DNA of 64,000 bases from Rheinheimera texasensis DSM 17496. GTDB lineage: Bacteria; Pseudomonadota; Gammaproteobacteria; Enterobacterales; Alteromonadaceae. The stretch spans positions 1 through 64,000 of the forward strand of contig NZ_KL544006.1 of NCBI RefSeq assembly GCF_000711985.1, written 5' to 3'. Every line of letters starts with the position of its first letter. Position 1 is the first letter of the stretch. The translations under genes and the position numbers were made by a program. A model generated the notes under the pieces. It made no database searches. It was not told the origin of the DNA and saw only the letters and a list, made by a program, of their open reading frames with translations. Positions 1 through 64,000 of the stretch are shown one piece after another.

Positions 1-97
1 ACCCGTCCGCCGCTAGGTCCGAAAACCCCGCTCGACTTGCATGTGTTAGGCCTGCCGCCAGCGTTCAATCTGAGCCATGATCAAACTCTTCAATTAA
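1..97 (-). rRNA. 16S ribosomal RNA, 5' end (partial)
   Basis: Read on the minus strand, positions 97 to 1 give the conserved start of 16S rRNA. The 27F primer site (AGAGTTTGATCATGGCTCAG) is followed by the conserved block ending in ACATGCAAGTCGA, then the GGCGGACGGGT block at the window edge. Only about 97 bases are inside the window; the rest of the rrn operon lies to the left. The V1 part is short: helix 6 appears as GGTT-TTCG-GACC, a four-pair stem capped by a UUCG loop. The exact mature 5' end (about 95-97) is inferred from the E. coli alignment. Confidence 0.96.
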
Positions 98-225
98 AAG
101 TTTTGCTCAGTTTACTGACTAAATAAATTGACTATATAGTCACTCAACTGAAGATTTATTCGTATTACGCGAATCATCTCCAACGAGTGCCCACACAGAT
201 GATTGATTGCTAATTGTTAAAGAGC
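98..225 (-). promoter_or_regulatory. rrn leader with boxA antitermination site
   Basis: The transcribed leader upstream of 16S contains, on the minus strand, GCTCTTTAACAATTA at 225-211. This matches the E. coli rrn boxA (TGCTCTTTAACAA) bound by NusB/NusE for ribosomal antitermination. It is followed by TGTGTGGGCACTCG (about 198-185), which matches the boxC-like block of the E. coli leader. A perfect 14-base palindrome, TGACTATATAGTCA, lies at 129-142, between boxC and the gene. No protein gene is supported here. Confidence 0.85.
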
Positions 226-252
226 GTGCTTCGAATTCGAAGCGGGAGGCGT

Positions 253-280
253 ATCTTACACTTCCCAGATTTTAAGTCAA
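253..280 (-). promoter_or_regulatory. rrn promoter, gene-proximal (P3)
   Basis: On the minus strand TTGACT (280-275) is separated by 16 bases from TAAGAT (258-253), just upstream of boxA. The 16-base spacer is typical of rRNA promoters and is shared with the two promoters further upstream. The sequence after the -10 (ACGCC) is moderately GC-rich. Confidence 0.7.
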
Positions 281-381
281 GCAGAGAAATTTACTATTTA
301 AATAAACTACTCTGCTCAACCTACTCACTTGCCTTGCTTGCAATTTCGAGGCTTTCACCCCAACCTCACTGCGAGGCGGCC

Positions 382-409
382 ATTTTAGTCAGTTTTCAAT
401 TCGTGTCAA
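382..409 (-). promoter_or_regulatory. rrn promoter, middle (P2)
   Basis: On the minus strand a consensus -35 TTGACA (409-404) and a -10 TAAAAT (387-382) stand 16 bases apart. The -10 is followed by the GC-rich discriminator GGCCGCC. A short spacer with a GC discriminator is the known signature of growth-rate- and ppGpp-controlled rRNA promoters. Confidence 0.8.
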
Positions 410-490
410 GCGTCTTTTTATCGACTATTTTTCACTTTTCAAACTCACCCGGCGTTTCGCGTTTCGCTTCACCCCGTCGGCATGGCGCGC

Positions 491-518
491 ATTATAGGCC
501 GTCACGAAACTTACGCAA
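491..518 (-). promoter_or_regulatory. rrn promoter, distal (P1)
   Basis: On the minus strand TTGCGT (518-513), a 16-base spacer and a perfect TATAAT (496-491) are followed by GCGCGCC. This combination of short spacer, consensus -10 and GC-rich discriminator is characteristic of rrn P1. The upstream stretch 519-540 is where an UP element would lie. It contains a run of five T on the minus strand but is not strongly AT-rich. Confidence 0.82.
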
Positions 519-540
519 GTGTTGGAAGCAGAAAAACAGC

Positions 541-580
541 GAAAAGCGGATCGTTCGACGACTTTTCAAACGATCCGCTT
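541..580 (-). terminator. Hairpin separating the DUF6482 gene from the rrn promoters
   Basis: A perfect 12-base inverted repeat (AAGCGGATCGTT at 544-555, AACGATCCGCTT at 569-580) with a 13-base loop lies 41 bases past the stop of the minus-strand gene at 622. On the minus strand the stem is followed by short T-runs (CTTTTCGCTGTTTTT). It probably terminates that gene just before the rrn promoters, though the loop is larger than in most intrinsic terminators. Confidence 0.6.
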
Positions 581-621
581 GTTATTTCTGCTAATCGAGT
601 TGCAGCGAACAGCAAAAACGC

Positions 622-909
622 TTAAATCGGGACTATCAATCTGTTGTCAGTCTTCTCGCCTTGCCCGATCATTTCATCGTAAGCAGAGGCATGCACCAGA
701 TACGCCTCTTTAATAGTAGCAGCCGCCAGTTCCTGTCTGACCTGACTGACACTGTAAAAAGGCCGGGGTCTGTTATTGTCGCCAATGATGTAACCATTAC
801 GGCCATCAAAGTCGACTTCTGCCAGATAAAGCCCCATCTCAAACGAATGAACTGTTAGTTTATCTATCACTACGTCTTGAAAGTTTAGGTGTTCTAAACG
901 ATGCGCCAT
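622..909 (-). CDS. DUF6482 family small protein
   Basis: This gene encodes a 95-residue soluble protein with no signal peptide or membrane segment. The opening (MAHRLEHLNFQDVVIDKLTV), the central LYLAEVDFDGRNGYII stretch and the acidic, hydrophilic tail resemble the short DUF6482 proteins of Marinobacter and Pseudomonas, whose function is unknown. This family call is from memory, not a search. It is a single-gene unit: the next gene upstream (dcaP-like, stop at 983) is on the same strand 73 bases away, and a hairpin follows at 541-580. Upstream on the minus strand CACAGGAGGTCTGT supplies a strong AGGAGG ribosome site, so the start is well supported. Confidence 0.75.
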   Translation of the reverse strand: MAHRLEHLNFQDVVIDKLTVHSFEMGLYLAEVDFDGRNGYIIGDNNRPRPFYSVSQVRQELAAATIKEAYLVHASAYDEMIGQGEKTDNRLIVPI

Positions 910-982
910 ACAGACCTCCTGTGAATCACAGCGATCTGTACGGCGACACGCTTTAAATAGATCTGTTTGTTTCAGCCTTGCT

Positions 983-2182
983 TTAGAAATCGTATTTCGC
1001 TGAGAACTGGATCCGGTTCAGGTCACCATCTAAATCCGATTCAAGTACCCGCGTTGCGTGCCGTACTTCGACCCCGACTGAGATTTTACTGGCCAGCTGA
1101 TAAATCAGGTTAGCGCTGTAGCTCTCTGTACTTTCGGTTTGCGCCATACCCGTCAGGTCAGTTGGATTATCAATTTGCTGTGCAGAATAAAAGAAGCTGG
1201 AACGCAGCTTGTCATTCCACGAATGCTTGTAAGCTAATGTATAGCCGACACTGCTGATAGCTTCTAAAGACCCGGCTTTTGTCAAAACGGCATCATTGCC
1301 GGTATTCAAGCTAAGGTAACGTCCCAGACCATCGCCATAAGTCACGGCGAAGCGGATATCATCGGTTTTCGAGACATTAATCTTGCCGCTGAAAGACAAA
1401 CCATACCCTTGTACCGAATCGTCAATCAGTCCTTGTTGCATCGATAGTTGCCGACTTAACGCAGACACTGTCAATCCGCCCCAATCTGCCGTATGATTGT
1501 ATCGCACAACCAAATCCGGCATTGAATTGTCGTCCGTTACCACCCGGGTACCACCGCCATTCGGTGTCACAGTGGTCTCCGGGTTTTCGACCGCGAATTG
1601 CCAACCGCCCATGGTGTATCGCACCTGCGCCTGACGCACGAACACAGTACCATCTGTGGTGCCTACGAAGTCCAGACTATCCGGCAGGGCGTTGGTATCC
1701 ATAAAGGTGGTCCAGGTCTGACCAAACAGCCAACCATCGTAGCTGATAAAAGCGTGACGGATCTCAGGCGAATAACCGTTACTGACCCGCTGGTCGCCGG
1801 TGCCAGTGGTTGCCATCATGTCAAACTCAAAACGACCGCTGACCTTTTTGCCGTTTTCCAGCATGGTGTCGCTGCTGATAAAAAAACGTGACTGGCGCGC
1901 ATGCATGTCCCATGTCGCGGATTCGCCAGTACCGCCAACCGGCGTCAGGCTCGGCACATAGAATTCACGGCCGATGCCAGTGGCGATTTGACCATCGGAT
2001 GTATCAGTCAGCATGGCATCCAGTTTGACGTAACCACCAATATTAATTTCTGTAGTGTCTCCGACTTTGAAGCCGGCGACTGCGCTTTGACTGTATGCCG
2101 CCATACATAATGCGACCGCCATGGCAGTGCGCGTTATAAAAAGCCGGCTGGTGTGACCTTGTGTGGGCAGAATTTGTTGCAT
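983..2182 (-). CDS. DcaP-family outer-membrane porin
   Basis: This gene encodes a 399-residue protein with an N-terminal signal peptide (hydrophobic MAVALCMAAYSQSAVA, predicted cleavage after AVA near residue 36) and a mature part rich in aromatic alternating strands. It ends in F (AKYDF), the usual C-terminal signal of outer-membrane beta-barrels. The IGGYVKLDA opening and overall layout fit the DcaP trimeric transporters, which import dicarboxylates and other small acids. It is divergent from acs across a 208-base intergenic region, which suggests co-regulation for organic-acid uptake. A GGAG ribosome site lies eight bases before the start. Substrate is inferred only from family and neighbour. 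Confidence 0.82.
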   Translation of the reverse strand: MQQILPTQGHTSRLFITRTAMAVALCMAAYSQSAVAGFKVGDTTEINIGGYVKLDAMLTDTSDGQIATGIGREFYVPSLTPVGGTGESATWDMHARQSRFFISSDTMLENGKKVSGRFEFDMMATTGTGDQRVSNGYSPEIRHAFISYDGWLFGQTWTTFMDTNALPDSLDFVGTTDGTVFVRQAQVRYTMGGWQFAVENPETTVTPNGGGTRVVTDDNSMPDLVVRYNHTADWGGLTVSALSRQLSMQQGLIDDSVQGYGLSFSGKINVSKTDDIRFAVTYGDGLGRYLSLNTGNDAVLTKAGSLEAISSVGYTLAYKHSWNDKLRSSFFYSAQQIDNPTDLTGMAQTESTESYSANLIYQLASKISVGVEVRHATRVLESDLDGDLNRIQFSAKYDF

Positions 2183-2295
2183 AGTTGTACTCCGCTACCT
2201 TGTCTGTTGATCTGTTGTGGTTTTATTGCCATTGCAAATCTGGTAGACGGCGACCATTTGCTCAATTAGCCATTAGTCGTAGCTGGGCCCTGGTC

Positions 2296-2309
2296 TAGAC
2301 TAATGTCTA
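2296..2309. promoter_or_regulatory. Candidate operator dyad upstream of acs
   Basis: TAGACTAATGTCTA is a 5-base inverted repeat around a 4-base centre, 81 bases before the acs start. Its core GACTAATGTC differs by one base from GACTAAAGTC upstream of the DUF4212/ActP-like pair and by two from GACTAGAGTC upstream of gltA. Just upstream, TTAGTCGTAGCTG (2273-2285) matches 12 of 13 bases of a minus-strand sequence at 11627-11615. A LuxR-type response regulator such as CrbR could bind here; that link is inference. Confidence 0.45.
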
Positions 2310-2390
2310 ATTTGCCCTCAAGGGCGCTTTCGGTAGAACTGCATTATCAGAGAACATCAGGCGGAAAACGCCATACGGGGAAGACGAACC

Positions 2391-4340
2391 ATGACACATC
2401 AATCTGTATATCCAGTCCCGCCAGCAGCACAGGAACGGACCTGGGTGGACAACGATACATACTTACAAATGTACCAGGCATCGCTGGACAACCCTACGGC
2501 ATTTTGGGCAGAACACGGCAAACGGATTGATTGGTTTAAGCCTTTCACTCAGGTTAAAGACACCAGCTTTGCGCTCGGTGATGTGCATGTGAACTGGTTC
2601 AGTGACGGGACCCTGAACGCCAGCTACAACTGCCTGGATCGGCATCTGCCGGAAAAAGCCAATCAAGTGGCCTATTATTGGGAAGGTGATGAGCCCGGCG
2701 TGCAAAAAGCAGTCACTTATCAGGAACTGTATGACGAGGTTTGTCAGCTGGCCAACGGTATGCGTGCTTTAGGTGTCGGTAAAGGCGACCGGGTCACTGT
2801 TTATCTGCCGATGATCCCGCAGGCCGCCGTGGCTTTGTTAGCCTGTGCGCGGATTGGTGCTATTCATTCCGTTGTTTTCGCCGGATTCTCTCCGGATGCG
2901 CTGGGCAGCCGCATTGTCGATTGTGATTCTAAGTTGGTTATCACTGCTGACCAGGCTCTGCGCGGTGCGCGGCTAACCGCACTCAAAGACAACACAGATC
3001 AGGCATTAGCGCATTTGGGCAAAGCCAACCCGGTAAAGCATGTCATTGTGGTCAAACAGGTTGGCCAGAACATTGACGAACATCCGGGCCGTGATATCTG
3101 GTATCACGAATTATTGGCCGCCCAGCCAAAACACTGCGAGCCGGAAGTAATGAATGCGGAAGACCCGCTGTTTATCCTTTACACCTCAGGCTCTACCGGT
3201 AAACCAAAAGGTGTATTACACACCACTGGCGGTTACATGGTCTGGGCATCGATGACGCATCAATATGTGTTTGATTATCACCCGGGCGACGTCTATTGGT
3301 GTGCCGCTGACGTCGGCTGGGTTACCGGTCACACATATATAGTGTATGGTCCGCTCGCCAACGGCGCGACCAGCGTGATGTTTGAAGGGGTGCCGACTTA
3401 TCCGAGCGTCAAGCGAATTGCGCAGATTGTGGATAAATATCAGGTCAACATTCTCTACACCGCACCGACCGCTATTCGTGCGCTGATGGCACATGGTACC
3501 GCACCGGTCGAAGGCAGCGCATTAACCTCACTAAAAGTACTTGGCAGCGTTGGCGAACCGATTAATCCGGAAGCCTGGCACTGGTACCATGACAATGTCG
3601 GTAAAGGCCGTTGCCCTGTCGTCGACACCTGGTGGCAAACAGAAACCGGTGGCATTCTGATCACGCCATTACCTGGCGCGACTGCTTTAAAACCAGGTTC
3701 TGCCACCCGGCCGTTTTTTGGCGTCCAGCCCGCTATCGTTGACAACGAAGGCAACTTACTTGACGGCACCTGTGAAGGTAACCTGGTACTGCTCGACAGC
3801 TGGCCGGGTCAGATGCGCTCGGTCTATGGTGACCATGAGCGGTTTGAGCAGACCTACTTCTCCACATATAAAGGCATGTATTTTACCGGTGACGGTGCCA
3901 AGCGTGATGAAGATGGTTATTACTGGCTGACCGGCCGCGTCGATGACGTATTAAACGTCTCTGGCCACCGTTTAGGCACAGCAGAAATCGAAAGTTGTCT
4001 GGTTGCGCACGAAGCGATTGCTGAAGCTGCTGTAGTTGGTTATCCGCATGACCTGAAAGGTCAGGGTATTTATGTGTTTATCGCGCCACGTGTTGGTGTC
4101 GAGCCCAGTGATGAACTGACCAAAGCGGTGCGTGATTGGGTACGCCGTGAGATTTCACCAATCGCTTCACCGGATTTAATTCAGTGGGCACCGGGTTTAC
4201 CAAAAACCCGCTCCGGCAAAATTATGCGGCGTATCTTGCGCAAAATTGCCGCCAACGAGCACGACTCTTTGGGCGATATCTCAACACTGGCAGATCCGTC
4301 AGTCGTTGAGCATCTGATCAATAACCGCCTGAATAAATAA
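2391..4340 (+). CDS. acs: Acetyl-CoA synthetase
   Basis: This 649-residue AMP-forming enzyme converts acetate, ATP and CoA to acetyl-CoA through acetyl-AMP, in the cytoplasm. It shows the P-loop-like motif [11 protein letters not shown], the hinge region around [16 protein letters not shown], and the C-terminal [11 protein letters not shown] motif. K610 there corresponds to the E. coli lysine (K609) whose acetylation inactivates the enzyme. The length matches the family (about 650). It starts after GGGGAAGA and ends in a strong terminator. The neighbouring CrbR and CrbS genes are the known two-component activators of acs in Vibrio and Pseudomonas, so acetate-switch control is likely. Confidence 0.98.
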
Positions 4341-4347
4341 GTCGATA

Positions 4348-4382
4348 AAAGACCATAAGTCTATCAAAGGCTTATGGTCTTT
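4348..4382 (+). terminator. Intrinsic terminator of acs
   Basis: AAAGACCATAAG (4348-4359) pairs perfectly with CTTATGGTCTTT (4371-4382) around an 11-base loop, eight bases after the acs stop. The A- and U-rich base allows it to work in the plus direction. Confidence 0.85.
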
Positions 4383-4453
4383 CTTCCATAGACAGATCAG
4401 TGACGGATGATTAAGCTGTGCTGTGTTGATAAAATTTTACCCGGAGATCAGCC

Positions 4454-5131
4454 ATGGCAAAACTTATAGTCGCAGACGATCATCCTCTGTTTCGCAATGC
4501 CCTCATCAGTGCTATCAGCAATATTTTTGCCACGACAGCAACGGTTGAAACCGACTGTTTTGATGCGACAGTACAAGCGCTGGAACAGCATCCTGATGCT
4601 GACTTGCTGTTACTGGATTTGCACATGCCAGGCAATTGCGGTTTTCTGGGCTTAATCCAGCTGCGCAAAACTTTCCCGACCATGCCGATTGTCGTGATCT
4701 CAGCCAGTGATGATCAGGACGTGATCCGTCGCGTGATGAATTTTGGTGCCTCCGCTTATGTGCCAAAATCAGCGCATCCGACAGAAATTGCCAATGCCTT
4801 GCACGCTGTGATGGCTGGCGAGATTTGGTTGCCTGAAAAATATCAGCACCTGTTGCGGACGAACCCGCAGCAACATGAAGACTTAGACCTCGCGGCACGC
4901 ATCGCGCAACTGACCCAACAACAATACAAAGTGTTGTATTACCTAACCGAGGGCTGGCTCAATAAACAAATCGCTTACGATTTACATATCTCTGAAGCGA
5001 CAGTCAAAGCCCATATGACCGCTATTTTCCGTAAACTCGGCGTCACCAACCGCACGCAGGTGGTGATCCAGGCGCAACGCCTGCAACTCGAAGCGCCGGT
5101 TGACCGTGATTTAGCGAGGCAACCGAGTTAA
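4454..5131 (+). CDS. crbR: LuxR/NarL-type response regulator, CrbR/ErdR-like
   Basis: This 225-residue response regulator has a receiver domain (about 1-120) with the acidic pair D8-D9, phospho-acceptor D55 (LLLLDLHMPG) and the conserved PK at VPKSA. A C-terminal LuxR helix-turn-helix follows (about 145-210; NKQIAYDLHISEATVKAHM). Its position right behind acs, with a CrbS-like kinase in the same locus, matches the CrbS/CrbR (Vibrio) and MxtR/ErdR (Pseudomonas) acetate-switch systems, in which the regulator activates acs. A CCGGAGATCAGCC ribosome site precedes the ATG. Its stop overlaps by four bases the stop of the convergent HD-GYP gene. Family assignment is firm; the CrbR name rests on context. 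Confidence 0.85.
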   Translation: MAKLIVADDHPLFRNALISAISNIFATTATVETDCFDATVQALEQHPDADLLLLDLHMPGNCGFLGLIQLRKTFPTMPIVVISASDDQDVIRRVMNFGASAYVPKSAHPTEIANALHAVMAGEIWLPEKYQHLLRTNPQQHEDLDLAARIAQLTQQQYKVLYYLTEGWLNKQIAYDLHISEATVKAHMTAIFRKLGVTNRTQVVIQAQRLQLEAPVDRDLARQPS

Positions 5132-6684
5132 TGTAAGCCCGGCAAGCTGCTATGGTCGACCTCATCAATTTGCTCGGCTGACAAAAATTGCCGGGCAAAT
5201 TCCAGATATACCTTTTTCTCGACAAAAATACGGAATAAATCGGCATCGATGTGCTGCTCTTTGGCCATAAACCCTAAAATCCGCAACGATTCTGACAGCG
5301 TCTTGGCTTTTTTATAAGGCCGATCCGACGCAGTTAAAGCTTCAAAAATATCGGCAATTGCCATAATTCGTGCCTGTACAGACATTTGCTCTTTTTTCAA
5401 TCCTCGCGGATAACCGGTGCCATCCATTTTCTCGTGATGACCGCCGGCATATTCCGGCACATTGCGCAGATGTTTCGGGAATGGCAATGATTCAAGCATT
5501 TCGATGGTGATATCGATGTGGCGGTTGATCACCCGGCGCTCCTCCGGGTTTAGGGTGCCGCGTTCCACACACAAATTGCTGACTTCGGCTGGCGTTAAAA
5601 CCGATTGTTCGACGCCGGCAATCACAATGTGGTAGCGCGCAGCAATATCGCGCACGCGCTTTTGCAACTCCCATGACATAAATTCCCCGCCGATATTACT
5701 GGCTTGCAGGAATTTCAAATCGACCCGCAGCTGGTCCAGCAAATCTTCCCGGCTGGTCTGATCAAGACTCTGGTCCAGCAGAATATCGCGCCGGGCAATT
5801 TCAAAGCGAGCCTCAACCAGCGCGATATTGTCGTGCAGGCCATGCAGTTTAGTCGCTTTGTCCATGATGTATTCTGGGGTCGCAATTTTACCGCAATCAT
5901 GCAACCAGGCCGCGACAGACAGTTCGTGCACGTCAGCTTCATTCATCGAGAAATCGGCCAGCGGTCCTTCTGTTGTTTCACTACAGGCTTGAGCCAGCAG
6001 CATAGTGATAGCCGGTACTCTTTTACAGTGACCACCGGTGTAAGGCGATTTTTCGTCAATTGCTTTGGCTAATAACCGACTTAAAGCGCCGAACAATTCC
6101 TCTAAATCATGCACTAACTGCTTATTGGTCAGCACCATGGCGGCCATCGACGATAGCGCTATGACCAGACGCTGTGTTTGGGCAGAGAATGGCTGAACTT
6201 TCCCTGAGCTGTCGAGGCAATTCACTAATTGCAGCACCCCAGTGACATCCCCCTGATGGTCAAGCAACGGCACCGTCAGCATGGATTGTGTGCGATAACC
6301 ATGTTGCTGATCAAATTGGCGGGCCCGCTCCTGATTCACCAGCGGGCTGAAGTAAACATCGTCGATGATAATTGGCTGCTTCTGCAAAGCGGCAACGGCC
6401 ACCACTGCACTGTCATTCGGTTGACCGTCTTTATAGAGTGGGATCGAATGTTGCGCCGGCTGCAGGCCGGATGTGCCCCCCTGATGCAGACCAAGACTGC
6501 GGTTAAATAAAGTGGCAAATTCGAGATGGTTGTCGCTGGTCAGCCGGTAAATTGTCCCACCGTCGGCCTGACTGATATGCTGCGCACTCTGCAGGATCTG
6601 TTCCAGTAAAACAGTCCGATCAGTTTGTCTGGCCAAAGCCAGGCCAATATTTACAAAGTGCTCTAATTGCTCAAGATTTCCCAC
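5128..6684 (-). CDS. GAF and HD-GYP domain c-di-GMP phosphodiesterase
   Basis: This 518-residue cytoplasmic protein has an N-terminal GAF sensor domain (about 10-175) and an HD-GYP domain (about 200-480). The catalytic signatures are complete: HDCGK at 262-266 and HHEKMDGTGYP at 416-426. It should therefore hydrolyse c-di-GMP, to GMP or pGpG. There are no membrane segments. It lies convergent to crbR with overlapping stop codons and is followed upstream, after a 169-base gap, by the AI-2E permease gene on the same strand. A similar HD-GYP gene beside acetate-switch genes would link carbon sensing to second-messenger levels, but that role is inferred only from position. Confidence 0.93.
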   Translation of the reverse strand: MGNLEQLEHFVNIGLALARQTDRTVLLEQILQSAQHISQADGGTIYRLTSDNHLEFATLFNRSLGLHQGGTSGLQPAQHSIPLYKDGQPNDSAVVAVAALQKQPIIIDDVYFSPLVNQERARQFDQQHGYRTQSMLTVPLLDHQGDVTGVLQLVNCLDSSGKVQPFSAQTQRLVIALSSMAAMVLTNKQLVHDLEELFGALSRLLAKAIDEKSPYTGGHCKRVPAITMLLAQACSETTEGPLADFSMNEADVHELSVAAWLHDCGKIATPEYIMDKATKLHGLHDNIALVEARFEIARRDILLDQSLDQTSREDLLDQLRVDLKFLQASNIGGEFMSWELQKRVRDIAARYHIVIAGVEQSVLTPAEVSNLCVERGTLNPEERRVINRHIDITIEMLESLPFPKHLRNVPEYAGGHHEKMDGTGYPRGLKKEQMSVQARIMAIADIFEALTASDRPYKKAKTLSESLRILGFMAKEQHIDADLFRIFVEKKVYLEFARQFLSAEQIDEVDHSSLPGLH

Positions 6685-6818
6685 TGCATTGGTCCTTGCG
6701 CTTGATCGTGAGATATGATTACCGCTGAGTATAGTCAGAGAATTTTTGGATTTGGGCAGCGAAAGGTTTAAAAATATATGGCAAAAGCAATGAGCAATGC
6801 CGGCGTAGTTTAGCTAGC

Positions 6819-6836
6819 GAGCCCGACTTCGGGCTC
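6819..6836 (-). terminator. Possible terminator of the AI-2E permease gene
   Basis: GAGCCCGA and TCGGGCTC form an 8-base stem with a two-base centre (an ACTT-like loop in practice), 18 bases past the minus-strand stop at 6854. No clear T-run follows, so it may be a weak or Rho-assisted terminator. Confidence 0.4.
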
Positions 6837-6853
6837 ACAGCTCAACTATGGGA

Positions 6854-7906
6854 TTAGGTCTCTGGATTGTGACCAAACTCGGTCATAAAAATCTGCCAGA
6901 ACACCATAAATAGTGCCGCGACCAGCGGCCCTAACACAAAACCATTAATACCAAACAGACTGATACCACCGAGTGTCGAGAACAACACCACATAGTCCGG
7001 CAACTTGGTATCGCGGCCGACTAATAATGGCCGCAGGATGTTATCAGCGAGGCCAATGACCAGCGCGCCGTAGGCGATAAGCACAGTCGCCGGCACCCAC
7101 TGACCAGTCGCATACAGATACAAGGAAACCGGTAACCAGACCAGCGCAGCACCAACGGCTGGCAACAGGCTCAGGAAGGTCATCACCACGCCCCACAAAA
7201 TCGGTGCGGGAATGTCGAGCAGGAAAAAAATAATGCCGCCCAAAGTGCCCTGCACCACAGCAACCACCAGATTGCCTTTGACAGTGGCGCGGGTCACTTC
7301 GGCAAATTTGGCCAGCAGCAGATGTTCACGCTCATCGCCAAGCGGCAAGGCTTCTACCAGTAAATGCAGCAGTTTCGGGCCATCACGCAGCAGGAAAAAC
7401 GCCAGATATAACATCAGCGCAATATTAAGGAACAAACCAGCGGCATTCTGGCCTATCGCCAGCATCTCACCGGCCAGTACTTTACTGGTGCCCATAGCAA
7501 ATTCGGTCAGCTTTATCCGCAAATTGTCGGTGTCGATGCCAAAATCCTGCATGGTTGACACTGCGGCCGGAAAGGCTGATTTGATTGCATCGATCATTTT
7601 AGCCGGGTCCACTTCCCCGCTTTGTAACCGTGAATAAAAATTGATGCCTTCCTGCGCAAAGGACGCGCCAATCGCCAGCAGCGGTAACACCACAACCAGC
7701 ACCGAACAGCATAAAGTCAAAAGTGCCATACGCCCGCGCCGAGGTGACAGATGTGCTAATAACCATTGCTGCAACGGATAAAAAATCACACTGAGCGCGC
7801 AAGCCCAGAACACCGCGCCCCAAAACGGCTCTAACACCCAGCCAAACAACAAAGTAACAGCAACTAACATCCACAAAAAAAATCGGCGTTCCAGTTCTGC
7901 CCGCAT
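6854..7906 (-). CDS. AI-2E family transporter (PerM/YdiK-like permease)
   Basis: This 350-residue inner-membrane protein has about eight hydrophobic segments arranged as in the AI-2E/PerM family. An N-terminal pair of helices comes first, then a soluble stretch (about 85-150), then a cluster of C-terminal helices containing the family-typical GGIIFFLLDIPAPILWG and LVGRDTKLPDYVVLFSTLGG regions. Family members are reported to export autoinducer-2 or, in other cases, to act as Na+/H+ antiporters, so the substrate cannot be stated. It is 34 bases downstream of crbS on the same strand and is probably co-transcribed with it. The start follows AAGGAGAACTGC, a good ribosome site. Confidence 0.88.
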   Translation of the reverse strand: MRAELERRFFLWMLVAVTLLFGWVLEPFWGAVFWACALSVIFYPLQQWLLAHLSPRRGRMALLTLCCSVLVVVLPLLAIGASFAQEGINFYSRLQSGEVDPAKMIDAIKSAFPAAVSTMQDFGIDTDNLRIKLTEFAMGTSKVLAGEMLAIGQNAAGLFLNIALMLYLAFFLLRDGPKLLHLLVEALPLGDEREHLLLAKFAEVTRATVKGNLVVAVVQGTLGGIIFFLLDIPAPILWGVVMTFLSLLPAVGAALVWLPVSLYLYATGQWVPATVLIAYGALVIGLADNILRPLLVGRDTKLPDYVVLFSTLGGISLFGINGFVLGPLVAALFMVFWQIFMTEFGHNPET

Positions 7907-7940
7907 GCAGTTCTCCTTGTCAGTACAGATGGAAGTGATT

Positions 7941-10900
7941 TCAGCTTCCGCGGCCCTGCAGTTTCAGTGAATTCAGTGCAGCGCGCAAGGCCGCCGCTTT
8001 GATAGGCTTGGGTAAAAACAACATCCCGGCCGATTTGGCGCGCTCCGGCAAGCCCGGATCAGGCGCCGCAGAAACCAGAATGCCGCGCAGTTCCGGCCAG
8101 CGCTGTTTTAACTCAACAAACAGCTGTAAGCCATCCGGTGGCTGGCCCAACTGATAATCCGCTATGACAATATCTACCGGTTGCTGCAGATGTAGTACTT
8201 TTTCGGCATCATCGAGGCACGCGACATTGCCGAGCTGCCACTGCGTTAACAGCTGCTGCAATGCGGCAAGATTGGAGTTATCATCATCGATACACAAAAT
8301 ATTGACTGCGCCTGCCACCGCCTGCGTGGGAGGCACCTGAACGTCAGTACCCGACACCTGCTGTGGCGCAGCTTCGGCAATAACCGGCACCGCCAGGCGG
8401 AAACAACTGCCTTTACCCGGCACCGAATGCACCTCCAGCGGATGCCCCAGACTGCGAGCCATCCGTTGCACCACGCCTAACCCAAGCCCGACGCCTTGCT
8501 GTCCCCGCGCTGTGGCCTGCACCCGGTAAAAGTCGGTGAAAATCTGCTGCAGGTCTTGCTCGGCAAGGCCCGGCCCGGTGTCCCACACCTCAATCCAGAC
8601 CAGATCACCACGACGGCGACAGCCCATCAGCACTTTGCCGGACTGAGTATATTTAATAGCATTGCTGAGGATATTCTGGATGATGCGGCGCAAATAAGTC
8701 GGATGACTGCTGACCTGAAAATGCCCGGCTCGAACGTGTAACTGCAGCTGTTTTTGCGCCACCAGCAACTGACTTTCATCCGCAAGTTGCAGCAACATCG
8801 CGCGTAAATCGACGGAGCTGACCGGAAACTCCAGCTTGCCTTCATCAAGCCGGGCAATATCCAGCAAGGTCGCCATCAGCTCTTCGGTGGCTTTCAGCGA
8901 ATTATCCAGCTGCCCCAACATTTGCCGGCCTTTACTGTTTAACTGCTGATCGTCCAGCGCCGCAGCGAACAAGCGGGCGGCATTGAGCGGCTGCAGAATG
9001 TCATGGCTCGCCAGTGCTAAAAAGCGCGTTTTTGATGCGTTGGCCGCCTCGGCCTCGGCTTTGGCATGCAGCAACTGTTGTTCTGTAGTGCGGCGTAGTT
9101 CCACCTCCGCCAGTAATTCGCTGTTCATCTGGCTGATTTGTGCTGTACGTTCAGACACGCGCTGTTCCAAATGTTCCTTCGCCGCCGCTAAAGCCTGTAC
9201 CGCTCTCACATGCTCGGTGATGTCGGTAAAACTGGTAACAAAACCACCGCCCGGAATCGGATTGCCGCGAATTTCGATGACTGAGCCATCCGGCCGGACA
9301 CGCTGAAACACGTGAGCGGTGCCATTTTGCAAATGGCTGATCCGCTTTGCCACGTGCTCATCGGCAGCGCCTGGCCCACACAAACCGCGTTCGGCGTTAA
9401 AACGCACTATGTCCGCCACAGCACGGCCAACCCGAATCATACCGGCCGGATAATCAAACATCTCCAGATATTTTTTATTCCAGGCAACCAGCTGTAAATC
9501 GCGGTCGACCACACTAACGCCCTGGCTTAAGTTCTCCAGCGTCGAGAACAAAATCTTGCGGGAAAACTGAATGGCTTCACGCGTGTCGTCAAACATGGTC
9601 ACGACATCTTCGAAGGCAAAGGAGCGGCCTTCCAGCACGGCTTTGACCATGGCTGCTGCGCTCGATGAGCCAATCACACCAGCCAGTTCACGCTCGACAT
9701 GGCGCAGTAACTGTACCTGTAGCACATCGTCCGTCGATGGCCGGTAACCATGGCGCTGTTCAAATTCATCCAGCGATTCACGCACCCGGTGGGCGCCGAC
9801 AAATCGCTCGAGCAAGGTCAGAATATCGGCTGAGGTGACTAAATTGCGCCTTAACAAGGTTTTGCCATCATCCGGCAACGGCAGATTGGGTTTGACAAAA
9901 GCCACAGCCTGCAAACGATCGTTTAAATCCGCCTTGTGCAGCAATGACATCAGCACATATGCAAGCGTATTGAGTCCCAAAGACCAGAACACACCATGAC
10001 TTAAAGCGTCAAGATCCAGGCCAAACAAGGCCGTCGGTTTTAACCAGCCAAGACCAAAAGCGCCTTGCTCCAGCACTATTGCCGACATCACACCGGCGCT
10101 GACCAGCTGAGGCAGCATCAGACAATAAAACCACAGCACAAAACCGACCGAGACGCCGGCATAGACGCCCCAGGCGTGGCCGCGTTTCCAGTACAGCCCA
10201 CCGATCACCGCCGGTGCCAGCTGAATGATCAGTGCAAAAGCCAAAAGACCGGTTTCAGCCAGTTCGTAATTGCGGGCAAACCAGCGGTAATAACCCCAGG
10301 ACAATGCCATCACCAACAAAATCATCAGCCGTCGCACCCGCAGGATCAACACGCTGTAGTCTCGTTGTTGCCGGTGTAGCTGCTGCCGACGCAATAAAGC
10401 CGGCATCACCACGTCGTTACTGATCATGGTGCCAAGCGCCAGCGTGGCGATAACAATCATCGAGGTTGCGGCTGAGAAACCACCAATAAATACCAAAGCG
10501 CTTAATAAATCCCAACCCTGACTGGCCGGAATTAACAGTACAAAACTGTCAGCATGTGCTAATTGTTGTGGAAATAGTTGTATACCCGCGATGGCAACCG
10601 GCACCACGACAAGAGTCACTAACAGCAAATACCAGACAAACCAGCGCCGCGCCTGATGCAGGTGCGCAGGGTCGGTGTTTTCAACAAAAGTGACATGAAA
10701 CTGTCGCGGTAATAAAAAGACCGCAGTGACCGCCAGCAGAGTTTTAGTCAGAAAACTAGTCAGGCTGAACTGAGCGGCAGCCTGGGCGTCGCTGTGTTGC
10801 TGAAATTGCTGTAACAGGTTTGCCGGCTCAGGCACCACCCAATACACTACAGCTCCCGCCAGCATCAACAATGCACCAAGTTTCACCACAGATTCAAAGG

Positions 10901-11486
10901 CAATGGCCGCCATCACACCGCGATTTTGCTCAGTCAGGTGCAATTTGCGGGTGCCGAACAGAATAGCAAAAATCGCCATAGTCACCGCGCTCCACAGCGC
11001 AGAATCCTGCCAGACGGTGGTGCTGCCCGCAGCTGGTATTCCAGCCAGTACCTGATAGGAGTTGGTCACTGCTTTGAGTTGCAGTGCGATATAAGGCACC
11101 ACCACAACCAGACACAATAATGCGGTAAGCGCCGCAATGGCCTGACGTTTGCCATAGCGGGCGCTGATAAAATCGGTCAGCGACGTGACGTTATGTTTTT
11201 TCGCGACAAACAATAGTTTGCGCAGCAAGCGATGACCAAACAGATACAGCAACACAGGTCCGAGATAAATCGGCAAATAATCCCAGCCGGAACTGACGGC
11301 TGACCCAACGGCACCATAATAGGTCCAGGAGGTGCAATACACTGCCAACGCCAGGCTATAAATCGCCCCCCCATACTTTTGTAGTAGTGGGTCATGCCGC
11401 GGCCTGTCTGCCCAGTTTGCAATTGCAAAGAGCCCACCGATGTAGGCAATTGCCATCAGAATGATCCAGCCAGCAGTCACCGCCAA
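7941..11486 (-). CDS. crbS: CrbS-like symporter-sensor hybrid histidine kinase
   Basis: This 1181-residue protein fuses a sodium/solute symporter-type membrane domain (about 1-515, roughly 13 helices) to signalling domains. These are a STAC-like linker (about 540-625), a PAS domain (about 655-770), a coiled coil, a HisKA domain with phospho-acceptor H828 in SHDILQPLNA, an ATPase domain with DTGPGL and GVGLGLGVV boxes, and a C-terminal receiver with phospho-acceptor D1110 (IADYQLG). This order is that of CrbS/MxtR, which with CrbR/ErdR controls acs and acetate use. The gene is divergent from the DUF4212/ActP-like operon. Whether the symporter part transports or only senses cannot be read from the sequence. 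Confidence 0.92.
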   Translation of the reverse strand: MAVTAGWIILMAIAYIGGLFAIANWADRPRHDPLLQKYGGAIYSLALAVYCTSWTYYGAVGSAVSSGWDYLPIYLGPVLLYLFGHRLLRKLLFVAKKHNVTSLTDFISARYGKRQAIAALTALLCLVVVVPYIALQLKAVTNSYQVLAGIPAAGSTTVWQDSALWSAVTMAIFAILFGTRKLHLTEQNRGVMAAIAFESVVKLGALLMLAGAVVYWVVPEPANLLQQFQQHSDAQAAAQFSLTSFLTKTLLAVTAVFLLPRQFHVTFVENTDPAHLHQARRWFVWYLLLVTLVVVPVAIAGIQLFPQQLAHADSFVLLIPASQGWDLLSALVFIGGFSAATSMIVIATLALGTMISNDVVMPALLRRQQLHRQQRDYSVLILRVRRLMILLVMALSWGYYRWFARNYELAETGLLAFALIIQLAPAVIGGLYWKRGHAWGVYAGVSVGFVLWFYCLMLPQLVSAGVMSAIVLEQGAFGLGWLKPTALFGLDLDALSHGVFWSLGLNTLAYVLMSLLHKADLNDRLQAVAFVKPNLPLPDDGKTLLRRNLVTSADILTLLERFVGAHRVRESLDEFEQRHGYRPSTDDVLQVQLLRHVERELAGVIGSSSAAAMVKAVLEGRSFAFEDVVTMFDDTREAIQFSRKILFSTLENLSQGVSVVDRDLQLVAWNKKYLEMFDYPAGMIRVGRAVADIVRFNAERGLCGPGAADEHVAKRISHLQNGTAHVFQRVRPDGSVIEIRGNPIPGGGFVTSFTDITEHVRAVQALAAAKEHLEQRVSERTAQISQMNSELLAEVELRRTTEQQLLHAKAEAEAANASKTRFLALASHDILQPLNAARLFAAALDDQQLNSKGRQMLGQLDNSLKATEELMATLLDIARLDEGKLEFPVSSVDLRAMLLQLADESQLLVAQKQLQLHVRAGHFQVSSHPTYLRRIIQNILSNAIKYTQSGKVLMGCRRRGDLVWIEVWDTGPGLAEQDLQQIFTDFYRVQATARGQQGVGLGLGVVQRMARSLGHPLEVHSVPGKGSCFRLAVPVIAEAAPQQVSGTDVQVPPTQAVAGAVNILCIDDDNSNLAALQQLLTQWQLGNVACLDDAEKVLHLQQPVDIVIADYQLGQPPDGLQLFVELKQRWPELRGILVSAAPDPGLPERAKSAGMLFLPKPIKAAALRAALNSLKLQGRGS

Positions 11487-11620
11487 TACCTCATTTTAAT
11501 TCAATAAGTTAGCTCGCAGCATTGCGATGACGCTGCGCGGAGTCGATGCGCCAGTCTTGGGGAATTTAACGGCGCTGTCAATGCTGAGCCAAAGCAAAAA
11601 ACCAGCGGCGTCAACAGCTT

Positions 11621-11632
11621 CGACTAAAGTCG
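11621..11632. promoter_or_regulatory. Candidate operator dyad between crbS and the DUF4212/ActP-like operon
   Basis: CGACTAAAGTCG is a perfect dyad (5-base arms, AA centre), 101 bases before the DUF4212 start in the divergent intergenic region 11487-11732. It shares 11 of 12 bases with CGACTAGAGTCG upstream of gltA. Its minus strand gives TTAGTCGAAGCTG, a 12-of-13 match to TTAGTCGTAGCTG upstream of acs. A role as a CrbR site is inferred from which genes carry it. Confidence 0.5.
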
Positions 11633-11732
11633 GGCTAGGCGTTTTGCCAGCACCGGCTATTGTGTGAAGAGCGGCAGTTGCCAGCTCACAACAGGTTATA
11701 ACAATAAACAAAACACAACGAGGAGAGACGTT

Positions 11733-11999
11733 ATGGCGTTTCAAAGCTCTGAACAAGCCAGTGCCTATTGGCGCGAAAATGTCAGTCTGATGCTGAAACT
11801 GCTGGCGATTTGGTTCGCAGTTTCATTTGGGGCCGGCATTTTATTTGTCGACGTGCTGAACGCAGTCCAGTTTTTCGGCTTTAAGCTCGGTTTCTGGTTT
11901 GCGCAACAAGGTTCAATCTACGTTTTTGTGCTGCTGATTTTCGTCTACGTGGTGAAGATGAATCAGTTAGACCAGAAATATAACGTCCACGAAGAGTAA
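11733..11999 (+). CDS. DUF4212 small subunit of a sodium/solute symporter
   Basis: This 88-residue membrane protein has two hydrophobic helices (about 22-46 and 54-76) and a short charged C-terminus. DUF4212 proteins are encoded immediately upstream of VC_2705-type symporters and are thought to be their small partner subunit. The start at 11733 is chosen over an upstream in-frame ATG because AGGAGAG lies 5 bases before it and because the family begins near SSEQASAYWRENV. The gene ends 10 bases before the symporter gene, so the two are co-transcribed. Confidence 0.9.
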   Translation: MAFQSSEQASAYWRENVSLMLKLLAIWFAVSFGAGILFVDVLNAVQFFGFKLGFWFAQQGSIYVFVLLIFVYVVKMNQLDQKYNVHEE

Positions 12000-12009
12000 G
12001 GGGCGCGCC

Positions 12010-13722
12010 ATGGATTTACAGACACTCACTTATATCATCGTCGGTGCGACCTTTCTGCTGTACATCGGTATTGCAGTCTGGGCCCGCGCAGGCTCTACCC
12101 ACGAATTCTATGTCGCCGGTGGTGGCGTTTCCCCATTGGCCAACGGTATGGCAACTGCAGCTGACTGGATGTCTGCTGCGTCATTTATTTCGATGGCTGG
12201 TTTGATTTCTTTTATGGGCTACGATGGTTCTGTCTACCTGATGGGCTGGACCGGTGGATATGTGCTGTTGGCACTGTGCCTCGCCCCCTACCTGCGTAAA
12301 TTCGGTAAATTTACCGTGCCGGATTTCATCGGTGACCGCTATTACTCACAAACCGCCCGTACTGTGGCCGTAGTCTGCGCCATTCTGGTCTCTTTCGTTT
12401 ACGTTGCAGGGCAAATGCGTGGTGTAGGCGTCGTATTCAGCCGCTTCCTTGAAGTGGATATTGAAACCGGCGTCGTGGTTGGTATGGCCGTGGTGTTCTT
12501 CTACGCGGTATTAGGCGGCATGAAAGGCATCACTTACACCCAGGTCGCACAATACTGCGTGTTAATTTTTGCCTATCTGGTGCCAGCAATCTTTATCTCT
12601 CTGATGATCACCGGCAATCCAATTCCACAATTTGGTTTTGGCAGCACTATTGAAGGGACTGACACTTATCTGCTCGACAAACTTGATGGGTTGTCTACTG
12701 AACTCGGTTTTGCACTGTATACCGACGGCACCAAGTCAATGATGGACGTGTTTGCCATCACTGCCGCATTGATGGTGGGTACTGCTGGTCTGCCGCACGT
12801 CATTGTACGTTTCTTCACAGTACCACGCGTCAAAGATGCACGCATCTCTGCAGGCTGGGCACTGATTTTCATCATGATCCTGTACACCACAGCACCATCA
12901 ATTGGCGCCTTCGCCCGCTACAACATGATCAATACTTTAAATGGTCCTGATCATCAGGGCACGCTGGTCAGCGAAGCACCGCAGTGGGTGAAAAACTGGG
13001 AAAAAACCGGTTTAATCAAACATGAAGACAAAAACGGTGACGGCCGGATGTTTTACTCAGGCGATGCGCGCAATGAAATGACTATTGACCGCGACATCAT
13101 GGTATTGGCTAATCCGGAAATCGCACAGTTACCAAACTGGGTGATTGCACTGGTCGCTGCCGGCGCTATCGCAGCAGCATTATCCACTGCGGCGGGTTTG
13201 TTACTGGTGATCTCGACGTCAATTTCGCATGACTTACTGAAGCGAAACCTGATGCCGAACATCTCCGATAAAATGGAATTGCGTTATGCCCGCGGCGCGG
13301 CAGCGGTTGCCATCATGGTCGCCGGCTACCTCGGTATTAACCCACCAGGCTTTGTGGCAGAAGTGGTCGCCTTCGCCTTTGGTCTGGCCGCAGCCAGCTT
13401 CTTCCCGGCGATTATCCTTGGCATTTTCTACAAGAAAATGAACAAAGAAGGGGCAGTCGCCGGTATGTTAGCAGGTATGGTATTCACCATTGGCTACATT
13501 GTGTACTTCAAAGGCATTTTCATCACGCCAATGGCTGCCAACGTACCAGCCAACTGGTTCCTGGGGATCTCGCCTGAGGGTATCGGTACCGTGGGTATGC
13601 TGGTGAACTTTATCGTCGCTTTTGCAGTGAGCAAAGTGACCAAAGAAGTGCCAGCGGAAGTACAGGATATCGTCGAGTCTATCCGTTTCCCGAAAGGGGC
13701 TGGTGCTGCATCAACGCACTAA
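12010..13722 (+). CDS. VC_2705-type sodium/solute symporter, ActP-like
   Basis: This 570-residue inner-membrane transporter of the SSS family has about 13 helices. The family signature region GGMKGITYTQVAQY is followed by GTAGLPHVIVRFFTVP, which is typical of acetate and short-chain-acid permeases such as ActP. A hydrophilic insertion (about 300-355, including KNGDGRMFYSGDARNEM) matches the longer VC_2705 subfamily rather than E. coli ActP itself. With DUF4212 it forms a two-gene operon. Acetate or a similar monocarboxylate is the likely substrate, given acs and CrbS/CrbR nearby; this is inference. An intrinsic terminator follows 31 bases after the stop. Confidence 0.9.
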   Translation: MDLQTLTYIIVGATFLLYIGIAVWARAGSTHEFYVAGGGVSPLANGMATAADWMSAASFISMAGLISFMGYDGSVYLMGWTGGYVLLALCLAPYLRKFGKFTVPDFIGDRYYSQTARTVAVVCAILVSFVYVAGQMRGVGVVFSRFLEVDIETGVVVGMAVVFFYAVLGGMKGITYTQVAQYCVLIFAYLVPAIFISLMITGNPIPQFGFGSTIEGTDTYLLDKLDGLSTELGFALYTDGTKSMMDVFAITAALMVGTAGLPHVIVRFFTVPRVKDARISAGWALIFIMILYTTAPSIGAFARYNMINTLNGPDHQGTLVSEAPQWVKNWEKTGLIKHEDKNGDGRMFYSGDARNEMTIDRDIMVLANPEIAQLPNWVIALVAAGAIAAALSTAAGLLLVISTSISHDLLKRNLMPNISDKMELRYARGAAAVAIMVAGYLGINPPGFVAEVVAFAFGLAAASFFPAIILGIFYKKMNKEGAVAGMLAGMVFTIGYIVYFKGIFITPMAANVPANWFLGISPEGIGTVGMLVNFIVAFAVSKVTKEVPAEVQDIVESIRFPKGAGAASTH

Positions 13723-13753
13723 GCTGACGATGGCGGTATGATCCCGAAATACA

Positions 13754-13781
13754 GGTCAGCGTCCCGGCGCTGACCTTTTTT
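13754..13781 (+). terminator. Intrinsic terminator after the ActP-like gene
   Basis: GGTCAGCG (13754-13761) pairs with CGCTGACC (13768-13775) around TCCCGG, followed directly by six T. The next gene's ribosome-binding site (AGGAG at 13785-13789) begins only four bases after the T-run, so transcription reaching that gene must read through or start elsewhere. Confidence 0.9.
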
Positions 13782-13796
13782 ATGCAGGAGCTTGTG

Positions 13797-15602
13797 ATGC
13801 AGATTCAGGAAGTAGTGCAGTTTTTAACGCAGGTTCCCCCTTTTGCCGATTTACCGGCGGCTGATCTCACCGCCTTAAGCCAGCAGATCACGATTTATTA
13901 CGCCGTCCAGGCTGAACAACTGCCATTTGCCAATCAGTTGGTGCTGGTGCGGACCGGCTTATTTTTGATGCAACAACAGCAACAGCTTTACCCGCTGCAA
14001 AGCGGTGATTGCTGGGGTTACCGGCAGTTATTGACGCAACAGGACCAAAACGAGCAACTGCATTGCCAGGAAGACGGTCTGGTGTACTTGGTCCCACAGC
14101 CAGTGTTTGTGCAGTATCAGCAACAATTCAAAAACTTCGCCTTGTATTTCCAACGTCTGCTTGGCCGATCACTGCATTTACATCAGCAAAATGCCACAGA
14201 CAACCGCCGCGTTGGCGATTTATGCGCGCCGAAAGTCATCAGTATCCAAAGTCAGGCTACTATCCAACAAGCAGCACAATTGATGACCCAGCAACGTATC
14301 TCTTCATTGCTGGTGATGGATGCGCAACAGCTCAGCGGCATCCTGACCGACCGCGACCTGCGCAGTAAAGTACTGGCTGAGGGGAAATCGGCGTTAACCC
14401 CGGTTGCTGAGGTGATGACACGCAACCCCTATCGGATCCACGCTGACGCATTTGCCTTTGAAGCGCTGCAGCTGATGAGTCAGCATAATATCCACCACCT
14501 ACCCGTGGAGAAGGCCGGTGTGGTCTGTGGCGTGCTGACCACCAGCGATCTGGTACGCAGTACCCAGGAACACCCGCTGTTTCTGATCAGTCACATTCAT
14601 CGCCAGCACGACAGCACTGGCTTAAGTGATTGTTCCAACAAAATCCTTGAGCTGACGCGCCAGCTCGGCCAGCAACAATTGCCGTCCACCGAAATCAGTC
14701 AGATTTTAAGTACTTTGTACGATGCGCTGGCGCAAAGCTGGCTGAAGCTGGCACAGCAACATTTAGGCCCGGCTCCCTGCGCTTTCAGCTGGTTGTGTTT
14801 TGGCTCGCAGGCGCGTCAGGATATGCTGTTAAGTGCCGATCAGGACAATGCATTGCTGCTGGAAAAAGAACCGGTTGGCGAGATCGCACGATATTTCAGT
14901 GCCCTCGCCCGTTTTGTCTGCGATGGCCTGGCGAGTTCCGGCCAGATGTTATGTCCGGGCCATGTGATGGCAACCAACGAAAAATTACGCCTGAGTCTGG
15001 CTGGGTGGTCGGCGCGTTTTGCAGGCATGATCCAGACCCCAACGCCACAGGCGCTGCTCGACAGCAGTATCTATTTTGATGCCCGCGTCGTCGCCGGCAG
15101 TCAGGCGCTTTTTAGTGCATTACAGTCGGACATTCTGAGCGCCAGTCATCAACAGCTGTTTATCTGGCAGCTGGCGAAAAATGCCCTGTCGCATCAACCG
15201 CCGCTGGGCTTTTTTAAACACTTTATTCTGGAACAAGACGGCGCCAAGCGGCGCGGTCTGGATTTAAAAAAACGCGGGATTGCCCTTATTCATGATTTGG
15301 TGCGGGTGCATGCGCTGGCACATGGTGTTAACGCAGTCAGCACACCGGCGCGGCTCTCGGCGCTGGTCAGTCACCAGGTGCTGACGGACAGCCAGGCGCG
15401 TGACCTGATCGCGGCTTTTGAACTGCTGCACCAGCTGCGCTGGCAACTGCAATATGCTGCATTACAGCAAGGCGGCAGTTTCAGTAATCTGCAGGACCCG
15501 GCCGAGCTTAATGTGTTACAGCGCCATCAACTGAAAGATGCCTTTGCGGTAATTAGTCAGCATCAGCAAATTGTGGCGCAGCGATACTGCCGGGAGCTTT
15601 AG
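13797..15602 (+). CDS. Cyclic-nucleotide-binding/CBS/DUF294 nucleotidyltransferase-like protein
   Basis: This protein of about 601 residues has an N-terminal cNMP-binding-like domain (about 5-125), two CBS domains (about 145-265), a DUF294 nucleotidyltransferase-like domain with GSQARQDMLLSADQDNAL (near 340, the GS...D-x-D pattern), and a DUF294 C-terminal helical domain. Such proteins commonly sit beside acetate permeases and DnaQ-like exonucleases and are presumed signal-responsive uridylyltransferase-like regulators. The start at 13797 is preferred over the ATG at 13782: AGGAG at 13785 fits it with a 7-base spacer, and the earlier ATG abuts the terminator T-run. It lies two bases before the exonuclease gene. 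No substrate is known. Confidence 0.88.
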   Translation: MQIQEVVQFLTQVPPFADLPAADLTALSQQITIYYAVQAEQLPFANQLVLVRTGLFLMQQQQQLYPLQSGDCWGYRQLLTQQDQNEQLHCQEDGLVYLVPQPVFVQYQQQFKNFALYFQRLLGRSLHLHQQNATDNRRVGDLCAPKVISIQSQATIQQAAQLMTQQRISSLLVMDAQQLSGILTDRDLRSKVLAEGKSALTPVAEVMTRNPYRIHADAFAFEALQLMSQHNIHHLPVEKAGVVCGVLTTSDLVRSTQEHPLFLISHIHRQHDSTGLSDCSNKILELTRQLGQQQLPSTEISQILSTLYDALAQSWLKLAQQHLGPAPCAFSWLCFGSQARQDMLLSADQDNALLLEKEPVGEIARYFSALARFVCDGLASSGQMLCPGHVMATNEKLRLSLAGWSARFAGMIQTPTPQALLDSSIYFDARVVAGSQALFSALQSDILSASHQQLFIWQLAKNALSHQPPLGFFKHFILEQDGAKRRGLDLKKRGIALIHDLVRVHALAHGVNAVSTPARLSALVSHQVLTDSQARDLIAAFELLHQLRWQLQYAALQQGGSFSNLQDPAELNVLQRHQLKDAFAVISQHQQIVAQRYCREL

Positions 15603-15604
15603 CG

Positions 15605-16276
15605 ATGAAATGGCAACACTGGCTCCGGCGTTTGGCGGGCAAAGCGCCACAACATGCGTTTGCAGACATGCAGCCCGTATCCGGCCAGCTGCAGGCGCTA
15701 CAGGCGAATTTTCTGGTGCTGGATGTGGAAACGTCAGGCCTCGACGCCAGGCAACACCATATGGTCAGTGCCGGCTGGGTCTGTGTTGACCAGCTGCAAC
15801 TTAAGTTAAACGCTAGTTTTTATTGTACTGTGCGTCCGGCTGAAGATGTCATATTAGGCCAAAGTGCGGTGATCCATGGTTTGCATCAGGCTGATTTGGC
15901 TTCGGGATTGACCGAAGCGGAGCTGCTGACTGAATTTATGCAGGCCGCAGCCGGCCGGGTACTGGTGTGTCATCACAGCGCGATAGAAAGCCGGTTTTTT
16001 CAGCAAGCTTTTTTGCGACATTATTCACAAAGCCCGCAATTGCGCTTTGTCGACACGCTGGCACTGGAGCAGCAACGATTGCAGCGGCAAGGTTCTGTGG
16101 TCAAAAACAACGAGTTGAGTCTGAATTATTGCCTGAAACGACATGGATTGCCGCAAATCCGCGCGCATAACGCGCTGGAAGATGCCTATGGCTGCGCTTT
16201 GTTGTTGCTCAGTCAAATCAAACAACGCAGCAAGGATCTGACTGTGAACGCCTTACTAAATCCGCATTCGCCATAA
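15605..16276 (+). CDS. DnaQ-like 3'-5' exonuclease
   Basis: This 223-residue DEDDh exonuclease shows motif I DVETSG (near 46), a motif II region around HHSAIESRF, and motif III HNALEDAYG (near 180), giving the H-x4-D pair. It resembles the epsilon subunit of DNA polymerase III but is a stand-alone paralogue with an N-terminal extension (MKWQHWLRRLAGK). It follows the CBS/DUF294 gene by two bases and is surely co-transcribed. This pairing is conserved in many gammaproteobacteria beside ActP-like permeases. Its substrate (DNA, RNA or an oligonucleotide) is not evident. Confidence 0.9.
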   Translation: MKWQHWLRRLAGKAPQHAFADMQPVSGQLQALQANFLVLDVETSGLDARQHHMVSAGWVCVDQLQLKLNASFYCTVRPAEDVILGQSAVIHGLHQADLASGLTEAELLTEFMQAAAGRVLVCHHSAIESRFFQQAFLRHYSQSPQLRFVDTLALEQQRLQRQGSVVKNNELSLNYCLKRHGLPQIRAHNALEDAYGCALLLLSQIKQRSKDLTVNALLNPHSP

Positions 16277-16338
16277 CACTATCGCAGCAGACTCGGCTGC
16301 CAAATGCAGTTTTTGCTCAGGTACAGCCTGTTACAGGC

Positions 16339-16370
16339 AAAAAAAAACCGCCAAACGGCGGTTTTTTTGC
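16339..16370. terminator. Bidirectional terminator between the exonuclease gene and efp
   Basis: CCGCC (16348-16352) and GGCGG (16357-16361) form a stem with an AAAC loop. It is flanked by nine A on the left and seven T on the right, so it can end transcripts from both convergent genes. Confidence 0.92.
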
Positions 16371-16380
16371 AGAACACCAA

Positions 16381-16941
16381 TTACTTGGCGCGGCTGCGGT
16401 ATTCGTCAGTGCGGGTGTCGATTTCGATTTTGTCACCGATCTCCACGAAAGCTGGCACTTGCAGTTCAAAACCAGTTTCGATTTTGGCGATTTTCATCAC
16501 TTTACCTGAAGTATCACCACGAGCCGCTGGCTCAGTGTAAGTCACTTCACGTACCACGATAGTTGGCAGGTCAACAGAGATAGCGCGCTCACCGTAGAAC
16601 ACCACTGAACAGCCCATTTCCGGGACCAGATATTTCAGTGCGTCAGTCATGTTTTCTGCTTCGATTTCGTACTGGTTGTACTCAGCATCCATGAATACGT
16701 ACATTGGGTCAGCGAAGTAAGAGTATGTTACTTCTTTGGTATCCAGCATTACCTGCTCGAACTTGTCGTCCGCGCGGTACACTGTCTCTGTGCCCTGACC
16801 AGACAGCAGACCTTTTAATTTCATTTTAACCACGGCGGCGTTACGGCCTGATTTGTTGAATTCAGCTTTCTGAACAACCATTGGCTCGTTATCGACCATG
16901 ATCACATTGCCGGCACGTACTTCTTGAGCAGTCTTCATCAT
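16381..16941 (-). CDS. efp: Elongation factor P
   Basis: This 186-residue three-domain translation factor binds between the ribosomal P and E sites and relieves stalling at polyproline stretches. The loop that enters the peptidyl-transferase centre reads [12 protein letters not shown], with arginine at the tip (R33 here, R32 if the second ATG is used). This is the EarP-modified class seen in Pseudomonas and Neisseria, not the lysine class of E. coli. The earP gene directly upstream agrees. The C-terminal [16 protein letters not shown] stretch is standard. Two adjacent ATG codons exist (16941 and 16938). Confidence 0.98.
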
Positions 16942-16959
16942 GATAGTTTTATCTTCTCG

Positions 16960-18132
16960 TTAGGAAAAATTGCGCGACATTATATGATGGTTTTGCACAA
17001 AACGCACGAGGTTGCTGGCAAGATCTTGCTGAGCCAGTAATTTGCTTTGCCAATCAAGTGTAAGCTTCTGTATTGCATCATAATTCTGAACAAATTCCGA
17101 CCATAGGGCGGCAAAATCTTGCTCTTGCTCCCAGGCCAGATGCAGCGCAGTCACCAGTGCTGCCAATTCAGCCGGAGCGTCCGCCAGCATCAGCTGTAAA
17201 AATGCCTGTAATTTATCCAGATGCGCCTGTTCGGCCTGACGATAAATCTGCCAGATAAATGGCTTTCCGGCCCAATGGGCGCGGATCACCGAATCTTCAC
17301 CCCGGACAAAATTGATATCACACAGTGCCAGCAGTAAGTCGTAGTCCGGTTGCGGCACAAACGGCAAAATTTGCAGGGTCAGACTGCCTTGCTGCAAAGA
17401 GCCGGTATTCGCCAAATCCGGGTATTGCAGGCGCAACGACTGTGCCAAAACACCTTCAGCGACCAATAATAAATTGGGTCTGACATCCAGTGTGAGCATC
17501 TGCAGCCAGCTCGCGATCCCGGCTTGGCTGTATGCAAATAACGACATCACACGGCTGCCGGGCGCCGGCGGATTTAACCCAAGCTTATGCCAGGCTTGTT
17601 GCTGCAGCGACTCACTGTGCTGCAGTGCCCGCGCCTGCGCAATCACATGCAGTTCACGCAACAAGCCTCCGACGTCGGCAGTAAAACCGGGGAAGAAAAA
17701 ATACTTTTTAAGCTTCACGCCTTGCTGCGGCGACGGTAAACCATGGCAGCCGGCAGCCCAAACCTCTGCTGTCAGATATTCCAGATTGAGCCAAATTGCC
17801 TGCGGGTTTGCCACCGCCAGCGCATTTAAAAACTCAGCCGGAATAGTACAGGCCAGAGCTTCGATACATAATGACGTCAGCTCAAGTTCAACCGGATGTA
17901 ACTGGCTTTGCGGTGCAACTGCGCTTTGCCAGTGCAGCACTGTAACGCCAGCGATGTGCTGGCGGCTTTGCTGTGGGTCCAGCTCAGGGCAAATTCTGGC
18001 AAAACTATTGAGGTCATCGACAAACAGCTGCACCTGACAGCTCTGCTCCGCCACCAGTTGGCGCGCTAAACGCCAGCAAATGCCGATATCGCCAAAATTG
18101 TCGACCACAGAACAGAAGATCACGACCGACAT
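16960..18132 (-). CDS. earP: EF-P arginine rhamnosyltransferase EarP
   Basis: This protein of about 390 residues is an inverting glycosyltransferase that transfers rhamnose from dTDP-rhamnose to the EF-P loop arginine. The N-terminus IFCSVVDNFGDIGICWRLAR contains D11 and D15, and RGEDS contains E279. These correspond to the catalytic or substrate-binding residues reported for the Pseudomonas enzyme (D13, D17, E273). The start at 18132 fits the family's length and N-terminus; upstream in-frame ATGs at 18177 and 18225 are possible, the first with GGAG nearby. It is 18 bases upstream of efp on the same strand, an operon of enzyme and substrate. Confidence 0.95.
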   Translation of the reverse strand: MSVVIFCSVVDNFGDIGICWRLARQLVAEQSCQVQLFVDDLNSFARICPELDPQQSRQHIAGVTVLHWQSAVAPQSQLHPVELELTSLCIEALACTIPAEFLNALAVANPQAIWLNLEYLTAEVWAAGCHGLPSPQQGVKLKKYFFFPGFTADVGGLLRELHVIAQARALQHSESLQQQAWHKLGLNPPAPGSRVMSLFAYSQAGIASWLQMLTLDVRPNLLLVAEGVLAQSLRLQYPDLANTGSLQQGSLTLQILPFVPQPDYDLLLALCDINFVRGEDSVIRAHWAGKPFIWQIYRQAEQAHLDKLQAFLQLMLADAPAELAALVTALHLAWEQEQDFAALWSEFVQNYDAIQKLTLDWQSKLLAQQDLASNLVRFVQNHHIMSRNFS

Positions 18133-18196
18133 GGCAGAGCTTTGGGCAGAATTTGCAACAGACAAATCAGTCAACATCAGGCTCCATGGCAAGGAT

Positions 18197-18571
18197 TCAG
18201 GCCAGCAAAGCGCGCAGTATAACACCGGCTAGTTTCAGGCTAAACGCCAGCGCCACGCCACAGAGCAGTAAAAACAGCAGCAACATCAGCTGGTACCAGC
18301 CAAGGTGCAGCCAATAGCGGCAACGGGCAAGAAACCCTGCAGTGCCCGGCAAGACGGGCGGATGTACAAACATTTGCCGCGCGAACAACAGCAACAGGCA
18401 CCACAATAACAACAGCAGCGGCAATAACAGCCATTCGCTGCGCTGCGGTTGCAGAAACAACAGCACCGTCGCAGTCAGGCAAAGTAAGGCGAATAACTGC
18501 AACTGCCGCGGTGAACACCGGAGACAACAGCGCTGCAGGATTTGTTGGTAGCGTTGCCAGAACTGGCGCAT
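18197..18571 (-). CDS. Small membrane protein of unknown function
   Basis: This 124-residue protein has three hydrophobic segments (about 27-41, 47-64 and 92-118) and a basic N-terminus (MRQFWQRYQQILQRC). I do not recognise the family. Its start codon shares a base with the stop of the gene before it (TGATG at 18573-18569), so the two are translationally coupled. It ends 64 bases before the preferred earP start. A same-length ORF in another frame (18240-18614) was rejected because it lacks this coupling and has a less protein-like composition. The reading frame is likely real; the function is unknown. Confidence 0.65.
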   Translation of the reverse strand: MRQFWQRYQQILQRCCLRCSPRQLQLFALLCLTATVLLFLQPQRSEWLLLPLLLLLWCLLLLFARQMFVHPPVLPGTAGFLARCRYWLHLGWYQLMLLLFLLLCGVALAFSLKLAGVILRALLA

Positions 18572-19077
18572 CAGGCCAGTTCCGGTGGATAAACGGCGGC
18601 AATGCCATGCTCACCGCGATAATCGGTCACCAGCCAGATTTGTTCAAACGGCTGCGCCTGCGGCAAATTGATACTTTGCCGAAATGGCTGCAATTGTTCA
18701 GGGTGCCATACCGGGTGGGTATTTCTGATCACCAGCCATACCCGCTCACTGTCATACCGTTTGTGAGCTTTTTGCCGGATCAGCCGGTCTAGCGCAGCCA
18801 GCATCCGCTCCTGCACCGGCACTTGCTGCAGCGCTGTTAATGCATCACGGGTTTGTGGGCTGAGTTCACGCCCCAGCAGCAACATCGCCTCCGCTTCGCT
18901 GCCGTATAAATGTGCGATCTCCAAATCCAGCCGCTGCTGCTCCAGGTAACAGGACACATCCGGTTTTGCCGGCTCGTTATGCCAGATATGCCGCATCGAC
19001 ACGCCAAAACGGCGCTGATAAAGCCGCATAAACAGACGGGCCGCCTCGTGTTCTAACCGGATCTTTTCCGCAACCAC
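18571..19077 (-). CDS. Uncharacterised soluble protein
   Basis: This 168-residue protein has no membrane segment or signal peptide. Its first half carries KPDVSCYLEQQRLDLEIAHL and its second half helices with QKAHKRYDSERVWLVI. A P-D pair, a later D-x-E and a lysine in a helix before a strand loosely recall the PD-(D/E)xK nuclease layout, but the spacing is not convincing and I would not assign it. It is the first gene of a probable four-gene minus-strand unit ending in earP-efp, and is divergent from the diguanylate cyclase gene. Its start lies 110 bases from that gene. Confidence 0.7.
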   Translation of the reverse strand: MVAEKIRLEHEAARLFMRLYQRRFGVSMRHIWHNEPAKPDVSCYLEQQRLDLEIAHLYGSEAEAMLLLGRELSPQTRDALTALQQVPVQERMLAALDRLIRQKAHKRYDSERVWLVIRNTHPVWHPEQLQPFRQSINLPQAQPFEQIWLVTDYRGEHGIAAVYPPELA

Positions 19078-19187
19078 CTATATAAACCCACTTAGCCTAT
19101 GAATAAACAGTTCTGATTCTACTGCAGTTTTCTGCATGGCATCTATAGTAATCCACAGGGCAGTTCTGACTCGATGCCGAGGAATTT

Positions 19188-20444
19188 GTGTCTGAAAAAC
19201 CAGCGCAACCCCGCGCGCTTTCATTAGTTAGCCGGTTAACGCGGCTGAATCTGCTGATCCTCGCCGGTACGATTTTTCTGACCGTTGCTATCCTTGCCGC
19301 CGTGACCTGGCATTCAGCACGGGCTCGCCATTTAGCGGTTGCCGTCGCTAATACAGAACAATTGGCGCTGAATCTGGCGTCAAGCCTGGTATTTCAGGAT
19401 AAAGCGGCCGCACAGCGCGAAATCACAGCGTATACCCAGCGCCCTGATGTGCAATCGGTGCTGGTCTTTGATGCCAACATGCAGTTGTTTGCTCCAGAAC
19501 AGGCACCAGCGCTTTGGCAAGACAGTCCGTCCTACGAGCTGCAACAGTTACAACAGATGCAAATCAAAAGGCCAATCCGACTCGAGAACGAGACTGTCGG
19601 CGCCGTCGTGGTCACTGAGAACCTGTACAGTTTGCAGCAAAGCCTGCTATCAATGCTGGCGCTGTTTTTCGGCATCATGATACTGGCGCTGCTGCTCGCC
19701 AGCCGTCTGCTACGCTGGGTACAGCGCCGGGCACTGGCACCGGTACTGGAACTGGCGGAGCTGGCAGAATTTGCCGCCAGGCATCAGGACTACAGTATTC
19801 GCGCCCGAATTCGCCGACGCGACGAGGTTGGCCGGCTGGGTGAGCGGCTCAATGAACTATTCAAACGTACAGAGATCTGGCAGCAAGATCTGCAACAACA
19901 ACTGCAGGCGCAAAAACAAGCCAGCCAGCAACTGGACAAGCTGGCCCACTATGACCATCTGACCGGTCTTGCCAACCGGCTTTATTTTGAGGCTGAACTG
20001 CCCCGCGCTGTCGAACAGACTCTGCAAAACGGACAGCACCTCGCTTTGTTATTTATCGATCTCGACAACTTTAAAACTGTGAATGACCAATGGGGCCACG
20101 ATGCCGGAGATGAAGTGCTGCAGATAGTTGCCAAGCGTATGGTGTCGCAGCTTCGCCAGAGTGATCTGGTGTTTCGTCTCGGCGGCGACGAGTTTGCGGT
20201 CCTGTTGGCCGATATTGTCCAGCCCGAACGCGCGGAGCTGCTGGCCGATCGTATCATCCAGTCCATTCGGGAACCCATGTGGGTAAAAGCGGCACTGATG
20301 CCGGTCGGCGCAACTGTTGGTCTGGCGTTATGTCCGAATAACAGCAGCGATGCCCACCAATTGCTGCAACAAGCAGACGAAGCGATGTATCAGGCCAAAC
20401 GTGCCGGCAAAAACACCTTCAGGAGGTACCTTGCTGCCAGCTAA
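19188..20444 (+). CDS. Membrane diguanylate cyclase with HAMP and GGDEF domains (YfiN-like)
   Basis: This 418-residue protein has a first transmembrane helix (about 19-42), a periplasmic CHASE8-like region (about 43-150), a second helix (about 153-172), a HAMP domain (about 175-230), a short coiled coil and a GGDEF domain (about 255-415). The active site GGDEF is intact at 332-336, and the inhibitory site RQSD lies five residues before it, so it should make c-di-GMP with product feedback. It begins at GTG after AGGA. The layout matches YfiN/TpbB, and a YfiR-like gene closes the operon. It overlaps the TonB receptor gene by 14 bases. Confidence 0.92.
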   Translation: MSEKPAQPRALSLVSRLTRLNLLILAGTIFLTVAILAAVTWHSARARHLAVAVANTEQLALNLASSLVFQDKAAAQREITAYTQRPDVQSVLVFDANMQLFAPEQAPALWQDSPSYELQQLQQMQIKRPIRLENETVGAVVVTENLYSLQQSLLSMLALFFGIMILALLLASRLLRWVQRRALAPVLELAELAEFAARHQDYSIRARIRRRDEVGRLGERLNELFKRTEIWQQDLQQQLQAQKQASQQLDKLAHYDHLTGLANRLYFEAELPRAVEQTLQNGQHLALLFIDLDNFKTVNDQWGHDAGDEVLQIVAKRMVSQLRQSDLVFRLGGDEFAVLLADIVQPERAELLADRIIQSIREPMWVKAALMPVGATVGLALCPNNSSDAHQLLQQADEAMYQAKRAGKNTFRRYLAAS

Positions 20445-22392
20445 AGCCGCCCGGCCCGCTTCACTGTTACTAATCCTGTGGCCAGCTTTTGGGCAGAGCC
20501 AGGAAACTCCCAGCCTGGAGCAACTGTTAAACACGCCACTGACGGAGATCCCAACACAGATTGAAGTGAGCACCGCATCACGTTTTACCCAGTCCAGCGC
20601 CCAAAGCGCGAATCTGACGTACGTGGTGACCGCAAATGATATCGTACAGTTTCAGTATCAAACGCTGGCGCAAATTCTACAGAGCCTGCCCGGCATTTAT
20701 GTCAGCATTGACGGCGCCTTTCAATATGTCGGTGTACGGGGCTTAGGCCAACCCGGAGACTTTAATTCGAGGTTGTTATTTCTGCTCGATGGCGTAAGGA
20801 TTAACGAAAACATCTATGACGCCGGCTTGCTCGGCAGTGACGCTTTGATAGATGTGGAAAACATAGATCGGGTTGAATTTGCTGCCGGGCCCGGCGCTGC
20901 TGTTTATGGTAACAATGCGTTTTTTGGTGTGGTGAATATCCTGACCAAAACCGCCCAGCAACTGCGCGGTGCCGGAGTTAAACTGTCTCTGCAATCTGAT
21001 GGTGCCAACAAATATTTTATCCATACCGCAAATCGGCTGGAGCAAGGCAGCGAATGGTGGTTCAGTGCCGGCCATCAGCAACATCCGCAAATGCCACTGG
21101 CCTTTCCTGCACCGCAGCGTTTTGCCGACCAGTTTGAGCAATTAAACAACGAGCATTTAACCCGGCTGCGGTTGGGCGGCAAACATCAGGGCTTACGATT
21201 TCAGGCACTTTGGTCAACGCAGCGGCGCAATTCACCGGATTTGCTGCCAACGCCACAAGGCTGGCTGACAGCACCGGTACAGGATCAAAATGATAACCTG
21301 CTGCTGTCACTGGCGCATCAGCATGAACTACGGGACGATCTCAGCCTCAGCGGACATCTGAATTACAACAGCAGCGAGTATCAGCGTGCTGCGCCGTTAT
21401 TTCATCCGGAGTGGGGCCTGACCAGCTTAGACAGCGACCAGCTGGGCCGGTGGTACAGCGGCGACTTACTGCTGCAGTATCAGGGTCTGGCCGCACACGA
21501 CTTACTGGCTGGCGTGGAATTTCAGGACGATGTCCGGCAACAAATTGAAGTGCGTTTTCACCACGATGCAGAATTGTTGCAGGGTTACTACGGCCATAAC
21601 CAGCGTCGCTCGTTTTTTCTGCAGGACCAGTGGCAGTACAGTGCAACACAAAGCCTGCTGCTGGGTGCGCGTTATGACGACACCAGAGTCAGCGGGCATC
21701 GCATCAGTCCCAGGCTGGGCTGGATCTGGCAATGGTCAGACACGCAGCAAATCAAACTGCTGTATGGATCCGCGTATCGCGCAGCAAATCTGTACGAATT
21801 TGCCACTAACTTCAGTTTTGACCAGCCGGTGCCTGAAGATGAAGTCATCAATTCGGCAGAAATCAGTTATGAGCAGCGGTTGTCAACCCGCTTCAGTTAT
21901 CGCCTGGCCTGGTTTGATGCCGGCATGCGGCGGCTGATCCGGATGACACCGGATGCAGCTGTGTTCAGTAATGCCCAACGTATCCAACAACATGGTCTGA
22001 ATCTGGATCTGGATTGGCGTCTGGATAGTGGGCAGATGCTGACTGCAGCATGGTCCTGGCAAAGGGGCCGTGATGTCAGCGGTTACCCGCTGCAGAACTC
22101 GCCACAACATCTGCTGAAACTACAGCTATTGCAACCACTTCCCATGCTGAGCACTGAGCTGAGCCTGCAGGTGCTGGCGCTGAGCCGGCGTCAGGTCGGT
22201 GACAGCATGTTACCCGGATACGGCCTGATCAATGCCGGCCTGCATTTCCAGCTGCACGAGCGGCATCAGTTGCAGCTGCAGCTCTACAACCTGCTGGATA
22301 AAGTGGTGTACGACAGACCTATGCTGTTGAATCCTCCAAGCATGCAACCGGGCCGGCTATTCGGTCTGAGCTGGAGCTGGCAATTATGGTGA
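20431..22392 (+). CDS. TonB-dependent receptor
   Basis: This outer-membrane receptor has about 653 residues: a signal peptide (basic MLPAKAARP, then SLLLILWPAFGQS), a plug domain (about 35-165, with QILQSLPGIYVSIDG and GVRGLGQPGDFNSRLLFLLDGV) and a 22-strand-type barrel ending in SWSWQLW. The preferred start is TTG at 20431, four bases after a perfect AGGAGG; CTG at 20434 is an alternative. The longer in-frame ORF from 20317 would begin inside the cyclase gene and place the signal peptide about 40 residues in, so I rejected it. Ligand is unknown; no siderophore or cobalamin genes are near. It overlaps the YfiR-like gene by seven bases. Confidence 0.9.
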   Translation: MLPAKAARPASLLLILWPAFGQSQETPSLEQLLNTPLTEIPTQIEVSTASRFTQSSAQSANLTYVVTANDIVQFQYQTLAQILQSLPGIYVSIDGAFQYVGVRGLGQPGDFNSRLLFLLDGVRINENIYDAGLLGSDALIDVENIDRVEFAAGPGAAVYGNNAFFGVVNILTKTAQQLRGAGVKLSLQSDGANKYFIHTANRLEQGSEWWFSAGHQQHPQMPLAFPAPQRFADQFEQLNNEHLTRLRLGGKHQGLRFQALWSTQRRNSPDLLPTPQGWLTAPVQDQNDNLLLSLAHQHELRDDLSLSGHLNYNSSEYQRAAPLFHPEWGLTSLDSDQLGRWYSGDLLLQYQGLAAHDLLAGVEFQDDVRQQIEVRFHHDAELLQGYYGHNQRRSFFLQDQWQYSATQSLLLGARYDDTRVSGHRISPRLGWIWQWSDTQQIKLLYGSAYRAANLYEFATNFSFDQPVPEDEVINSAEISYEQRLSTRFSYRLAWFDAGMRRLIRMTPDAAVFSNAQRIQQHGLNLDLDWRLDSGQMLTAAWSWQRGRDVSGYPLQNSPQHLLKLQLLQPLPMLSTELSLQVLALSRRQVGDSMLPGYGLINAGLHFQLHERHQLQLQLYNLLDKVVYDRPMLLNPPSMQPGRLFGLSWSWQLW

Positions 22393-22874
22393 AATCTATG
22401 CTGCTGATACTGGTTTGCAGCCTGGGGTTATCCTTGCCGCTTCAGGCTGCCGATGAATTCAGCCTCAAAGCCACCTTTTTATACCGCTTTGCTCAGTTTA
22501 CCGAATGGCCGCCACCTCCACGGGGGCAAATCCGCTTCTGCCTGCTTGGTCATCCTGCTTTGTTGGAGGCGTTTAGCAGGCTCAGTCTACCTGTAGATGT
22601 GAAAGACCTCAGCAGCAAAAAACTGCTGAACCAATGTGATGTCTTAATGCTGGGATTGTCAGACCGCCAGCTGCTGGCGCAGTGGCAAGCCGACCTCGCC
22701 GGCACGCCGTTGTTAATAGTCACCGATAATAACGAGGCATACCGCCAGCTTGGCACTATTCAACTGGTTACTTCACCTGATGGCATCAGTTTTCAGGTCA
22801 ACCTGCAACGCGCTGCCGCCCATCAGATTAAATTGGGTTCACAACTGCTGAAACTGGCGCGCCGGGTGGATTAA
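22386..22874 (+). CDS. YfiR family periplasmic protein (DUF4154)
   Basis: This 162-residue exported protein has a signal peptide (MLLILVCSLGLSLPLQA) followed by the YfiR/DUF4154 fold start EFSLKATFLYRFAQFTEWP. In Pseudomonas, YfiR binds the periplasmic part of the cyclase YfiN and represses it. Here it is the third gene of an operon whose first gene is a YfiN-like cyclase. It overlaps the receptor gene and is convergent with the binding-protein gene nine bases on. I see no YfiB-type OmpA lipoprotein; the TonB receptor sits in the middle instead. Control of the cyclase by this protein is inferred. Confidence 0.88.
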   Translation: MVKSMLLILVCSLGLSLPLQAADEFSLKATFLYRFAQFTEWPPPPRGQIRFCLLGHPALLEAFSRLSLPVDVKDLSSKKLLNQCDVLMLGLSDRQLLAQWQADLAGTPLLIVTDNNEAYRQLGTIQLVTSPDGISFQVNLQRAAAHQIKLGSQLLKLARRVD

Positions 22875-22883
22875 ACAGAATAC

Positions 22884-23714
22884 TTATAAGTTGTGCGGCC
22901 GCACCGGCAGATATGGGTTCTGAATAGCGATCACACGCCGTTTAGGCAAATCTAATGCCTTGAGCTTGGCGGCGAAATGTTGATCAAACAGCCGCTGCAA
23001 GCTGCCATCCTGCTGCATTTGCTGTAACCCTTGCTGAAGCAACAGCGCCAGTTGTGGATTTTGCTGGCTGACAAAAAAATACTCAGCCGAAGGATATTTC
23101 AACAGCCACTGGCTTTCGATGATAAGCCCATCAGCCTGCCACTGGGCCGCTTCGTCACTCACTTCGAGCACACCGCGTGGCACCGCATCGACGCGATTTT
23201 TCAGCAACAACGGAAATAAATTGGCATATTGCGATACGCCCTGCACCTGCCAGCCGTGCTGGCGCAGCAAGCCGGTATCCAGCCAGTCATGCACCTGGGC
23301 AAAGCGCAGTTCGCGCCACTGCGCACCGGTGCGCAGTGCGGCAAAACGGCTGGCTTGCTGTTGATGAATTAGCAGAACCCGATATCCGCCATAACCGAAA
23401 TAAATAGGAATGCGAACCGGCAGGTATTTTTGTTCACGATCCACCGAGGTTAAAGTCCAGACTACATCTACTCCGCCACCAGGCGCCAACTCTTCAAGCG
23501 CCCGGCTGCGGGAAAATATATGGCGTGAAGGCTGTACCTGCGTCTGAGGTGAGCTACGGGACAGCGCCGCAGCTAATAACGCGATGGCATAATCAGAACG
23601 ATGATCCTGCGCGTTCTGAGGCTGTGGGTAACGCACCACCGCCGGAGCCGCCAGCACCGGCGAACATAGCCACCAGATGATAGTTATCAATACCCGCAAC
23701 ATTGTCACCTGCAT
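22884..23714 (-). CDS. Periplasmic solute-binding protein, SBP_bac_3-like
   Basis: This protein of about 276 residues has a signal peptide (MLRVLITIIWWLCSPVLA) and a two-lobed amino-acid-binding-protein-like mature part (about 25-265). The LPVRIPIYFGYGGYRVLLIH stretch and a C-terminal LALLLQQGLQQMQQDGSLQRLFDQHF helix recall extracellular solute-binding proteins of family 3. No permease or ATPase gene is adjacent, so it may be a sensor or orphan protein. The start at 23714 (or 23702) places the signal peptide correctly; the longer ORF to 23969 would run into glnS. It lies 101 bases downstream of glnS, past the glnS terminator. Confidence 0.75.
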   Translation of the reverse strand: MQVTMLRVLITIIWWLCSPVLAAPAVVRYPQPQNAQDHRSDYAIALLAAALSRSSPQTQVQPSRHIFSRSRALEELAPGGGVDVVWTLTSVDREQKYLPVRIPIYFGYGGYRVLLIHQQQASRFAALRTGAQWRELRFAQVHDWLDTGLLRQHGWQVQGVSQYANLFPLLLKNRVDAVPRGVLEVSDEAAQWQADGLIIESQWLLKYPSAEYFFVSQQNPQLALLLQQGLQQMQQDGSLQRLFDQHFAAKLKALDLPKRRVIAIQNPYLPVRPHNL

Positions 23715-23781
23715 CCTTGCACCTGCTGTCTCCACTGATACTATCAACCGGCTTTGGTCAGTATAGAGTTGTAAAGGACAT

Positions 23782-23807
23782 AAAAAAACCAGCCCGCAGG
23801 CTGGTTT
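23782..23807 (-). terminator. Intrinsic terminator of glnS
   Basis: AAACCAGCC (23786-23794) pairs with GGCTGGTTT (23799-23807) around a CGCA loop. On the minus strand it is followed by a run of seven T, eight bases after the glnS stop. Confidence 0.92.
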
Positions 23808-23814
23808 GATTTTA

Positions 23815-25476
23815 TCAGGCTTCGGCAGCGAAGCTGTCGCGCAAACCGACTGTGCGGTTAAACACCAGTGCCTCGGGGCTGCTGTCGCGGTTGTCTGCGC
23901 AATAATACCCTTCACGTTCAAACTGGAAGGCCAGTTCTGGTGCTGCTTGTGTAAGGCTTGGCTCAACAAAACCGTGTTTAACTTGCAGCGACGCCGGGTT
24001 GATCACCTGGATAAAGTCATCTTCGGCAGCCGGATTAGGCACACTGAACAAGCGGTCATAAACCCGGAACTCAGCAGTTTTGGCTTGTGAGGCTTCAACC
24101 CAATGGATCACGCCACGTACTTTACGGCCATCGGCCGGGTTTTTGCCAAGCGTTTCAGGGTCATAGCTACAAATCAGCTCCAGAATGTTGCCATCTGCAT
24201 CTTTGATGACTTCGTCAGCGCGAATGACATAAGCACCACGCAGCCGCACTTCACCACCAGTGACCATGCGCTTGTAATGCTTGTTGGCTTCTTCGCGGAA
24301 ATCCGCCCGGTCGATGTACAGCACTTTGCCAAATGGCACTTTACGGCTGCCCATGCTTTCATCTTTTGGATGATTGGCCACGTCCAGCCATTCCACGTCA
24401 GCGTTGAAATTGCTGATAGTGACTTTCAGCGGGTCCAGTACGGCCATGGCGCGCGGAGCGTGTGCATCCAAATCTTCGCGGATACAGGCTTCCAGTGCGC
24501 TCATCTCGATGACGTTGTCTTGTTTGGTGATGCCGATGCGTTTAGCGAATTCACGTAACGACGCTGGTGTATAACCGCGACGGCGCAGACCGGCAATCGT
24601 CGGCATCCGCGGGTCATCCCAACCGGAGACATGGTTGCCTTCAACCAGCTGATGTAATTTACGTTTACTCATCACCTGGTATTCCAGGTTCAGCCGCGAA
24701 AACTCGATTTGCTGCGGGTGACAAGGAATAGTGATGTTATCGAGGATCCAGTCGTACAACCGGCGGTTGTCCTGGAATTCCAATGTACAAAGCGAATGCG
24801 TGATGCCTTCGAGCGCGTCCGAAATACAGTGAGTAAAATCGTACATCGGGTAGATGCACCATTTGTCACCGGTCTGATGGTGATGGGCAAATTTCACGCG
24901 GTAAATCACCGGGTCGCGCATACAGATAAAAGACGACGACATGTCGATTTTGGCGCGCAGAGAGCACTCACCTTCTTTAAAACCACCAGCGCGCATTTTT
25001 TCAAACAGCGCCAGGTTTTCCGCCGGTGAAGTGTCACGGGTCGGACTCGGTTTGCCCGGTTGCGTCAGGCTGCCGCGGTATTCACGCATCTCTTCGGCGT
25101 TTAAGAAACAGACATAGGCCAGGCCTTTGTTGATGAGTTCAACCGCATAACCATACAGCGCGTCAAAATAATCCGACGAATAACGCACATTGCCGTCCCA
25201 CTGGAAACCCAGCCACTGCACGTCCTGCTGAATGGAATTGACGAAATCGATGTTTTCTTTTTCCGGGTTGGTGTCATCAAACCGCAGATTGCACTTGCCC
25301 TGATAATCCTGGGCGATACCGAAATTCAGACAGATAGATTTGGCGTGACCAATGTGCAGGTAACCATTTGGTTCAGGCGGAAAACGGGTTTGTACCGCAT
25401 TGTGCTTACCGGAAGCTAAATCGGCATCAATGATTTGCCGGATAAAATTGGTGGGGCGTGTCTCGATGTCCGCCAT
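23815..25476 (-). CDS. glnS: Glutamine-tRNA ligase
   Basis: This 553-residue class I aminoacyl-tRNA synthetase charges tRNA-Gln with glutamine. The HIGH-type motif is in [14 protein letters not shown] (near 34-47) and the KMSKS-type motif is VMSKRK (near 268). Two C-terminal beta-barrel anticodon-binding domains follow. The length equals the E. coli enzyme (554). The start at 25476 is right for the family (about 25 residues before the HIGH region). It appears to be a single-gene unit with its own terminator. Confidence 0.99.
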
Positions 25477-25580
25477 ATAAATCAGATCCTTGTTGGAATA
25501 AATGCTGAATGCTGGGGCGCATTATAACACCGGCGTGCGCGCTGACCAGTGGCTGCAGCGTGCTCTGCTGGCAATAAGCA

Positions 25581-25602
25581 AAAAAGCGGCCGAAGCCGCT
25601 TC
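25581..25602 (-). terminator. Intrinsic terminator of the S10 peptidase gene
   Basis: On the minus strand GAAGCGGC-TTCG-GCCGCTT forms a stable stem with a UUCG tetraloop, followed by T residues (TTTTTTGC), 19 bases after the stop at 25621. Confidence 0.9.
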
Positions 25603-25620
25603 TCTTCGGAATAACGCCGA

Positions 25621-27150
25621 TCAGTATTTCGCCGCCTGCCCCTCTTTGGGCAGTGCTGCTTTGATAAATTCGCGCAAGTCGTCATTCGACTGCTTTAAGT
25701 CTTCGTAGCGCAGATACATCATATGACCGCTGCGATAGCCTTTAAAACTCAAACGTGATTTCATTTTGCCGCTGGGGTCCAGCTGCCACATGCTGTACTT
25801 GGCATCAAAATAGTTCGTCGCGCCGTCGTAATAACCGGACTGGATCATCACGTTCAGGTACGGGTTTTGTGCCATCGCCTGACGCAGATTCTCACCGGTC
25901 TGGTCGCCGTCGCGGTTCCATGGATGCACCGGGCCAAACATGTTGTATTTGATGTCGGTTTTGTAATTCAGGCTGGTGCGCAGGTAATGATTAATCGCCG
26001 GCGTGAATGAATGTAACCAGGAGGTCAGCTCGGCATTGTAATCCGGCTCTGCGCCAGCTTCTTTACGGTCGATGCCGAGATAACGAGAATCCAGCCGGCC
26101 GACGGTCTGACCGCGGTCACGCAATAATTCTTTCCAAAAATAATCGGTTGGAATATCCAGATTATTGGCAAGCACCGCCTGCACCGATAACCCAGAGAAT
26201 TTCGCCACTTGCTCAGCGATTTGCTGGCGGTCAGCCACTTCAACAAAAGAGCCTTTCGCCAAATGCGGCAAGTAGCTGTTCAGCGTAAATTGCTCGGACT
26301 GCGCCAGCACGTCCATCAGGTCCAGCTGCTGCAGCTCTGGCGATAATTTCTTGTGATACCAGGCGGTTGCAGTGTAATACGGCAGGCGGTTCGCCACATC
26401 GACCGGGCCTTCGCGTTTAATACCCAGTTCAGTGGGTGACACCAAAATCACGCCGTTTAAATACATCCACTCTTTATTTTGCAGCGCGAGAGCCAGGCCC
26501 GACACTCGTGTCGTGCCATAACTTTCGCCAATTAAAAACTTCGGTGACGGCCAGCGCTGATGGCGGCTGACAAAAGTCTCAATCCAGGACGACAGGTAAT
26601 TCACATCTTCATTGACGCCAAAAAACATTTTTTGCTGCGCCTCGCGCGATGGCATTTTGCCATCTTTGCCTGGCAGCACGCGCGAGTAAGCAGTATTGAC
26701 CGGATTTACAAACACAATGTCAGCGGTATCCAGCACTGAATACGGGTTGTCTTTAGTGCCATAGGGCTGCAGCGGATAACCTTCACTATCGACATTCAGC
26801 GCGCGCGGCCCGGTGTAAGCAATCTGCATCCAGACCGACGCTGAGCCAGGACCGCCATTAAAGGAAATTAACAAAGGCCGCTTGGATTTATCTTTGACAT
26901 CAGAGCGCTCGTAATAGGTATAAAACAAAGTAGCAGTCGGATTGCCCTCTTCGTCCCACACCGGCTGAGTGCCGGTTTCGGCGGTATATGGGAAACTGAC
27001 ATTATTCACTTCAGCCTGGTGTTTGGTCACCACCACTGAATCCACGTCTATTTGACGGTTATGGCTGGCTGGCGCCGGCTCAGCGGCCTGCACCGTCAGT
27101 AGCGGCATACTTAGCAACAAGGCTGACAGCAAAAAGACTTTCTGTTTCAT
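25621..27150 (-). CDS. Secreted S10 family serine carboxypeptidase-like protein
   Basis: This exported alpha/beta hydrolase has about 509 residues and a signal peptide (MKQKVFLLSALLLSMPLLTVQA). The S10 marks are NGGPGSAS (oxyanion region), the nucleophile S210 in GESYGTTR, an acidic site near YDGATNYFDA and the histidine in SGHMMY. It should act in the periplasm or outside the cell as a carboxypeptidase. The ATG at 27150 (GAAGAG upstream) is preferred to 27165 or the long ORF start at 27282, because the signal peptide then begins at residue 1. It is divergent from the TPR kinase gene. Physiological substrate is unknown. Confidence 0.9.
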   Translation of the reverse strand: MKQKVFLLSALLLSMPLLTVQAAEPAPASHNRQIDVDSVVVTKHQAEVNNVSFPYTAETGTQPVWDEEGNPTATLFYTYYERSDVKDKSKRPLLISFNGGPGSASVWMQIAYTGPRALNVDSEGYPLQPYGTKDNPYSVLDTADIVFVNPVNTAYSRVLPGKDGKMPSREAQQKMFFGVNEDVNYLSSWIETFVSRHQRWPSPKFLIGESYGTTRVSGLALALQNKEWMYLNGVILVSPTELGIKREGPVDVANRLPYYTATAWYHKKLSPELQQLDLMDVLAQSEQFTLNSYLPHLAKGSFVEVADRQQIAEQVAKFSGLSVQAVLANNLDIPTDYFWKELLRDRGQTVGRLDSRYLGIDRKEAGAEPDYNAELTSWLHSFTPAINHYLRTSLNYKTDIKYNMFGPVHPWNRDGDQTGENLRQAMAQNPYLNVMIQSGYYDGATNYFDAKYSMWQLDPSGKMKSRLSFKGYRSGHMMYLRYEDLKQSNDDLREFIKAALPKEGQAAKY

Positions 27151-27373
27151 TTGGGCACTCTTCATTAAAGAAAAAACATCACTGCTCTGATTAAACTGCG
27201 GGAGGCGCAAAGAAATATAGTCAGACTGAGACCAATAACCAAAATACAGGTTAAGTGCGCCGCAGAACGGCCAGAACCGCAAAGATCCGCTATGTTTTGA
27301 GCATCAGTCGACCTCTGTGGATATTGAGGCGCAGTATCAGGCAAGCGGAATGCTGACAAAAGGCAGCGGACGA

Positions 27374-29425
27374 ATGCACGAAAGTTCAGTTTTTTTCTAT
27401 CGCCATTCGCGAACAGGCGTGATCTGGGTTTTGTTTTGTCTGGCTTTTGCGCTGCAGGCTGCACCCGCCTGGCAGACAAAATTGGCGCAGCTACAGGCGC
27501 AAAGTAAGTCACAACCACGAGAAGCAAACATCCTGATTGACCAGTGGCTGACTGAGCTCAGCCCGACCGAGCTGGACCTGCGTGAGCAACTGATTAACAC
27601 GAAAGCCTACAACCTGATTATTCTGTCAGAGCACAGCAGCGCCGAGCAGATGCTACAATCCTGGCGGGACGAGATGCAAGCTATTTCACCGGCGCGCACG
27701 ACCAGATCGCTGGAACTCAGCGGCTATATCGCGATGCGCCGCGGCGAACACGCCAAAGCCAGCACTATGCTGAAGCAGGCCTTACAACAGGCAACAGACC
27801 TAAACCAACCAGAGCGCCAGATCACCACCCGCATTTATACCGCCATGCAGGCCATGTATACCAGTCAATATGAGACAGCCCTACCGCTGCTGCTGAAGGC
27901 GCGTGAACTGAATGAAAAACAACAGTTTGCTTATCTGCGTGTGAACATCACCAACAACCTCAGCACACTTTATCTCGATATGGGACAGCCCGCCGACGCC
28001 CTGCCCATCTTACAGTCGGCTCTGACTGATCCGGCCTTCCAGAGCGCAGATTTACTGTATGTACGGATGAATCTGGCGCGCTGTTATGTCGCCATGCAGC
28101 AATATACACAAGCTTTACCTTATGCGCAGGAAGCGCTCGAAGGTTATCAGCAACGTGATGACCCTTTTTACCTCAGCGCGGTGTATCTGATGCTGGCGCA
28201 AATCGCTTTTCAGCAACAACAACCAGCTACGCAGCAATATCTGGCCAATGCGCTGAACCTCGCCAATAAACATCATCTGAATCAACAGCTGTCCGATGGC
28301 TATTTATTACAAAGCCGGTTACAGCAAAAAGCAGGGCAAACTGCAGCGGCACTGGCTTCGCTGCAGCAGCATCTGACCTACTATAAGGCTTATCATAACG
28401 AAGAAGCACAAGATCAGGCCTTAGCGCTGCGTGCGCAGATCGACAGCCTGCAGCACGAGCAGGATTTATCAGACCTAAGGCAAAAAGTCGAACTCAATGC
28501 GTTAAAAAGCGCGCATCAAACCAAGGTCAGCTGGACTATCGGTATTGCCACCGGCACCGTGATTCTGCTGTTGCTGGCCTTAACCCGACTACAACAGCGC
28601 AAAAGAGCACAAGCCGAATTGCTGTCTGCCCGGCTTGCCAGCTCTTATCAGCAGCTACAGCAAACCCAGCAGGAACTGGTGACTTCGGAGAAAATGGCGG
28701 CAATAGCAGGCATGGTGGCGGGCCTGGCGCATGAGCTGAACACCCCACTCGGTATTCTGACCACTGCTGTGAGTCTGGCGCAGGAGAAAACCGCTGAGTT
28801 TCAGACCAAGCTGCAACATGGCCTGACCCGGCAGGATTTGCAGCAATATCTGGCCACAAGCAGCGAAGTCACAGCATTGGCCGCTAATAACATTGAACGC
28901 TGTGCGGCACTGGTGCAGAATTTTAAACAGCTGGCGGTCGGTCACAGTGATGCATTAACCGACTTTAATTTACAGCTGTTGATTGGCGATATCAGCACTT
29001 TGCTCGGCACAAAACTACAGCAACAAAAAATCCAGCTTAACTATGCCGACACCGCTGTGATGCTGCATGCCGATGTGCAACATTTTCAGTTGCTGCTGAT
29101 TGAACTGCTGAATAATGCTGTGTTGCATGCCTTTGACGGCAGGGACAGCGGCTGCATCGAACTTCGTATCCGCCCGGGTGAAACTCACTTTGAGCTGCTT
29201 TATCAGGACGATGGCGTCGGCTTTGCGTACGGGCAACCGGATAAAGTGTTTGAGCCCTTTTTTACCACCAGTCGAAGTAGTGGCCACACCGGGCTTGGGC
29301 TAAATCTGGTGTATAACCTGGTGACAGTGGCCTTACAGGGTGAGATCAAGGCGTTACCGGTCAGCCAGGGATTTGCCTTATGTTGCCGGCTGCCAAACCG
29401 CTGGCTGGCGACACAGCCCCATTGA
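27374..29425 (+). CDS. TPR-repeat sensor histidine kinase
   Basis: This protein of about 683 residues has an N-terminal hydrophobic signal or anchor (VIWVLFCLAFALQA), a periplasmic region of TPR-like helical repeats (about 60-360), a transmembrane helix (VSWTIGIATGTVILLLLAL, about 390-408), a coiled coil, and a kinase core. H453 lies in LAHELNTPLGIL, the N box is ELLNNAVLHAFDG and the G boxes are DDGVGF and GLGLNL. No response regulator gene adjoins, so it is an orphan kinase. The start at 27374 is chosen because the signal segment then starts near residue 10; ATGs at 27317 and 27350 are alternatives. It converges on sucD across a shared terminator. Confidence 0.85.
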   Translation: MHESSVFFYRHSRTGVIWVLFCLAFALQAAPAWQTKLAQLQAQSKSQPREANILIDQWLTELSPTELDLREQLINTKAYNLIILSEHSSAEQMLQSWRDEMQAISPARTTRSLELSGYIAMRRGEHAKASTMLKQALQQATDLNQPERQITTRIYTAMQAMYTSQYETALPLLLKARELNEKQQFAYLRVNITNNLSTLYLDMGQPADALPILQSALTDPAFQSADLLYVRMNLARCYVAMQQYTQALPYAQEALEGYQQRDDPFYLSAVYLMLAQIAFQQQQPATQQYLANALNLANKHHLNQQLSDGYLLQSRLQQKAGQTAAALASLQQHLTYYKAYHNEEAQDQALALRAQIDSLQHEQDLSDLRQKVELNALKSAHQTKVSWTIGIATGTVILLLLALTRLQQRKRAQAELLSARLASSYQQLQQTQQELVTSEKMAAIAGMVAGLAHELNTPLGILTTAVSLAQEKTAEFQTKLQHGLTRQDLQQYLATSSEVTALAANNIERCAALVQNFKQLAVGHSDALTDFNLQLLIGDISTLLGTKLQQQKIQLNYADTAVMLHADVQHFQLLLIELLNNAVLHAFDGRDSGCIELRIRPGETHFELLYQDDGVGFAYGQPDKVFEPFFTTSRSSGHTGLGLNLVYNLVTVALQGEIKALPVSQGFALCCRLPNRWLATQPH

Positions 29426-29448
29426 GTATCCTGCACAACACAAAAATA

Positions 29449-29475
29449 AAAAACCCGTCACAAGGACGGGTTTTT
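29449..29475. terminator. Bidirectional terminator between the TPR kinase gene and sucD
   Basis: AAACCCGTC (29451-29459) pairs with GACGGGTTT (29465-29473) around ACAAG. A-rich sequence lies on the left and T on the right, so it serves both the kinase gene and the end of the sdh-suc cluster. Confidence 0.93.
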
Positions 29476-29499
29476 CAACACTTCAAAACGAACCAGCTA

Positions 29500-30372
29500 T
29501 TACCAGCCAGTCAGTTCACGCAGTGCTTTACCGATGTCGGCCAGTGAACGCACAGTTTTAACGCCTGCATCTTCCAGCGCGCGGAATTTGTCATCAGCTG
29601 TACCTTTACCACCAGAAATGATGGCGCCGGCGTGGCCCATGCGCTTACCAGCTGGTGCAGTCACACCGGCGATGTAAGACACAACAGGCTTCGTCACGTG
29701 GGCTTTGATATAAGCAGCCGCTTCTTCTTCAGCAGTACCACCGATCTCACCGATCATGATGATCGCTTCAGTCTGTGGATCTTCCTGGAATAATTTCAGG
29801 ATGTCGATGAAGTTAGAACCTGGGATTGGGTCACCACCGATACCAACACAAGTAGACTGACCAAAACCTTCGTCTGTGGTTTGTTTCACAGCTTCATAAG
29901 TCAGTGTACCTGAACGCGATACGATACCAACTTTACCCGGCTTGTGGATATGGCCTGGCATGATACCGATTTTGCATTCACCTGGCGTGATCACGCCCGG
30001 GCAGTTAGGGCCGATCATGCGAACGCCTTTACGATCAACGTATTCTTTGGCGAACAGCATGTCGATAGTCGGGATACCTTCAGTGATACAAACGATCAGT
30101 TCCAGACCTGCATCAGCCGCTTCGATGATAGCGTCTTTACAGAATGGAGCCGGAACGTAAATCACAGTAGCAGTAGCGCCAGTCGCAGCCACAGCTTCTT
30201 TCACTGTGTTGAACACTGGTAAACCAATGTGCGTCGTGCCGCCTTTACCCGGGCTTACACCACCAACCATTTTAGTGCCGTATTCCAGCGCCTGAGTTGA
30301 GTGGAAAGTACCTTGGCTACCGGTGAAACCCTGGCAGATGACCTTAGTGTCTTTGTTGATGATAATAGACAT
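29500..30372 (-). CDS. sucD: Succinyl-CoA synthetase, alpha subunit
   Basis: This 290-residue subunit of the cytoplasmic enzyme interconverts succinyl-CoA and succinate with formation of a nucleoside triphosphate. The N-terminal CoA-binding Rossmann part includes [11 protein letters not shown], and the phosphorylated histidine is H247 in [10 protein letters not shown]. The start shares a base with the sucC stop (TAATG), so the two are translationally coupled in the usual 1:1 ratio. It is the last gene of the sdh-suc cluster. Confidence 0.99.
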
Positions 30373-31538
30373 TATTTGCCCTCCGCGGCTTTCACAACAG
30401 CTTTAGCAGCTTCTGACAATGAAGTCGCAGCGATGATGTTCAGGCCAGAACTTTGCAGTTTCTGTGCGCCTAATTCAGCGTTGTTACCTTCTAAACGCAC
30501 AACTACCGGTACGCTTACACCGACTTCTTCAACAGCACCGATAATACCTTCGGCGATCATGTCGCAACGAACGATACCACCGAAGATGTTGACGAATACT
30601 GCTTTCACAGCTGAGTCAGACAGGATGATTTTGAATGCTTCGGTTACGCGCTCTTTGGTCGCGCCACCACCAACGTCCAGGAAGTTTGCTGGCTGGCCAC
30701 CGCTTAATTTCACGATGTCCATAGTACCCATAGCTAAACCGGCACCGTTGACCATACAACCGATGTTACCTTCTAAAGCAACATAGTTCAGTTCCCACTG
30801 AGCAGCACGGGCTTCACGCTCGTCTTCTTGTGATGGATCATGGAAAGCGCGCAGTTTTGGCTGGCGGTACAGTGCATTGCTGTCAGCAACCAGTTTGGCA
30901 TCTAAACAGTGCAGGTTGCCTGCAGTAGTGATAACCAGCGGGTTCACTTCGATCAGCGCAATGTCCAGGTCAACGAACATCTTGGCGAGGCCTAAGTAGA
31001 TGTTAGTGAACTGTTTGATTTGCGTGGCGTTTAAGCCCAGTTTGAAGCCGATTTCACGCGCCTGGAATGGCTGAGCGCCAACCAGCGGGTCAATCGCCAT
31101 CTTGATGATTTTTTCTGGCGTTTCTTCCGCAACTTTCTCGATGTCCACACCGCCTTCTGTAGAGGCCATGAACACGATACGACGGCTTGAACGGTCAACA
31201 ACAGCACCTAAATACAGTTCTTTTTCGATATCTGTACAGGTTTCAACCAGGATCTTGCTGACAGGCTGACCTTTTTCGTCAGTCTGATAGGTCACCAGGT
31301 TCTTGCCCAGCCAGTTTTGGGCAAAGTTACGGATCTCTTCTTTAGAAGTAACTAATTTCACACCGCCCGCTTTACCGCGACCACCAGCGTGAACCTGAGC
31401 TTTCACTACCCACTTGTTACCACCAATACGATCCGCTGCTTCTGCGGCGGCTTGTGGAGTTTCTTCCGCATAGCCTTCAGATACAGGTAAACCGTATTCG
31501 CGAAACAGCTGTTTTGCCTGATACTCGTGCAAATTCAT
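30372..31538 (-). CDS. sucC: Succinyl-CoA synthetase, beta subunit
   Basis: This 388-residue subunit contains the ATP-grasp nucleotide-binding domain (about 1-240; [16 protein letters not shown]) and the succinate-binding CoA-ligase domain with the glycine-rich [10 protein letters not shown] loop. The length equals the E. coli protein. It overlaps sucD by one base and follows sucB after a 125-base gap that holds a stem-loop but no clear terminator. Confidence 0.99.
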
Positions 31539-31624
31539 GGCTTATTTCCGTTTTTCTTTAGTTTGTGACCGGGACAACCGGCCTGACCCATTGAGCGAAG
31601 TGTGTCACTTGCCCAGATGATTTA

Positions 31625-31652
31625 GAGGTAGCGGCCAAATAGCCACTACCTC
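31625..31652 (-). other. Stem-loop in the sucB-sucC spacer
   Basis: GAGGTAG (31625-31631) pairs with CTACCTC (31646-31652). The helix can extend by three inner pairs after one mismatch. It lies 12 bases after the sucB stop, without a T-run, so an mRNA-stabilising or processing role is more likely than termination. Confidence 0.45.
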
Positions 31653-31663
31653 CGGTTTCTTGC

Positions 31664-32851
31664 TTAAATGTCCAACAGAATACGGGTTGGATCTTCTAAC
31701 AACTCTTTCACTGTGACCAGGAAGCCAACAGATTCTTTACCATCGATGATGCGGTGGTCATAAGACAGGGCCAGATACATCATTGGCAGGATTTCCATCT
31801 TGCCGTCGACAACCATCACGCGATCCTGGATCTTATGCATACCCAGAATGGCTGATTGTGGTGGGTTGATGATTGGTGTCGACATCAGCGAACCAAACAC
31901 ACCACCGTTGGTGATGGTGAAATTACCGCCGGTCAGGTCGTCGATTGACAGCTTGCCGTCGCGGCCTTTCAGCGCCAGGTCTTTAATCGCTTTTTCGATT
32001 TCAGCCAGGTTCATCTTGTCACAGTCACGCAGTACCGGCGTCACCAGACCACGCGGCGTCGACACCGCAATGCTGACGTCGAAGTAGTTGTGATAAACGA
32101 TATCATCGCCATCGATTGCGGCATTGACTTCAGGGAAACGCTTCAGCGCTTCGGTTACCGCTTTGACGTAGAACGACATGAAACCTAAACGGATACCGTG
32201 TTTTTTCTCGAACACGTCAGCATATTGCTTACGCAGGTCCATGATTGGCTTCATGTTGACTTCATTGAACGTGGTCAGCATAGCCGTAGAGTTTTTCGCT
32301 TCCAGCAGGCGGTTGGCGATTGTTTTACGCAGACGCGTCATCGGTACACGTTTCTGTGAACGGTCACCTGAAACTACTGGTGCTACAGCTACTGGGGCTG
32401 CAGCCGCTTTGGCTGGAGCAGCTGGTGCGCCGGCCAGGAATTTTTCAACGTCTTCTTTGGTGACACGGCCATTTTTACCAGAACCCTGGATTTTGGCAGC
32501 ATCTAAGCCTTTTTCTGCGATCAGGCGGCGTACTGAAGGTGTCAGCACGTCGTCGCCGGCATCAGTGGCTGGAGCAGCAGTTGGCGCGGCAGCTGCTGCA
32601 GGAGCTGCGGCAGCTGTTGCACCGGCGTTCAGGTGACCGATGACTTGCTCAGCCAGTACAGTTGCACCTTCAGCATGCACGATTTCGCCCATCACGCCGT
32701 CAGCTTGCGCCACGACTTCTAACACCACTTTGTCAGTTTCGATATCGACCAATACCTGATCACGGCTGACGGCTTCACCTGTTTTTACATGCCAGGTGGC
32801 GATTGTTGCATCTGCAACTGATTCTGGAAGTACCGGGACTTTAATTTCCAC
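31664..32851 (-). CDS. sucB: 2-oxoglutarate dehydrogenase E2, dihydrolipoamide succinyltransferase
   Basis: This 395-residue E2 core subunit transfers the succinyl group to CoA. It has one lipoyl domain (1-75, lipoylated K41 in ETDKVV), an Ala/Pro-rich linker, a peripheral-subunit-binding domain (about 102-138; [12 protein letters not shown]), a second Ala-rich linker and the catalytic domain (about 165-395) with the DHRIIDG active-site motif. The family usually has one lipoyl domain, as here. It is separated from sucA by 118 bases containing two consecutive hairpins, one with a long T-run. Confidence 0.98.
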
Positions 32852-32904
32852 TTTGTCACCTTTTTACAGATTGGTTTATGTCTGTCTTATCTTGGAAAAC
32901 CAAA

Positions 32905-32928
32905 GTCAGCACAGAACCCTGCGCTGAC
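32905..32928 (-). other. Second hairpin in the sucA-sucB spacer
   Basis: On the minus strand GTCAGCGCAG and CTGTGCTGAC pair over ten positions (one G-U) around a GGTT loop, followed by TTTGGTTTTCC. It lies directly downstream of the first terminator-like hairpin and 53 bases before the sucB start. It may be a backup terminator, a processing site or a 5' stabiliser for sucBCD. Confidence 0.6.
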
Positions 32929-32930
32929 CC

Positions 32931-32963
32931 AAAAAAAATTGACCCGCAACCGAAGCTGCGGGT
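32931..32963 (-). terminator. Terminator-like hairpin between sucA and sucB
   Basis: On the minus strand ACCCGCA-GCTTCGGT-TGCGGGT is followed by CAA and then eight T (32938-32931), starting seven bases after the sucA stop. This has the form of an intrinsic terminator inside what is normally one operon, so it should reduce read-through from sucA into sucBCD. The three bases between stem and T-run weaken it slightly. Confidence 0.7.
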
Positions 32964-32969
32964 GATGTT

Positions 32970-35774
32970 TTATGCCAGCGTTAACGCAGCGTTGACCAAA
33001 GCCTGTTGCTGCTTGTTGTGCACTGACAGGTAGCCAACTGCCGGAGACGATGACGCCTCACGACCGGCATAAGTCAGCTTGGCGCCGGCCGGAATGGCGG
33101 CCCAGAAGTTATGCTGACTGCAATACCACGCGCCCTGATTCTGTGGTTCTTCCTGACACCAGACAAAATCTTTCACGTGTTGGTACTGTGCAAGAACTGC
33201 AGCCATCTCTTCCTGCGGGAACGGGTACAGCTGCTCCACACGCACAATGGCAATAGATTTAATGTCGCGTTTACGGCGCTCTTCCAGCAGGTCGTAATAG
33301 ACCTTGCCGCTACAGCACACCACACGGCTGACGTCTGCCGGGTTCAGTGCATCCACTTCGCCGATGACGTTGTGGAAGTGACCGGAGGCCAGTTCTTCCA
33401 GTGTTGAAGTCGCCAGCGGATGACGCAGTAATGATTTCGGCGACATCACAATCAGCGGACGACGCACCGGACGCACCATCTGACGACGGATCATCGCGTA
33501 GACCTGCGCCGGCGTGGTTGGTACAACCACTTGCATGTTGTGATCGGCACACAGCTGCAGGAAACGCTCCAGGCGGGCGGAAGAGTGTTCCGGGCCCTGA
33601 CCTTCGTAGCCATGTGGTAACAACAGCGTCAGACCACAGAGACGGCCCCACTTCTGTTCACCAGAACTCAAGAACTGGTCGATCACCACCTGAGCGCCGT
33701 TGGCGAAATCGCCGAACTGACCTTCCCAAATCACTAAGGCGCGAGGTTCTGTCGTCGCATAACCGTATTCAAATGCCAACACCGCTTCTTCTGATAATGC
33801 AGAGTCATACACCTGGAACGGTCCCTGATTCGGGCTCATATTTTCCAGTGGCGTATAAGTTGATGCATCGTTTTGGTTGTGTAAAACGGCGTGACGGTGG
33901 AAGAAAGTACCACGGCCAGAATCCTGACCAACGATACGAATGCGTGAACCGTTGCCGACGATAGAGGCGTACGCCAGAATTTCAGCAAAGCCCCAGTCGA
34001 TTTTCTTCTCGCCTTTGAGCATCAGCGCGCGATCTTCATAGACCTTACCTACCTGACGTTGCAGAGCGTGCTCAGCCGGCACTTTAATGGCTTGTTCGCC
34101 AAGCGCGACTAAATCAGCAACTGACATCGAAGCATCGTAGGCTGCATTCCAGTCGTGGCCGATGTATGGTGTCCAGTCGACGGCAACTTCAGTCATCTGG
34201 CGCCACTCTTCAACCACACACTCGCCGTTGTCCAGCGCGTTGCGGTAACCGTCAACCAGAGCCTGCACTTCTTCAGCGCTGAACTGACCGGCTTTGATCA
34301 GTTTGTCGGCATACAACTCACGTGGTGTCGGATGTTTTTTGATTTTCTGGTACATCAGCGGCTGCGTTGCATTCGGCTCGTCCGCTTCGTTGTGACCATT
34401 ACGACGGTAACAAACCAAGTCAATCACCACGTCCCGTTTGAAGGTGTTGCGGTAATCCACAGCCAGTTGCGCTACGAAGACTACAGCTTCAGGGTCATCA
34501 CCATTAACGTGGAAAATCGGCGCCTGCACCATTTTGGCGATGTCAGTACAGTATTCAGTAGAACGGGTATCTTCAGGGTTCGACGTGGTAAAACCAACCT
34601 GGTTGTTAATTACCAGACGGATAGAACCACCTACCTTAAAGGCGCGGGTCTGAGAGATATTGAAGGTTTCAGCCACTACACCCTGACCAGCAAAGGCTGA
34701 GTCACCGTGAATGGTGATTGGCAGCGCCAGCGAGCCATCGGTGCAACCGCGACGGTCCAGACGGGCGCGCACTGAGCCCATCACCACCGGGTTAACGATT
34801 TCAAGATGCGAAGGGTTAAAAGCCAGCGCCAGGTGAACGTTACCGCCCTGAGTCGCAAAGTCTGACGAGAAACCCATGTGGTATTTCACGTCACCGGCAC
34901 CGACGACTTCGTATTTACCGGCAAATTCATCAAACAATTTGCTAGGGTTTTTGCCTAAGACGTTCACCAGTGTATTCAGACGACCGCGGTGGGCCATCCC
35001 AATCACACAGTCTTTGGCGCCCTGTTCACCGGCGCGGTGGATCATTGCTTTGAGCATTGGCACCATGGCGTCGCCGCCTTCCAGGCCAAACCGTTTGGCG
35101 CCCGGGAATTTGGCGGATAAATAACGCTCAAGACCATCAGCAGCAACCAGACCTTTTAAAATCTGCGCTTTGGTGGCTTTGTCATAATTCGGCGTAGAAC
35201 GCACGCCTTCAAGGCGTTGCTGGATCCAGCGTTTTTCGTCAGTAGACACAATGTGCATATATTCAGCACCGATAGAACCACAGTAAGTGGTTTCCAGCGC
35301 CTGCACTAAATCACCGAGTTTCATTGTTTCGCTGCCGGCGACAAAAGAGCCGACATTAAACTCAGTATCAAAATCTGCCTGACTTAAGTCATGGTAGGAT
35401 AATTCGAGATCACGAACCCGTGGGCGTTTCCACAGTTCAAGCGGGTCGAGCTTGGCATGCTGATGACCGCGGAAGCGGTATGCATTGATCAGTTGCAGGA
35501 CTTTGACCTGACGGCTGTCGCCGCTGCCCTGGACGGCAACTACTTCACGATGTTTATTTTTGGCGAGTTCGGCGAACTGTTGGCGGATATCCGAGTGACG
35601 GGATTCCAGTTCGACACCCTCAACACGGGGTAACTTCGCGAAAAACTCACGCCATTCATCACCAACGCTGGTTGGTTCAGCTAAGTAGGATTCATAGAGC
35701 TCATCAACGTAGGCCATGTTGCCACCGCCAAGATGAGAAGACTCTAACCACGCCTTCATTACACCTTCGTGCAT
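32970..35774 (-). CDS. sucA: 2-oxoglutarate dehydrogenase E1 component
   Basis: This 934-residue thiamine-diphosphate enzyme decarboxylates 2-oxoglutarate and succinylates the E2 lipoyl group. The N-terminal E2-interaction region is followed by the ThDP domain with the GDSAFAGQGVVAETFNIS motif, and a C-terminal transketolase-like domain holds LLPHGYEGQGPEHSSARLER. The length matches E. coli (933). The start at 35774 gives the family-like N-terminus; an ATG at 35759 (MKAWLESSHL) is possible. It is 214 bases from sdhB, more than in E. coli, and this gap holds an alternative-pairing element. Confidence 0.99.
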   Translation of the reverse strand: MHEGVMKAWLESSHLGGGNMAYVDELYESYLAEPTSVGDEWREFFAKLPRVEGVELESRHSDIRQQFAELAKNKHREVVAVQGSGDSRQVKVLQLINAYRFRGHQHAKLDPLELWKRPRVRDLELSYHDLSQADFDTEFNVGSFVAGSETMKLGDLVQALETTYCGSIGAEYMHIVSTDEKRWIQQRLEGVRSTPNYDKATKAQILKGLVAADGLERYLSAKFPGAKRFGLEGGDAMVPMLKAMIHRAGEQGAKDCVIGMAHRGRLNTLVNVLGKNPSKLFDEFAGKYEVVGAGDVKYHMGFSSDFATQGGNVHLALAFNPSHLEIVNPVVMGSVRARLDRRGCTDGSLALPITIHGDSAFAGQGVVAETFNISQTRAFKVGGSIRLVINNQVGFTTSNPEDTRSTEYCTDIAKMVQAPIFHVNGDDPEAVVFVAQLAVDYRNTFKRDVVIDLVCYRRNGHNEADEPNATQPLMYQKIKKHPTPRELYADKLIKAGQFSAEEVQALVDGYRNALDNGECVVEEWRQMTEVAVDWTPYIGHDWNAAYDASMSVADLVALGEQAIKVPAEHALQRQVGKVYEDRALMLKGEKKIDWGFAEILAYASIVGNGSRIRIVGQDSGRGTFFHRHAVLHNQNDASTYTPLENMSPNQGPFQVYDSALSEEAVLAFEYGYATTEPRALVIWEGQFGDFANGAQVVIDQFLSSGEQKWGRLCGLTLLLPHGYEGQGPEHSSARLERFLQLCADHNMQVVVPTTPAQVYAMIRRQMVRPVRRPLIVMSPKSLLRHPLATSTLEELASGHFHNVIGEVDALNPADVSRVVCCSGKVYYDLLEERRKRDIKSIAIVRVEQLYPFPQEEMAAVLAQYQHVKDFVWCQEEPQNQGAWYCSQHNFWAAIPAGAKLTYAGREASSSPAVGYLSVHNKQQQALVNAALTLA

Positions 35775-35874
35775 TTACGTTCCCTTATCTCGAAGCACCT
35801 GGAAAAAGTAGCAAAAAAATAATCAGGTTACAGGCTTTATGACTATTTTTTCCTGGGCACAGCCAGTCGCCAAA

Positions 35875-35920
35875 GCGGGCTGTATTTTATACTCACAGAA
35901 ACAGCCCGCAAGCGGGCTGT
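35875..35920 (-). terminator. Three-segment alternative-pairing element after sdhB
   Basis: Two copies of GCGGGCTGT (35875-35883 and 35912-35920) flank one ACAGCCCGC (35901-35909). On the minus-strand transcript the first two segments form a nine-pair hairpin closed by a two-base TT turn and followed by TTTCTG. The middle segment could instead pair with the distal copy. The two structures exclude each other. It lies 69 bases past the sdhB stop and 91 before the sucA start. It may terminate sdh transcripts in part. Confidence 0.55.
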
Positions 35921-35988
35921 TGGTATATTTTCAGCTTTTCCGTCAATTTGCTGAAAAATACAGCAAATGCCGGATAACAGACGGGCGC

Positions 35989-36708
35989 TTACAGCGCCCG
36001 GTTTAACAGCATAGACTTGATCTGACCGATAGCTTTGGTCGGATTCAGGCCTTTTGGACATACGTTGACACAGTTCATGATGCCGTGGCAGCGGAATACG
36101 CTGAATGCATCGTCCAGGTCGTTCAGACGCTGCTCAGTCGCGGTATCACGACTGTCCGCCAGGAAACGGTAAGCGTGCAACAGACCGGCCGGGCCGATGA
36201 ACTTGTCCGGGTTCCACCAGAACGACGGGCATGACGTTGAACAACAAGCACACAGAATGCACTCGTACAGGCCGTCCAGCTTTTCGCGTTGTTCAGGCGA
36301 CTGCAGGTATTCACCGGCAGGCGGCAGATCGTCGTTGATCAGGTACGGCTTCACTTTTTCGTACTGGGTGTAGAACTGTGACATGTCGACGACTAAGTCA
36401 CGCACCACCGGCAGACCCGGTAAAGGACGGATCACCAGCTTGCCACCTTTGCCTTTGCCTAAGGCAGACAATGGCGTGATACAAGCCAGCCCGTTTTTAC
36501 CATTCATGTTCAGACCGTCTGAACCGCAAACACCTTCACGGCAGCTGCGACGGAACGATAAGGTTGGGTCTTGCTCTTTTAATTTCAACAGCGCGTCCAA
36601 CACCATCATGTCGCGGCCTTCCGGATTGTCCAGAACATAGTCCTGCATCCGTGGCGCGGTATCGACGTCCGGGTTGTAGCGGTAGATAGAGAATTCTAAC
36701 TTCTTCAT
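35989..36708 (-). CDS. sdhB: Succinate dehydrogenase iron-sulfur subunit
   Basis: This 239-residue peripheral subunit of complex II carries electrons from FAD to quinone. The [2Fe-2S] cysteines lie in [22 protein letters not shown], split here as C-REGV-C, then C and a later C. The [4Fe-4S] and [3Fe-4S] ligands are in [16 protein letters not shown] and [11 protein letters not shown]. The length matches E. coli (238). It is 12 bases downstream of sdhA in the sdhCDAB order. Confidence 0.99.
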
Positions 36709-36720
36709 TCTGTATCCCTC

Positions 36721-38493
36721 TTAGTAAGTACGGGCTTTAGGAGGGAAAGCCGGACGGAATTTTGTTTCCATATTCACTTTCCGCTTAAACATAGACTCAG
36801 TCTCCGGCGAGTAGACGCTGTGGCATAACCAGTTTTCATCGTCACGGTCCGGGAAGTCAAAGCGAGCGTGGGCACCACGGCTCTCGGTTCTGTAGTTGGC
36901 AGCAACTGCAGTCGAGAATGCGGTTTCCATCAGGTTGTCCAGTTCCAGACATTCGATACGTTGAGTGTTGAACTCAGCGCTCTTGTCGTCCAGACGGGCA
37001 TACTTCAGCCGCTCACGGATCACTTTTAACTGTTCTAAGCCTTCAGCCATCGCCGCACCTTCACGGAATACCGAGAAGTTCAGCTGCATGCATTGCTGCA
37101 GGTCTTTTTTGATTTGCACTGGGTCTTCACCCTGACCTGGTTTCGAGCTTTCCCACCGGTTAAAACGGGATAACGATGCTTCCAGATCAGAATCAGACGC
37201 CTGACGATACTCAGCAGTGGCAGCCAGGGCTTCACCCAGATGCAGGCCGGTTGCGCGGCCAAATACAACTAAGTCTAACAATGAGTTACCGCCTAAGCGG
37301 TTCGCGCCGTGTACAGATACACAAGCGATTTCACCACAGGCAAATAAGCCCGGGATCACTTCTTCGCGACCATCAGCAGTCGGACGTAACGCCTGACCGT
37401 GGACGTTGGTTGGCACGCCACCCATCATGTAGTGACAGGTAGGAATAACCGGAATAGGTTCTTTCACCGGATCAACGTGCGCGAAGGTGCGCGACAGTTC
37501 ACAGATGCCTGGTAAGCGGCTTTCCAGCACTTCTTCACCGAGGTGGTCCAATTTCAGCTTGATGTGCGGGCCCCACGGACCATCACAGCCACGGCCTTCG
37601 CGGATTTCCGTCATCATTGAACGGGCAACGACGTCACGACCGGCTAAATCTTTGGCGTTAGGTGCATAACGTTCCATGAAACGTTCACCGTCTTTATTCA
37701 GCAGGTAACCGCCTTCGCCACGACAGCCTTCTGTAACCAGTACACCGGCACCGGCGATACCGGTTGGGTGGAACTGCCACATTTCCATATCTTGCATTGG
37801 CACGCCAGCACGCAGCGCCATACCAACACCGTCACCGGTATTGATGTGGGCATTAGTCGTAGATGCGAAAATACGGCCGGCGCCACCAGTGGCTAATACT
37901 ACAGCGCGTGATTTGAAGTAGACCACTTCGCCGCTTTCGATATCAATCGCGGTACAACCCACCACTGCACCGTCCTGGTTTTTCACCAGATCCAGCGCAT
38001 ACCACTCAGAGAAAACCTGAGTTTTGTTTTTGACGTTTTGCTGATACAGCAGGTGCAATAAAGCGTGACCGGTACGGTCGGCAGCAGCTGCAGTACGGGC
38101 GGCTTGCTCGCCACCGAAATTCTTCGACTGACCACCAAACGGACGCTGATAAACACGGCCATTCTCAAAACGTGAGAATGGTAAACCCATGTTTTCCAGC
38201 TCTGTAATGGCTTCAGGGCCGGTTTTACACATGTATTCAATCGCGTCCTGGTCACCGATATAGTCGGAACCTTTGACGGTATCAAACATGTGCCATTCCC
38301 AGTTGTCCGGGTGTGAGTTCCCCAGCGCTACTGTGATACCGCCCTGAGCAGATACAGTGTGCGAACGGGTTGGGAACACTTTGGATAATAAAGCACAGGT
38401 CAGGCCTGATTCAGTGATTTGCAGAGCGGCGCGCATACCGGCACCACCAGCGCCGATCACCACGGCATCAAATTCGCGAACTGGAATATTCAA
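36721..38493 (-). CDS. sdhA: Succinate dehydrogenase flavoprotein subunit
   Basis: This 590-residue catalytic subunit oxidises succinate to fumarate. The FAD-binding [11 protein letters not shown] motif is near residue 14, and the histidine for covalent FAD attachment is in SHTVSAQGG (near 45). The active-site region [15 protein letters not shown] and the C-terminal RGAHARFD stretch are present. The length matches E. coli (588). It follows sdhD with no gap (adjacent codons at 38493/38494). Confidence 0.99.
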
Positions 38494-38841
38494 TTAAGCA
38501 CCCCACATAACAAACAGGCCAACAGCCACATAACCAAATGCCAGCGTGTACAGAAAGAATTGCAGCACAGCGCGGGTACGGGCGCATTTGACATAGTCGG
38601 TCAGCACCTGCCACAGACCAATTTTGGTGTGAACTGCGATACAAACCAGCGCCAGTAAGGTGAATGCTTTGACTAACAGATTAGAAAACAATGCTTTCCA
38701 GACATCGTAAGTCACTTCAGGCGTGATCAGGAAAAAGCCAAGAATAAATAACGTGTATAACGTCAGGATAATCGCGGTTGCGCGCAGAGACACATAATCC
38801 TGCACACCATCACGCTTTAAAGATGCTTGATTCAGAACCAT
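38494..38841 (-). CDS. sdhD: Succinate dehydrogenase membrane anchor subunit D
   Basis: This 115-residue subunit has three membrane helices (about 16-37, 48-69 and 84-108) and with SdhC holds haem b and the quinone site. The start at 38841 (MVLNQASLKRDGVQDYV) is chosen because this is the family N-terminus. It lies ten bases inside the end of sdhC, so the two are translationally coupled. A longer ORF to 38877 adds 12 residues read from within sdhC and is not supported. Confidence 0.95.
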   Translation of the reverse strand: MVLNQASLKRDGVQDYVSLRATAIILTLYTLFILGFFLITPEVTYDVWKALFSNLLVKAFTLLALVCIAVHTKIGLWQVLTDYVKCARTRAVLQFFLYTLAFGYVAVGLFVMWGA

Positions 38842-39209
38842 AACCAGACTCCAGCTAATACTGCAACAACCAGCCACAGGCCAATGGCCGCTTTGGCACT
38901 GGCGTTGCCAGACTCTAATTCTTCCCAGTGACCCATATCCATGATCAGGTGACGAATACCGCCGATGATATGGTAAGACAACACTGTCAGCGTGCCCCAG
39001 GCGATGAATTTAGCGATGAATGATGTCATCACTTCTTTCACAGTGGCAAAACCTTCAGGTGAAGATAAAGAAACGGCCCAAGCCCAAATCACAAACACCA
39101 GTGCGAAGAACATGGCAACGCCGGTGACACGATGCAGGATGGAGGCTTTCGCCGTAGGAGGCATGGATATAGTGGTTAGATCGAGATTTACAGGTCTTTG
39201 CTTTTTCAC
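38832..39209 (-). CDS. sdhC: Succinate dehydrogenase cytochrome b556 subunit C
   Basis: This three-helix membrane subunit has about 125 residues and opens with the family motif KKQRPVNLDL. SILHRVTG and SYHIIGGIRHLIMD carry the quinone- and haem-site residues, including the haem histidine. I place the start at the GTG at 39209, which makes the length match E. coli (129). It also agrees with a possible promoter (TTGACT-16-TAATGA at 39275-39248) whose transcript would begin inside the longer ORF. Starts at ATG 39251 or GTG 39278 would add 14 or 23 residues. None of the candidates has a strong ribosome site. Confidence 0.9.
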   Translation of the reverse strand: MKKQRPVNLDLTTISMPPTAKASILHRVTGVAMFFALVFVIWAWAVSLSSPEGFATVKEVMTSFIAKFIAWGTLTVLSYHIIGGIRHLIMDMGHWEELESGNASAKAAIGLWLVVAVLAGVWLWF

Positions 39210-39247
39210 AGTTTCTTGCCCATGAACGCCCTTTGCGGGCTTTGTTG

Positions 39248-39275
39248 TCATTATCGTTGCTGCATAAACAGTCAA
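39248..39275 (-). promoter_or_regulatory. Possible proximal sdhC promoter
   Basis: On the minus strand TTGACT (39275-39270) and TAATGA (39253-39248) are 16 bases apart. If used, transcription would start near 39241, leaving a leader of about 30 bases before the GTG at 39209. Confidence 0.4.
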
Positions 39276-39361
39276 CACCCAACGGATATACTGGCCTTCA
39301 CCCTAAGTGGTTCAGCCTTTTATTTTTCTATCTATCGGTGAACTGATTTCGAACCCGCGAC

Positions 39362-39390
39362 AGTATATATTTCACAACCCCGGATTACAA
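39362..39390 (-). promoter_or_regulatory. Candidate main promoter of sdhCDAB
   Basis: On the minus strand TTGTAA (39390-39385) and TATACT (39367-39362) are separated by exactly 17 bases, inside the divergent sdhC-gltA region. This is the best sigma-70-type match there for the sdh direction. Confidence 0.55.
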
Positions 39391-39458
39391 TTTATGTTTC
39401 TTTTTACTGAAGAAATTCTGCGGCCACTACATTAACGGTTCGCGCGCTGAACACAATA

Positions 39459-39470
39459 CGACTAGAGTCG
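39459..39470. promoter_or_regulatory. Candidate operator dyad upstream of gltA
   Basis: CGACTAGAGTCG has perfect 5-base arms around AG, 107 bases before the gltA start and inside the sdhC-gltA divergent region. It differs by one base from CGACTAAAGTCG upstream of the DUF4212/ActP-like operon. A weak plus-strand promoter (TTGACT with TAGAAT 19 bases on, about 39498-39528) lies downstream of it. The rest of the 368-base gap shows no gene. Confidence 0.5.
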
Positions 39471-39577
39471 AATACTTATTAACCGCCAGCGCATTAAAAT
39501 TGACTTTGGTGCCCTAGTTACGGGTAGAATAAGAATTCGCAGCAGATTTAAACCAATAACAACACAGGAGAAATCCA

Positions 39578-40867
39578 ATGGCCGATAAAAAAGCTGTCGT
39601 GCACATCGAAGGTCTGGCGCCGTTTGAGTTGCCTATCTACGCCGGCACTGCGGGAACTGATGTGATCGACGTGCGTGCTTTGGGTCAACAAGGTTATTTC
39701 ACATTTGACCCGGGTTTTATGTCGACTGGCTCTTGTGAATCAAAAATCACTTATATCGACGGCGACAACGGTGTATTGTTGCACCGCGGCTACCCGATTG
39801 AACAGCTGGCCGTTGAATCTGATTATTTAGAAACCTGTTACCTGTTACTGGAAGGCGAGCTGCCTTCCGCCGAGCAATACAAACATTTCCGCCATGTCAT
39901 CACCCGTCATACTATGGTGCATGAAAAACTGGCGTCTTTCTTCCAGGGCTTCCGTGTCGATGCTCACCCAATGGCAATGCTGTGTGGTGTGGTTGGCGCT
40001 ATGTCTTCGTTCTACCACTCAGATTTGAACGTCAATGACCCGGAGCAGCGTAAACGTTCTGCCCACCGCCTGATCGCCAAGCTGCCAACTATTGCAGCTA
40101 TGGCTTACAAATACACTATCGGTCAGCCGTTCGTTTATCCTCGCAATGAACTGAGCTACGCAGAAAACTTCCTGCATATGATGTTCTCAGTGCCGGCAGA
40201 AGAATACAAAGTGAGCCCAATCGTCGCCAAAGCGATGGACCGCATTTTTATGCTGCACGCGGACCACGAGCAAAACGCTTCAACTTCAACAGTGCGTCTG
40301 GCTGGCTCCTCAGGTGCCAACCCTTATGCCTGTATCGCGGCCGGTATTGCTTCACTGTGGGGCCCGGCACACGGTGGCGCCAACGAAGCTTGTCTGGTGA
40401 TGTTGCAGGAAATTGGTTCAGTCGAGCGTATCCCTGAATTCGTTGCTCGCGCGAAAGACAAAAACGACTCGTTCCGCCTGATGGGCTTTGGTCACCGCGT
40501 CTATAAAAACTTTGACCCGCGCGCCAAAGTGATGCGTGAGACCTGCCATGAAGTGTTAAAAGAGCTGAACATCAAAGACCCACTGCTGGACGTGGCAATG
40601 GAGCTGGAGCGTATCGCGCTGTCAGACCCGTACTTCATCGAGAAGAAACTGTACCCGAACGTCGATTTCTACTCAGGTATTATCCTGAAGGCCATTGGCA
40701 TTCCAACCAGCATGTTCACGGTGATTTTCGCCATGTCACGCACTGTTGGCTGGATCTCACACTGGGACGAAATGCTGTCCGATAAAGGCCACAAAATCGG
40801 CCGTCCACGTCAGCTGTACACCGGTTACACCCAACGCGATTATGTGAAAAAAGCGCTGCGTTCTTAA
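39578..40867 (+). CDS. gltA: Citrate synthase
   Basis: This 429-residue type II (hexameric, NADH-sensitive class) enzyme condenses acetyl-CoA with oxaloacetate. The catalytic regions are [13 protein letters not shown] and [15 protein letters not shown]. The length equals the E. coli enzyme (427). The ribosome site AGGAG lies 9 bases before the ATG. It is divergent from sdhC, as in E. coli, and is a single-gene unit with its own terminator. An operator-like dyad shared with the acetate-permease operon lies in its promoter region. Confidence 0.99.
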
Positions 40868-40889
40868 TACCGCCAGGCTTGTTCACAGG

Positions 40890-40917
40890 AAAAAAGCGCC
40901 AGCCCGGCGCTTTTTTT
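40890..40917 (+). terminator. Intrinsic terminator of gltA
   Basis: AAAAAGCGCC (40891-40900) pairs with GGCGC plus five T around AGCCC, with seven T in all (40911-40917), 23 bases after the stop. Confidence 0.93.
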
Positions 40918-41008
40918 ATTGGGTGAATTGCTGCTGCTGATAAAACAGGGCAAAATCCCGCGCCAGCGCTGATACTGGCGCAATGGTTCAGACTTTATGG
41001 TGCCTTGG

Positions 41009-42214
41009 ATGTTAACTGCCGCAGATTTTCGCGCCCATTTCCCGTTTTTTGCCGCTCATCCGGATTGGGTCTATCTGGATAATGCCGCCACCACGCACAA
41101 GCCAAAGGCGGTCATCGCAAGAGAATTGGCGTTTTATCAGCAAGAAAACAGCAATGTGCACCGGGCGGCGCATGGACTCGCACAACAAGCGACCAGTGCT
41201 TTTGAACAAGCTCGTACCACAGTGCACCAATTTCTGCGGCCTGCCGCAAACAGCCAGCTGATCTGGACCTCCGGTACCACTGCAGGCCTGAATCAACTGG
41301 CTTTTGGCTTGATGGGTACTGTGCTGCAACCGGGTGACCGTATCTTGCTGAGCGCGCTCGAACATCACGCCAACATAGTACCCTGGCAATTTCATTGTGA
41401 ACGCTTCGGCGTGTTTATTGATGTTGTGCCGCTCGATAGCGAACACCGGCTTGATCTTGTCACATTTCATCAGTTACTTGAGAAAAAACCTAAGGTGGTG
41501 AGTCTCAGCCATGTCAGCAATGGTCTTGGCCATATTCAGCCGGTTGAAGTCATGGTTGCCGCGGCAAAGGCTATCGGTGCGCTGACTGTTGTTGACGGCG
41601 CCCAGGGCGTGAGCATGGGGCCGGTTAATCTGGCACAAATCGATTGTGATTTTTATCTGTTTTCCGGCCATAAACTCTATGGCCCAACTGGCATTGGCGC
41701 TTTATATGGCAAAACAGCCGCGCTCGAACTGCTGCGGCCGCTGCTGTACGGTGGTGAAATGATTAAAAAAGTCAGTTTCACCGGCACAGAGCTGAATGAC
41801 CTGCCATATCGCTTAGAAGCCGGCACGCCGAACATCGCCGGCGCCTTGGGTCTTGCCGCAGCGGTGGAGTTTTTACAGCGCTTTGATTTAGTGACGCTGC
41901 AACAGTATAAACAACATCTGCTCAAGCGTTTATATCTGGGTTGCCAGCAAATTCCCGGCCTGCAGCTGTTATCAGGCCTTGAGGACAATGCCGGCATTGT
42001 CAGTCTGGTGTTGCCGGGCGAGCATCCGGCCGACCTTGCCACCCTGCTCGACCAGCAAAAAATCGCCGTGCGCGCCGGCAGCCATTGCGCCATGCCGCTG
42101 TTTGCCGCCCTGCAGCAAAGCGGCGCCGTGCGTTTATCGCTGGCCGCTTACAACACAGAAGATGAGGTGGACCTGGCGCTTGCGGCGCTGACACAAGCCG
42201 TGGAGTTATTCTGA
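41009..42214 (+). CDS. csdA: Cysteine desulfurase, CsdA/SufS type
   Basis: This pyridoxal-phosphate enzyme of about 401 residues releases sulfur from cysteine as an enzyme-bound persulfide. The PLP lysine is K222 in SGHKLYGPTG and the persulfide cysteine is C360 in AGSHCAMP, typical of group II desulfurases. The start at 41009 matches the CsdA N-terminus (LTAADFRAHFP); an in-frame ATG at 40997 adds four residues. It is coupled by one shared base (TGATG) to the SufE-like csdE, and tcdA faces the pair. That combination points to CsdA rather than to SufS in a suf operon. Confidence 0.92.
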   Translation: MLTAADFRAHFPFFAAHPDWVYLDNAATTHKPKAVIARELAFYQQENSNVHRAAHGLAQQATSAFEQARTTVHQFLRPAANSQLIWTSGTTAGLNQLAFGLMGTVLQPGDRILLSALEHHANIVPWQFHCERFGVFIDVVPLDSEHRLDLVTFHQLLEKKPKVVSLSHVSNGLGHIQPVEVMVAAAKAIGALTVVDGAQGVSMGPVNLAQIDCDFYLFSGHKLYGPTGIGALYGKTAALELLRPLLYGGEMIKKVSFTGTELNDLPYRLEAGTPNIAGALGLAAAVEFLQRFDLVTLQQYKQHLLKRLYLGCQQIPGLQLLSGLEDNAGIVSLVLPGEHPADLATLLDQQKIAVRAGSHCAMPLFAALQQSGAVRLSLAAYNTEDEVDLALAALTQAVELF

Positions 42215-42627
42215 TGCAGCAGCAAATTGAATTTATGCAAAGTCAGGCCAGTATCTATGCCGACATCTGCCAAAGCCGCGACTGGCAACAAAAATACCGC
42301 TTGCTGATGCAGCTGGGTAAAACGTTGCCGCCACTGCCAGACGCGTTGAAACGCGATGAATTGCTGGTTGCTGGCTGTGAATCTGCCGCCTGGCTTTGTC
42401 ATCAACAGCAGGACGGTCAGCATTATTGGGGTTTTGACAGCGATGCCCGCATCATTAAAGGCGTTATCGCAGCGCTGCTCAGTCAACTGAATGGCCTGTC
42501 GCAGGTGCAATTACGGGATGTTGAGTTCGAGGCGCTTTACCAGCAGCTGGGGCTGGCACAAGGCTTATCGCCGTCACGCAATAACGGCGTGGCGGCAGTC
42601 ATCAGACAAATCAAACAAGTGTTATAA
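42214..42627 (+). CDS. csdE: SufE-like sulfur acceptor CsdE
   Basis: This 137-residue SufE-fold protein accepts sulfur from CsdA on C55 (ELLVAGCESAAW). CsdE is known to pass sulfur on towards TcdA/CsdL in E. coli. The start overlaps the csdA stop by one base. The gene ends 12 bases from the stop of the convergent tcdA gene. A palindrome AGCCGGC-T-GCCGGCT lies just at the two stops and may act as a weak shared terminator. Confidence 0.93.
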   Translation: MQQQIEFMQSQASIYADICQSRDWQQKYRLLMQLGKTLPPLPDALKRDELLVAGCESAAWLCHQQQDGQHYWGFDSDARIIKGVIAALLSQLNGLSQVQLRDVEFEALYQQLGLAQGLSPSRNNGVAAVIRQIKQVL

Positions 42628-42639
42628 GCCGGCTGCCGG

Positions 42640-43455
42640 CTACGCGTTAGCTTGTTGCCGTGTCTTTTCAGCCAGGTCCGCGCGCTCAGCCAGTTTTTTC
42701 AGCACCCTGCCGGCTGCAACAAAAGCAAAAGTACCTGTGACCACTGTCACAGCACCAAAACCACCGCTACAGTCCAACCGCATTGCACCGTCACTGGCTT
42801 GCTTCGCCTGACACACAGTGCCATCGGGCTTGGGATAACGCAGCTGCTCAGTGGAATACACCGCATCAATGCCAAATTTTCGTTTCGGTGTGCGGCTGTA
42901 GTTGTAGTCACGGCGCAAGTTATTCCGCACTTTGGCCAACAACGGGTCATTGATAGTTTGGCTTAAGTCAGTTAGCTGCACTTGCGTCGGGTCGAGCTGG
43001 CCACCAGCGCCCCCAATAGTCACTAACGGGATTTTATTGCGTTTGCAGTGCGCGATGAGGCTGGTTTTGGCTTTAATCGAATCAATACAATCGACCACAT
43101 AGCTAAATTCAGGCCGCATCAGGGTGAATAAATTATCCGCGGCGACGAAATCTTCTACCTGATGCACCACACATTCCGGATTAATATCGCGGATACGTGC
43201 GGCCATCACTGCAACTTTGTCCTGGCCAACGGTACTTTTTAACGCATGAATTTGCCGGTTGGTATTGCTGATACAGACATCGTCCAAATCAATCAAAGTC
43301 AATGTGCCAATGCCGGAGCGCGCCAGCGCTTCGGCTACCCAACTGCCAACACCACCGATGCCGACCACACAAACATGGGCTTTGGCAAACGCTTCCAGTG
43401 CGACTGCGCCGTAGAGCCGGCCAATACCGGCAAACCTTAATTGATAATCAGACAT
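42640..43455 (-). CDS. tcdA: tRNA threonylcarbamoyladenosine dehydratase TcdA (CsdL)
   Basis: This E1/ThiF-like enzyme of about 271 residues dehydrates t6A at tRNA position 37 to the cyclic form. The ATP-binding GIGGVGSWVAEALARSGIG motif (near 29), the NRQIHA stretch and the adenylation aspartate (VVDCIDSIKAK) are present, as is a hydrophobic C-terminal tail. The start at 43455 (MSDYQLRFAGIGRLYG) fits the family; the longer ORF to 43503 adds a basic leader unlikely to be real. It overlaps the upstream pseudouridine synthase gene by eight bases and converges on csdA-csdE, its functional partners. Confidence 0.95.
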   Translation of the reverse strand: MSDYQLRFAGIGRLYGAVALEAFAKAHVCVVGIGGVGSWVAEALARSGIGTLTLIDLDDVCISNTNRQIHALKSTVGQDKVAVMAARIRDINPECVVHQVEDFVAADNLFTLMRPEFSYVVDCIDSIKAKTSLIAHCKRNKIPLVTIGGAGGQLDPTQVQLTDLSQTINDPLLAKVRNNLRRDYNYSRTPKRKFGIDAVYSTEQLRYPKPDGTVCQAKQASDGAMRLDCSGGFGAVTVVTGTFAFVAAGRVLKKLAERADLAEKTRQQANA

Positions 43456-44242
43456 CGTATATCTCTTGCGCAGGAGGCGCTTCGACAGACGCATCCTTTT
43501 CATTTAACTTGAGTTTTTGCGACTGCTGCTTGAGCTGCGGGAAAGCAAGCATCCAGGGCGCTGCCCAGTCAGTCACGATTTTTTGTTGCAGCGCCGCGGC
43601 CACAAACCAGTCACCTTGAGTCGGAGGACAAACAAACTGATAACTCTCGCCCAACCAGTCAAAACGTAGCGCATAAGCGTGTAAATACACCCGATCGGCC
43701 GGCGCCCCCTGATACAAAGCATCGCCGGCGATAGCGGCGCCCTGCGATTTCAGCGCGACGCGTAATTGATGAGTTTTACCGCTGTAAGGCTTTAACAGAA
43801 ACGCCCTGGCACCTTCAGGTAAACCGGTATTCGCGCCGTCAAACCCTGCAGACATGAAATAAGTCAGCGCCGGATCTGTCACGCTTGCACAAAGTTTATA
43901 AGCACCGCGCCGTGCCGGTTGCATATCGCCTTTGACCCAGCCCTGTTTTTGCTTGGGTCTGGTAAGCGACAACGCCAGATAATATTTATCTATCAAACGT
44001 TCGCTAAACAGCGTAGTAAAACGCGCGGCAGCTGCTGATGAAGTTGCCAGCAGCAACAAGCCCGAAGTGACTTTATCCAGCCGGTGCACTGCATAAAGCT
44101 TTTGCCCCAGCGCTTGTTCGACCGCAACGACCAGACCCGGGCCATCTTCGGAGTGAAAGCTGACGCCGGCCGCTTTGTCGACCAGCACAAAATCGGCGTG
44201 GCGAAATAGCAGATGAAAACTTTGCGTCACGGGCATCGACAT
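43448..44242 (-). CDS. RluA-family pseudouridine synthase (TIGR01621-like)
   Basis: This 264-residue RNA-modifying enzyme has the catalytic aspartate in YAVHRLDKVTSGLLL (near residue 56) and the family motif PYSGKTHQLRVALKSQG. It lacks an N-terminal S4 domain, so it belongs with the shorter RluA-type enzymes. The exact RNA target cannot be told. The gene starts two bases after the kdsB stop and overlaps tcdA by eight, so a kdsB-rlu-tcdA transcript is likely. Confidence 0.9.
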   Translation of the reverse strand: MSMPVTQSFHLLFRHADFVLVDKAAGVSFHSEDGPGLVVAVEQALGQKLYAVHRLDKVTSGLLLLATSSAAAARFTTLFSERLIDKYYLALSLTRPKQKQGWVKGDMQPARRGAYKLCASVTDPALTYFMSAGFDGANTGLPEGARAFLLKPYSGKTHQLRVALKSQGAAIAGDALYQGAPADRVYLHAYALRFDWLGESYQFVCPPTQGDWFVAAALQQKIVTDWAAPWMLAFPQLKQQSQKLKLNEKDASVEAPPAQEIYDV

Positions 44243-44244
44243 GC

Positions 44245-45000
44245 TTAAACGCCGGCCGCAAGCGCGACAGTACGGGCTTTTTCTAAATCAGCTGGCGTAT
44301 CCACGCCAAGCGCAGGGATTTCCAGTGCCGTATCAACATGAATGGCTTCGCCCTGCCACAGCACCCGCAGCTGCTCTAAACATTCAATCTGTTCCAGTTC
44401 AGAAACCGGCCAACGTACATAATCCTGAATAAAACCAGCGCGGTAAGCATAAATGCCGATGTGACGGCGATAGATACGGCTAAAGTCCGCGCTAAAAGCG
44501 CCATCGCGGTCATATGGCACAGTGGCGCGGCTGAAATACAGCGCATAACCGTCTTTGTCACATACCACTTTCACCACATTGGGATTGCTGACATCGTCCT
44601 GATGTTCAAGCGGCACTGACAAGGTCGCCATCCGCGCTTTATGCTGCCCTGCCAGATTCTGCGCAACTTGCGCAATAATGGCCGGCGGAATAAAGGGCTC
44701 ATCACCCTGCACATTGACCACCACCTGCCCGGGTGTCAGCGCTAATAATTGGACCACTTCGGCCAGACGTTCGGTGCCGGAATTGTGGTTTGTTGAGGTC
44801 ATCACCACTTCAGCGCCAAAAGCTGTCGCCGCCGCTTCAACCCGCGCATCGTCGGTGGCAATCACCACCCGGCTGGCACCACTTAAACAGGCTTGTCTCC
44901 AGACCCGTTCAATCATGGTTTTACCGGCGATGTCAGCCAGCGGCTTGCCGGGCAAGCGGCTACTGGCGTAGCGCGCCGGGATCACCACTACGAACGCCAT
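44245..45000 (-). CDS. kdsB: CMP-KDO synthetase (3-deoxy-manno-octulosonate cytidylyltransferase)
   Basis: This 251-residue cytoplasmic enzyme activates KDO with CTP for lipopolysaccharide core synthesis. The N-terminal [17 protein letters not shown] nucleotide motif and [11 protein letters not shown] are diagnostic. The length matches E. coli (248). Its start lies 13 bases inside the ycaR-like gene, a translational coupling also seen in the E. coli msbA-lpxK-ycaR-kdsB order, which this window reproduces. Confidence 0.98.
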
Positions 45001-45185
45001 AGTTCAGCCTCATCTGCGCTCAGTTCAGTCGATTCAGTGGCCAGCAATACCGGAATATCCTGCTTCACCGGATACGCCAGCCGGTCAAAAGTACAAATCA
45101 GCCGCTGCTGCTCTTTATCCAGCTTCAGCCGGCCTTTACACAAAGGACAGGCAATGATGTCCAGTAACGCAATATTAAATGCCAT
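44988..45185 (-). CDS. ycaR: Trm112/YcaR-like small protein (UPF0434)
   Basis: This 65-residue protein has a CPLCKGRL zinc-type pair near residue 13 and the [12 protein letters not shown] end typical of YcaR/Trm112. It starts at ATG 45185, five bases after GGGGAG, rather than at the TTG one codon earlier. It overlaps kdsB by 13 bases and is 30 bases after lpxK. Exact function in bacteria is not established; position points to envelope synthesis. Confidence 0.93.
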
Positions 45186-45218
45186 CAAATCTCCCCACGA
45201 CAGCCGTTCGCTGCCGGA

Positions 45219-46196
45219 TTAATGCGTCTTGCGCAGACGCTCAAGAATATAATGTTCCACATCAGCTGGCAGTACCGCCTGCACCGGCAGATAAAACCAG
45301 CCCGGTTTGGCAAAAGCCTGACACTTCACCGCGTCTTTTTCAGTCATCAGTAACGGTGTTGGGATAGATGCCAGGTCAGCCGCTGTAAACGCATGATGGT
45401 CGGCAAACCAGTGTTGCCCTGCCAGCTGAAAGCCGGCTTTTTGCACTGTCGCCGCAAAACGCTGCGGATTACCAATACCGCTGACCAACTGCAGCGATGC
45501 GGTGCTATCAAGCGCCGCGTCAGCATGTTGCAGCGGCTTTGGCACACCGGGTTGCAAATGAAAATTGCCACGAACCTGGCCAGACAATGGCGCGTCCTGC
45601 CCACCGTTGCTGAGCACCACATCAGCCTGCGCCAGCCGCCAGGCGCCCTCCCGTAATGGCCCGGCGGGCAACAGCAACCCATTACCAATGCCACGACTGG
45701 CGTCAATCAGGATAATTTCAAGGTCACGTTCCAGCGCATAATGCTGCAGACCATCGTCGCAGATGACGATATTGCAATCCGTCGTGGCCAGCAAAAATTC
45801 ACCACCTTGCACCCGGTCCGGAAAAATCACCACAGGACATCCAGAGCGCCGCGCCAGCAACACAGGTTCGTCACCGCACTGGCTTGGGCTGTCGTCCGGC
45901 TTGACCAGGCGCGGAGCATTCAGTTTTACACCATAACCCCGGCTGATAATGCCGGGCCGCCAGCCATGCGCCTGCAACAATTCGCACAAGCGCAGGGTGA
46001 CCGGCGTTTTGCCAGTGCCGCCGACGCTGATATTGCCGACCACCACCACCGGCACCCGCAAACGCTGCGGCGTTTTTAGGCCTAAGCGAAAGACCAACCG
46101 GCGAGCGGCGCTGAGGAATCCAAACAACAGACTAAGCGGCAGTAACAACCAGCTCCAGCCGAATTTTTGATACCAGCTGCGCTCTAATGCGTTCAA
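45219..46196 (-). CDS. lpxK: Tetraacyldisaccharide 4'-kinase
   Basis: This 325-residue membrane-associated enzyme phosphorylates the lipid A precursor at the 4' position. The N-terminal hydrophobic segment (WSWLLLPLSLLFGFLSAA, about 14-31) anchors it to the inner membrane, and the P-loop is VGNISVGGTGKTPV (near 51). DDGLQHYALERD is the second conserved motif. Its start overlaps the msbA stop by four bases. Confidence 0.97.
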   Translation of the reverse strand: MNALERSWYQKFGWSWLLLPLSLLFGFLSAARRLVFRLGLKTPQRLRVPVVVVGNISVGGTGKTPVTLRLCELLQAHGWRPGIISRGYGVKLNAPRLVKPDDSPSQCGDEPVLLARRSGCPVVIFPDRVQGGEFLLATTDCNIVICDDGLQHYALERDLEIILIDASRGIGNGLLLPAGPLREGAWRLAQADVVLSNGGQDAPLSGQVRGNFHLQPGVPKPLQHADAALDSTASLQLVSGIGNPQRFAATVQKAGFQLAGQHWFADHHAFTAADLASIPTPLLMTEKDAVKCQAFAKPGWFYLPVQAVLPADVEHYILERLRKTH

Positions 46197-47944
46197 GCAC
46201 TGTCCCCAAACTGCATTTTATACAAACTGGCATAATAGCCGTCTTGCGCCAGCAGGCTTTGATGGGTACCACGCTCGACAATGCGGCCCTGATCCATCAC
46301 CAGAATTAAATCCGCTTTTTCAATGGTCGACAGCCGGTGCGCGATGACGATGCTGGTGCGGTTTTTCAGCAATTCATCCAATGCAGCCTGAATTTTACGT
46401 TCAGATTCAGTATCTAAAGCTGATGTGGCTTCATCCAGAATCAATACCGGCGCTTGTTTTAACAAGGCCCGGGCAATGGCGATACGCTGGCGCTGGCCAC
46501 CGGATAACATCACGCCATTTTCACCAATCATGGTATCGAGCCCATCTGGCAACTGACGGGCAAATTCCAGCACATGGGCTTTTTCAGCCACAAGTTCCAG
46601 CTGTTCGCGGCTCAGTTCACCGCGGTAGGCATAAGCAATATTGTTGGCGATAGTGTCATTAAACAGCACCACCTGCTGTGATACCACCGCAATCTGCCGT
46701 CGTAAACTACTCAGCCTGCAGTCCTGCACCCGATGGCCATCGAGCAGGATCTCGCCCTGACTGATTTCATAAAAACGCGGTAATAGACTGGAAATAGTCG
46801 TTTTACCGCTGCCGGAACGTCCCACCAGCGCCACCGTCTGACCTGGCTCGACGTCAAAATTGATGTCTTTTAATACCAGCTGTTCATGGCCAGGGTACTG
46901 AAAATTCAGATTCTGAACTGATAAAGCACCCCGAACGTTTTCCAGTTCCACAGTGCCATGGTCTTGCTCCGGTTGTTGATCAAGCACTGCAAACACCGAC
47001 TGCGCAGCCGCCATGCCTTTTTGGAACTCGCCGTTGATGGTGGTCAGTTGCTTCAGTGGTTTTAACAGCATCGTCATCGACACGATGATGGTAGTAAAAA
47101 TGCCCGGCGTCAGTTGTTCAAGCATTTCAGGAAAACTCGCCATATAGACGACAAAAGCCACGGCAAAAGAGGCAATAACCTGAATAAGCGATACCGACAT
47201 AGCGCGGGTGGACTCGAGTTTGACATCAAGCTGCCGGTTCTGGTTATTGACGCCGGCGAAACGGTCGGATTCCAGCTGCTCACCGCCAAATGCCAGAATA
47301 ACTTTGTGACCATTGAGCATCTGTTCAGAGCTGCTGGTCACATTGCCCATGGAGGATTGCATGCGTTTGCTGATGTCACGGAAACGTCTGGAAACGGCCG
47401 CGACGATGACGGCAATCAGCGGCGTGATAATTAGGAAAATTGCCGACAATTGCCAGCTTTTGTAAAACATCACGGCAACCAGACCTATCACCAGAGCACC
47501 CTCGTGCAGCAAAGCCGCCAGTGCTTTACTCGATGCCTGTTTAATTTGTTCGGCGTCGTAGGTGATGCGGGAAATCAGTTCGCCGGTGCTGTGTTGGTCA
47601 TGGTAGCTGACCGGCAGCTTGATCATGTGTTCAAACAACTGCTGGCGCAAATCTTTCACCACATGGGTGCCGGCCCAGTGCAGGCAATAAGTAGCGATAA
47701 AATTCAAGATCCCGCGGATGGTAAACATCAGGATCAACGCCAGTGGGATCATGGCAAGGTAGTCGTAGTCTTTTTCGGCGATGCCGCGGTCAATAAAATC
47801 ACCAAATTTGGCAATAAACAGGGCATCAATTAAGGCATAACCAATCATGCCAAAAGTCGCCAGGATAAAACCGCCACGATACGGTTTCATATATCGCATA
47901 AGGCGGCGGAATGTAGCGGTCGTCGATGGCTGGGGAGCAGTCAA
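46193..47944 (-). CDS. msbA: Lipid A export ATP-binding/permease MsbA
   Basis: This 583-residue homodimeric ABC exporter flips core-lipid A across the inner membrane. It has six membrane helices (about 20-320), then the ATPase with Walker A GRSGSGKTT (near 377), signature LSGGQRQR and Walker B LILDEATSALD. The length matches E. coli (582). It heads the msbA-lpxK-ycaR-kdsB unit. The 72 bases separating it from comEC on the same strand hold no evident terminator. Confidence 0.98.
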   Translation of the reverse strand: MTAPQPSTTATFRRLMRYMKPYRGGFILATFGMIGYALIDALFIAKFGDFIDRGIAEKDYDYLAMIPLALILMFTIRGILNFIATYCLHWAGTHVVKDLRQQLFEHMIKLPVSYHDQHSTGELISRITYDAEQIKQASSKALAALLHEGALVIGLVAVMFYKSWQLSAIFLIITPLIAVIVAAVSRRFRDISKRMQSSMGNVTSSSEQMLNGHKVILAFGGEQLESDRFAGVNNQNRQLDVKLESTRAMSVSLIQVIASFAVAFVVYMASFPEMLEQLTPGIFTTIIVSMTMLLKPLKQLTTINGEFQKGMAAAQSVFAVLDQQPEQDHGTVELENVRGALSVQNLNFQYPGHEQLVLKDINFDVEPGQTVALVGRSGSGKTTISSLLPRFYEISQGEILLDGHRVQDCRLSSLRRQIAVVSQQVVLFNDTIANNIAYAYRGELSREQLELVAEKAHVLEFARQLPDGLDTMIGENGVMLSGGQRQRIAIARALLKQAPVLILDEATSALDTESERKIQAALDELLKNRTSIVIAHRLSTIEKADLILVMDQGRIVERGTHQSLLAQDGYYASLYKMQFGDSA

Positions 47945-48016
47945 AATAGCTTTCCTGACAATAACAAAACCCCGGCATTCTACCTGTTTAATGAACGGGT
48001 TTCAGCATCTGCCCGG

Positions 48017-50317
48017 CTATTTTTCCAGCCAGCGCGCAAACCGCCGCGGCCGGTATTGCTCATATTGTAATGCCTGAGCACTCAGATGCAGCCGCACAGC
48101 GCCACTTTCGGCGGTGTTGAGTAGCGGAATTTGCAGCAGACTCAGCCGTGCCTGAGTGTCTGCTGCGGGATGACCAAACTGATTCTGAAAACCACTGCTG
48201 GCCACTGCCAGCCTAGGCTGTAACGCCTGCAGAAAAGCCAGACTACTGGCAGTTTTACTACCGTGATGACCAAGCACCAGCACATCGATGCCGGCAAACT
48301 GCCGGGTGATCGCACTCGCAACTGTCATTTCGCGCCGGCCTAAATCCCCCGGTAATAGCAACCGGTAGCGGCCGGTATCAATCAGCACAGCACAGGAATC
48401 CTCGTTGCCTGGCTCGGGCTGATAAGCACTGGCTCTGAACGCCTGTAACCGCACACCGCGCCAAAACGGCGGCAAATCCATGCAGTGAAATCTGGGAGCC
48501 AGCCGGCGGATATCGCTGACCAGCACGGCTTTTGGATATCGTGAACGCAACAGCGGCCAGTCGCCACTGTGGTCGCTGTCGTCATGGCTCACCACCACGT
48601 AGTCGAGCTGACGGATACCGAGGTAGCGCAAAAATGGCAACACCACCTGACGGGTGGCACTGACGGCACCATAGGCAGGCCCAAGATCAAATAAAATCGC
48701 GTGGTCGCCCTGTTGCAACAGTGCGCTGCTGCCCTGGCCGACATCCAGCAGATGAAAATACAGCGGTTGTTCTGACAATAGCCCCTTTGCTGAGGCAGAC
48801 TCACTGGCACTAAACAATAGCGGCAATATAGGCAACAACAGCGGCAGCGCCGCCCACTGCCATCGGCCGCGGCAAAACCAGCCTAGCAGCAAAGGCGGCA
48901 TCAGCAACAAAGCGCCATACCAGGGCAGCGCCGGCAGACTCCACCAACCATCAGCCAAAGCCGCCCATTGCAACGCCTGCAGCAGTGGCCAGTACAACAA
49001 ATCCAGCCATTGCCAAGCAAATAGTGGCACCGCATCAGTCAGGCATAACCAGCCAAACAGCATTAACAAGATTGGGATGCCCAACAGCGTCATCAGCGGT
49101 AACAATAATAAATTCAGCCAGAATGCAAAAGGCGCTGCGCCCTGAAACAGCAATAAGCTCACGGGCAACAGCAACAGGCTAAAACCGAGCTGAAAGCTGG
49201 CAAAACGCCGGCACAGCGGCCAAAAGCCGGGTCTGAGTGGTTGCTGCCATTCCAATAATGCCAACAACGCCAGTGCCAGCGCCGACAGCCAGAAACTAAA
49301 ACTGAATAACCAGAATGGCCAAATCAGCAGTAACACTGCACTGAGCACCCAGCTGAGCTGCCACAACGAAACCCTTCGCCAGCACAGTCGCAGCAATACC
49401 AGCAACGACAAGGTCAGCACAGAGCGTAGCGTCGGAATAGCAAAGCCGGCCAGCATGGCGTAACCCCAGGCAACTGACAAGGCAAAGGCCCATAATGTCG
49501 CGCTGCGCCAGGGCTGCGGCAACCCAAGCCATGCCCACAGCGGCTTCGTCAGTAAACACAAACCAAATAACAACGCGATATGCATGCCGGAGATCGACAG
49601 CAAGTGCGCCATGCCCGCATGCTGCACGCCAAGCCATAATTCATCACTGAACGGCCTGTCACCTATGGTCAGCGCCAGCCATAGCGGATAAGCCTTATAT
49701 TGCTGACAGCAAGCGGCGAATCGGTCGGCCAGCTGCTGACGCAGACTGGGTGTATCCGTTAGCAGCACTGCAGTTGCGCGGCTTTGTAAGGTCGCAACCG
49801 CTATGACGCCATCGACCAGCGCATTGGCTTCCCGCCACGGACTACCCGGATTGGCGAGGCCACGCACGGCTTTGAATTTCACCGGCAAACGCCACTGCTG
49901 GCCAGCTTTGACAACTGGAAGCGTTTGGCCGGCTTCGGCGTACCAACGCACTTCGATCAACCGGCCGGCGGCGACTTGCGGTTTTTCTGCGCAGTCGTCA
50001 CTGAACTGCAAGACAAAACGACTATTTTCGACGAATTGACGCGGCAGACTGACCACTCGGCCACAAACTTCTGTGGTATGCTCGGCCACAACTTGTGTAC
50101 TAATGTGTTGATGTTGTTGCAGCTGCCAGCTCAGGCAAAGCAGATAAGTCAGAGCGCCGCATATACAGGCATGATAACGCCGCAGCCAAGCCGGCAGCAG
50201 CGGCGCGACCAAGAGTGCAAGCAGGCAGACCAAAGCCAGCGGACGTAACGGCGGTAATTGCTCCAGCCACAACGCCAGCAACGCTGCGGCCAGCACACCA
50301 AAGCTAAAACGTTCCAT
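48017..50317 (-). CDS. comEC: ComEC/Rec2 DNA-uptake channel
   Basis: This 766-residue inner-membrane protein has an N-terminal DUF4131-type region with two helices (about 1-60) and an OB-like domain (about 70-170). A competence domain follows with many helices (about 210-490; ISGMHIALLFGL). The C-terminal metallo-beta-lactamase-like domain (about 520-760) keeps the HxDxDH motif in SHDDSDHSGD and GHHGSKTA. It moves single-stranded DNA into the cytoplasm during transformation. The intact metal motif suggests an active nuclease domain. It is upstream of msbA and divergent from the DUF2062 genes by only 25 bases. Confidence 0.95.
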   Translation of the reverse strand: MERFSFGVLAAALLALWLEQLPPLRPLALVCLLALLVAPLLPAWLRRYHACICGALTYLLCLSWQLQQHQHISTQVVAEHTTEVCGRVVSLPRQFVENSRFVLQFSDDCAEKPQVAAGRLIEVRWYAEAGQTLPVVKAGQQWRLPVKFKAVRGLANPGSPWREANALVDGVIAVATLQSRATAVLLTDTPSLRQQLADRFAACCQQYKAYPLWLALTIGDRPFSDELWLGVQHAGMAHLLSISGMHIALLFGLCLLTKPLWAWLGLPQPWRSATLWAFALSVAWGYAMLAGFAIPTLRSVLTLSLLVLLRLCWRRVSLWQLSWVLSAVLLLIWPFWLFSFSFWLSALALALLALLEWQQPLRPGFWPLCRRFASFQLGFSLLLLPVSLLLFQGAAPFAFWLNLLLLPLMTLLGIPILLMLFGWLCLTDAVPLFAWQWLDLLYWPLLQALQWAALADGWWSLPALPWYGALLLMPPLLLGWFCRGRWQWAALPLLLPILPLLFSASESASAKGLLSEQPLYFHLLDVGQGSSALLQQGDHAILFDLGPAYGAVSATRQVVLPFLRYLGIRQLDYVVVSHDDSDHSGDWPLLRSRYPKAVLVSDIRRLAPRFHCMDLPPFWRGVRLQAFRASAYQPEPGNEDSCAVLIDTGRYRLLLPGDLGRREMTVASAITRQFAGIDVLVLGHHGSKTASSLAFLQALQPRLAVASSGFQNQFGHPAADTQARLSLLQIPLLNTAESGAVRLHLSAQALQYEQYRPRRFARWLEK

Positions 50318-50342
50318 GTTTCAATTTGGTTAATGAGATGTA

Positions 50343-50867
50343 ATGGCTAAGAACTTTATTAAAAAATACCTGCCAGATCCAGATCTGATCAGAAATCATA
50401 AATCGATGCAGATATTTGGCAAATTCCTGCACGACGGCAATCTGTGGCATCTGCACCGCCGATCTGCCCGCGGCGCTTTCGCTGCAGGCCTGTTCGCCGC
50501 CTTGATGCCGATGCCGGGCCAGACGGTCTTAGCTGCCGCACTCGCCATTATTTTTCGCTGTAATATTCCGATCGCCGTGGCATTATGCTGGCTGACCAAC
50601 CCCTTCACCATGGCACCAATTTTTTACATTTGCTACAACATCGGTACCTGGGTGCTTGGCATGCCGCCGTTAAATGTGGAGTTTCACGCCACTTTTGAGT
50701 GGCTGATCGCCAGTATCGACTCGGTGGGTAAACCGTTTTTGGTCGGTAGTCTGATTTTCGCCGCAATGGTGTCCACTGCGGCGTGGTTTTTAATCGACTG
50801 GTTTTGGATCATTGCGGTGCGCCGTGCCTGGCGCAAAAGAGCCGAACGGCACAAACCTGCGGTTTAA
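50343..50867 (+). CDS. DUF2062 membrane protein (first copy)
   Basis: This 174-residue protein has a basic N-terminus (KKYLPDPDLIRNHKSMQIFG) and three or four hydrophobic segments (about 43-62, 70-90 and 130-155). The central ALCWLTNPFTMAPIFYICYNIG region is typical of DUF2062. Function is unknown; the family is common near comEC or lol genes in gammaproteobacteria. A second copy follows eight bases later. Confidence 0.9.
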   Translation: MAKNFIKKYLPDPDLIRNHKSMQIFGKFLHDGNLWHLHRRSARGAFAAGLFAALMPMPGQTVLAAALAIIFRCNIPIAVALCWLTNPFTMAPIFYICYNIGTWVLGMPPLNVEFHATFEWLIASIDSVGKPFLVGSLIFAAMVSTAAWFLIDWFWIIAVRRAWRKRAERHKPAV

Positions 50868-50875
50868 TCTGGCCG

Positions 50876-51397
50876 ATGAAAGTAAAACCCGCTTCCCGCC
50901 GTTTCTGGCAGCTGCCTGATGCAGAAACACTGCGTCAGCAAGCCTGGTTACAAAAATTTGGCCCGAAATTAAACTCGCCGGCGTTATGGCGCCTGCGACG
51001 CCGTTCTTTACAGCGCGCCTGTGCTGTCGGGTTGTTTTGTGCCTGGCTGCCGTTACCCATCCAGATGTTACTGGCAGCGGCTCTGGCTATCCGCTTTGGA
51101 GCGCATCTGCCACTGGCGCTTGGGCTGGTGTGGTTGAATAATCCGCTGACGTTACCGCTGTTGATTGTGGCCGGTTATCAGGCTGGTGTGATGATTTTGC
51201 AGATGCCGGCGCTGGATTTTGAGTTTGAAGCCAGCTGGCAATGGCTGGCCGCTTCATTGCATCAGGTCGGGGTGCCGCTGCTGACCGGCTCTGTGGTGTT
51301 GGGCCTGTTATCGGCACTTCTGAGCTGGCCTTTGTCAGCGCGGATTTGGCATTTCCATATACGCCAACGCCGCGCCAAAGCTGCAAAACGCAGTTAA
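50876..51397 (+). CDS. DUF2062 membrane protein (second copy)
   Basis: This 173-residue paralogue of the preceding gene has the same layout: a basic start, RRSLQRACAVGLFCAWLPLPIQ as the first helix region and VWLNNPLTLPLLIVAGYQAG as the conserved centre. The start at 50876 (MKVKPASRRFW) is chosen because it follows the previous stop directly; the longer ORF to 50783 overlaps that gene by 85 bases. Its stop overlaps the convergent lolE stop by four bases. Confidence 0.88.
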   Translation: MKVKPASRRFWQLPDAETLRQQAWLQKFGPKLNSPALWRLRRRSLQRACAVGLFCAWLPLPIQMLLAAALAIRFGAHLPLALGLVWLNNPLTLPLLIVAGYQAGVMILQMPALDFEFEASWQWLAASLHQVGVPLLTGSVVLGLLSALLSWPLSARIWHFHIRQRRAKAAKRS

Positions 51398-52632
51398 TAC
51401 TGCCCCAGCACTTGTGCCGGCTCAACCCGGGCGGCGCGGCGCGCCGGATAAATAGTGGCCAGCAGGCTCAGTACCAGTGCCACAGTCACCGTCAACACCA
51501 GATCCGGCCACTGAATTTGCGCAGGCAAAGTGTCAATGAAATAGATGGTAGGGTCGAGTAAACTGCGCCCGAGCAGTGTGGAGACCAGACCAAATACATT
51601 CTCAATCTGCCAGGCCAATACAAGTCCAGCCAGTGCGCCCCACAATGTGCCTTTGACCCCATTTAGCCAGCCCAGCCAGATAAAAGCGCGTACCAGCACC
51701 GCAGGCTTTGTACCCATGGTCAGTAAAATGGCGATATCCGCTTCTTTTTCCCGCACAGCCATCACCAACGTCGCGACGATGTTAAAACAGGCCACAGAGA
51801 TCACCAGCGCCAACACCAGATATAAGATGCTGCGCACCATCTGGATATCCTGATACAGATGGCCCTGAGTGCGGAACCAGTCCAGCATATAAACATAGTC
51901 AGTGGCCTGACTTCCAAGCTCCCGCGCCATATTTCCGGCCTGAAAAATATCCTGAATTTTAAAAGCAAAACCCTGCACAGAGCCAGGAGGCATGGTCAGC
52001 CAGTCACCCAGTGCATCAAGCTGTACCCAGATTTGCTGATAATCGAGCTGTCCGCCGATACCGACGATGGCAATCACTTCAAGCAGCACGTTTTTCTGGC
52101 CGGCTAAATCGCCCTGTTCGGTCAGCTCCGGCAGCATCAACTGCACTTGTTCGCCGACTTTGACGCCGAGTTCTTTCGCCACGCCCTCGCCTAAAATCAC
52201 CTGCTGCGCTGTGGGGTCGCTCAACACACCACTTTTGACAAACTGGTCGAGCTGACTGATGCCGCTTTCATAAGCCAAATCGATGCCGCGGACCGCAATG
52301 GCTTTAACTTTACCCTGAGCGCGCAGCAAACCATCGGTGCGGATATATGGCGCAGCGGCGACAACGCCGGGCTGATTGCTCAAATGCTGTAATTTCGCCG
52401 GCCAGTTGGCGATAGGTTTATCCACTGCCTGCAGCTCGACATGCGGAATGACATTGAGCAGTTTTTGCTCCAGTGCTTGTTCAAAGCCATTCATCACCGA
52501 CAACGCCAAAATCAGAATAGCCACGCCAAGACCAATGCCCCAGGTTGAAGACGCGGCAATAAAACGGATAAATGCGCTGCTGGAACGGGTATGGCGATAA
52601 CGCTGTGCCAGCTGCCAGGACAGGCTAGCCAT
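51394..52632 (-). CDS. lolE: Lipoprotein-releasing system membrane subunit LolE
   Basis: This 412-residue inner-membrane subunit of the LolCDE complex extracts outer-membrane lipoproteins. It has one N-terminal helix (about 25-50), a large periplasmic MacB-like domain (about 55-260) and three C-terminal helices (about 270-400). The motif [21 protein letters not shown] is the LolC/E start. It is third in the order lolC-lolD-lolE, which is why I call it LolE; the first and third genes are paralogues, so the letter rests on order. It overlaps lolD by eight bases. Confidence 0.93.
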
Positions 52633-53302
52633 GCAGCTCTCCTAATTTGCCATCACGCATATACAGCTGACGGTCGAGTTTTGCCGCCAGGTCCGGGTCA
52701 TGCGTCACCACAATAAAGCTGGTGCCCAAATCACGATTAAGTTCACGCATCAGCTGATAGATGCTTTCCGCGGTTTGGTGGTCGAGGTTACCGGTCGGTT
52801 CATCAGCCAGAATCAGCGAAGGCTCTCCCACGACAGCGCGGGCAATGGCGACGCGCTGGCGCTCGCCGCCACTCAATTCCGAAGGCCGGTGGGTCAGGCG
52901 ATGCCCCAAACCGACCCGCTCTAACATCTGGCGAGCTTTGTTCAGCGCATCGCTTTGCGCCACACCGCGAATAAGTAGCGGCATCGCGACGTTTTCTTCG
53001 GCGGTAAAATCCATCAACAGATGGTGGAACTGATAAATAAACCCAAGTTGCTGGTTACGCAGCTGCGCTTTTTGCGTTGGATTTAATGCAGAAATTTTCT
53101 GGCCTGCGAGAATTAGTTCACCACTATCGGCCTGGTCTAAAGTCCCGAGAATATGCAATAAGGTACTTTTACCTGAACCCGAGCTGCCGACAATCGCCAC
53201 CATCTGGCCAGCCGGCACCTGCAAATTGATCTGATGCAGCACCGGCGTGACATGGGCGCCATCGCGGTAACTTTTACAGAGATTCTCACAGCGTAACATC
53301 AT
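52625..53302 (-). CDS. lolD: Lipoprotein-releasing ATPase LolD
   Basis: This 225-residue ABC ATPase drives LolCDE. Walker A is GSSGSGKST (near 39), the signature is LSGGERQR and Walker B is [14 protein letters not shown]. The length equals E. coli LolD (233) within normal range. It overlaps lolE and follows lolC by 54 bases. Confidence 0.98.
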
Positions 53303-53356
53303 GATTTTTTTGCCTGTCTTTTAGTCATCGTGTAGCGCTTATTCGTCATGCAGCAC

Positions 53357-54547
53357 TTATTCATCACGCAGCACTGCAGCAGGTTCTACCTGAACTGCGC
53401 GCCAGGCCGGGTATATCACGGCCAGAGCCGTTAGCAACACCGCTGACAACATGATCAGCAGTACATCGCTCCACTGCAAAATGACCGGTAATGCCAGGCC
53501 CTGCACCAGCTGTAAGCCCAACAGTGCCAACAAGTCATTTAAGCTAAGCGTTAACAACACGCCGGCAACAGCACCTGTCAATGCTCCGGTCACGCCGTGG
53601 CTCATGCCCTGGGCTGCGAACACATAAAACAGCTGCTGATTGGTCATGCCCTGAGTTTTTAAGATGGCCACTTCGCGTTGTTTCTCAGTCACCATCATTA
53701 CCAGCGCGGAAACGATGTTAAAGGCGGCAACCGCGACGATCAGCAACAACATCAGCCACATCATGGCTTTTTCCATCGCCACGGCGGAAAACAGTTTGCC
53801 ATGGCTTTGCCGCCAGTCGGTGACGGCGTTGATGCCATCCAGCTTACTCAGCTCCGTTTGTAACTCTGGTGCTAAAAACGCGTCGTTAAGGCTAATACGC
53901 CAGGCAGTTTCTTTGTTGCCGGTCAGTTTCTGCAGGTCCTGCAAACGCAGGAGCACCACCACTTTGTCCACCTCTGATCCGGTATCAAAAATGCCGGCAA
54001 CAGTAAAATTGCGCTGACGCGGCATCCAGCCAAGCGGCGTATAGCTGCCGCCGTTTGGTAAAATTAAACGAATTTGCTGGCCGAGCCGCACCCGCAGTTT
54101 GTCAGCAAGTGCACTGCCAAGCACCACCTGATAACGGCTTGCGGCGAATTCCTGCCAGTCGCCTTGCTGCAGCGACTGCTGCAAAAACGTCGGCAAGGCA
54201 TTGACGTCAACGCCCTGCAACATAGCACCGGTTAAGTCTTTACTGGATTGGATCAGCGCTTCGCTTTGCAAAAACGGGCTGACCTGGGCAATAGCCGGAA
54301 ATTGCTGTGACAAACGCTGTGGCAGCGTGGTGTCGGCGCTTTGCACGATGAGATGCGGGATCACACCCAAAATACGTTTTTTCAGCTCGCCCTCAAAGCC
54401 ATTCATCACCGAACTGACCACGGTCAATGCCAGCACACCGAGAAAAATCCCGGCCACTGAAAACAAGGTGATAAACGACAGGAAGGCATTACCTTTACGG
54501 CTCTGGCTGTAACGTAACCCTATGAATAATGAAACAGGAACTTGCAT
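53357..54547 (-). CDS. lolC: Lipoprotein-releasing system membrane subunit LolC
   Basis: This 396-residue paralogue of LolE has the same one-plus-three helix layout and periplasmic domain. The N-terminus RYSQSRKGNAFLSFITLFSVAGIFLGV is the usual LolC opening. It is the first gene of lolCDE and is divergent from the PilZ-like gene across 85 bases. LolC carries the hook contacting LolA in E. coli; the corresponding proline-rich loop was not checked here. Confidence 0.95.
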   Translation of the reverse strand: MQVPVSLFIGLRYSQSRKGNAFLSFITLFSVAGIFLGVLALTVVSSVMNGFEGELKKRILGVIPHLIVQSADTTLPQRLSQQFPAIAQVSPFLQSEALIQSSKDLTGAMLQGVDVNALPTFLQQSLQQGDWQEFAASRYQVVLGSALADKLRVRLGQQIRLILPNGGSYTPLGWMPRQRNFTVAGIFDTGSEVDKVVVLLRLQDLQKLTGNKETAWRISLNDAFLAPELQTELSKLDGINAVTDWRQSHGKLFSAVAMEKAMMWLMLLLIVAVAAFNIVSALVMMVTEKQREVAILKTQGMTNQQLFYVFAAQGMSHGVTGALTGAVAGVLLTLSLNDLLALLGLQLVQGLALPVILQWSDVLLIMLSAVLLTALAVIYPAWRAVQVEPAAVLRDE

Positions 54548-54632
54548 CCTTTTCTCAGGACTTCAGCCATACAAAGTGATAAAGTAGCGGAATCATAGAG
54601 ATAAACGGGGGCGCTTACAAGCGCGGTGCAGC

Positions 54633-55232
54633 ATGGACTCCACACAACTGAACCTGTTGAAAGAGCAATACAACGATTATTTCATTATTGAACACGACAT
54701 TCGCATCAACGTAAAACCTTTCGCTGGCGAAGAGCCGGATGAACAGCAGTTTGAACGACTGATCCCGGAACCCTTTCTGATGGCTGGCGAACAGGTTTTG
54801 TTAGAGCAATCAGCACTGAAATCATTGAACCGGCTCGGTGAGCTGGCAGAAGAGCTGGCCGTTTATCTGCGCATTCAGGCGCGCAAAATCGACAGCATGA
54901 TGCGATATATTTTGATGCAGCAGGATGACCCGCAATGCCGCCACTTCAGTCACAGTTATGGCGGCTCTGCCCTGTGTTTTGATCACGAAACCGCTTTTAC
55001 CGAAGGCACGCTGCTCGAAGTGAAAATGTTTATGGACAATAGTGACGGCGCGGTTTTTGCGCTGGTGCGGGTGATTGGGGTTGAACCTGTCGGCGATAAA
55101 TTCCGTATCCGCACCACTTACACCCGCATCCGCGAACAAGACCGTGAGCTGATAGTGCGCGCCAGCCTGCATCAGCAGTCGCGTCAGCTCAAGCGCAAAG
55201 CGGAACTGCGCCAGCAGCAAGGCCAGGCCTGA
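54633..55232 (+). CDS. PilZ-like protein with degenerate c-di-GMP motif
   Basis: This 199-residue soluble protein has a helical N-terminal part (about 1-95) followed by a PilZ-like beta-barrel (about 100-180). The usual RxxxR motif is not visible, and the (D/N)xSxxG motif is reduced to HSYGGSAL, so it may not bind c-di-GMP. A basic helical tail (RQLKRKAELRQQQ) ends it. The family call is from memory: similar PilZ genes precede mfd in related genomes. It is a single gene between lolC and mfd, with a weak CCGGC-TCAT-GCCGG stem past its stop. Confidence 0.65.
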   Translation: MDSTQLNLLKEQYNDYFIIEHDIRINVKPFAGEEPDEQQFERLIPEPFLMAGEQVLLEQSALKSLNRLGELAEELAVYLRIQARKIDSMMRYILMQQDDPQCRHFSHSYGGSALCFDHETAFTEGTLLEVKMFMDNSDGAVFALVRVIGVEPVGDKFRIRTTYTRIREQDRELIVRASLHQQSRQLKRKAELRQQQGQA

Positions 55233-55322
55233 GCAGAAACGTACCGGCTCATGCCGGCATTTGTGATTTGCCAGCCCAACCGCTGGCGCTAGTTTAGATG
55301 TTTGACACGGAAACCTGCACCG

Positions 55323-58300
55323 ATGGCTTTGTTAACGCTGCCACAAATTAAACAACCGACCGATTTATTACACTGGGGCAATTTGACCGGTGCAGCATTG
55401 CCAATGGCGATCAGCGAACTGGTGCAACAGCAACCGGCGTTGTATCTGCTGATTGTACCGGACACACCAACGGCACTGCGGCTGGAACAGGAACTGGCGG
55501 TGTTTTTTACCGCCTCTAAATCAGGCCAGTCGGTTCCTGTCCATAGCTTCCCCGACTGGGAAACCCTGCCGTACGACCAGTTTTCGCCGCATCAGGATAT
55601 TATTTCGCAGCGCCTGCGCACTTTGTATCAATTGCCAACCGTCAGTCATGGCCTGGTACTGGTGCCAGTCAGTACGCTGATGCTGCGCTTAACCGCGCCT
55701 GATCATTTACAGCAACAAAGTTTATTACTGAAAAAAGGCCAGCGCCTGGACTTAAGCAGCCTGCGCACACAGCTGGTGCAGGCCGGTTATCGCGCCGTCG
55801 AACAAGTAATGCAACACGGCGAATTTTCAGTGCGTGGTTCCTTGCTCGACTTATACCCGATGGGGAGCGCCCTGCCATATCGCATTGATTTTTTTGACGA
55901 TGAAATTGACGGTCTGCGCACTTTTGACCCGGACAATCAACGCACTGTGGCGCAAGTGGAGCACATCGAGCTATTACCGGCGCATGAGTTTCCGCTGGAT
56001 AAAACCGCCATCGAACGTTTTCGCAGCCGCTACCGCGAACGTTTTCAGCAACGCAATGAAAAAGAATCGCTGTATCAGCAGGTCAGCAGTGGCGCGCTGC
56101 CCGCGGGTATCGAATATTATCTGCCGCTGTTTGCTGAAAATACCGGCTCGTTATTCTCTTATCTGCCCCCGGCCACCCGCATTCTGGCTTTTGGTGATTT
56201 GGAAGCCAGCGCGCAGCGCTTCTGGCAAGATGTACAAAACCGCTATCAGGACAGATCTATTGACCTGTTACGGCCGATCCTGCAGCCAAAAGAGCTGTAT
56301 TTCAGTGTCGATGAGCTATTTGGCCTGCAAAAAGCCTATAGCCGCATCCGTTTGTCGCGCGCCGAGTTGCCGGTCAAAGCCGGCAGCAGCAATGCGCCAG
56401 CAACTGAATTACCGGATTTAACCGTCAATCATCAACTGGCTGAGCCGCTGGGCGCGCTCAGACAATATCTCGGCACTATCAAACAACAACAAGGCCGTGC
56501 GGTCTTTTTAGTGGAATCCGAAGGCCGGCGCGAAAGCCTGCTGCAACTACTCAACAAAAGCGGCATCCGGTTAACGCAACTGCCGGATTTACATGCGGTG
56601 CTTCACAGCGACGCCGATGTCGCCATCACAGTCGGCGCACTGGAACAAGGCGTCGAGTTGCGCTTACCGGCGCCGCTGGCGCTCATCAGCGAAAACGAAC
56701 TGTTTGGCCAGAAAGTCAGTCAACGCCGGCGGCGTAAACACAGCCAGCAAATCTCCAGCGAAACCATTATCCGCAGCCTGGCCGAGTTATCTATTGGTCA
56801 GCCGATTGTGCATTTGCAGCATGGCGTTGGGCGTTATCTGGGTTTACAGGTATTAGAAGCGGCCGGCATTGTCGCGGAGTTTGTCACTATCGAATATGCC
56901 GGCGGCAGCAAACTGTATGTGCCGGTGTCGGCGCTGCATCTATTAAGCCGTTATTCCGGCACTGAGCCAGAACATGCACCGCTGCACAAACTCGGTCACG
57001 ACGCCTGGGACAAAGCACGGCGCAAAGCCGCAGAAAAAGTCCGCGATGTTGCGGCCGAATTGCTCGATGTCTATGCGCTGCGCGCCAGTCAAAAAGGCTA
57101 TGGCTTTAAGATTAATGCCGAGTCTTATTCTCGTTTTGCCGATGGTTTCCCCTTTGAAGAAACCGCCGACCAGCTCGATGCGATTAATGCAGTGCTCAGC
57201 GACATGCAGGCACCTCGTGCGATGGACCGGCTGGTCTGTGGCGATGTCGGCTTCGGTAAAACAGAAGTCGCGATGCGCGCTGCCTTTGTAGCGGTCGACG
57301 ACGGCCATCAGGTCGCCATTCTGGTGCCTACCACGCTGCTTGCGCAGCAACATTTTGAAAATTTCCGCGACCGTTTCGCCAACTGGCCAGTACGGGTGGA
57401 AGTGTTATCACGCTTTATCAGTGCCAAAGAGCAAAAAGCCATTCTGGCCGACGCCGAAGCCGGTAAAGTCGATATCCTGATTGGCACGCATAAATTGCTG
57501 CAGGACGATATTAAATTCCGTGAACTCGGGCTTTTAATCGTCGACGAAGAACACCGGTTTGGTGTGCGGCAGAAAGAGAAAATCAAAGCACTGCGCGCCA
57601 ATATCGACATTCTGACCTTAACCGCCACCCCTATTCCGCGCACGCTGAATATGTCGTTATCCGGCATGCGGGATTTATCCATCATCGCCACACCACCAGC
57701 GCGGCGGCTCGCGGTCAAAACCTTTGTCCGTGAATATGAAAACGGTCTGGTGCGCGAAGCGGTGCTCAGGGAAATTCTGCGCGGCGGTCAGGTGTATTTT
57801 CTGCACAACGACGTCGCCAGTATTGAAAAAACCGCTACGGACTTACAAACCCTGGTGCCGGAAGCCATCATTGGCATTGCCCATGGCCAGATGCCGGAGC
57901 GCGAACTGGAACGGGTGATGGCCGATTTTTACCATCAGCGCTTTAACCTGCTATTGTGTTCCACCATCATTGAAACCGGTATTGACGTGCCGACCGCGAA
58001 CACCATCATTATCAACCGTGCTGATAATTTTGGTCTGGCTCAGCTGCACCAGCTGCGTGGCCGCGTCGGCCGTTCACACCATCAGGCCTATGCCTATTTG
58101 CTGACGCCACCACCGAAACGGTTAACGGTGGACGCGCAAAAACGCCTCGAAGCCATTTCAAGTCTGGAAGATTTGGGGGCTGGTTTTGCTCTTGCCAGTC
58201 ACGATTTAGAGATCCGCGGTGCCGGCGAACTGCTCGGCGATGACCAAAGCGGTCAGATTGAATCGGTTGGTTTTACGCTATATATGGAAATGCTGGAAGA

Positions 58301-58802
58301 AGCCGTGCAGGCGCTCAAAGAAGGCCGTGAGCCGAGTCTCGACATGATGCTGAGCCAGCAAACCGAACTGGATTTAAAAATTCCGGCGCTGCTACCCGAT
58401 AAGTTTATTCCGGACGTCAGCCTGCGCTTATCCTTTTACAAACGCCTCGCCAGTTGCAAAGATGCGCAGGAACTGGATGAAATTCAAGTTGAACTGATTG
58501 ACCGTTTTGGCCTGTTACCGGACGCTGCCAAACATCTGGTCGCGCTGACCCAGGCGCGGCAGGTCGCGCAGCAGCTTGGTATCCGGCGCATTGAGATGAA
58601 TGCCAAAGGCGGCTTAGTTGAATTTGCTGAGCGTACCAAAGTGGCACCGGCTTATATTATCCGGCTCATTCAGACGCAGTCGCGCATTTATAAACTCGAA
58701 GGCGGCCAGAAGCTGCGCTTTAATATTGAAACCCCGGGCAGCACTGAGCGGCTGGCCTTATTAAAAACGATGCTGGCCGATTTTCAGGCCAACAGTCAGT
58801 GA
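55323..58802 (+). CDS. mfd: Transcription-repair coupling factor Mfd
   Basis: This protein of about 1159 residues is a DNA translocase that removes stalled RNA polymerase and recruits UvrA. Its N-terminal UvrB-like part (about 1-340) is followed by the polymerase-interaction domain (about 480-545; IVHLQHGVGRYLG). The helicase motor comes next with Walker A GDVGFGKTEVA and the DEEH box LLIVDEEHRFG, then motif VI LHQLRGRVGRSHHQAY, and a C-terminal TRCF domain closes it. The start at ATG 55323 is chosen over TTG 55302. Its stop overlaps the possible GTG of csiV. Confidence 0.98.
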   Translation: MALLTLPQIKQPTDLLHWGNLTGAALPMAISELVQQQPALYLLIVPDTPTALRLEQELAVFFTASKSGQSVPVHSFPDWETLPYDQFSPHQDIISQRLRTLYQLPTVSHGLVLVPVSTLMLRLTAPDHLQQQSLLLKKGQRLDLSSLRTQLVQAGYRAVEQVMQHGEFSVRGSLLDLYPMGSALPYRIDFFDDEIDGLRTFDPDNQRTVAQVEHIELLPAHEFPLDKTAIERFRSRYRERFQQRNEKESLYQQVSSGALPAGIEYYLPLFAENTGSLFSYLPPATRILAFGDLEASAQRFWQDVQNRYQDRSIDLLRPILQPKELYFSVDELFGLQKAYSRIRLSRAELPVKAGSSNAPATELPDLTVNHQLAEPLGALRQYLGTIKQQQGRAVFLVESEGRRESLLQLLNKSGIRLTQLPDLHAVLHSDADVAITVGALEQGVELRLPAPLALISENELFGQKVSQRRRRKHSQQISSETIIRSLAELSIGQPIVHLQHGVGRYLGLQVLEAAGIVAEFVTIEYAGGSKLYVPVSALHLLSRYSGTEPEHAPLHKLGHDAWDKARRKAAEKVRDVAAELLDVYALRASQKGYGFKINAESYSRFADGFPFEETADQLDAINAVLSDMQAPRAMDRLVCGDVGFGKTEVAMRAAFVAVDDGHQVAILVPTTLLAQQHFENFRDRFANWPVRVEVLSRFISAKEQKAILADAEAGKVDILIGTHKLLQDDIKFRELGLLIVDEEHRFGVRQKEKIKALRANIDILTLTATPIPRTLNMSLSGMRDLSIIATPPARRLAVKTFVREYENGLVREAVLREILRGGQVYFLHNDVASIEKTATDLQTLVPEAIIGIAHGQMPERELERVMADFYHQRFNLLLCSTIIETGIDVPTANTIIINRADNFGLAQLHQLRGRVGRSHHQAYAYLLTPPPKRLTVDAQKRLEAISSLEDLGAGFALASHDLEIRGAGELLGDDQSGQIESVGFTLYMEMLEEAVQALKEGREPSLDMMLSQQTELDLKIPALLPDKFIPDVSLRLSFYKRLASCKDAQELDEIQVELIDRFGLLPDAAKHLVALTQARQVAQQLGIRRIEMNAKGGLVEFAERTKVAPAYIIRLIQTQSRIYKLEGGQKLRFNIETPGSTERLALLKTMLADFQANSQ

Positions 58803-58810
58803 AGTGGACC

Positions 58811-59980
58811 ATGAACAGAACTTTGTTAAGTCGCCTTGTTGTCAGTTTTACTTTGGCTGGCCTTGGTTTTTGTGCAGCAATCTCTGCACAGGCACAAACC
58901 AGCCTCAGTCAGGCTAACAGTGATCCTTGGTTTGAGATTGAGCTGATAGCCTTTGAACGCGGAACATTAAGCAGCACCCTGGAAAAATTTGAGCAACGCG
59001 TCGTCGCTATCCCGGTGCATCGCAGCCTGGATTTACTGAAGCCTCTGTATCAGCCGGATATCCGCGCACTGCAAAGCGCTTTGCCTGCTTGTCAGGAAAA
59101 AAGCGAAAGCTTGCTGGCGGCAGAAGACCGTTTGGCCGGTTTGGAGCCGCAGCCCTGGTTTGATGAAATTCAATTGGCTGAGCAACAGCTACAACAATAC
59201 GTTGGTGTATTCCCGGCCGAACCCTTGCTGCAATGGCCGCTCAGCTGCCGCCGCAACCAGCCACAAGTTGTCACCGTCAAAGGCCCACATCTATTGGCTA
59301 CAGATGAGGACAGTCAGGTCGACGGCCCTAGCCTTTTACCGGTGATACCGCAGCCAACTGTACCGCAACCAAATGTACCGCAGCAGCACCAGGCAACGCC
59401 TTATCTGCTGGACGACACCACATTTCAGCTCAAAGACCTGGCCTGGCAACTTGGCCACAGAGCAGGCCATAAATTGTTATTACATACCGCCTGGCGTCAG
59501 TCGCTGGGCGTGAAACGCCGCAGTACCAGCCTGCGTTTTTTTGCCGGCCAGCGTTTCAGCCCGAAATTTAACTATCAGGGACTGTTGAAGACCGAACAAA
59601 GCGATATCCTTGCGGCGACGCCGAATCTGCAAGCCGCCATTGAGCAAACCTATCAACAATTGCAGCAGGCACAGCAGCTCAGCCGCGACGAGCAGGCACT
59701 GGCCGTGCACGGTTTGCCGCAGCAGGTCTGGCAGTTAGACGGCATCATTCAGCCATACAATGAGCGTATGCTGTTTGCAGATACTGAATTTAATCTGCGA
59801 CAGCTGGTCACAGATGCCAATAACATTGAGCGTCTGAACACTTTTTATGTCAAAGATAGTGTGCGTTTATTACTCGGCGAAATTCATTATCTCGACCATC
59901 CGCGTTTTGGTCTGATTTTGCAAATCCGCCGTTTTACCCCACCCGCTACGCCTGCTGCAGGCGAAGGAGTCAGTCCATGA
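58811..59980 (+). CDS. csiV: CsiV-family periplasmic protein
   Basis: This exported protein of about 389 residues has a signal peptide (LLSRLVVSFTLAGLGFCAAISAQA). The mature start, DPWFEIELIAFERGTLSSTLEKF, matches the CsiV family. CsiV of Vibrio cholerae binds peptidoglycan and is needed for chitin-induced natural competence signalling, in part through TfoX. The gene sits behind mfd there too. The ATG at 58811 places the signal peptide at the start; a GTG at 58799 would overlap the mfd stop. It overlaps the following lipoprotein gene by four bases. Confidence 0.88.
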   Translation: MNRTLLSRLVVSFTLAGLGFCAAISAQAQTSLSQANSDPWFEIELIAFERGTLSSTLEKFEQRVVAIPVHRSLDLLKPLYQPDIRALQSALPACQEKSESLLAAEDRLAGLEPQPWFDEIQLAEQQLQQYVGVFPAEPLLQWPLSCRRNQPQVVTVKGPHLLATDEDSQVDGPSLLPVIPQPTVPQPNVPQQHQATPYLLDDTTFQLKDLAWQLGHRAGHKLLLHTAWRQSLGVKRRSTSLRFFAGQRFSPKFNYQGLLKTEQSDILAATPNLQAAIEQTYQQLQQAQQLSRDEQALAVHGLPQQVWQLDGIIQPYNERMLFADTEFNLRQLVTDANNIERLNTFYVKDSVRLLLGEIHYLDHPRFGLILQIRRFTPPATPAAGEGVSP

Positions 59981-60225
59981 AGAAATTAATTCCGTTAGCC
60001 GCGCTATTGTTATTAGCCGCCTGCGGCAAATTGTCGATGGAAAATTATAACCAGCTCAAAGTCGGCATGAGTTATCAGGAAGTGACCGCCATTATCGGTG
60101 ACGCCAACAGCTGTGAAGAAGTCATTGGAACCCGCAGTTGTGTCTGGGGTGACGAGCAAAAAGGTATTAAAGCCGGATTTGTTGCCGACAAAGCCATTGC
60201 GTTCAGCCACAAAGGCCTGAATTAA
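59977..60225 (+). CDS. Small lipoprotein, DUF3862/BamE-like
   Basis: This 82-residue protein has a lipobox LLAAC at residue 16 and the short NYNQLKVGMSYQEVTAIIGDA motif of SmpA/BamE- and DUF3862-type lipoproteins. A serine follows two residues after the lipidated cysteine region (CGKLS), so outer-membrane sorting by LolCDE is likely. It overlaps csiV by four bases (ATGA) and ends three bases before the radD GTG. Two further cysteines (SCEEVIGTRSC) may form a disulfide. Confidence 0.85.
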   Translation: MKKLIPLAALLLLAACGKLSMENYNQLKVGMSYQEVTAIIGDANSCEEVIGTRSCVWGDEQKGIKAGFVADKAIAFSHKGLN

Positions 60226-60228
60226 TTT

Positions 60229-62082
60229 GTGACCGATCAGAACAACAGCGCAGCCCGCGCTGCAGCCATGTCAGAAACAGCCGGGCCCGCACAGACGACG
60301 TCTGTGCCGGTCGCGCCTGCTGGGAAAACTCTCCGCCCGGCGTTACGCTTTCAGCTTCGCGACTATCAGCAGCAGGCCGTGACTGCCGTACTGCAGTATT
60401 TCCGCCGGCTGTCCGACCCGGCCGTGTTGGTACTACCGACCGGCGCAGGAAAAAGTCTGGTCATTGCAGAACTGGCGCGGCTCGCGCGTGGCCGGGTGCT
60501 GGTACTGACCCATGTCAAAGAACTGGTCAGCCAAAATCAGCAGAAATACCAAAGTTATGGTCTTGAGGGTGGCATCTATGCGGCCGGACTTGGCCTGAAA
60601 CAAACCAGCCAGCAGGTGATTTTCGCCTCAGTACAATCCGTCAGCCGCAATCTCGCTGATTTTTGTGATGAGTTCAGTTTACTGATTATCGACGAATGTC
60701 ATCGTGTGCCGCTCTCAGCAGATAGCAGTTACCGCACTGTGATTAGCCACCTGCAACTACAAAATGCCGGTTTAAAAGTGCTCGGACTCACCGCTACACC
60801 TTACCGGCTTGGGCAAGGTTTTATTTATCAGTTTCATTATCAGGGCACCGTGCGCGGTGATGCAGACTGCTTTTTCCGCTGGTGCATTTTTGAACTGTCC
60901 ATTCGGGTCCTGCTGCAGCGCCAGTATCTGACACCGCCAAACCGGCTCGACTGCGCGGTGCTGAGCTACGATTTTACCGGCCTGAAACCTGCCAACAACG
61001 GCCATTTTCGCGAGGCAGAACTCAATCAGGTGATTAATCACTACAAAAGAGTGACGCCGCAAATCATCGCGCAAGTGCAGCAATACGCCCAAAACCGCCG
61101 TGGCGTGATGATTTTTGCCGCGACCAGCGCGCATGCCCGGGAGATCCTAGCATTATTACCGCCCGCTGAAAGTGCATTGATTCTTTCAGCCACGCCGTCG
61201 ACTGAGCGTGCAGCCTTGCTGGAGCGATTCAAGCAACAGCAGCTGAAGTATCTGGTCAATGTCGCAGTGCTAACCACTGGTTTTGATGCGCCACATGTTG
61301 ACCTCATCGCAATTTTACGGCCTACCGAGTCTTTAAGCCTATACCAGCAAATTGTTGGTCGTGGTCTGCGTCTATCCCCGGGCAAAACTGATTGCCTGGT
61401 GCTGGATTACGCAGGTAATTTATACGATTTATACAGCAATGACCCTGGACCACCGCCGCCGGACAGCCAATCAGTACAAGTGACAGTGCCTTGCCCACTA
61501 TGCCAGTATCCGAATCAGTTCTGGGGTAAACAAAACCCGGACGGGCTGGTGCTGGAACACTATGGCCGGCAATGTCAGGGCATGCGTCTGGACGAGCAAA
61601 AACAGCCAGTGCCCTGCGGTTTTCGATTTAAAGCCCGCTTCTGCCCGGAATGTGGCACTGAACATGATATCGCCGCACGCAGTTGCAGCGCCTGTGGCCT
61701 GGTATTGGTCGATCCGGACAAAAAACTGCAGGATGCGCTGAAGCTCAAAGATGCGCTGATTTTATATCCGAACCGGCTTGAAGCAGAAACCGAATCCGAT
61801 GCTCAAGGCCAGCCAAGGCTGCGACTGCGGTATCTGGATGCTGAAGGTCAGCATTTACAGGAATTTTTTCGTATCAACAGTCGCAGCCAGATCCAACGAC
61901 TGTGCGCTCAGGTGCTGCCTCCCTTTATCGCTGACCGTCACAGGCCCTTTAAAGCAAACACAGTGCCGCAACTGGATGCCCTGTTACACCGCTTACAGCC
62001 ACCGGCCGTGGTGATCGCACAAAAAGACGGTCGATTCTGGAAAATTCGTGACAAATTATTCGAAATTAATAAATTCAACTAA
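60229..62082 (+). CDS. radD: DNA repair helicase-like protein RadD (YejH)
   Basis: This 617-residue superfamily-2 ATPase has Walker A LPTGAGKS, box II IIDECHR, motif III GLTATPYR and motif VI QQIVGRGLRLSPGKTD. C-terminal zinc-type cysteines lie in CPLCQYPNQFWGK, CGFRFKARFCPECG and CSACG. Large stretches match E. coli RadD (YejH, 586) by memory, for example VIAELARLARGRVLVL. RadD contributes to recombinational repair after DNA damage and interacts with SSB. An extra N-terminal segment of about 35 residues is present unless ATG 60268 is used. It is the last gene of the mfd-csiV-lipoprotein-radD unit. Confidence 0.93.
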   Translation: MTDQNNSAARAAAMSETAGPAQTTSVPVAPAGKTLRPALRFQLRDYQQQAVTAVLQYFRRLSDPAVLVLPTGAGKSLVIAELARLARGRVLVLTHVKELVSQNQQKYQSYGLEGGIYAAGLGLKQTSQQVIFASVQSVSRNLADFCDEFSLLIIDECHRVPLSADSSYRTVISHLQLQNAGLKVLGLTATPYRLGQGFIYQFHYQGTVRGDADCFFRWCIFELSIRVLLQRQYLTPPNRLDCAVLSYDFTGLKPANNGHFREAELNQVINHYKRVTPQIIAQVQQYAQNRRGVMIFAATSAHAREILALLPPAESALILSATPSTERAALLERFKQQQLKYLVNVAVLTTGFDAPHVDLIAILRPTESLSLYQQIVGRGLRLSPGKTDCLVLDYAGNLYDLYSNDPGPPPPDSQSVQVTVPCPLCQYPNQFWGKQNPDGLVLEHYGRQCQGMRLDEQKQPVPCGFRFKARFCPECGTEHDIAARSCSACGLVLVDPDKKLQDALKLKDALILYPNRLEAETESDAQGQPRLRLRYLDAEGQHLQEFFRINSRSQIQRLCAQVLPPFIADRHRPFKANTVPQLDALLHRLQPPAVVIAQKDGRFWKIRDKLFEINKFN

Positions 62083-62206
62083 AATCAGATCATAATTATT
62101 TAAATTCAATTACTTATAATTGCTGATTTAAAATCTTATCAGCGGCTTTACATTAAGATTGGCTTCGGCAAGAATAGACTCATCGACTGCTATGGAAGCC
62201 TTGACC

Positions 62207-62839
62207 ATGTATAAACTGTTTTACGCGCCTGGCACTGCCAGTATGGTCATCCATCAGTTACTTATTGAGCTCAACCAACCGGTTGAACTTATCCTGCTCG
62301 ACTTTGCCACCAATCAACAAAAATCAGCTGAGTTTCTGCGATTGAATCAACAAGGCCGGGTGCCGGTCTTAGTCGACGGCGCAGTGACTTTGTATGAATC
62401 TGCAGCCATTTTGCTTTATCTGACAGAGAAACATCAGCAACTGGCGCCTCTCCCAGGAAGTAGTGACCGCGGCTTGTTTTTACAACATATTATGTTTTTA
62501 ACCAATAATCTGGCTCCGCAATTTCGCTTGTGGTTTTATCCGGCTGACCTTGGTATCGAGCAATATCCGGCTGAGTTGCGCCAGCAGTTACAACAAAATA
62601 TCTCGGCGGTGTGGCAGCAGCTTGATGACCAGTTGAGCCAGCGCGGCCCTTATCTGCTGGGTGATACTTTCAGTGCTGCCGATTTAATGTTGACCATGTA
62701 TATGCGCTGGTCGCGCAATATGCCGAAAACGGCGCTGGCATGGCCGGCGTTGCAGCGACTGGCAGATTTGGTCCGCTCCAGACCGAGCTGGCGGCAATTG
62801 TATAAGCAGGAACAATTGACTGAATGGGCAGGCTTTTAA
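62207..62839 (+). CDS. Glutathione S-transferase family protein
   Basis: This protein of about 210 residues has an N-terminal thioredoxin-like domain (LFYAPGTASMVIHQLLIEL, then the GRVPVLVDGAVTLYESAAILLYL glutathione-site motif near 62) and an all-helical C-terminal domain (about 88-205). It resembles beta/theta-class enzymes. The start at 62207 is chosen because GGAAG precedes it and the family begins YKLFYAPG. An AT-rich gap (62083-62206) upstream suggests its own promoter, with TATAAT at 62115-62120 but no good -35. Substrate unknown. Confidence 0.9.
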   Translation: MYKLFYAPGTASMVIHQLLIELNQPVELILLDFATNQQKSAEFLRLNQQGRVPVLVDGAVTLYESAAILLYLTEKHQQLAPLPGSSDRGLFLQHIMFLTNNLAPQFRLWFYPADLGIEQYPAELRQQLQQNISAVWQQLDDQLSQRGPYLLGDTFSAADLMLTMYMRWSRNMPKTALAWPALQRLADLVRSRPSWRQLYKQEQLTEWAGF

Positions 62840-62852
62840 TGAACAGGAATTC

Positions 62853-63368
62853 GTGAGCGCAATGCAACTGGTTGATATCGACAAAAATACCTACAGAAGT
62901 CACCTCAATATAGTGATTGTCTGTGCTGTAGCTGTGTTTTCAGCCTTAGGTGTGGGCATTTCCGCTGCATTGGTCTATTGGTTCGGCGCAGCACAGGGCC
63001 AAAATTTCTATTTGAATTTGCTGGGTGTCTGCACTGGAGGAGCCATCGCGGCCTGGTGTCTGCACCGTCTGAAGGGCACGCAATATTTTTATGAAGTGGC
63101 CTATGTCTGGGATTTAAAGCAGGAACTCAATCTCATCAACCGAAAACTGGCGGTGCTGAAAAAAGCCGTTGAAGCGCAGGACCCCGATGCAATGCTGGTG
63201 ATGTTATATAACCTGCAAGGTTCAAAGCAACTGTGGCAACTCGATGATAACCTACTGAATTTACAAGAACTGGAACTGGAACTTATTCAGCTGGAACATA
63301 AAATCCGCGCTTGTGGCCTGACACTGGATGCTAACCAGTATCATCGCCGGCTACTTGATAAGTTTTGA
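62853..63368 (+). CDS. DUF3087 family membrane protein
   Basis: This 171-residue protein has two membrane helices (about 19-41 and 52-70) and a cytoplasmic helical C-terminus (NLINRKLAVLKKAVEAQDPDAMLVM and onward). The layout and the YFYEVAYVWDLKQELNLI stretch match DUF3087. It starts at GTG (AGGA four bases before) or at ATG 62862. It lies 13 bases after the GST gene and is probably co-transcribed. Function unknown. Confidence 0.75.
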   Translation: MSAMQLVDIDKNTYRSHLNIVIVCAVAVFSALGVGISAALVYWFGAAQGQNFYLNLLGVCTGGAIAAWCLHRLKGTQYFYEVAYVWDLKQELNLINRKLAVLKKAVEAQDPDAMLVMLYNLQGSKQLWQLDDNLLNLQELELELIQLEHKIRACGLTLDANQYHRRLLDKF

Positions 63369-63559
63369 CGTTTGCCAAGATAAGCCGCGCAGACAAAGCC
63401 TGTCTAAGCAGATGATCTGGCAGCTGTTTTTAATTCAGAGAAGTTTAATTATTTTTTATTTTTTTCATTTTCCGGCTGTGAAAGCGCGTTGAGTTAGTCA
63501 ATAATCATCTTATTCGCGTCCCACATCTTCTGTGTACATTCGTTACAAGGTTCTTATTT

Positions 63560-64000
63560 ATGACAGTTCAAAATGCCTTATTAACTATTCTGATTGAAAA
63601 AGTCCGCACCGATACGCTGGTTTTACCAAGTTTGCCTGAAATTGCGTTGAAAATCCGTAAACTGGCGGAAGATCCAAACGTCAATTTAAGCAAAATGGCT
63701 GAGATGATTTCCCATGATCCGGCCCTTTCAGCCCGCATCATGAAAATAGCCAACAGTGCGTTTGTTGGCCGTGGCGTTCATGTAAATACACTGCAACAGG
63801 CAACGACCCGCATCGGCCTGCGTTACATCAAAAACGTGGTGACAGCGATGGCGATGGAACAATTGTTTGTGTCGAAAAGTCCGATGATTAAAAAGTTCAT
63901 GGATCAAGTCTGGGCTGAAACACTGGATCTGACTGCTTTCGCGCTGGCCACGATGCAGCAATACAATGCTAACTACAAATATACTGCAGTCAATTTCGAT
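63560..64000 (+). CDS. HDOD domain protein, N-terminal part (runs off the window)
   Basis: An open frame runs from ATG 63560 to the window end (147 codons, no stop). LPSLPEIALKIRKLAEDPNVNLSKMAEMISHDPALSARIMKIAN is the HDOD signature, quoted in part here: LPEIALKIRKL, then DPALSARIMKIAN. HDOD proteins are non-enzymatic HD-like signalling modules, often linked to motility or c-di-GMP pathways. The C-terminus cannot be seen, so any attached output domain is unknown. It has AAGG nine bases before the ATG, and an AT-rich 191-base gap upstream. Confidence 0.88.
   Translation, partial: MTVQNALLTILIEKVRTDTLVLPSLPEIALKIRKLAEDPNVNLSKMAEMISHDPALSARIMKIANSAFVGRGVHVNTLQQATTRIGLRYIKNVVTAMAMEQLFVSKSPMIKKFMDQVWAETLDLTAFALATMQQYNANYKYTAVNFD

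Follow-up and report, generated by a model that had tools for sequence, protein, structure and literature searches.

The three related dyads upstream of acs, the DUF4212/symporter operon and gltA in the window (the whole 64,000-nucleotide stretch of DNA analysed here) are, judged by their letters, cores of the published ACTU motif, a 17-bp inverted repeat that is required for CrbR-dependent activation in Pseudomonas fluorescens and whose mutation abolishes acs induction there (PMC5715377). We propose, with a probability of about 0.78, that they would serve as ACTU operators for the CrbR of the acetate-sensing CrbS/CrbR pair, whose genes lie in this locus, and that a porin, the symporter operon, acs and gltA would be switched on together. 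The ACTU motif and the CrbR operator are already known; the extension to gltA is the proposal made here. The features on which this reading draws are as follows.

983..2182, - strand: DcaP-type outer-membrane porin gene, divergent from acs (PF19577, 74.5 bits)
2265..2281, - strand: second, reversed ACTU-like site TACGACTAATGGCTAAT, towards the DcaP porin gene (score 18.5)
2295..2311, + strand: ACTU 17-mer CTAGACTAATGTCTAAT, towards acs (score 21.4)
2334..2339, + strand: candidate -10 TAGAAC, 22 nt past the acs ACTU site (hexamer conservation)
2391..4340, + strand: acs, acetate-CoA ligase (TIGR02188, 988.8 bits)
4454..5131, + strand: crbR, NarL/LuxR-type response regulator (Response_reg and GerE)
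7941..11486, - strand: crbS, hybrid sensor kinase whose N-terminal half is hydrophobic and transporter-like (PAS, HisKA, HATPase_c, REC)
11619..11635, + strand: ACTU site TTCGACTAAAGTCGGGC, between crbS and the DUF4212/symporter operon (matrix score)
11658..11663, + strand: candidate -10 TATTGT, 22 nt past the DUF4212 ACTU site (hexamer conservation)
11733..11999, + strand: DUF4212 subunit, symporter operon (PF13937, 122.6 bits)
12010..13722, + strand: VC_2705-family sodium/solute symporter, ActP-like (TIGR03648, 874.8 bits)
13782..15602, + strand: CBS/DUF294 nucleotidyltransferase protein, Pflu5625-like by architecture (domain matches)
38832..39278, - strand: sdhC, divergent from gltA, start uncertain (PF01127)
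39457..39473, + strand: ACTU 17-mer TACGACTAGAGTCGAAT, before gltA (left-out score 17.5)
39495..39500, + strand: candidate -10 TAAAAT (P1), 21 nt past the gltA ACTU site (hexamer conservation)
39500..39530, + strand: alternative gltA promoter P2, TTGACT, 19-nt spacer, TAGAAT (hexamer conservation)
39578..40867, + strand: gltA, citrate synthase (PF00285, 475.9 bits)

The 17-bp inverted repeat in the window matches the published ACTU sites (PMC5715377), in agreement with the sequence-only reading, which had taken the dyad for a putative CrbR operator. A matrix built from six sites in Table 4 of PMC5715377, four of which belong to experimentally shown genes, gives 14.5 for the acs site, 14.3 for the reversed acs site, 17.8 for gltA and 11.3 for DUF4212, of a maximum of 21.9. 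A left-out matrix excludes the gltA sites and rests on 54 distinct others, taken from acs, DUF4212 and the published set. It scores the window sites at 21.4 (acs), 18.5 (reversed acs), 17.5 (gltA) and 14.3 (DUF4212), and ranks the gltA site third among 127,968 window positions, behind only the two sites of the acs promoter, acs promoters having belonged to its training set. The DUF4212 site reaches its 14.3 on the minus strand, shifted by one base, and 10.2 on the plus strand. The search patterns, including that of the G000 scan, were composed after the sites had been seen: the gltA site is the sole match without mismatch to WAHKACYWNNGTCKAAW in its own genome, and MGACYWNNGTCKAA matched the acs, DUF4212 and gltA sites in 9/9 genomes searched, these being its sole three matches in genome G011. 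ACTU-like patterns as such are rarer than their reversed controls, not enriched (65 vs 400 in the own genome, 70 vs 299 in nine genomes and 22 vs 73 in genome G000).

At the acs promoter, the forward site is present in 22/22 genus genomes. The reversed copy at 2265-2281, which the earlier reading overlooked together with the prior publication of the motif, is kept in 21 of the 22 genus genomes scanned, genome G004 being the one in which it was not found. TAGAAC lies 22 nt past the forward site in 20/22 genomes (the alignment covered 16). The DUF4212 site is identical in all 21 genus genomes that have a DUF4212 match, and the hexamer at its candidate -10 reads TAGATT in 18 of 21. When the best -10 was sought without supervision, no common spacing emerged at acs or DUF4212. 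The last listed gene of the symporter operon encodes a CBS/DUF294 protein that is probably like Pflu5625. Co-transcription of acs and crbR is not claimed: a 12-bp hairpin lies between the genes at 4348-4382, although a terminator scan returned none by its own rules.

The suggestion that the regulon may reach gltA finds support in the orthologous promoters, as far as sequence can tell. The gltA site is kept in 21/21 readable genus genomes, which are mutually related and not independent, as well as in 22/25 genomes of a Shewanella-like genus and in the three named loci from Rheinheimera, Arsukibacterium and Alkalimonas (3/3). An ACTU-like site also lies upstream of gltA in 12/13 loci of the Colwellia group and 6/6 of Pseudoalteromonas. 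At a score of 12, none of 78 gltA coding stretches taken as control carries a site. Column-permuted matrices give a mean count below 1 in each upstream group, while single permuted matrices return as many as 12 related sequences per large genus group, and as many as 19 for the coding stretches. Conservation falls off directly upstream of the gltA box in both the window genus and the Shewanella-like genus. Vibrionaceae differ, with an ACTU-like box upstream of gltA in 0/15 loci at the same score. Because Vibrio has CrbR according to the literature, yet all 15 of these loci lack the box, the proposed CrbR-gltA link is lineage-specific.

The gltA promoter in use may be either of two. P1, with a predicted start near 39507, would place the box 21 nt before TAAAAT, as at P. 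fluorescens acs; this hexamer stands at that distance in 19/21 genus genomes, and the remaining two, G004 and G013, have 22 bp inserted at the gltA promoter. P2, with a predicted start near 39537, would leave the box farther upstream; both its hexamers are conserved in an alignment of 15 genus genomes, and its spacing is unusual. In P. fluorescens SBW25, the ACTU box spans -52 to -36 relative to the acs start, directly upstream of a sigma-70 promoter (PMC5715377).

The cognate regulator and sensor, CrbR and CrbS, are both encoded in the genome of the window, CrbS having been examined in the window alone. crbR adjoins acs in 22/22 genus genomes, and CrbR has a match at E <= 1e-100 in all 22. 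Its best match is NCBIfam NF041830 (ErdR) with 198.1 bits, below the curated cutoff of 390 bits; we name it CrbR-type, not ErdR. CrbR retains SEAT[VI]KAH.TAIFRKL. The top-scoring protein of P. fluorescens PfAR1 (L401) and that of P. brassicacearum (L400) share it; each is the sole match in its genome and was taken as CrbR. The recognition helix reads ISEATVKAHMTAIFRKLGVTNRTQ in the window and VSEATIKAHVTAIFRKL.VRTRTQ in both Pseudomonas proteins. CrbS proteins, as SLC5/STAC hybrid kinases, combine a transporter-like N-terminal domain with STAC, PAS, DHp, CA and REC. The window copy of CrbS has 13 hydrophobic segments, some overlapping, within residues 1-516, and no SSF/SLC5 Pfam match at 0.001.

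How much weight the dyads bear depends on their length. The 8-base core GACTANNGTC has exactly three matches in the window (2298-2307, 11622-11631 and 39460-39469), as first reported. They do precede acs, the DUF4212/symporter operon and gltA, the families being assigned by profile match, and the distance of 84-109 bases to the start codons is right when measured from the dyad end. The extension to CGACTNNAGTCG holds for the actP-type and gltA sites; the acs site instead extends to TAGACTAATGTCTA. The figure of about two chance matches per 64 kb does not hold, the computed expectation for GACTANNGTC being 0.61. Could the dyads be chance matches to a short palindrome? Three matches are reached in 6/100 shuffles, and the core has 65 matches in the 4.59-Mb genome. 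The sequence-only reading had named many equal matches in coding sequence as evidence against itself, and the bare core has them, with 25 of the 30 matches returned as loci falling inside an ORF by a heuristic ORF caller. We dropped the bare core as a signal on these counts: it is weak evidence and not specific, and the signal is the 17-bp extension and its conservation. The full 17-mer, in contrast, is conserved in the orthologous promoters of other species and genera, and chance is hardly credible as its explanation.

The gltA box may be genuine but read by another regulator, such as a paralogous NarL/LuxR-type response regulator, PdhR or PsrA. Two further CrbR-like regulators are found in the genome at E <= 1e-40 (G000:C6), but they carry ETTVKQHVSAILRKL and ETTVKAHVSAVLAKL where CrbR has EATVKAHMTAIFRKL. 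According to PMC5343134, the regulons of PsrA and PdhR in Shewanellaceae take in gltA and sdh, and in the Shewanella-like genus the segment past the gltA box resembles a PsrA palindrome. However, the sdhC-gltA interval of the window lacks PdhR-like sites at <=2 mismatches to the consensus and PsrA-like sites at <=3 mismatches, and PdhR and PsrA were set aside as readers of the window site at these thresholds. The conserved letters are those of the ACTU palindrome, even in Shewanella-like genomes that, by eye, miss the right half of the PdhR-like overlap. Another reader is unlikely. Alternatively, CrbR may bind between gltA and sdhC but mainly affect sdhC, or repress or merely bend the DNA, instead of activating gltA. 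The box is nearly palindromic, its best-scoring orientation in other Alteromonadales is mostly towards sdhC (divergent in 24/25 such loci tested), and in the genus of G032 TATAGT or TATACT lies 21 nt beyond the sdhC-facing box in 4/4 genomes. In the window genus, by contrast, the higher-scoring orientation is towards gltA in 21/21 genomes, about 120-140 bp from the gltA start, the hexamer 21 nt past the gltA-facing box is conserved as described for P1, and the sdhC side is little conserved, which makes a main effect other than gltA activation quite improbable here. Across Alteromonadales we tentatively consider a wider possibility, that CrbR directly governs the gltA-sdhC crossroads, acting on gltA in Rheinheimera- and Shewanella-like genera and probably, with the box flipped within the corresponding intergenic region, on the sdh operon in Alteromonas-, Colwellia- and Pseudoalteromonas-like genera. 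If this is true, coupling to acetate would pass from one arm of the TCA cycle to the other by the inversion or displacement of a single operator.

The window sites match the published motif and are conserved, and the recognition helix is shared; from this we infer that CrbR binds and activates at these promoters, gltA included. Acetate would activate CrbS, leading to phosphorylation of CrbR. The phosphorylated CrbR dimer would then bind ACTU boxes upstream of weak sigma-70 promoters and recruit RNA polymerase, turning on the DcaP-type porin, the DUF4212/symporter operon and acs in the genus, plus gltA as the proposed extension. Acetate uptake, activation and entry into the TCA cycle would thereby increase together. 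In the literature searched, the known roles of CrbS/CrbR are in acetate uptake and activation, and neither gltA nor the DcaP porin is named as a CrbR target. Four CrbS-dependent proteins are named from the proteome of P. fluorescens, and GltA is not one of them. Citrate synthase commits acetyl-CoA to the TCA cycle. A direct gltA operator, if true, would explain how Acs-activated carbon is drawn off, and in a large group of aquatic bacteria CrbR would regulate the whole route that leads from the outer membrane into the TCA cycle. Vibrionaceae and Alteromonadales would then clearly exemplify how a regulon can differ between groups even though the recognition helix of its regulator is much the same.

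Like the CrbS-CrbR (MxtR/ErdR) regulon of P. fluorescens SBW25 (PMC5715377), the window system has the 17-bp inverted repeat upstream of both acs and the DUF4212/actP operon, together with a regulator pair of like kind, the recognition helix having been compared with PfAR1, not SBW25. In SBW25 the published ACTU targets comprise acs, actP with pflu1813, pflu0110 and pflu5625, and isocitrate dehydrogenase and fumarase are weakly predicted (PMC5715377); the window has an additional box before gltA and the reversed copy facing the DcaP porin gene. The CBS/DUF294 gene lies inside the symporter operon here, and Table 3 of PMC5715377 marks likewise for some other species. In Vibrio, a CrbR-type regulator (V. 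vulnificus AcsR, V. cholerae CrbR) controls acs (PMC5436829); a term search of PMC4409781 did not find a V. vulnificus AcsR footprint as an independent site. The Shewanellaceae PdhR and PsrA regulons, extended to sdh and gltA, likewise bring TCA-entry genes into a carbon-source regulon, but with other regulators and other palindromes (PMC5343134). In the pyruvate system RpuS/RpuR of Sinorhizobium fredii, an SLC5/STAC sensor kinase is paired with a regulator that activates a monocarboxylate symporter; the RpuR box differs, being an imperfect direct repeat before mctP and not an ACTU inverted repeat (PMC9100948).

Among other candidate targets, a chemoreceptor gene (L210) has TACGACCTTGGTCTGAA 79 bp upstream; none of the other 21 genus genomes yields a counterpart of this gene at E <= 1e-60, which leaves it a bare candidate. 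Single-genome pattern matches were seen at an AlsT-like symporter gene (L211) and at adk in G008 and G014 (L319, L333), these names being assigned by eye. A pattern match also lies near a small membrane-protein gene, again named by eye, in four genomes.

The dyad GACTANNGTC, which the sequence-only reading had placed before three acetate-related operons, does occur three times in the window, and all three copies lie in promoter regions. The genes concerned are acs, those of a response regulator of the CrbR type and a hybrid kinase of the CrbS type, DUF4212 with a VC_2705-family symporter, and gltA, from which sdhC diverges. The genome consists of 12 contigs (4.59 Mb). GltA shares 90% identity with its counterpart in Rheinheimera sp. 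EpRS3 and 89% with the one in Arsukibacterium sp. MJ3, which suggests a Rheinheimera-like member of the Alteromonadales. Each dyad is the core of a 17-base site:

2295..2311, plus strand, before acs, CTAGACTAATGTCTAAT
11619..11635, plus strand, before the DUF4212/symporter operon, TTCGACTAAAGTCGGGC
39457..39473, plus strand, before gltA, TACGACTAGAGTCGAAT

The eight-base core did not prove specific. It has 65 matches in the genome, and among the 30 loci returned 25 lie in a reading frame and five are intergenic according to a heuristic ORF caller. The bare core is weak evidence, whereas the 17-base extension is not. The pattern MGACYWNNGTCKAA matches the acs, DUF4212 and gltA sites in 9/9 genus genomes searched, which make up 27 of its 70 matches there, and in genus genome G011 these three sites are the only matches. 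Without mismatch, YNMGACYWNNGTCKAAT finds acs and gltA alone in G013 and G015, and in the window's own genome it adds to them a single site within an ORF; both patterns were composed after the sites were known. ACTU-like patterns are rarer than their reversed controls (65 vs 400 in the window genome, 70 vs 299 in the nine genus genomes, 22 vs 73 in the window genome at one mismatch).

The sites closely resemble published ACTU sites, for example TACGACTAAAGTCTAAA and CTAGACTTACGTCCAAT. In the accessible part of Sepulveda and Lupas 2017 (PMC5715377), ACTU is an imperfect inverted repeat that spans -52 to -36 relative to the acs start in P. fluorescens. Across 31 gammaproteobacteria it precedes 91 of 112 homologs of acs, actP, pflu0110 and pflu5625. 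Induction was lost when the motif carried four point mutations, and in E. coli CrbR activated the acs promoter only with ACTU intact. The text does not mention gltA or citrate synthase. In P. putida, as far as the available portion of Henriquez and Jung 2021 (PMC8402216) goes, ErdR gave band shifts with the scpC, PP_0354 and actP-I promoters and none with the acsA-I promoter, which is without the motif.

The proposed reader of these boxes, CrbR, is encoded directly 3' of acs in the window, and crbR adjoins acs on the same contig in all 22 genus genomes (G000-G021). Its stretch ISEATVKAHMTAIFRKLGVTNRTQ agrees with VSEATIKAHVTAIFRKL.VRTRTQ in the sole matches from P. fluorescens PfAR1 and P. brassicacearum, both regarded as CrbR, and differs little from the versions in Vibrio mytili, Shewanella, Pseudoalteromonas and one Colwellia copy. 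In other genera some counterparts differ at the first positions (AEATVKAH, TEATVKAH), and the two other CrbR-like regulators of the window genome carry VQETTVKQHVSAILRKL and IAETTVKAHVSAVLAKL instead. The best model for the window's CrbR is NCBIfam ErdR, at 198.1 bits, under its cutoff of 390. Between acs and crbR lies a hairpin (4348-4382; arms AAAGACCATAAG/CTTATGGTCTTT, 11-base loop) that is possibly a terminator or attenuator limiting read-through into crbR; a terminator rule allowing loops of at most 8 does not list it.

A first matrix, derived from six published sites of which four belong to experimentally shown genes, gives the gltA site 17.8 of a maximum of 21.9. A second matrix, with gltA left out, rests on 54 distinct sites (acs, DUF4212 and published), after promoters whose best first-pass match was below 9 had been dropped; those offered for training included the acs and DUF4212 promoters of the window. 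With this matrix the gltA site ranks third in the window, behind the two acs-promoter sites. The conservation expected of orthologous promoters was borne out, as the gltA site is present in 21/21 genus genomes with a readable gltA start (G018, with gltA fragments only, is hence outside this count). In a Shewanella-like genus (G040 and 24 others), 22 of 25 gltA upstream regions score at least 12; G066 scores 9.8, and G060 and G077 are without a gltA site. In ungapped, box-anchored footprints, 15/17 columns are invariant in the box vs 4/20 just upstream in the genus (19 genomes, G004 and G013 dropped for an insertion), and 9/17 vs 0/20 in the Shewanella-like genus (23 genomes, those scoring below 9 dropped). 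The block downstream of the gltA box, which holds the promoter, is also conserved, so conservation extends beyond the box alone.

gltA loci with a box scoring at least 12 within 500 bp upstream of gltA, with a coding control. Named groups cover 79 of 80 named loci (Nitrospirillum excluded).
Other genera of the family: 6/14
Other families of the order: 2/14 (from 24 genomes; G040 counted apart, four without a gltA match, five with a match not fetched)
Named Colwellia/Thalassotalea/Litorilituus: 12/13
Pseudoalteromonas: 6/6
Other named Alteromonadales: 3/7
Named Rheinheimera/Arsukibacterium/Alkalimonas: 3/3
Vibrionaceae: 0/15
Aeromonas and Enterobacterales: 0/5
Pseudomonas/Stutzerimonas, including one locus labelled Pantoea: 1/30
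gltA coding DNA (two loci with shifted starts excluded): 0/78

For sixty column-permuted matrices the mean count was 0.03-0.78 in the various upstream groups and 1.35 in coding DNA. Since related sequences count together, a single permuted matrix could give as many as 12 loci in either of the large genus groups and 19 in the coding control. Some Pseudomonas gltA loci (among L112-L140) carry a degenerate ACTU-like CAAGACTTTAGGCAAAT at about -102 from gltA, overlapping the -35; it stands 21 nt before TATAGT in 9/9 distinct promoters scoring at least 9, among 19 of the 30 Pseudomonas/Stutzerimonas loci. GltA is not reported as CrbS-dependent in P. fluorescens in the accessible part of PMC5715377.

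Among the loci at 12 or above that belong neither to the window's genus or the Shewanella-like genus nor to the named Rheinheimera group, 25 of 29 have the better-scoring box pointing away from gltA. SdhC is divergently encoded on the far side in 24 of 25 such loci with flanks long enough (one of them scoring only 10.4), the exception being a short contig. These 25 loci, each with an ACTU-like box whose better orientation points away from gltA, are:

Upstream of gltA: L054, L058, L060, L063-L067, L069, L070, L072-L078, L080, L090-L092, L106, L390-L392

In the genus of G032, TATAGT or TATACT lies 21 nt beyond the sdhC-facing box in 4/4 genomes.

Candidate -10 hexamers lie at similar distances after the boxes in the genus: TAGAAC at 22 nt for acs (20/22 genomes; TAGAAA in G006, a one-base shift in G007), TAGATT or TATTGT at 22 nt for DUF4212 (21/21) and TAAAAT at 21 nt for gltA (19/21). 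This spacing fits the published position of the box, which immediately precedes the promoter. When the best TATAAT-like hexamer was sought without supervision, a gap of 21 came out for 11 of 13 distinct gltA promoters of the genus, and no common gap for acs or DUF4212. At gltA a second candidate promoter (TTGACT, 19 nt, TAGAAT) shows conservation as well; the probable -35 of the Shewanella-like genus is placed differently relative to the box. The gltA promoters of G004 and G013 (L038, L037) have a 22-bp insertion, about two helical turns, between box and core promoter, with both parts intact; they offer a natural test of spacing.

Among possible rival regulators, PsrA and PdhR have gltA and sdh in their regulons in Shewanellaceae, as stated in the accessible part of PMC5343134. 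The window's sdhC-gltA interval has no PdhR-like site at up to two mismatches and no PsrA-like site at up to three, with the consensus sequences used. In the Shewanella-like genus, the stretch past the gltA box resembles a PsrA palindrome, so that control there may involve more than one regulator.

The acs promoter holds a second ACTU-like box, TACGACTAATGGCTAAT (2265-2281, minus strand), facing a divergent gene (983-2182) for a DcaP-type outer-membrane porin (PF19577). This reversed box is present in 21/22 genus genomes and was not found in G004. By tblastn the porin gene lies beside acs in 21/22 (a short piece only in G018); G004, whose contig ends 559 bases before acs, has no match. DcaP may be a route for acetate, and taken together the boxes would cover entry through the outer membrane, uptake across the inner membrane, activation and condensation. 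Systems of this kind are already known, and what would be new is that the CrbR regulon includes gltA and the DcaP porin gene. No proposal of CrbR control of either gene was found in the open-licence papers searched, so far as their accessible text goes: PMC13330470 and PMC13157583 make no CrbR link to them, and PMC9765439, PMC5436829, PMC12997753 and PMC9927547 propose no such control.

Further ACTU-like sites precede genes that were named by eye. In L210 (1501-1517), TACGACCTTGGTCTGAA lies 79 bp before a chemoreceptor gene, for which none of the other 21 genus genomes gives a match at E <= 1e-60; a chemoreceptor gene is likewise among the top predictions in P. fluorescens (accessible part of PMC5715377). 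About 227 bp before adk, CACGACCTTAGTCGAAT is found in two of nine genus genomes only (L319 and L333, from G008 and G014). The adk product recycles the AMP produced by Acs. In L318, L329, L298 and L332 the palindrome CTTAGACTTAAGTCGAAG precedes, by about 53-66 bp, a gene whose product is a small membrane protein of 131-137 aa, a pairing seen in four of the nine genus genomes searched.
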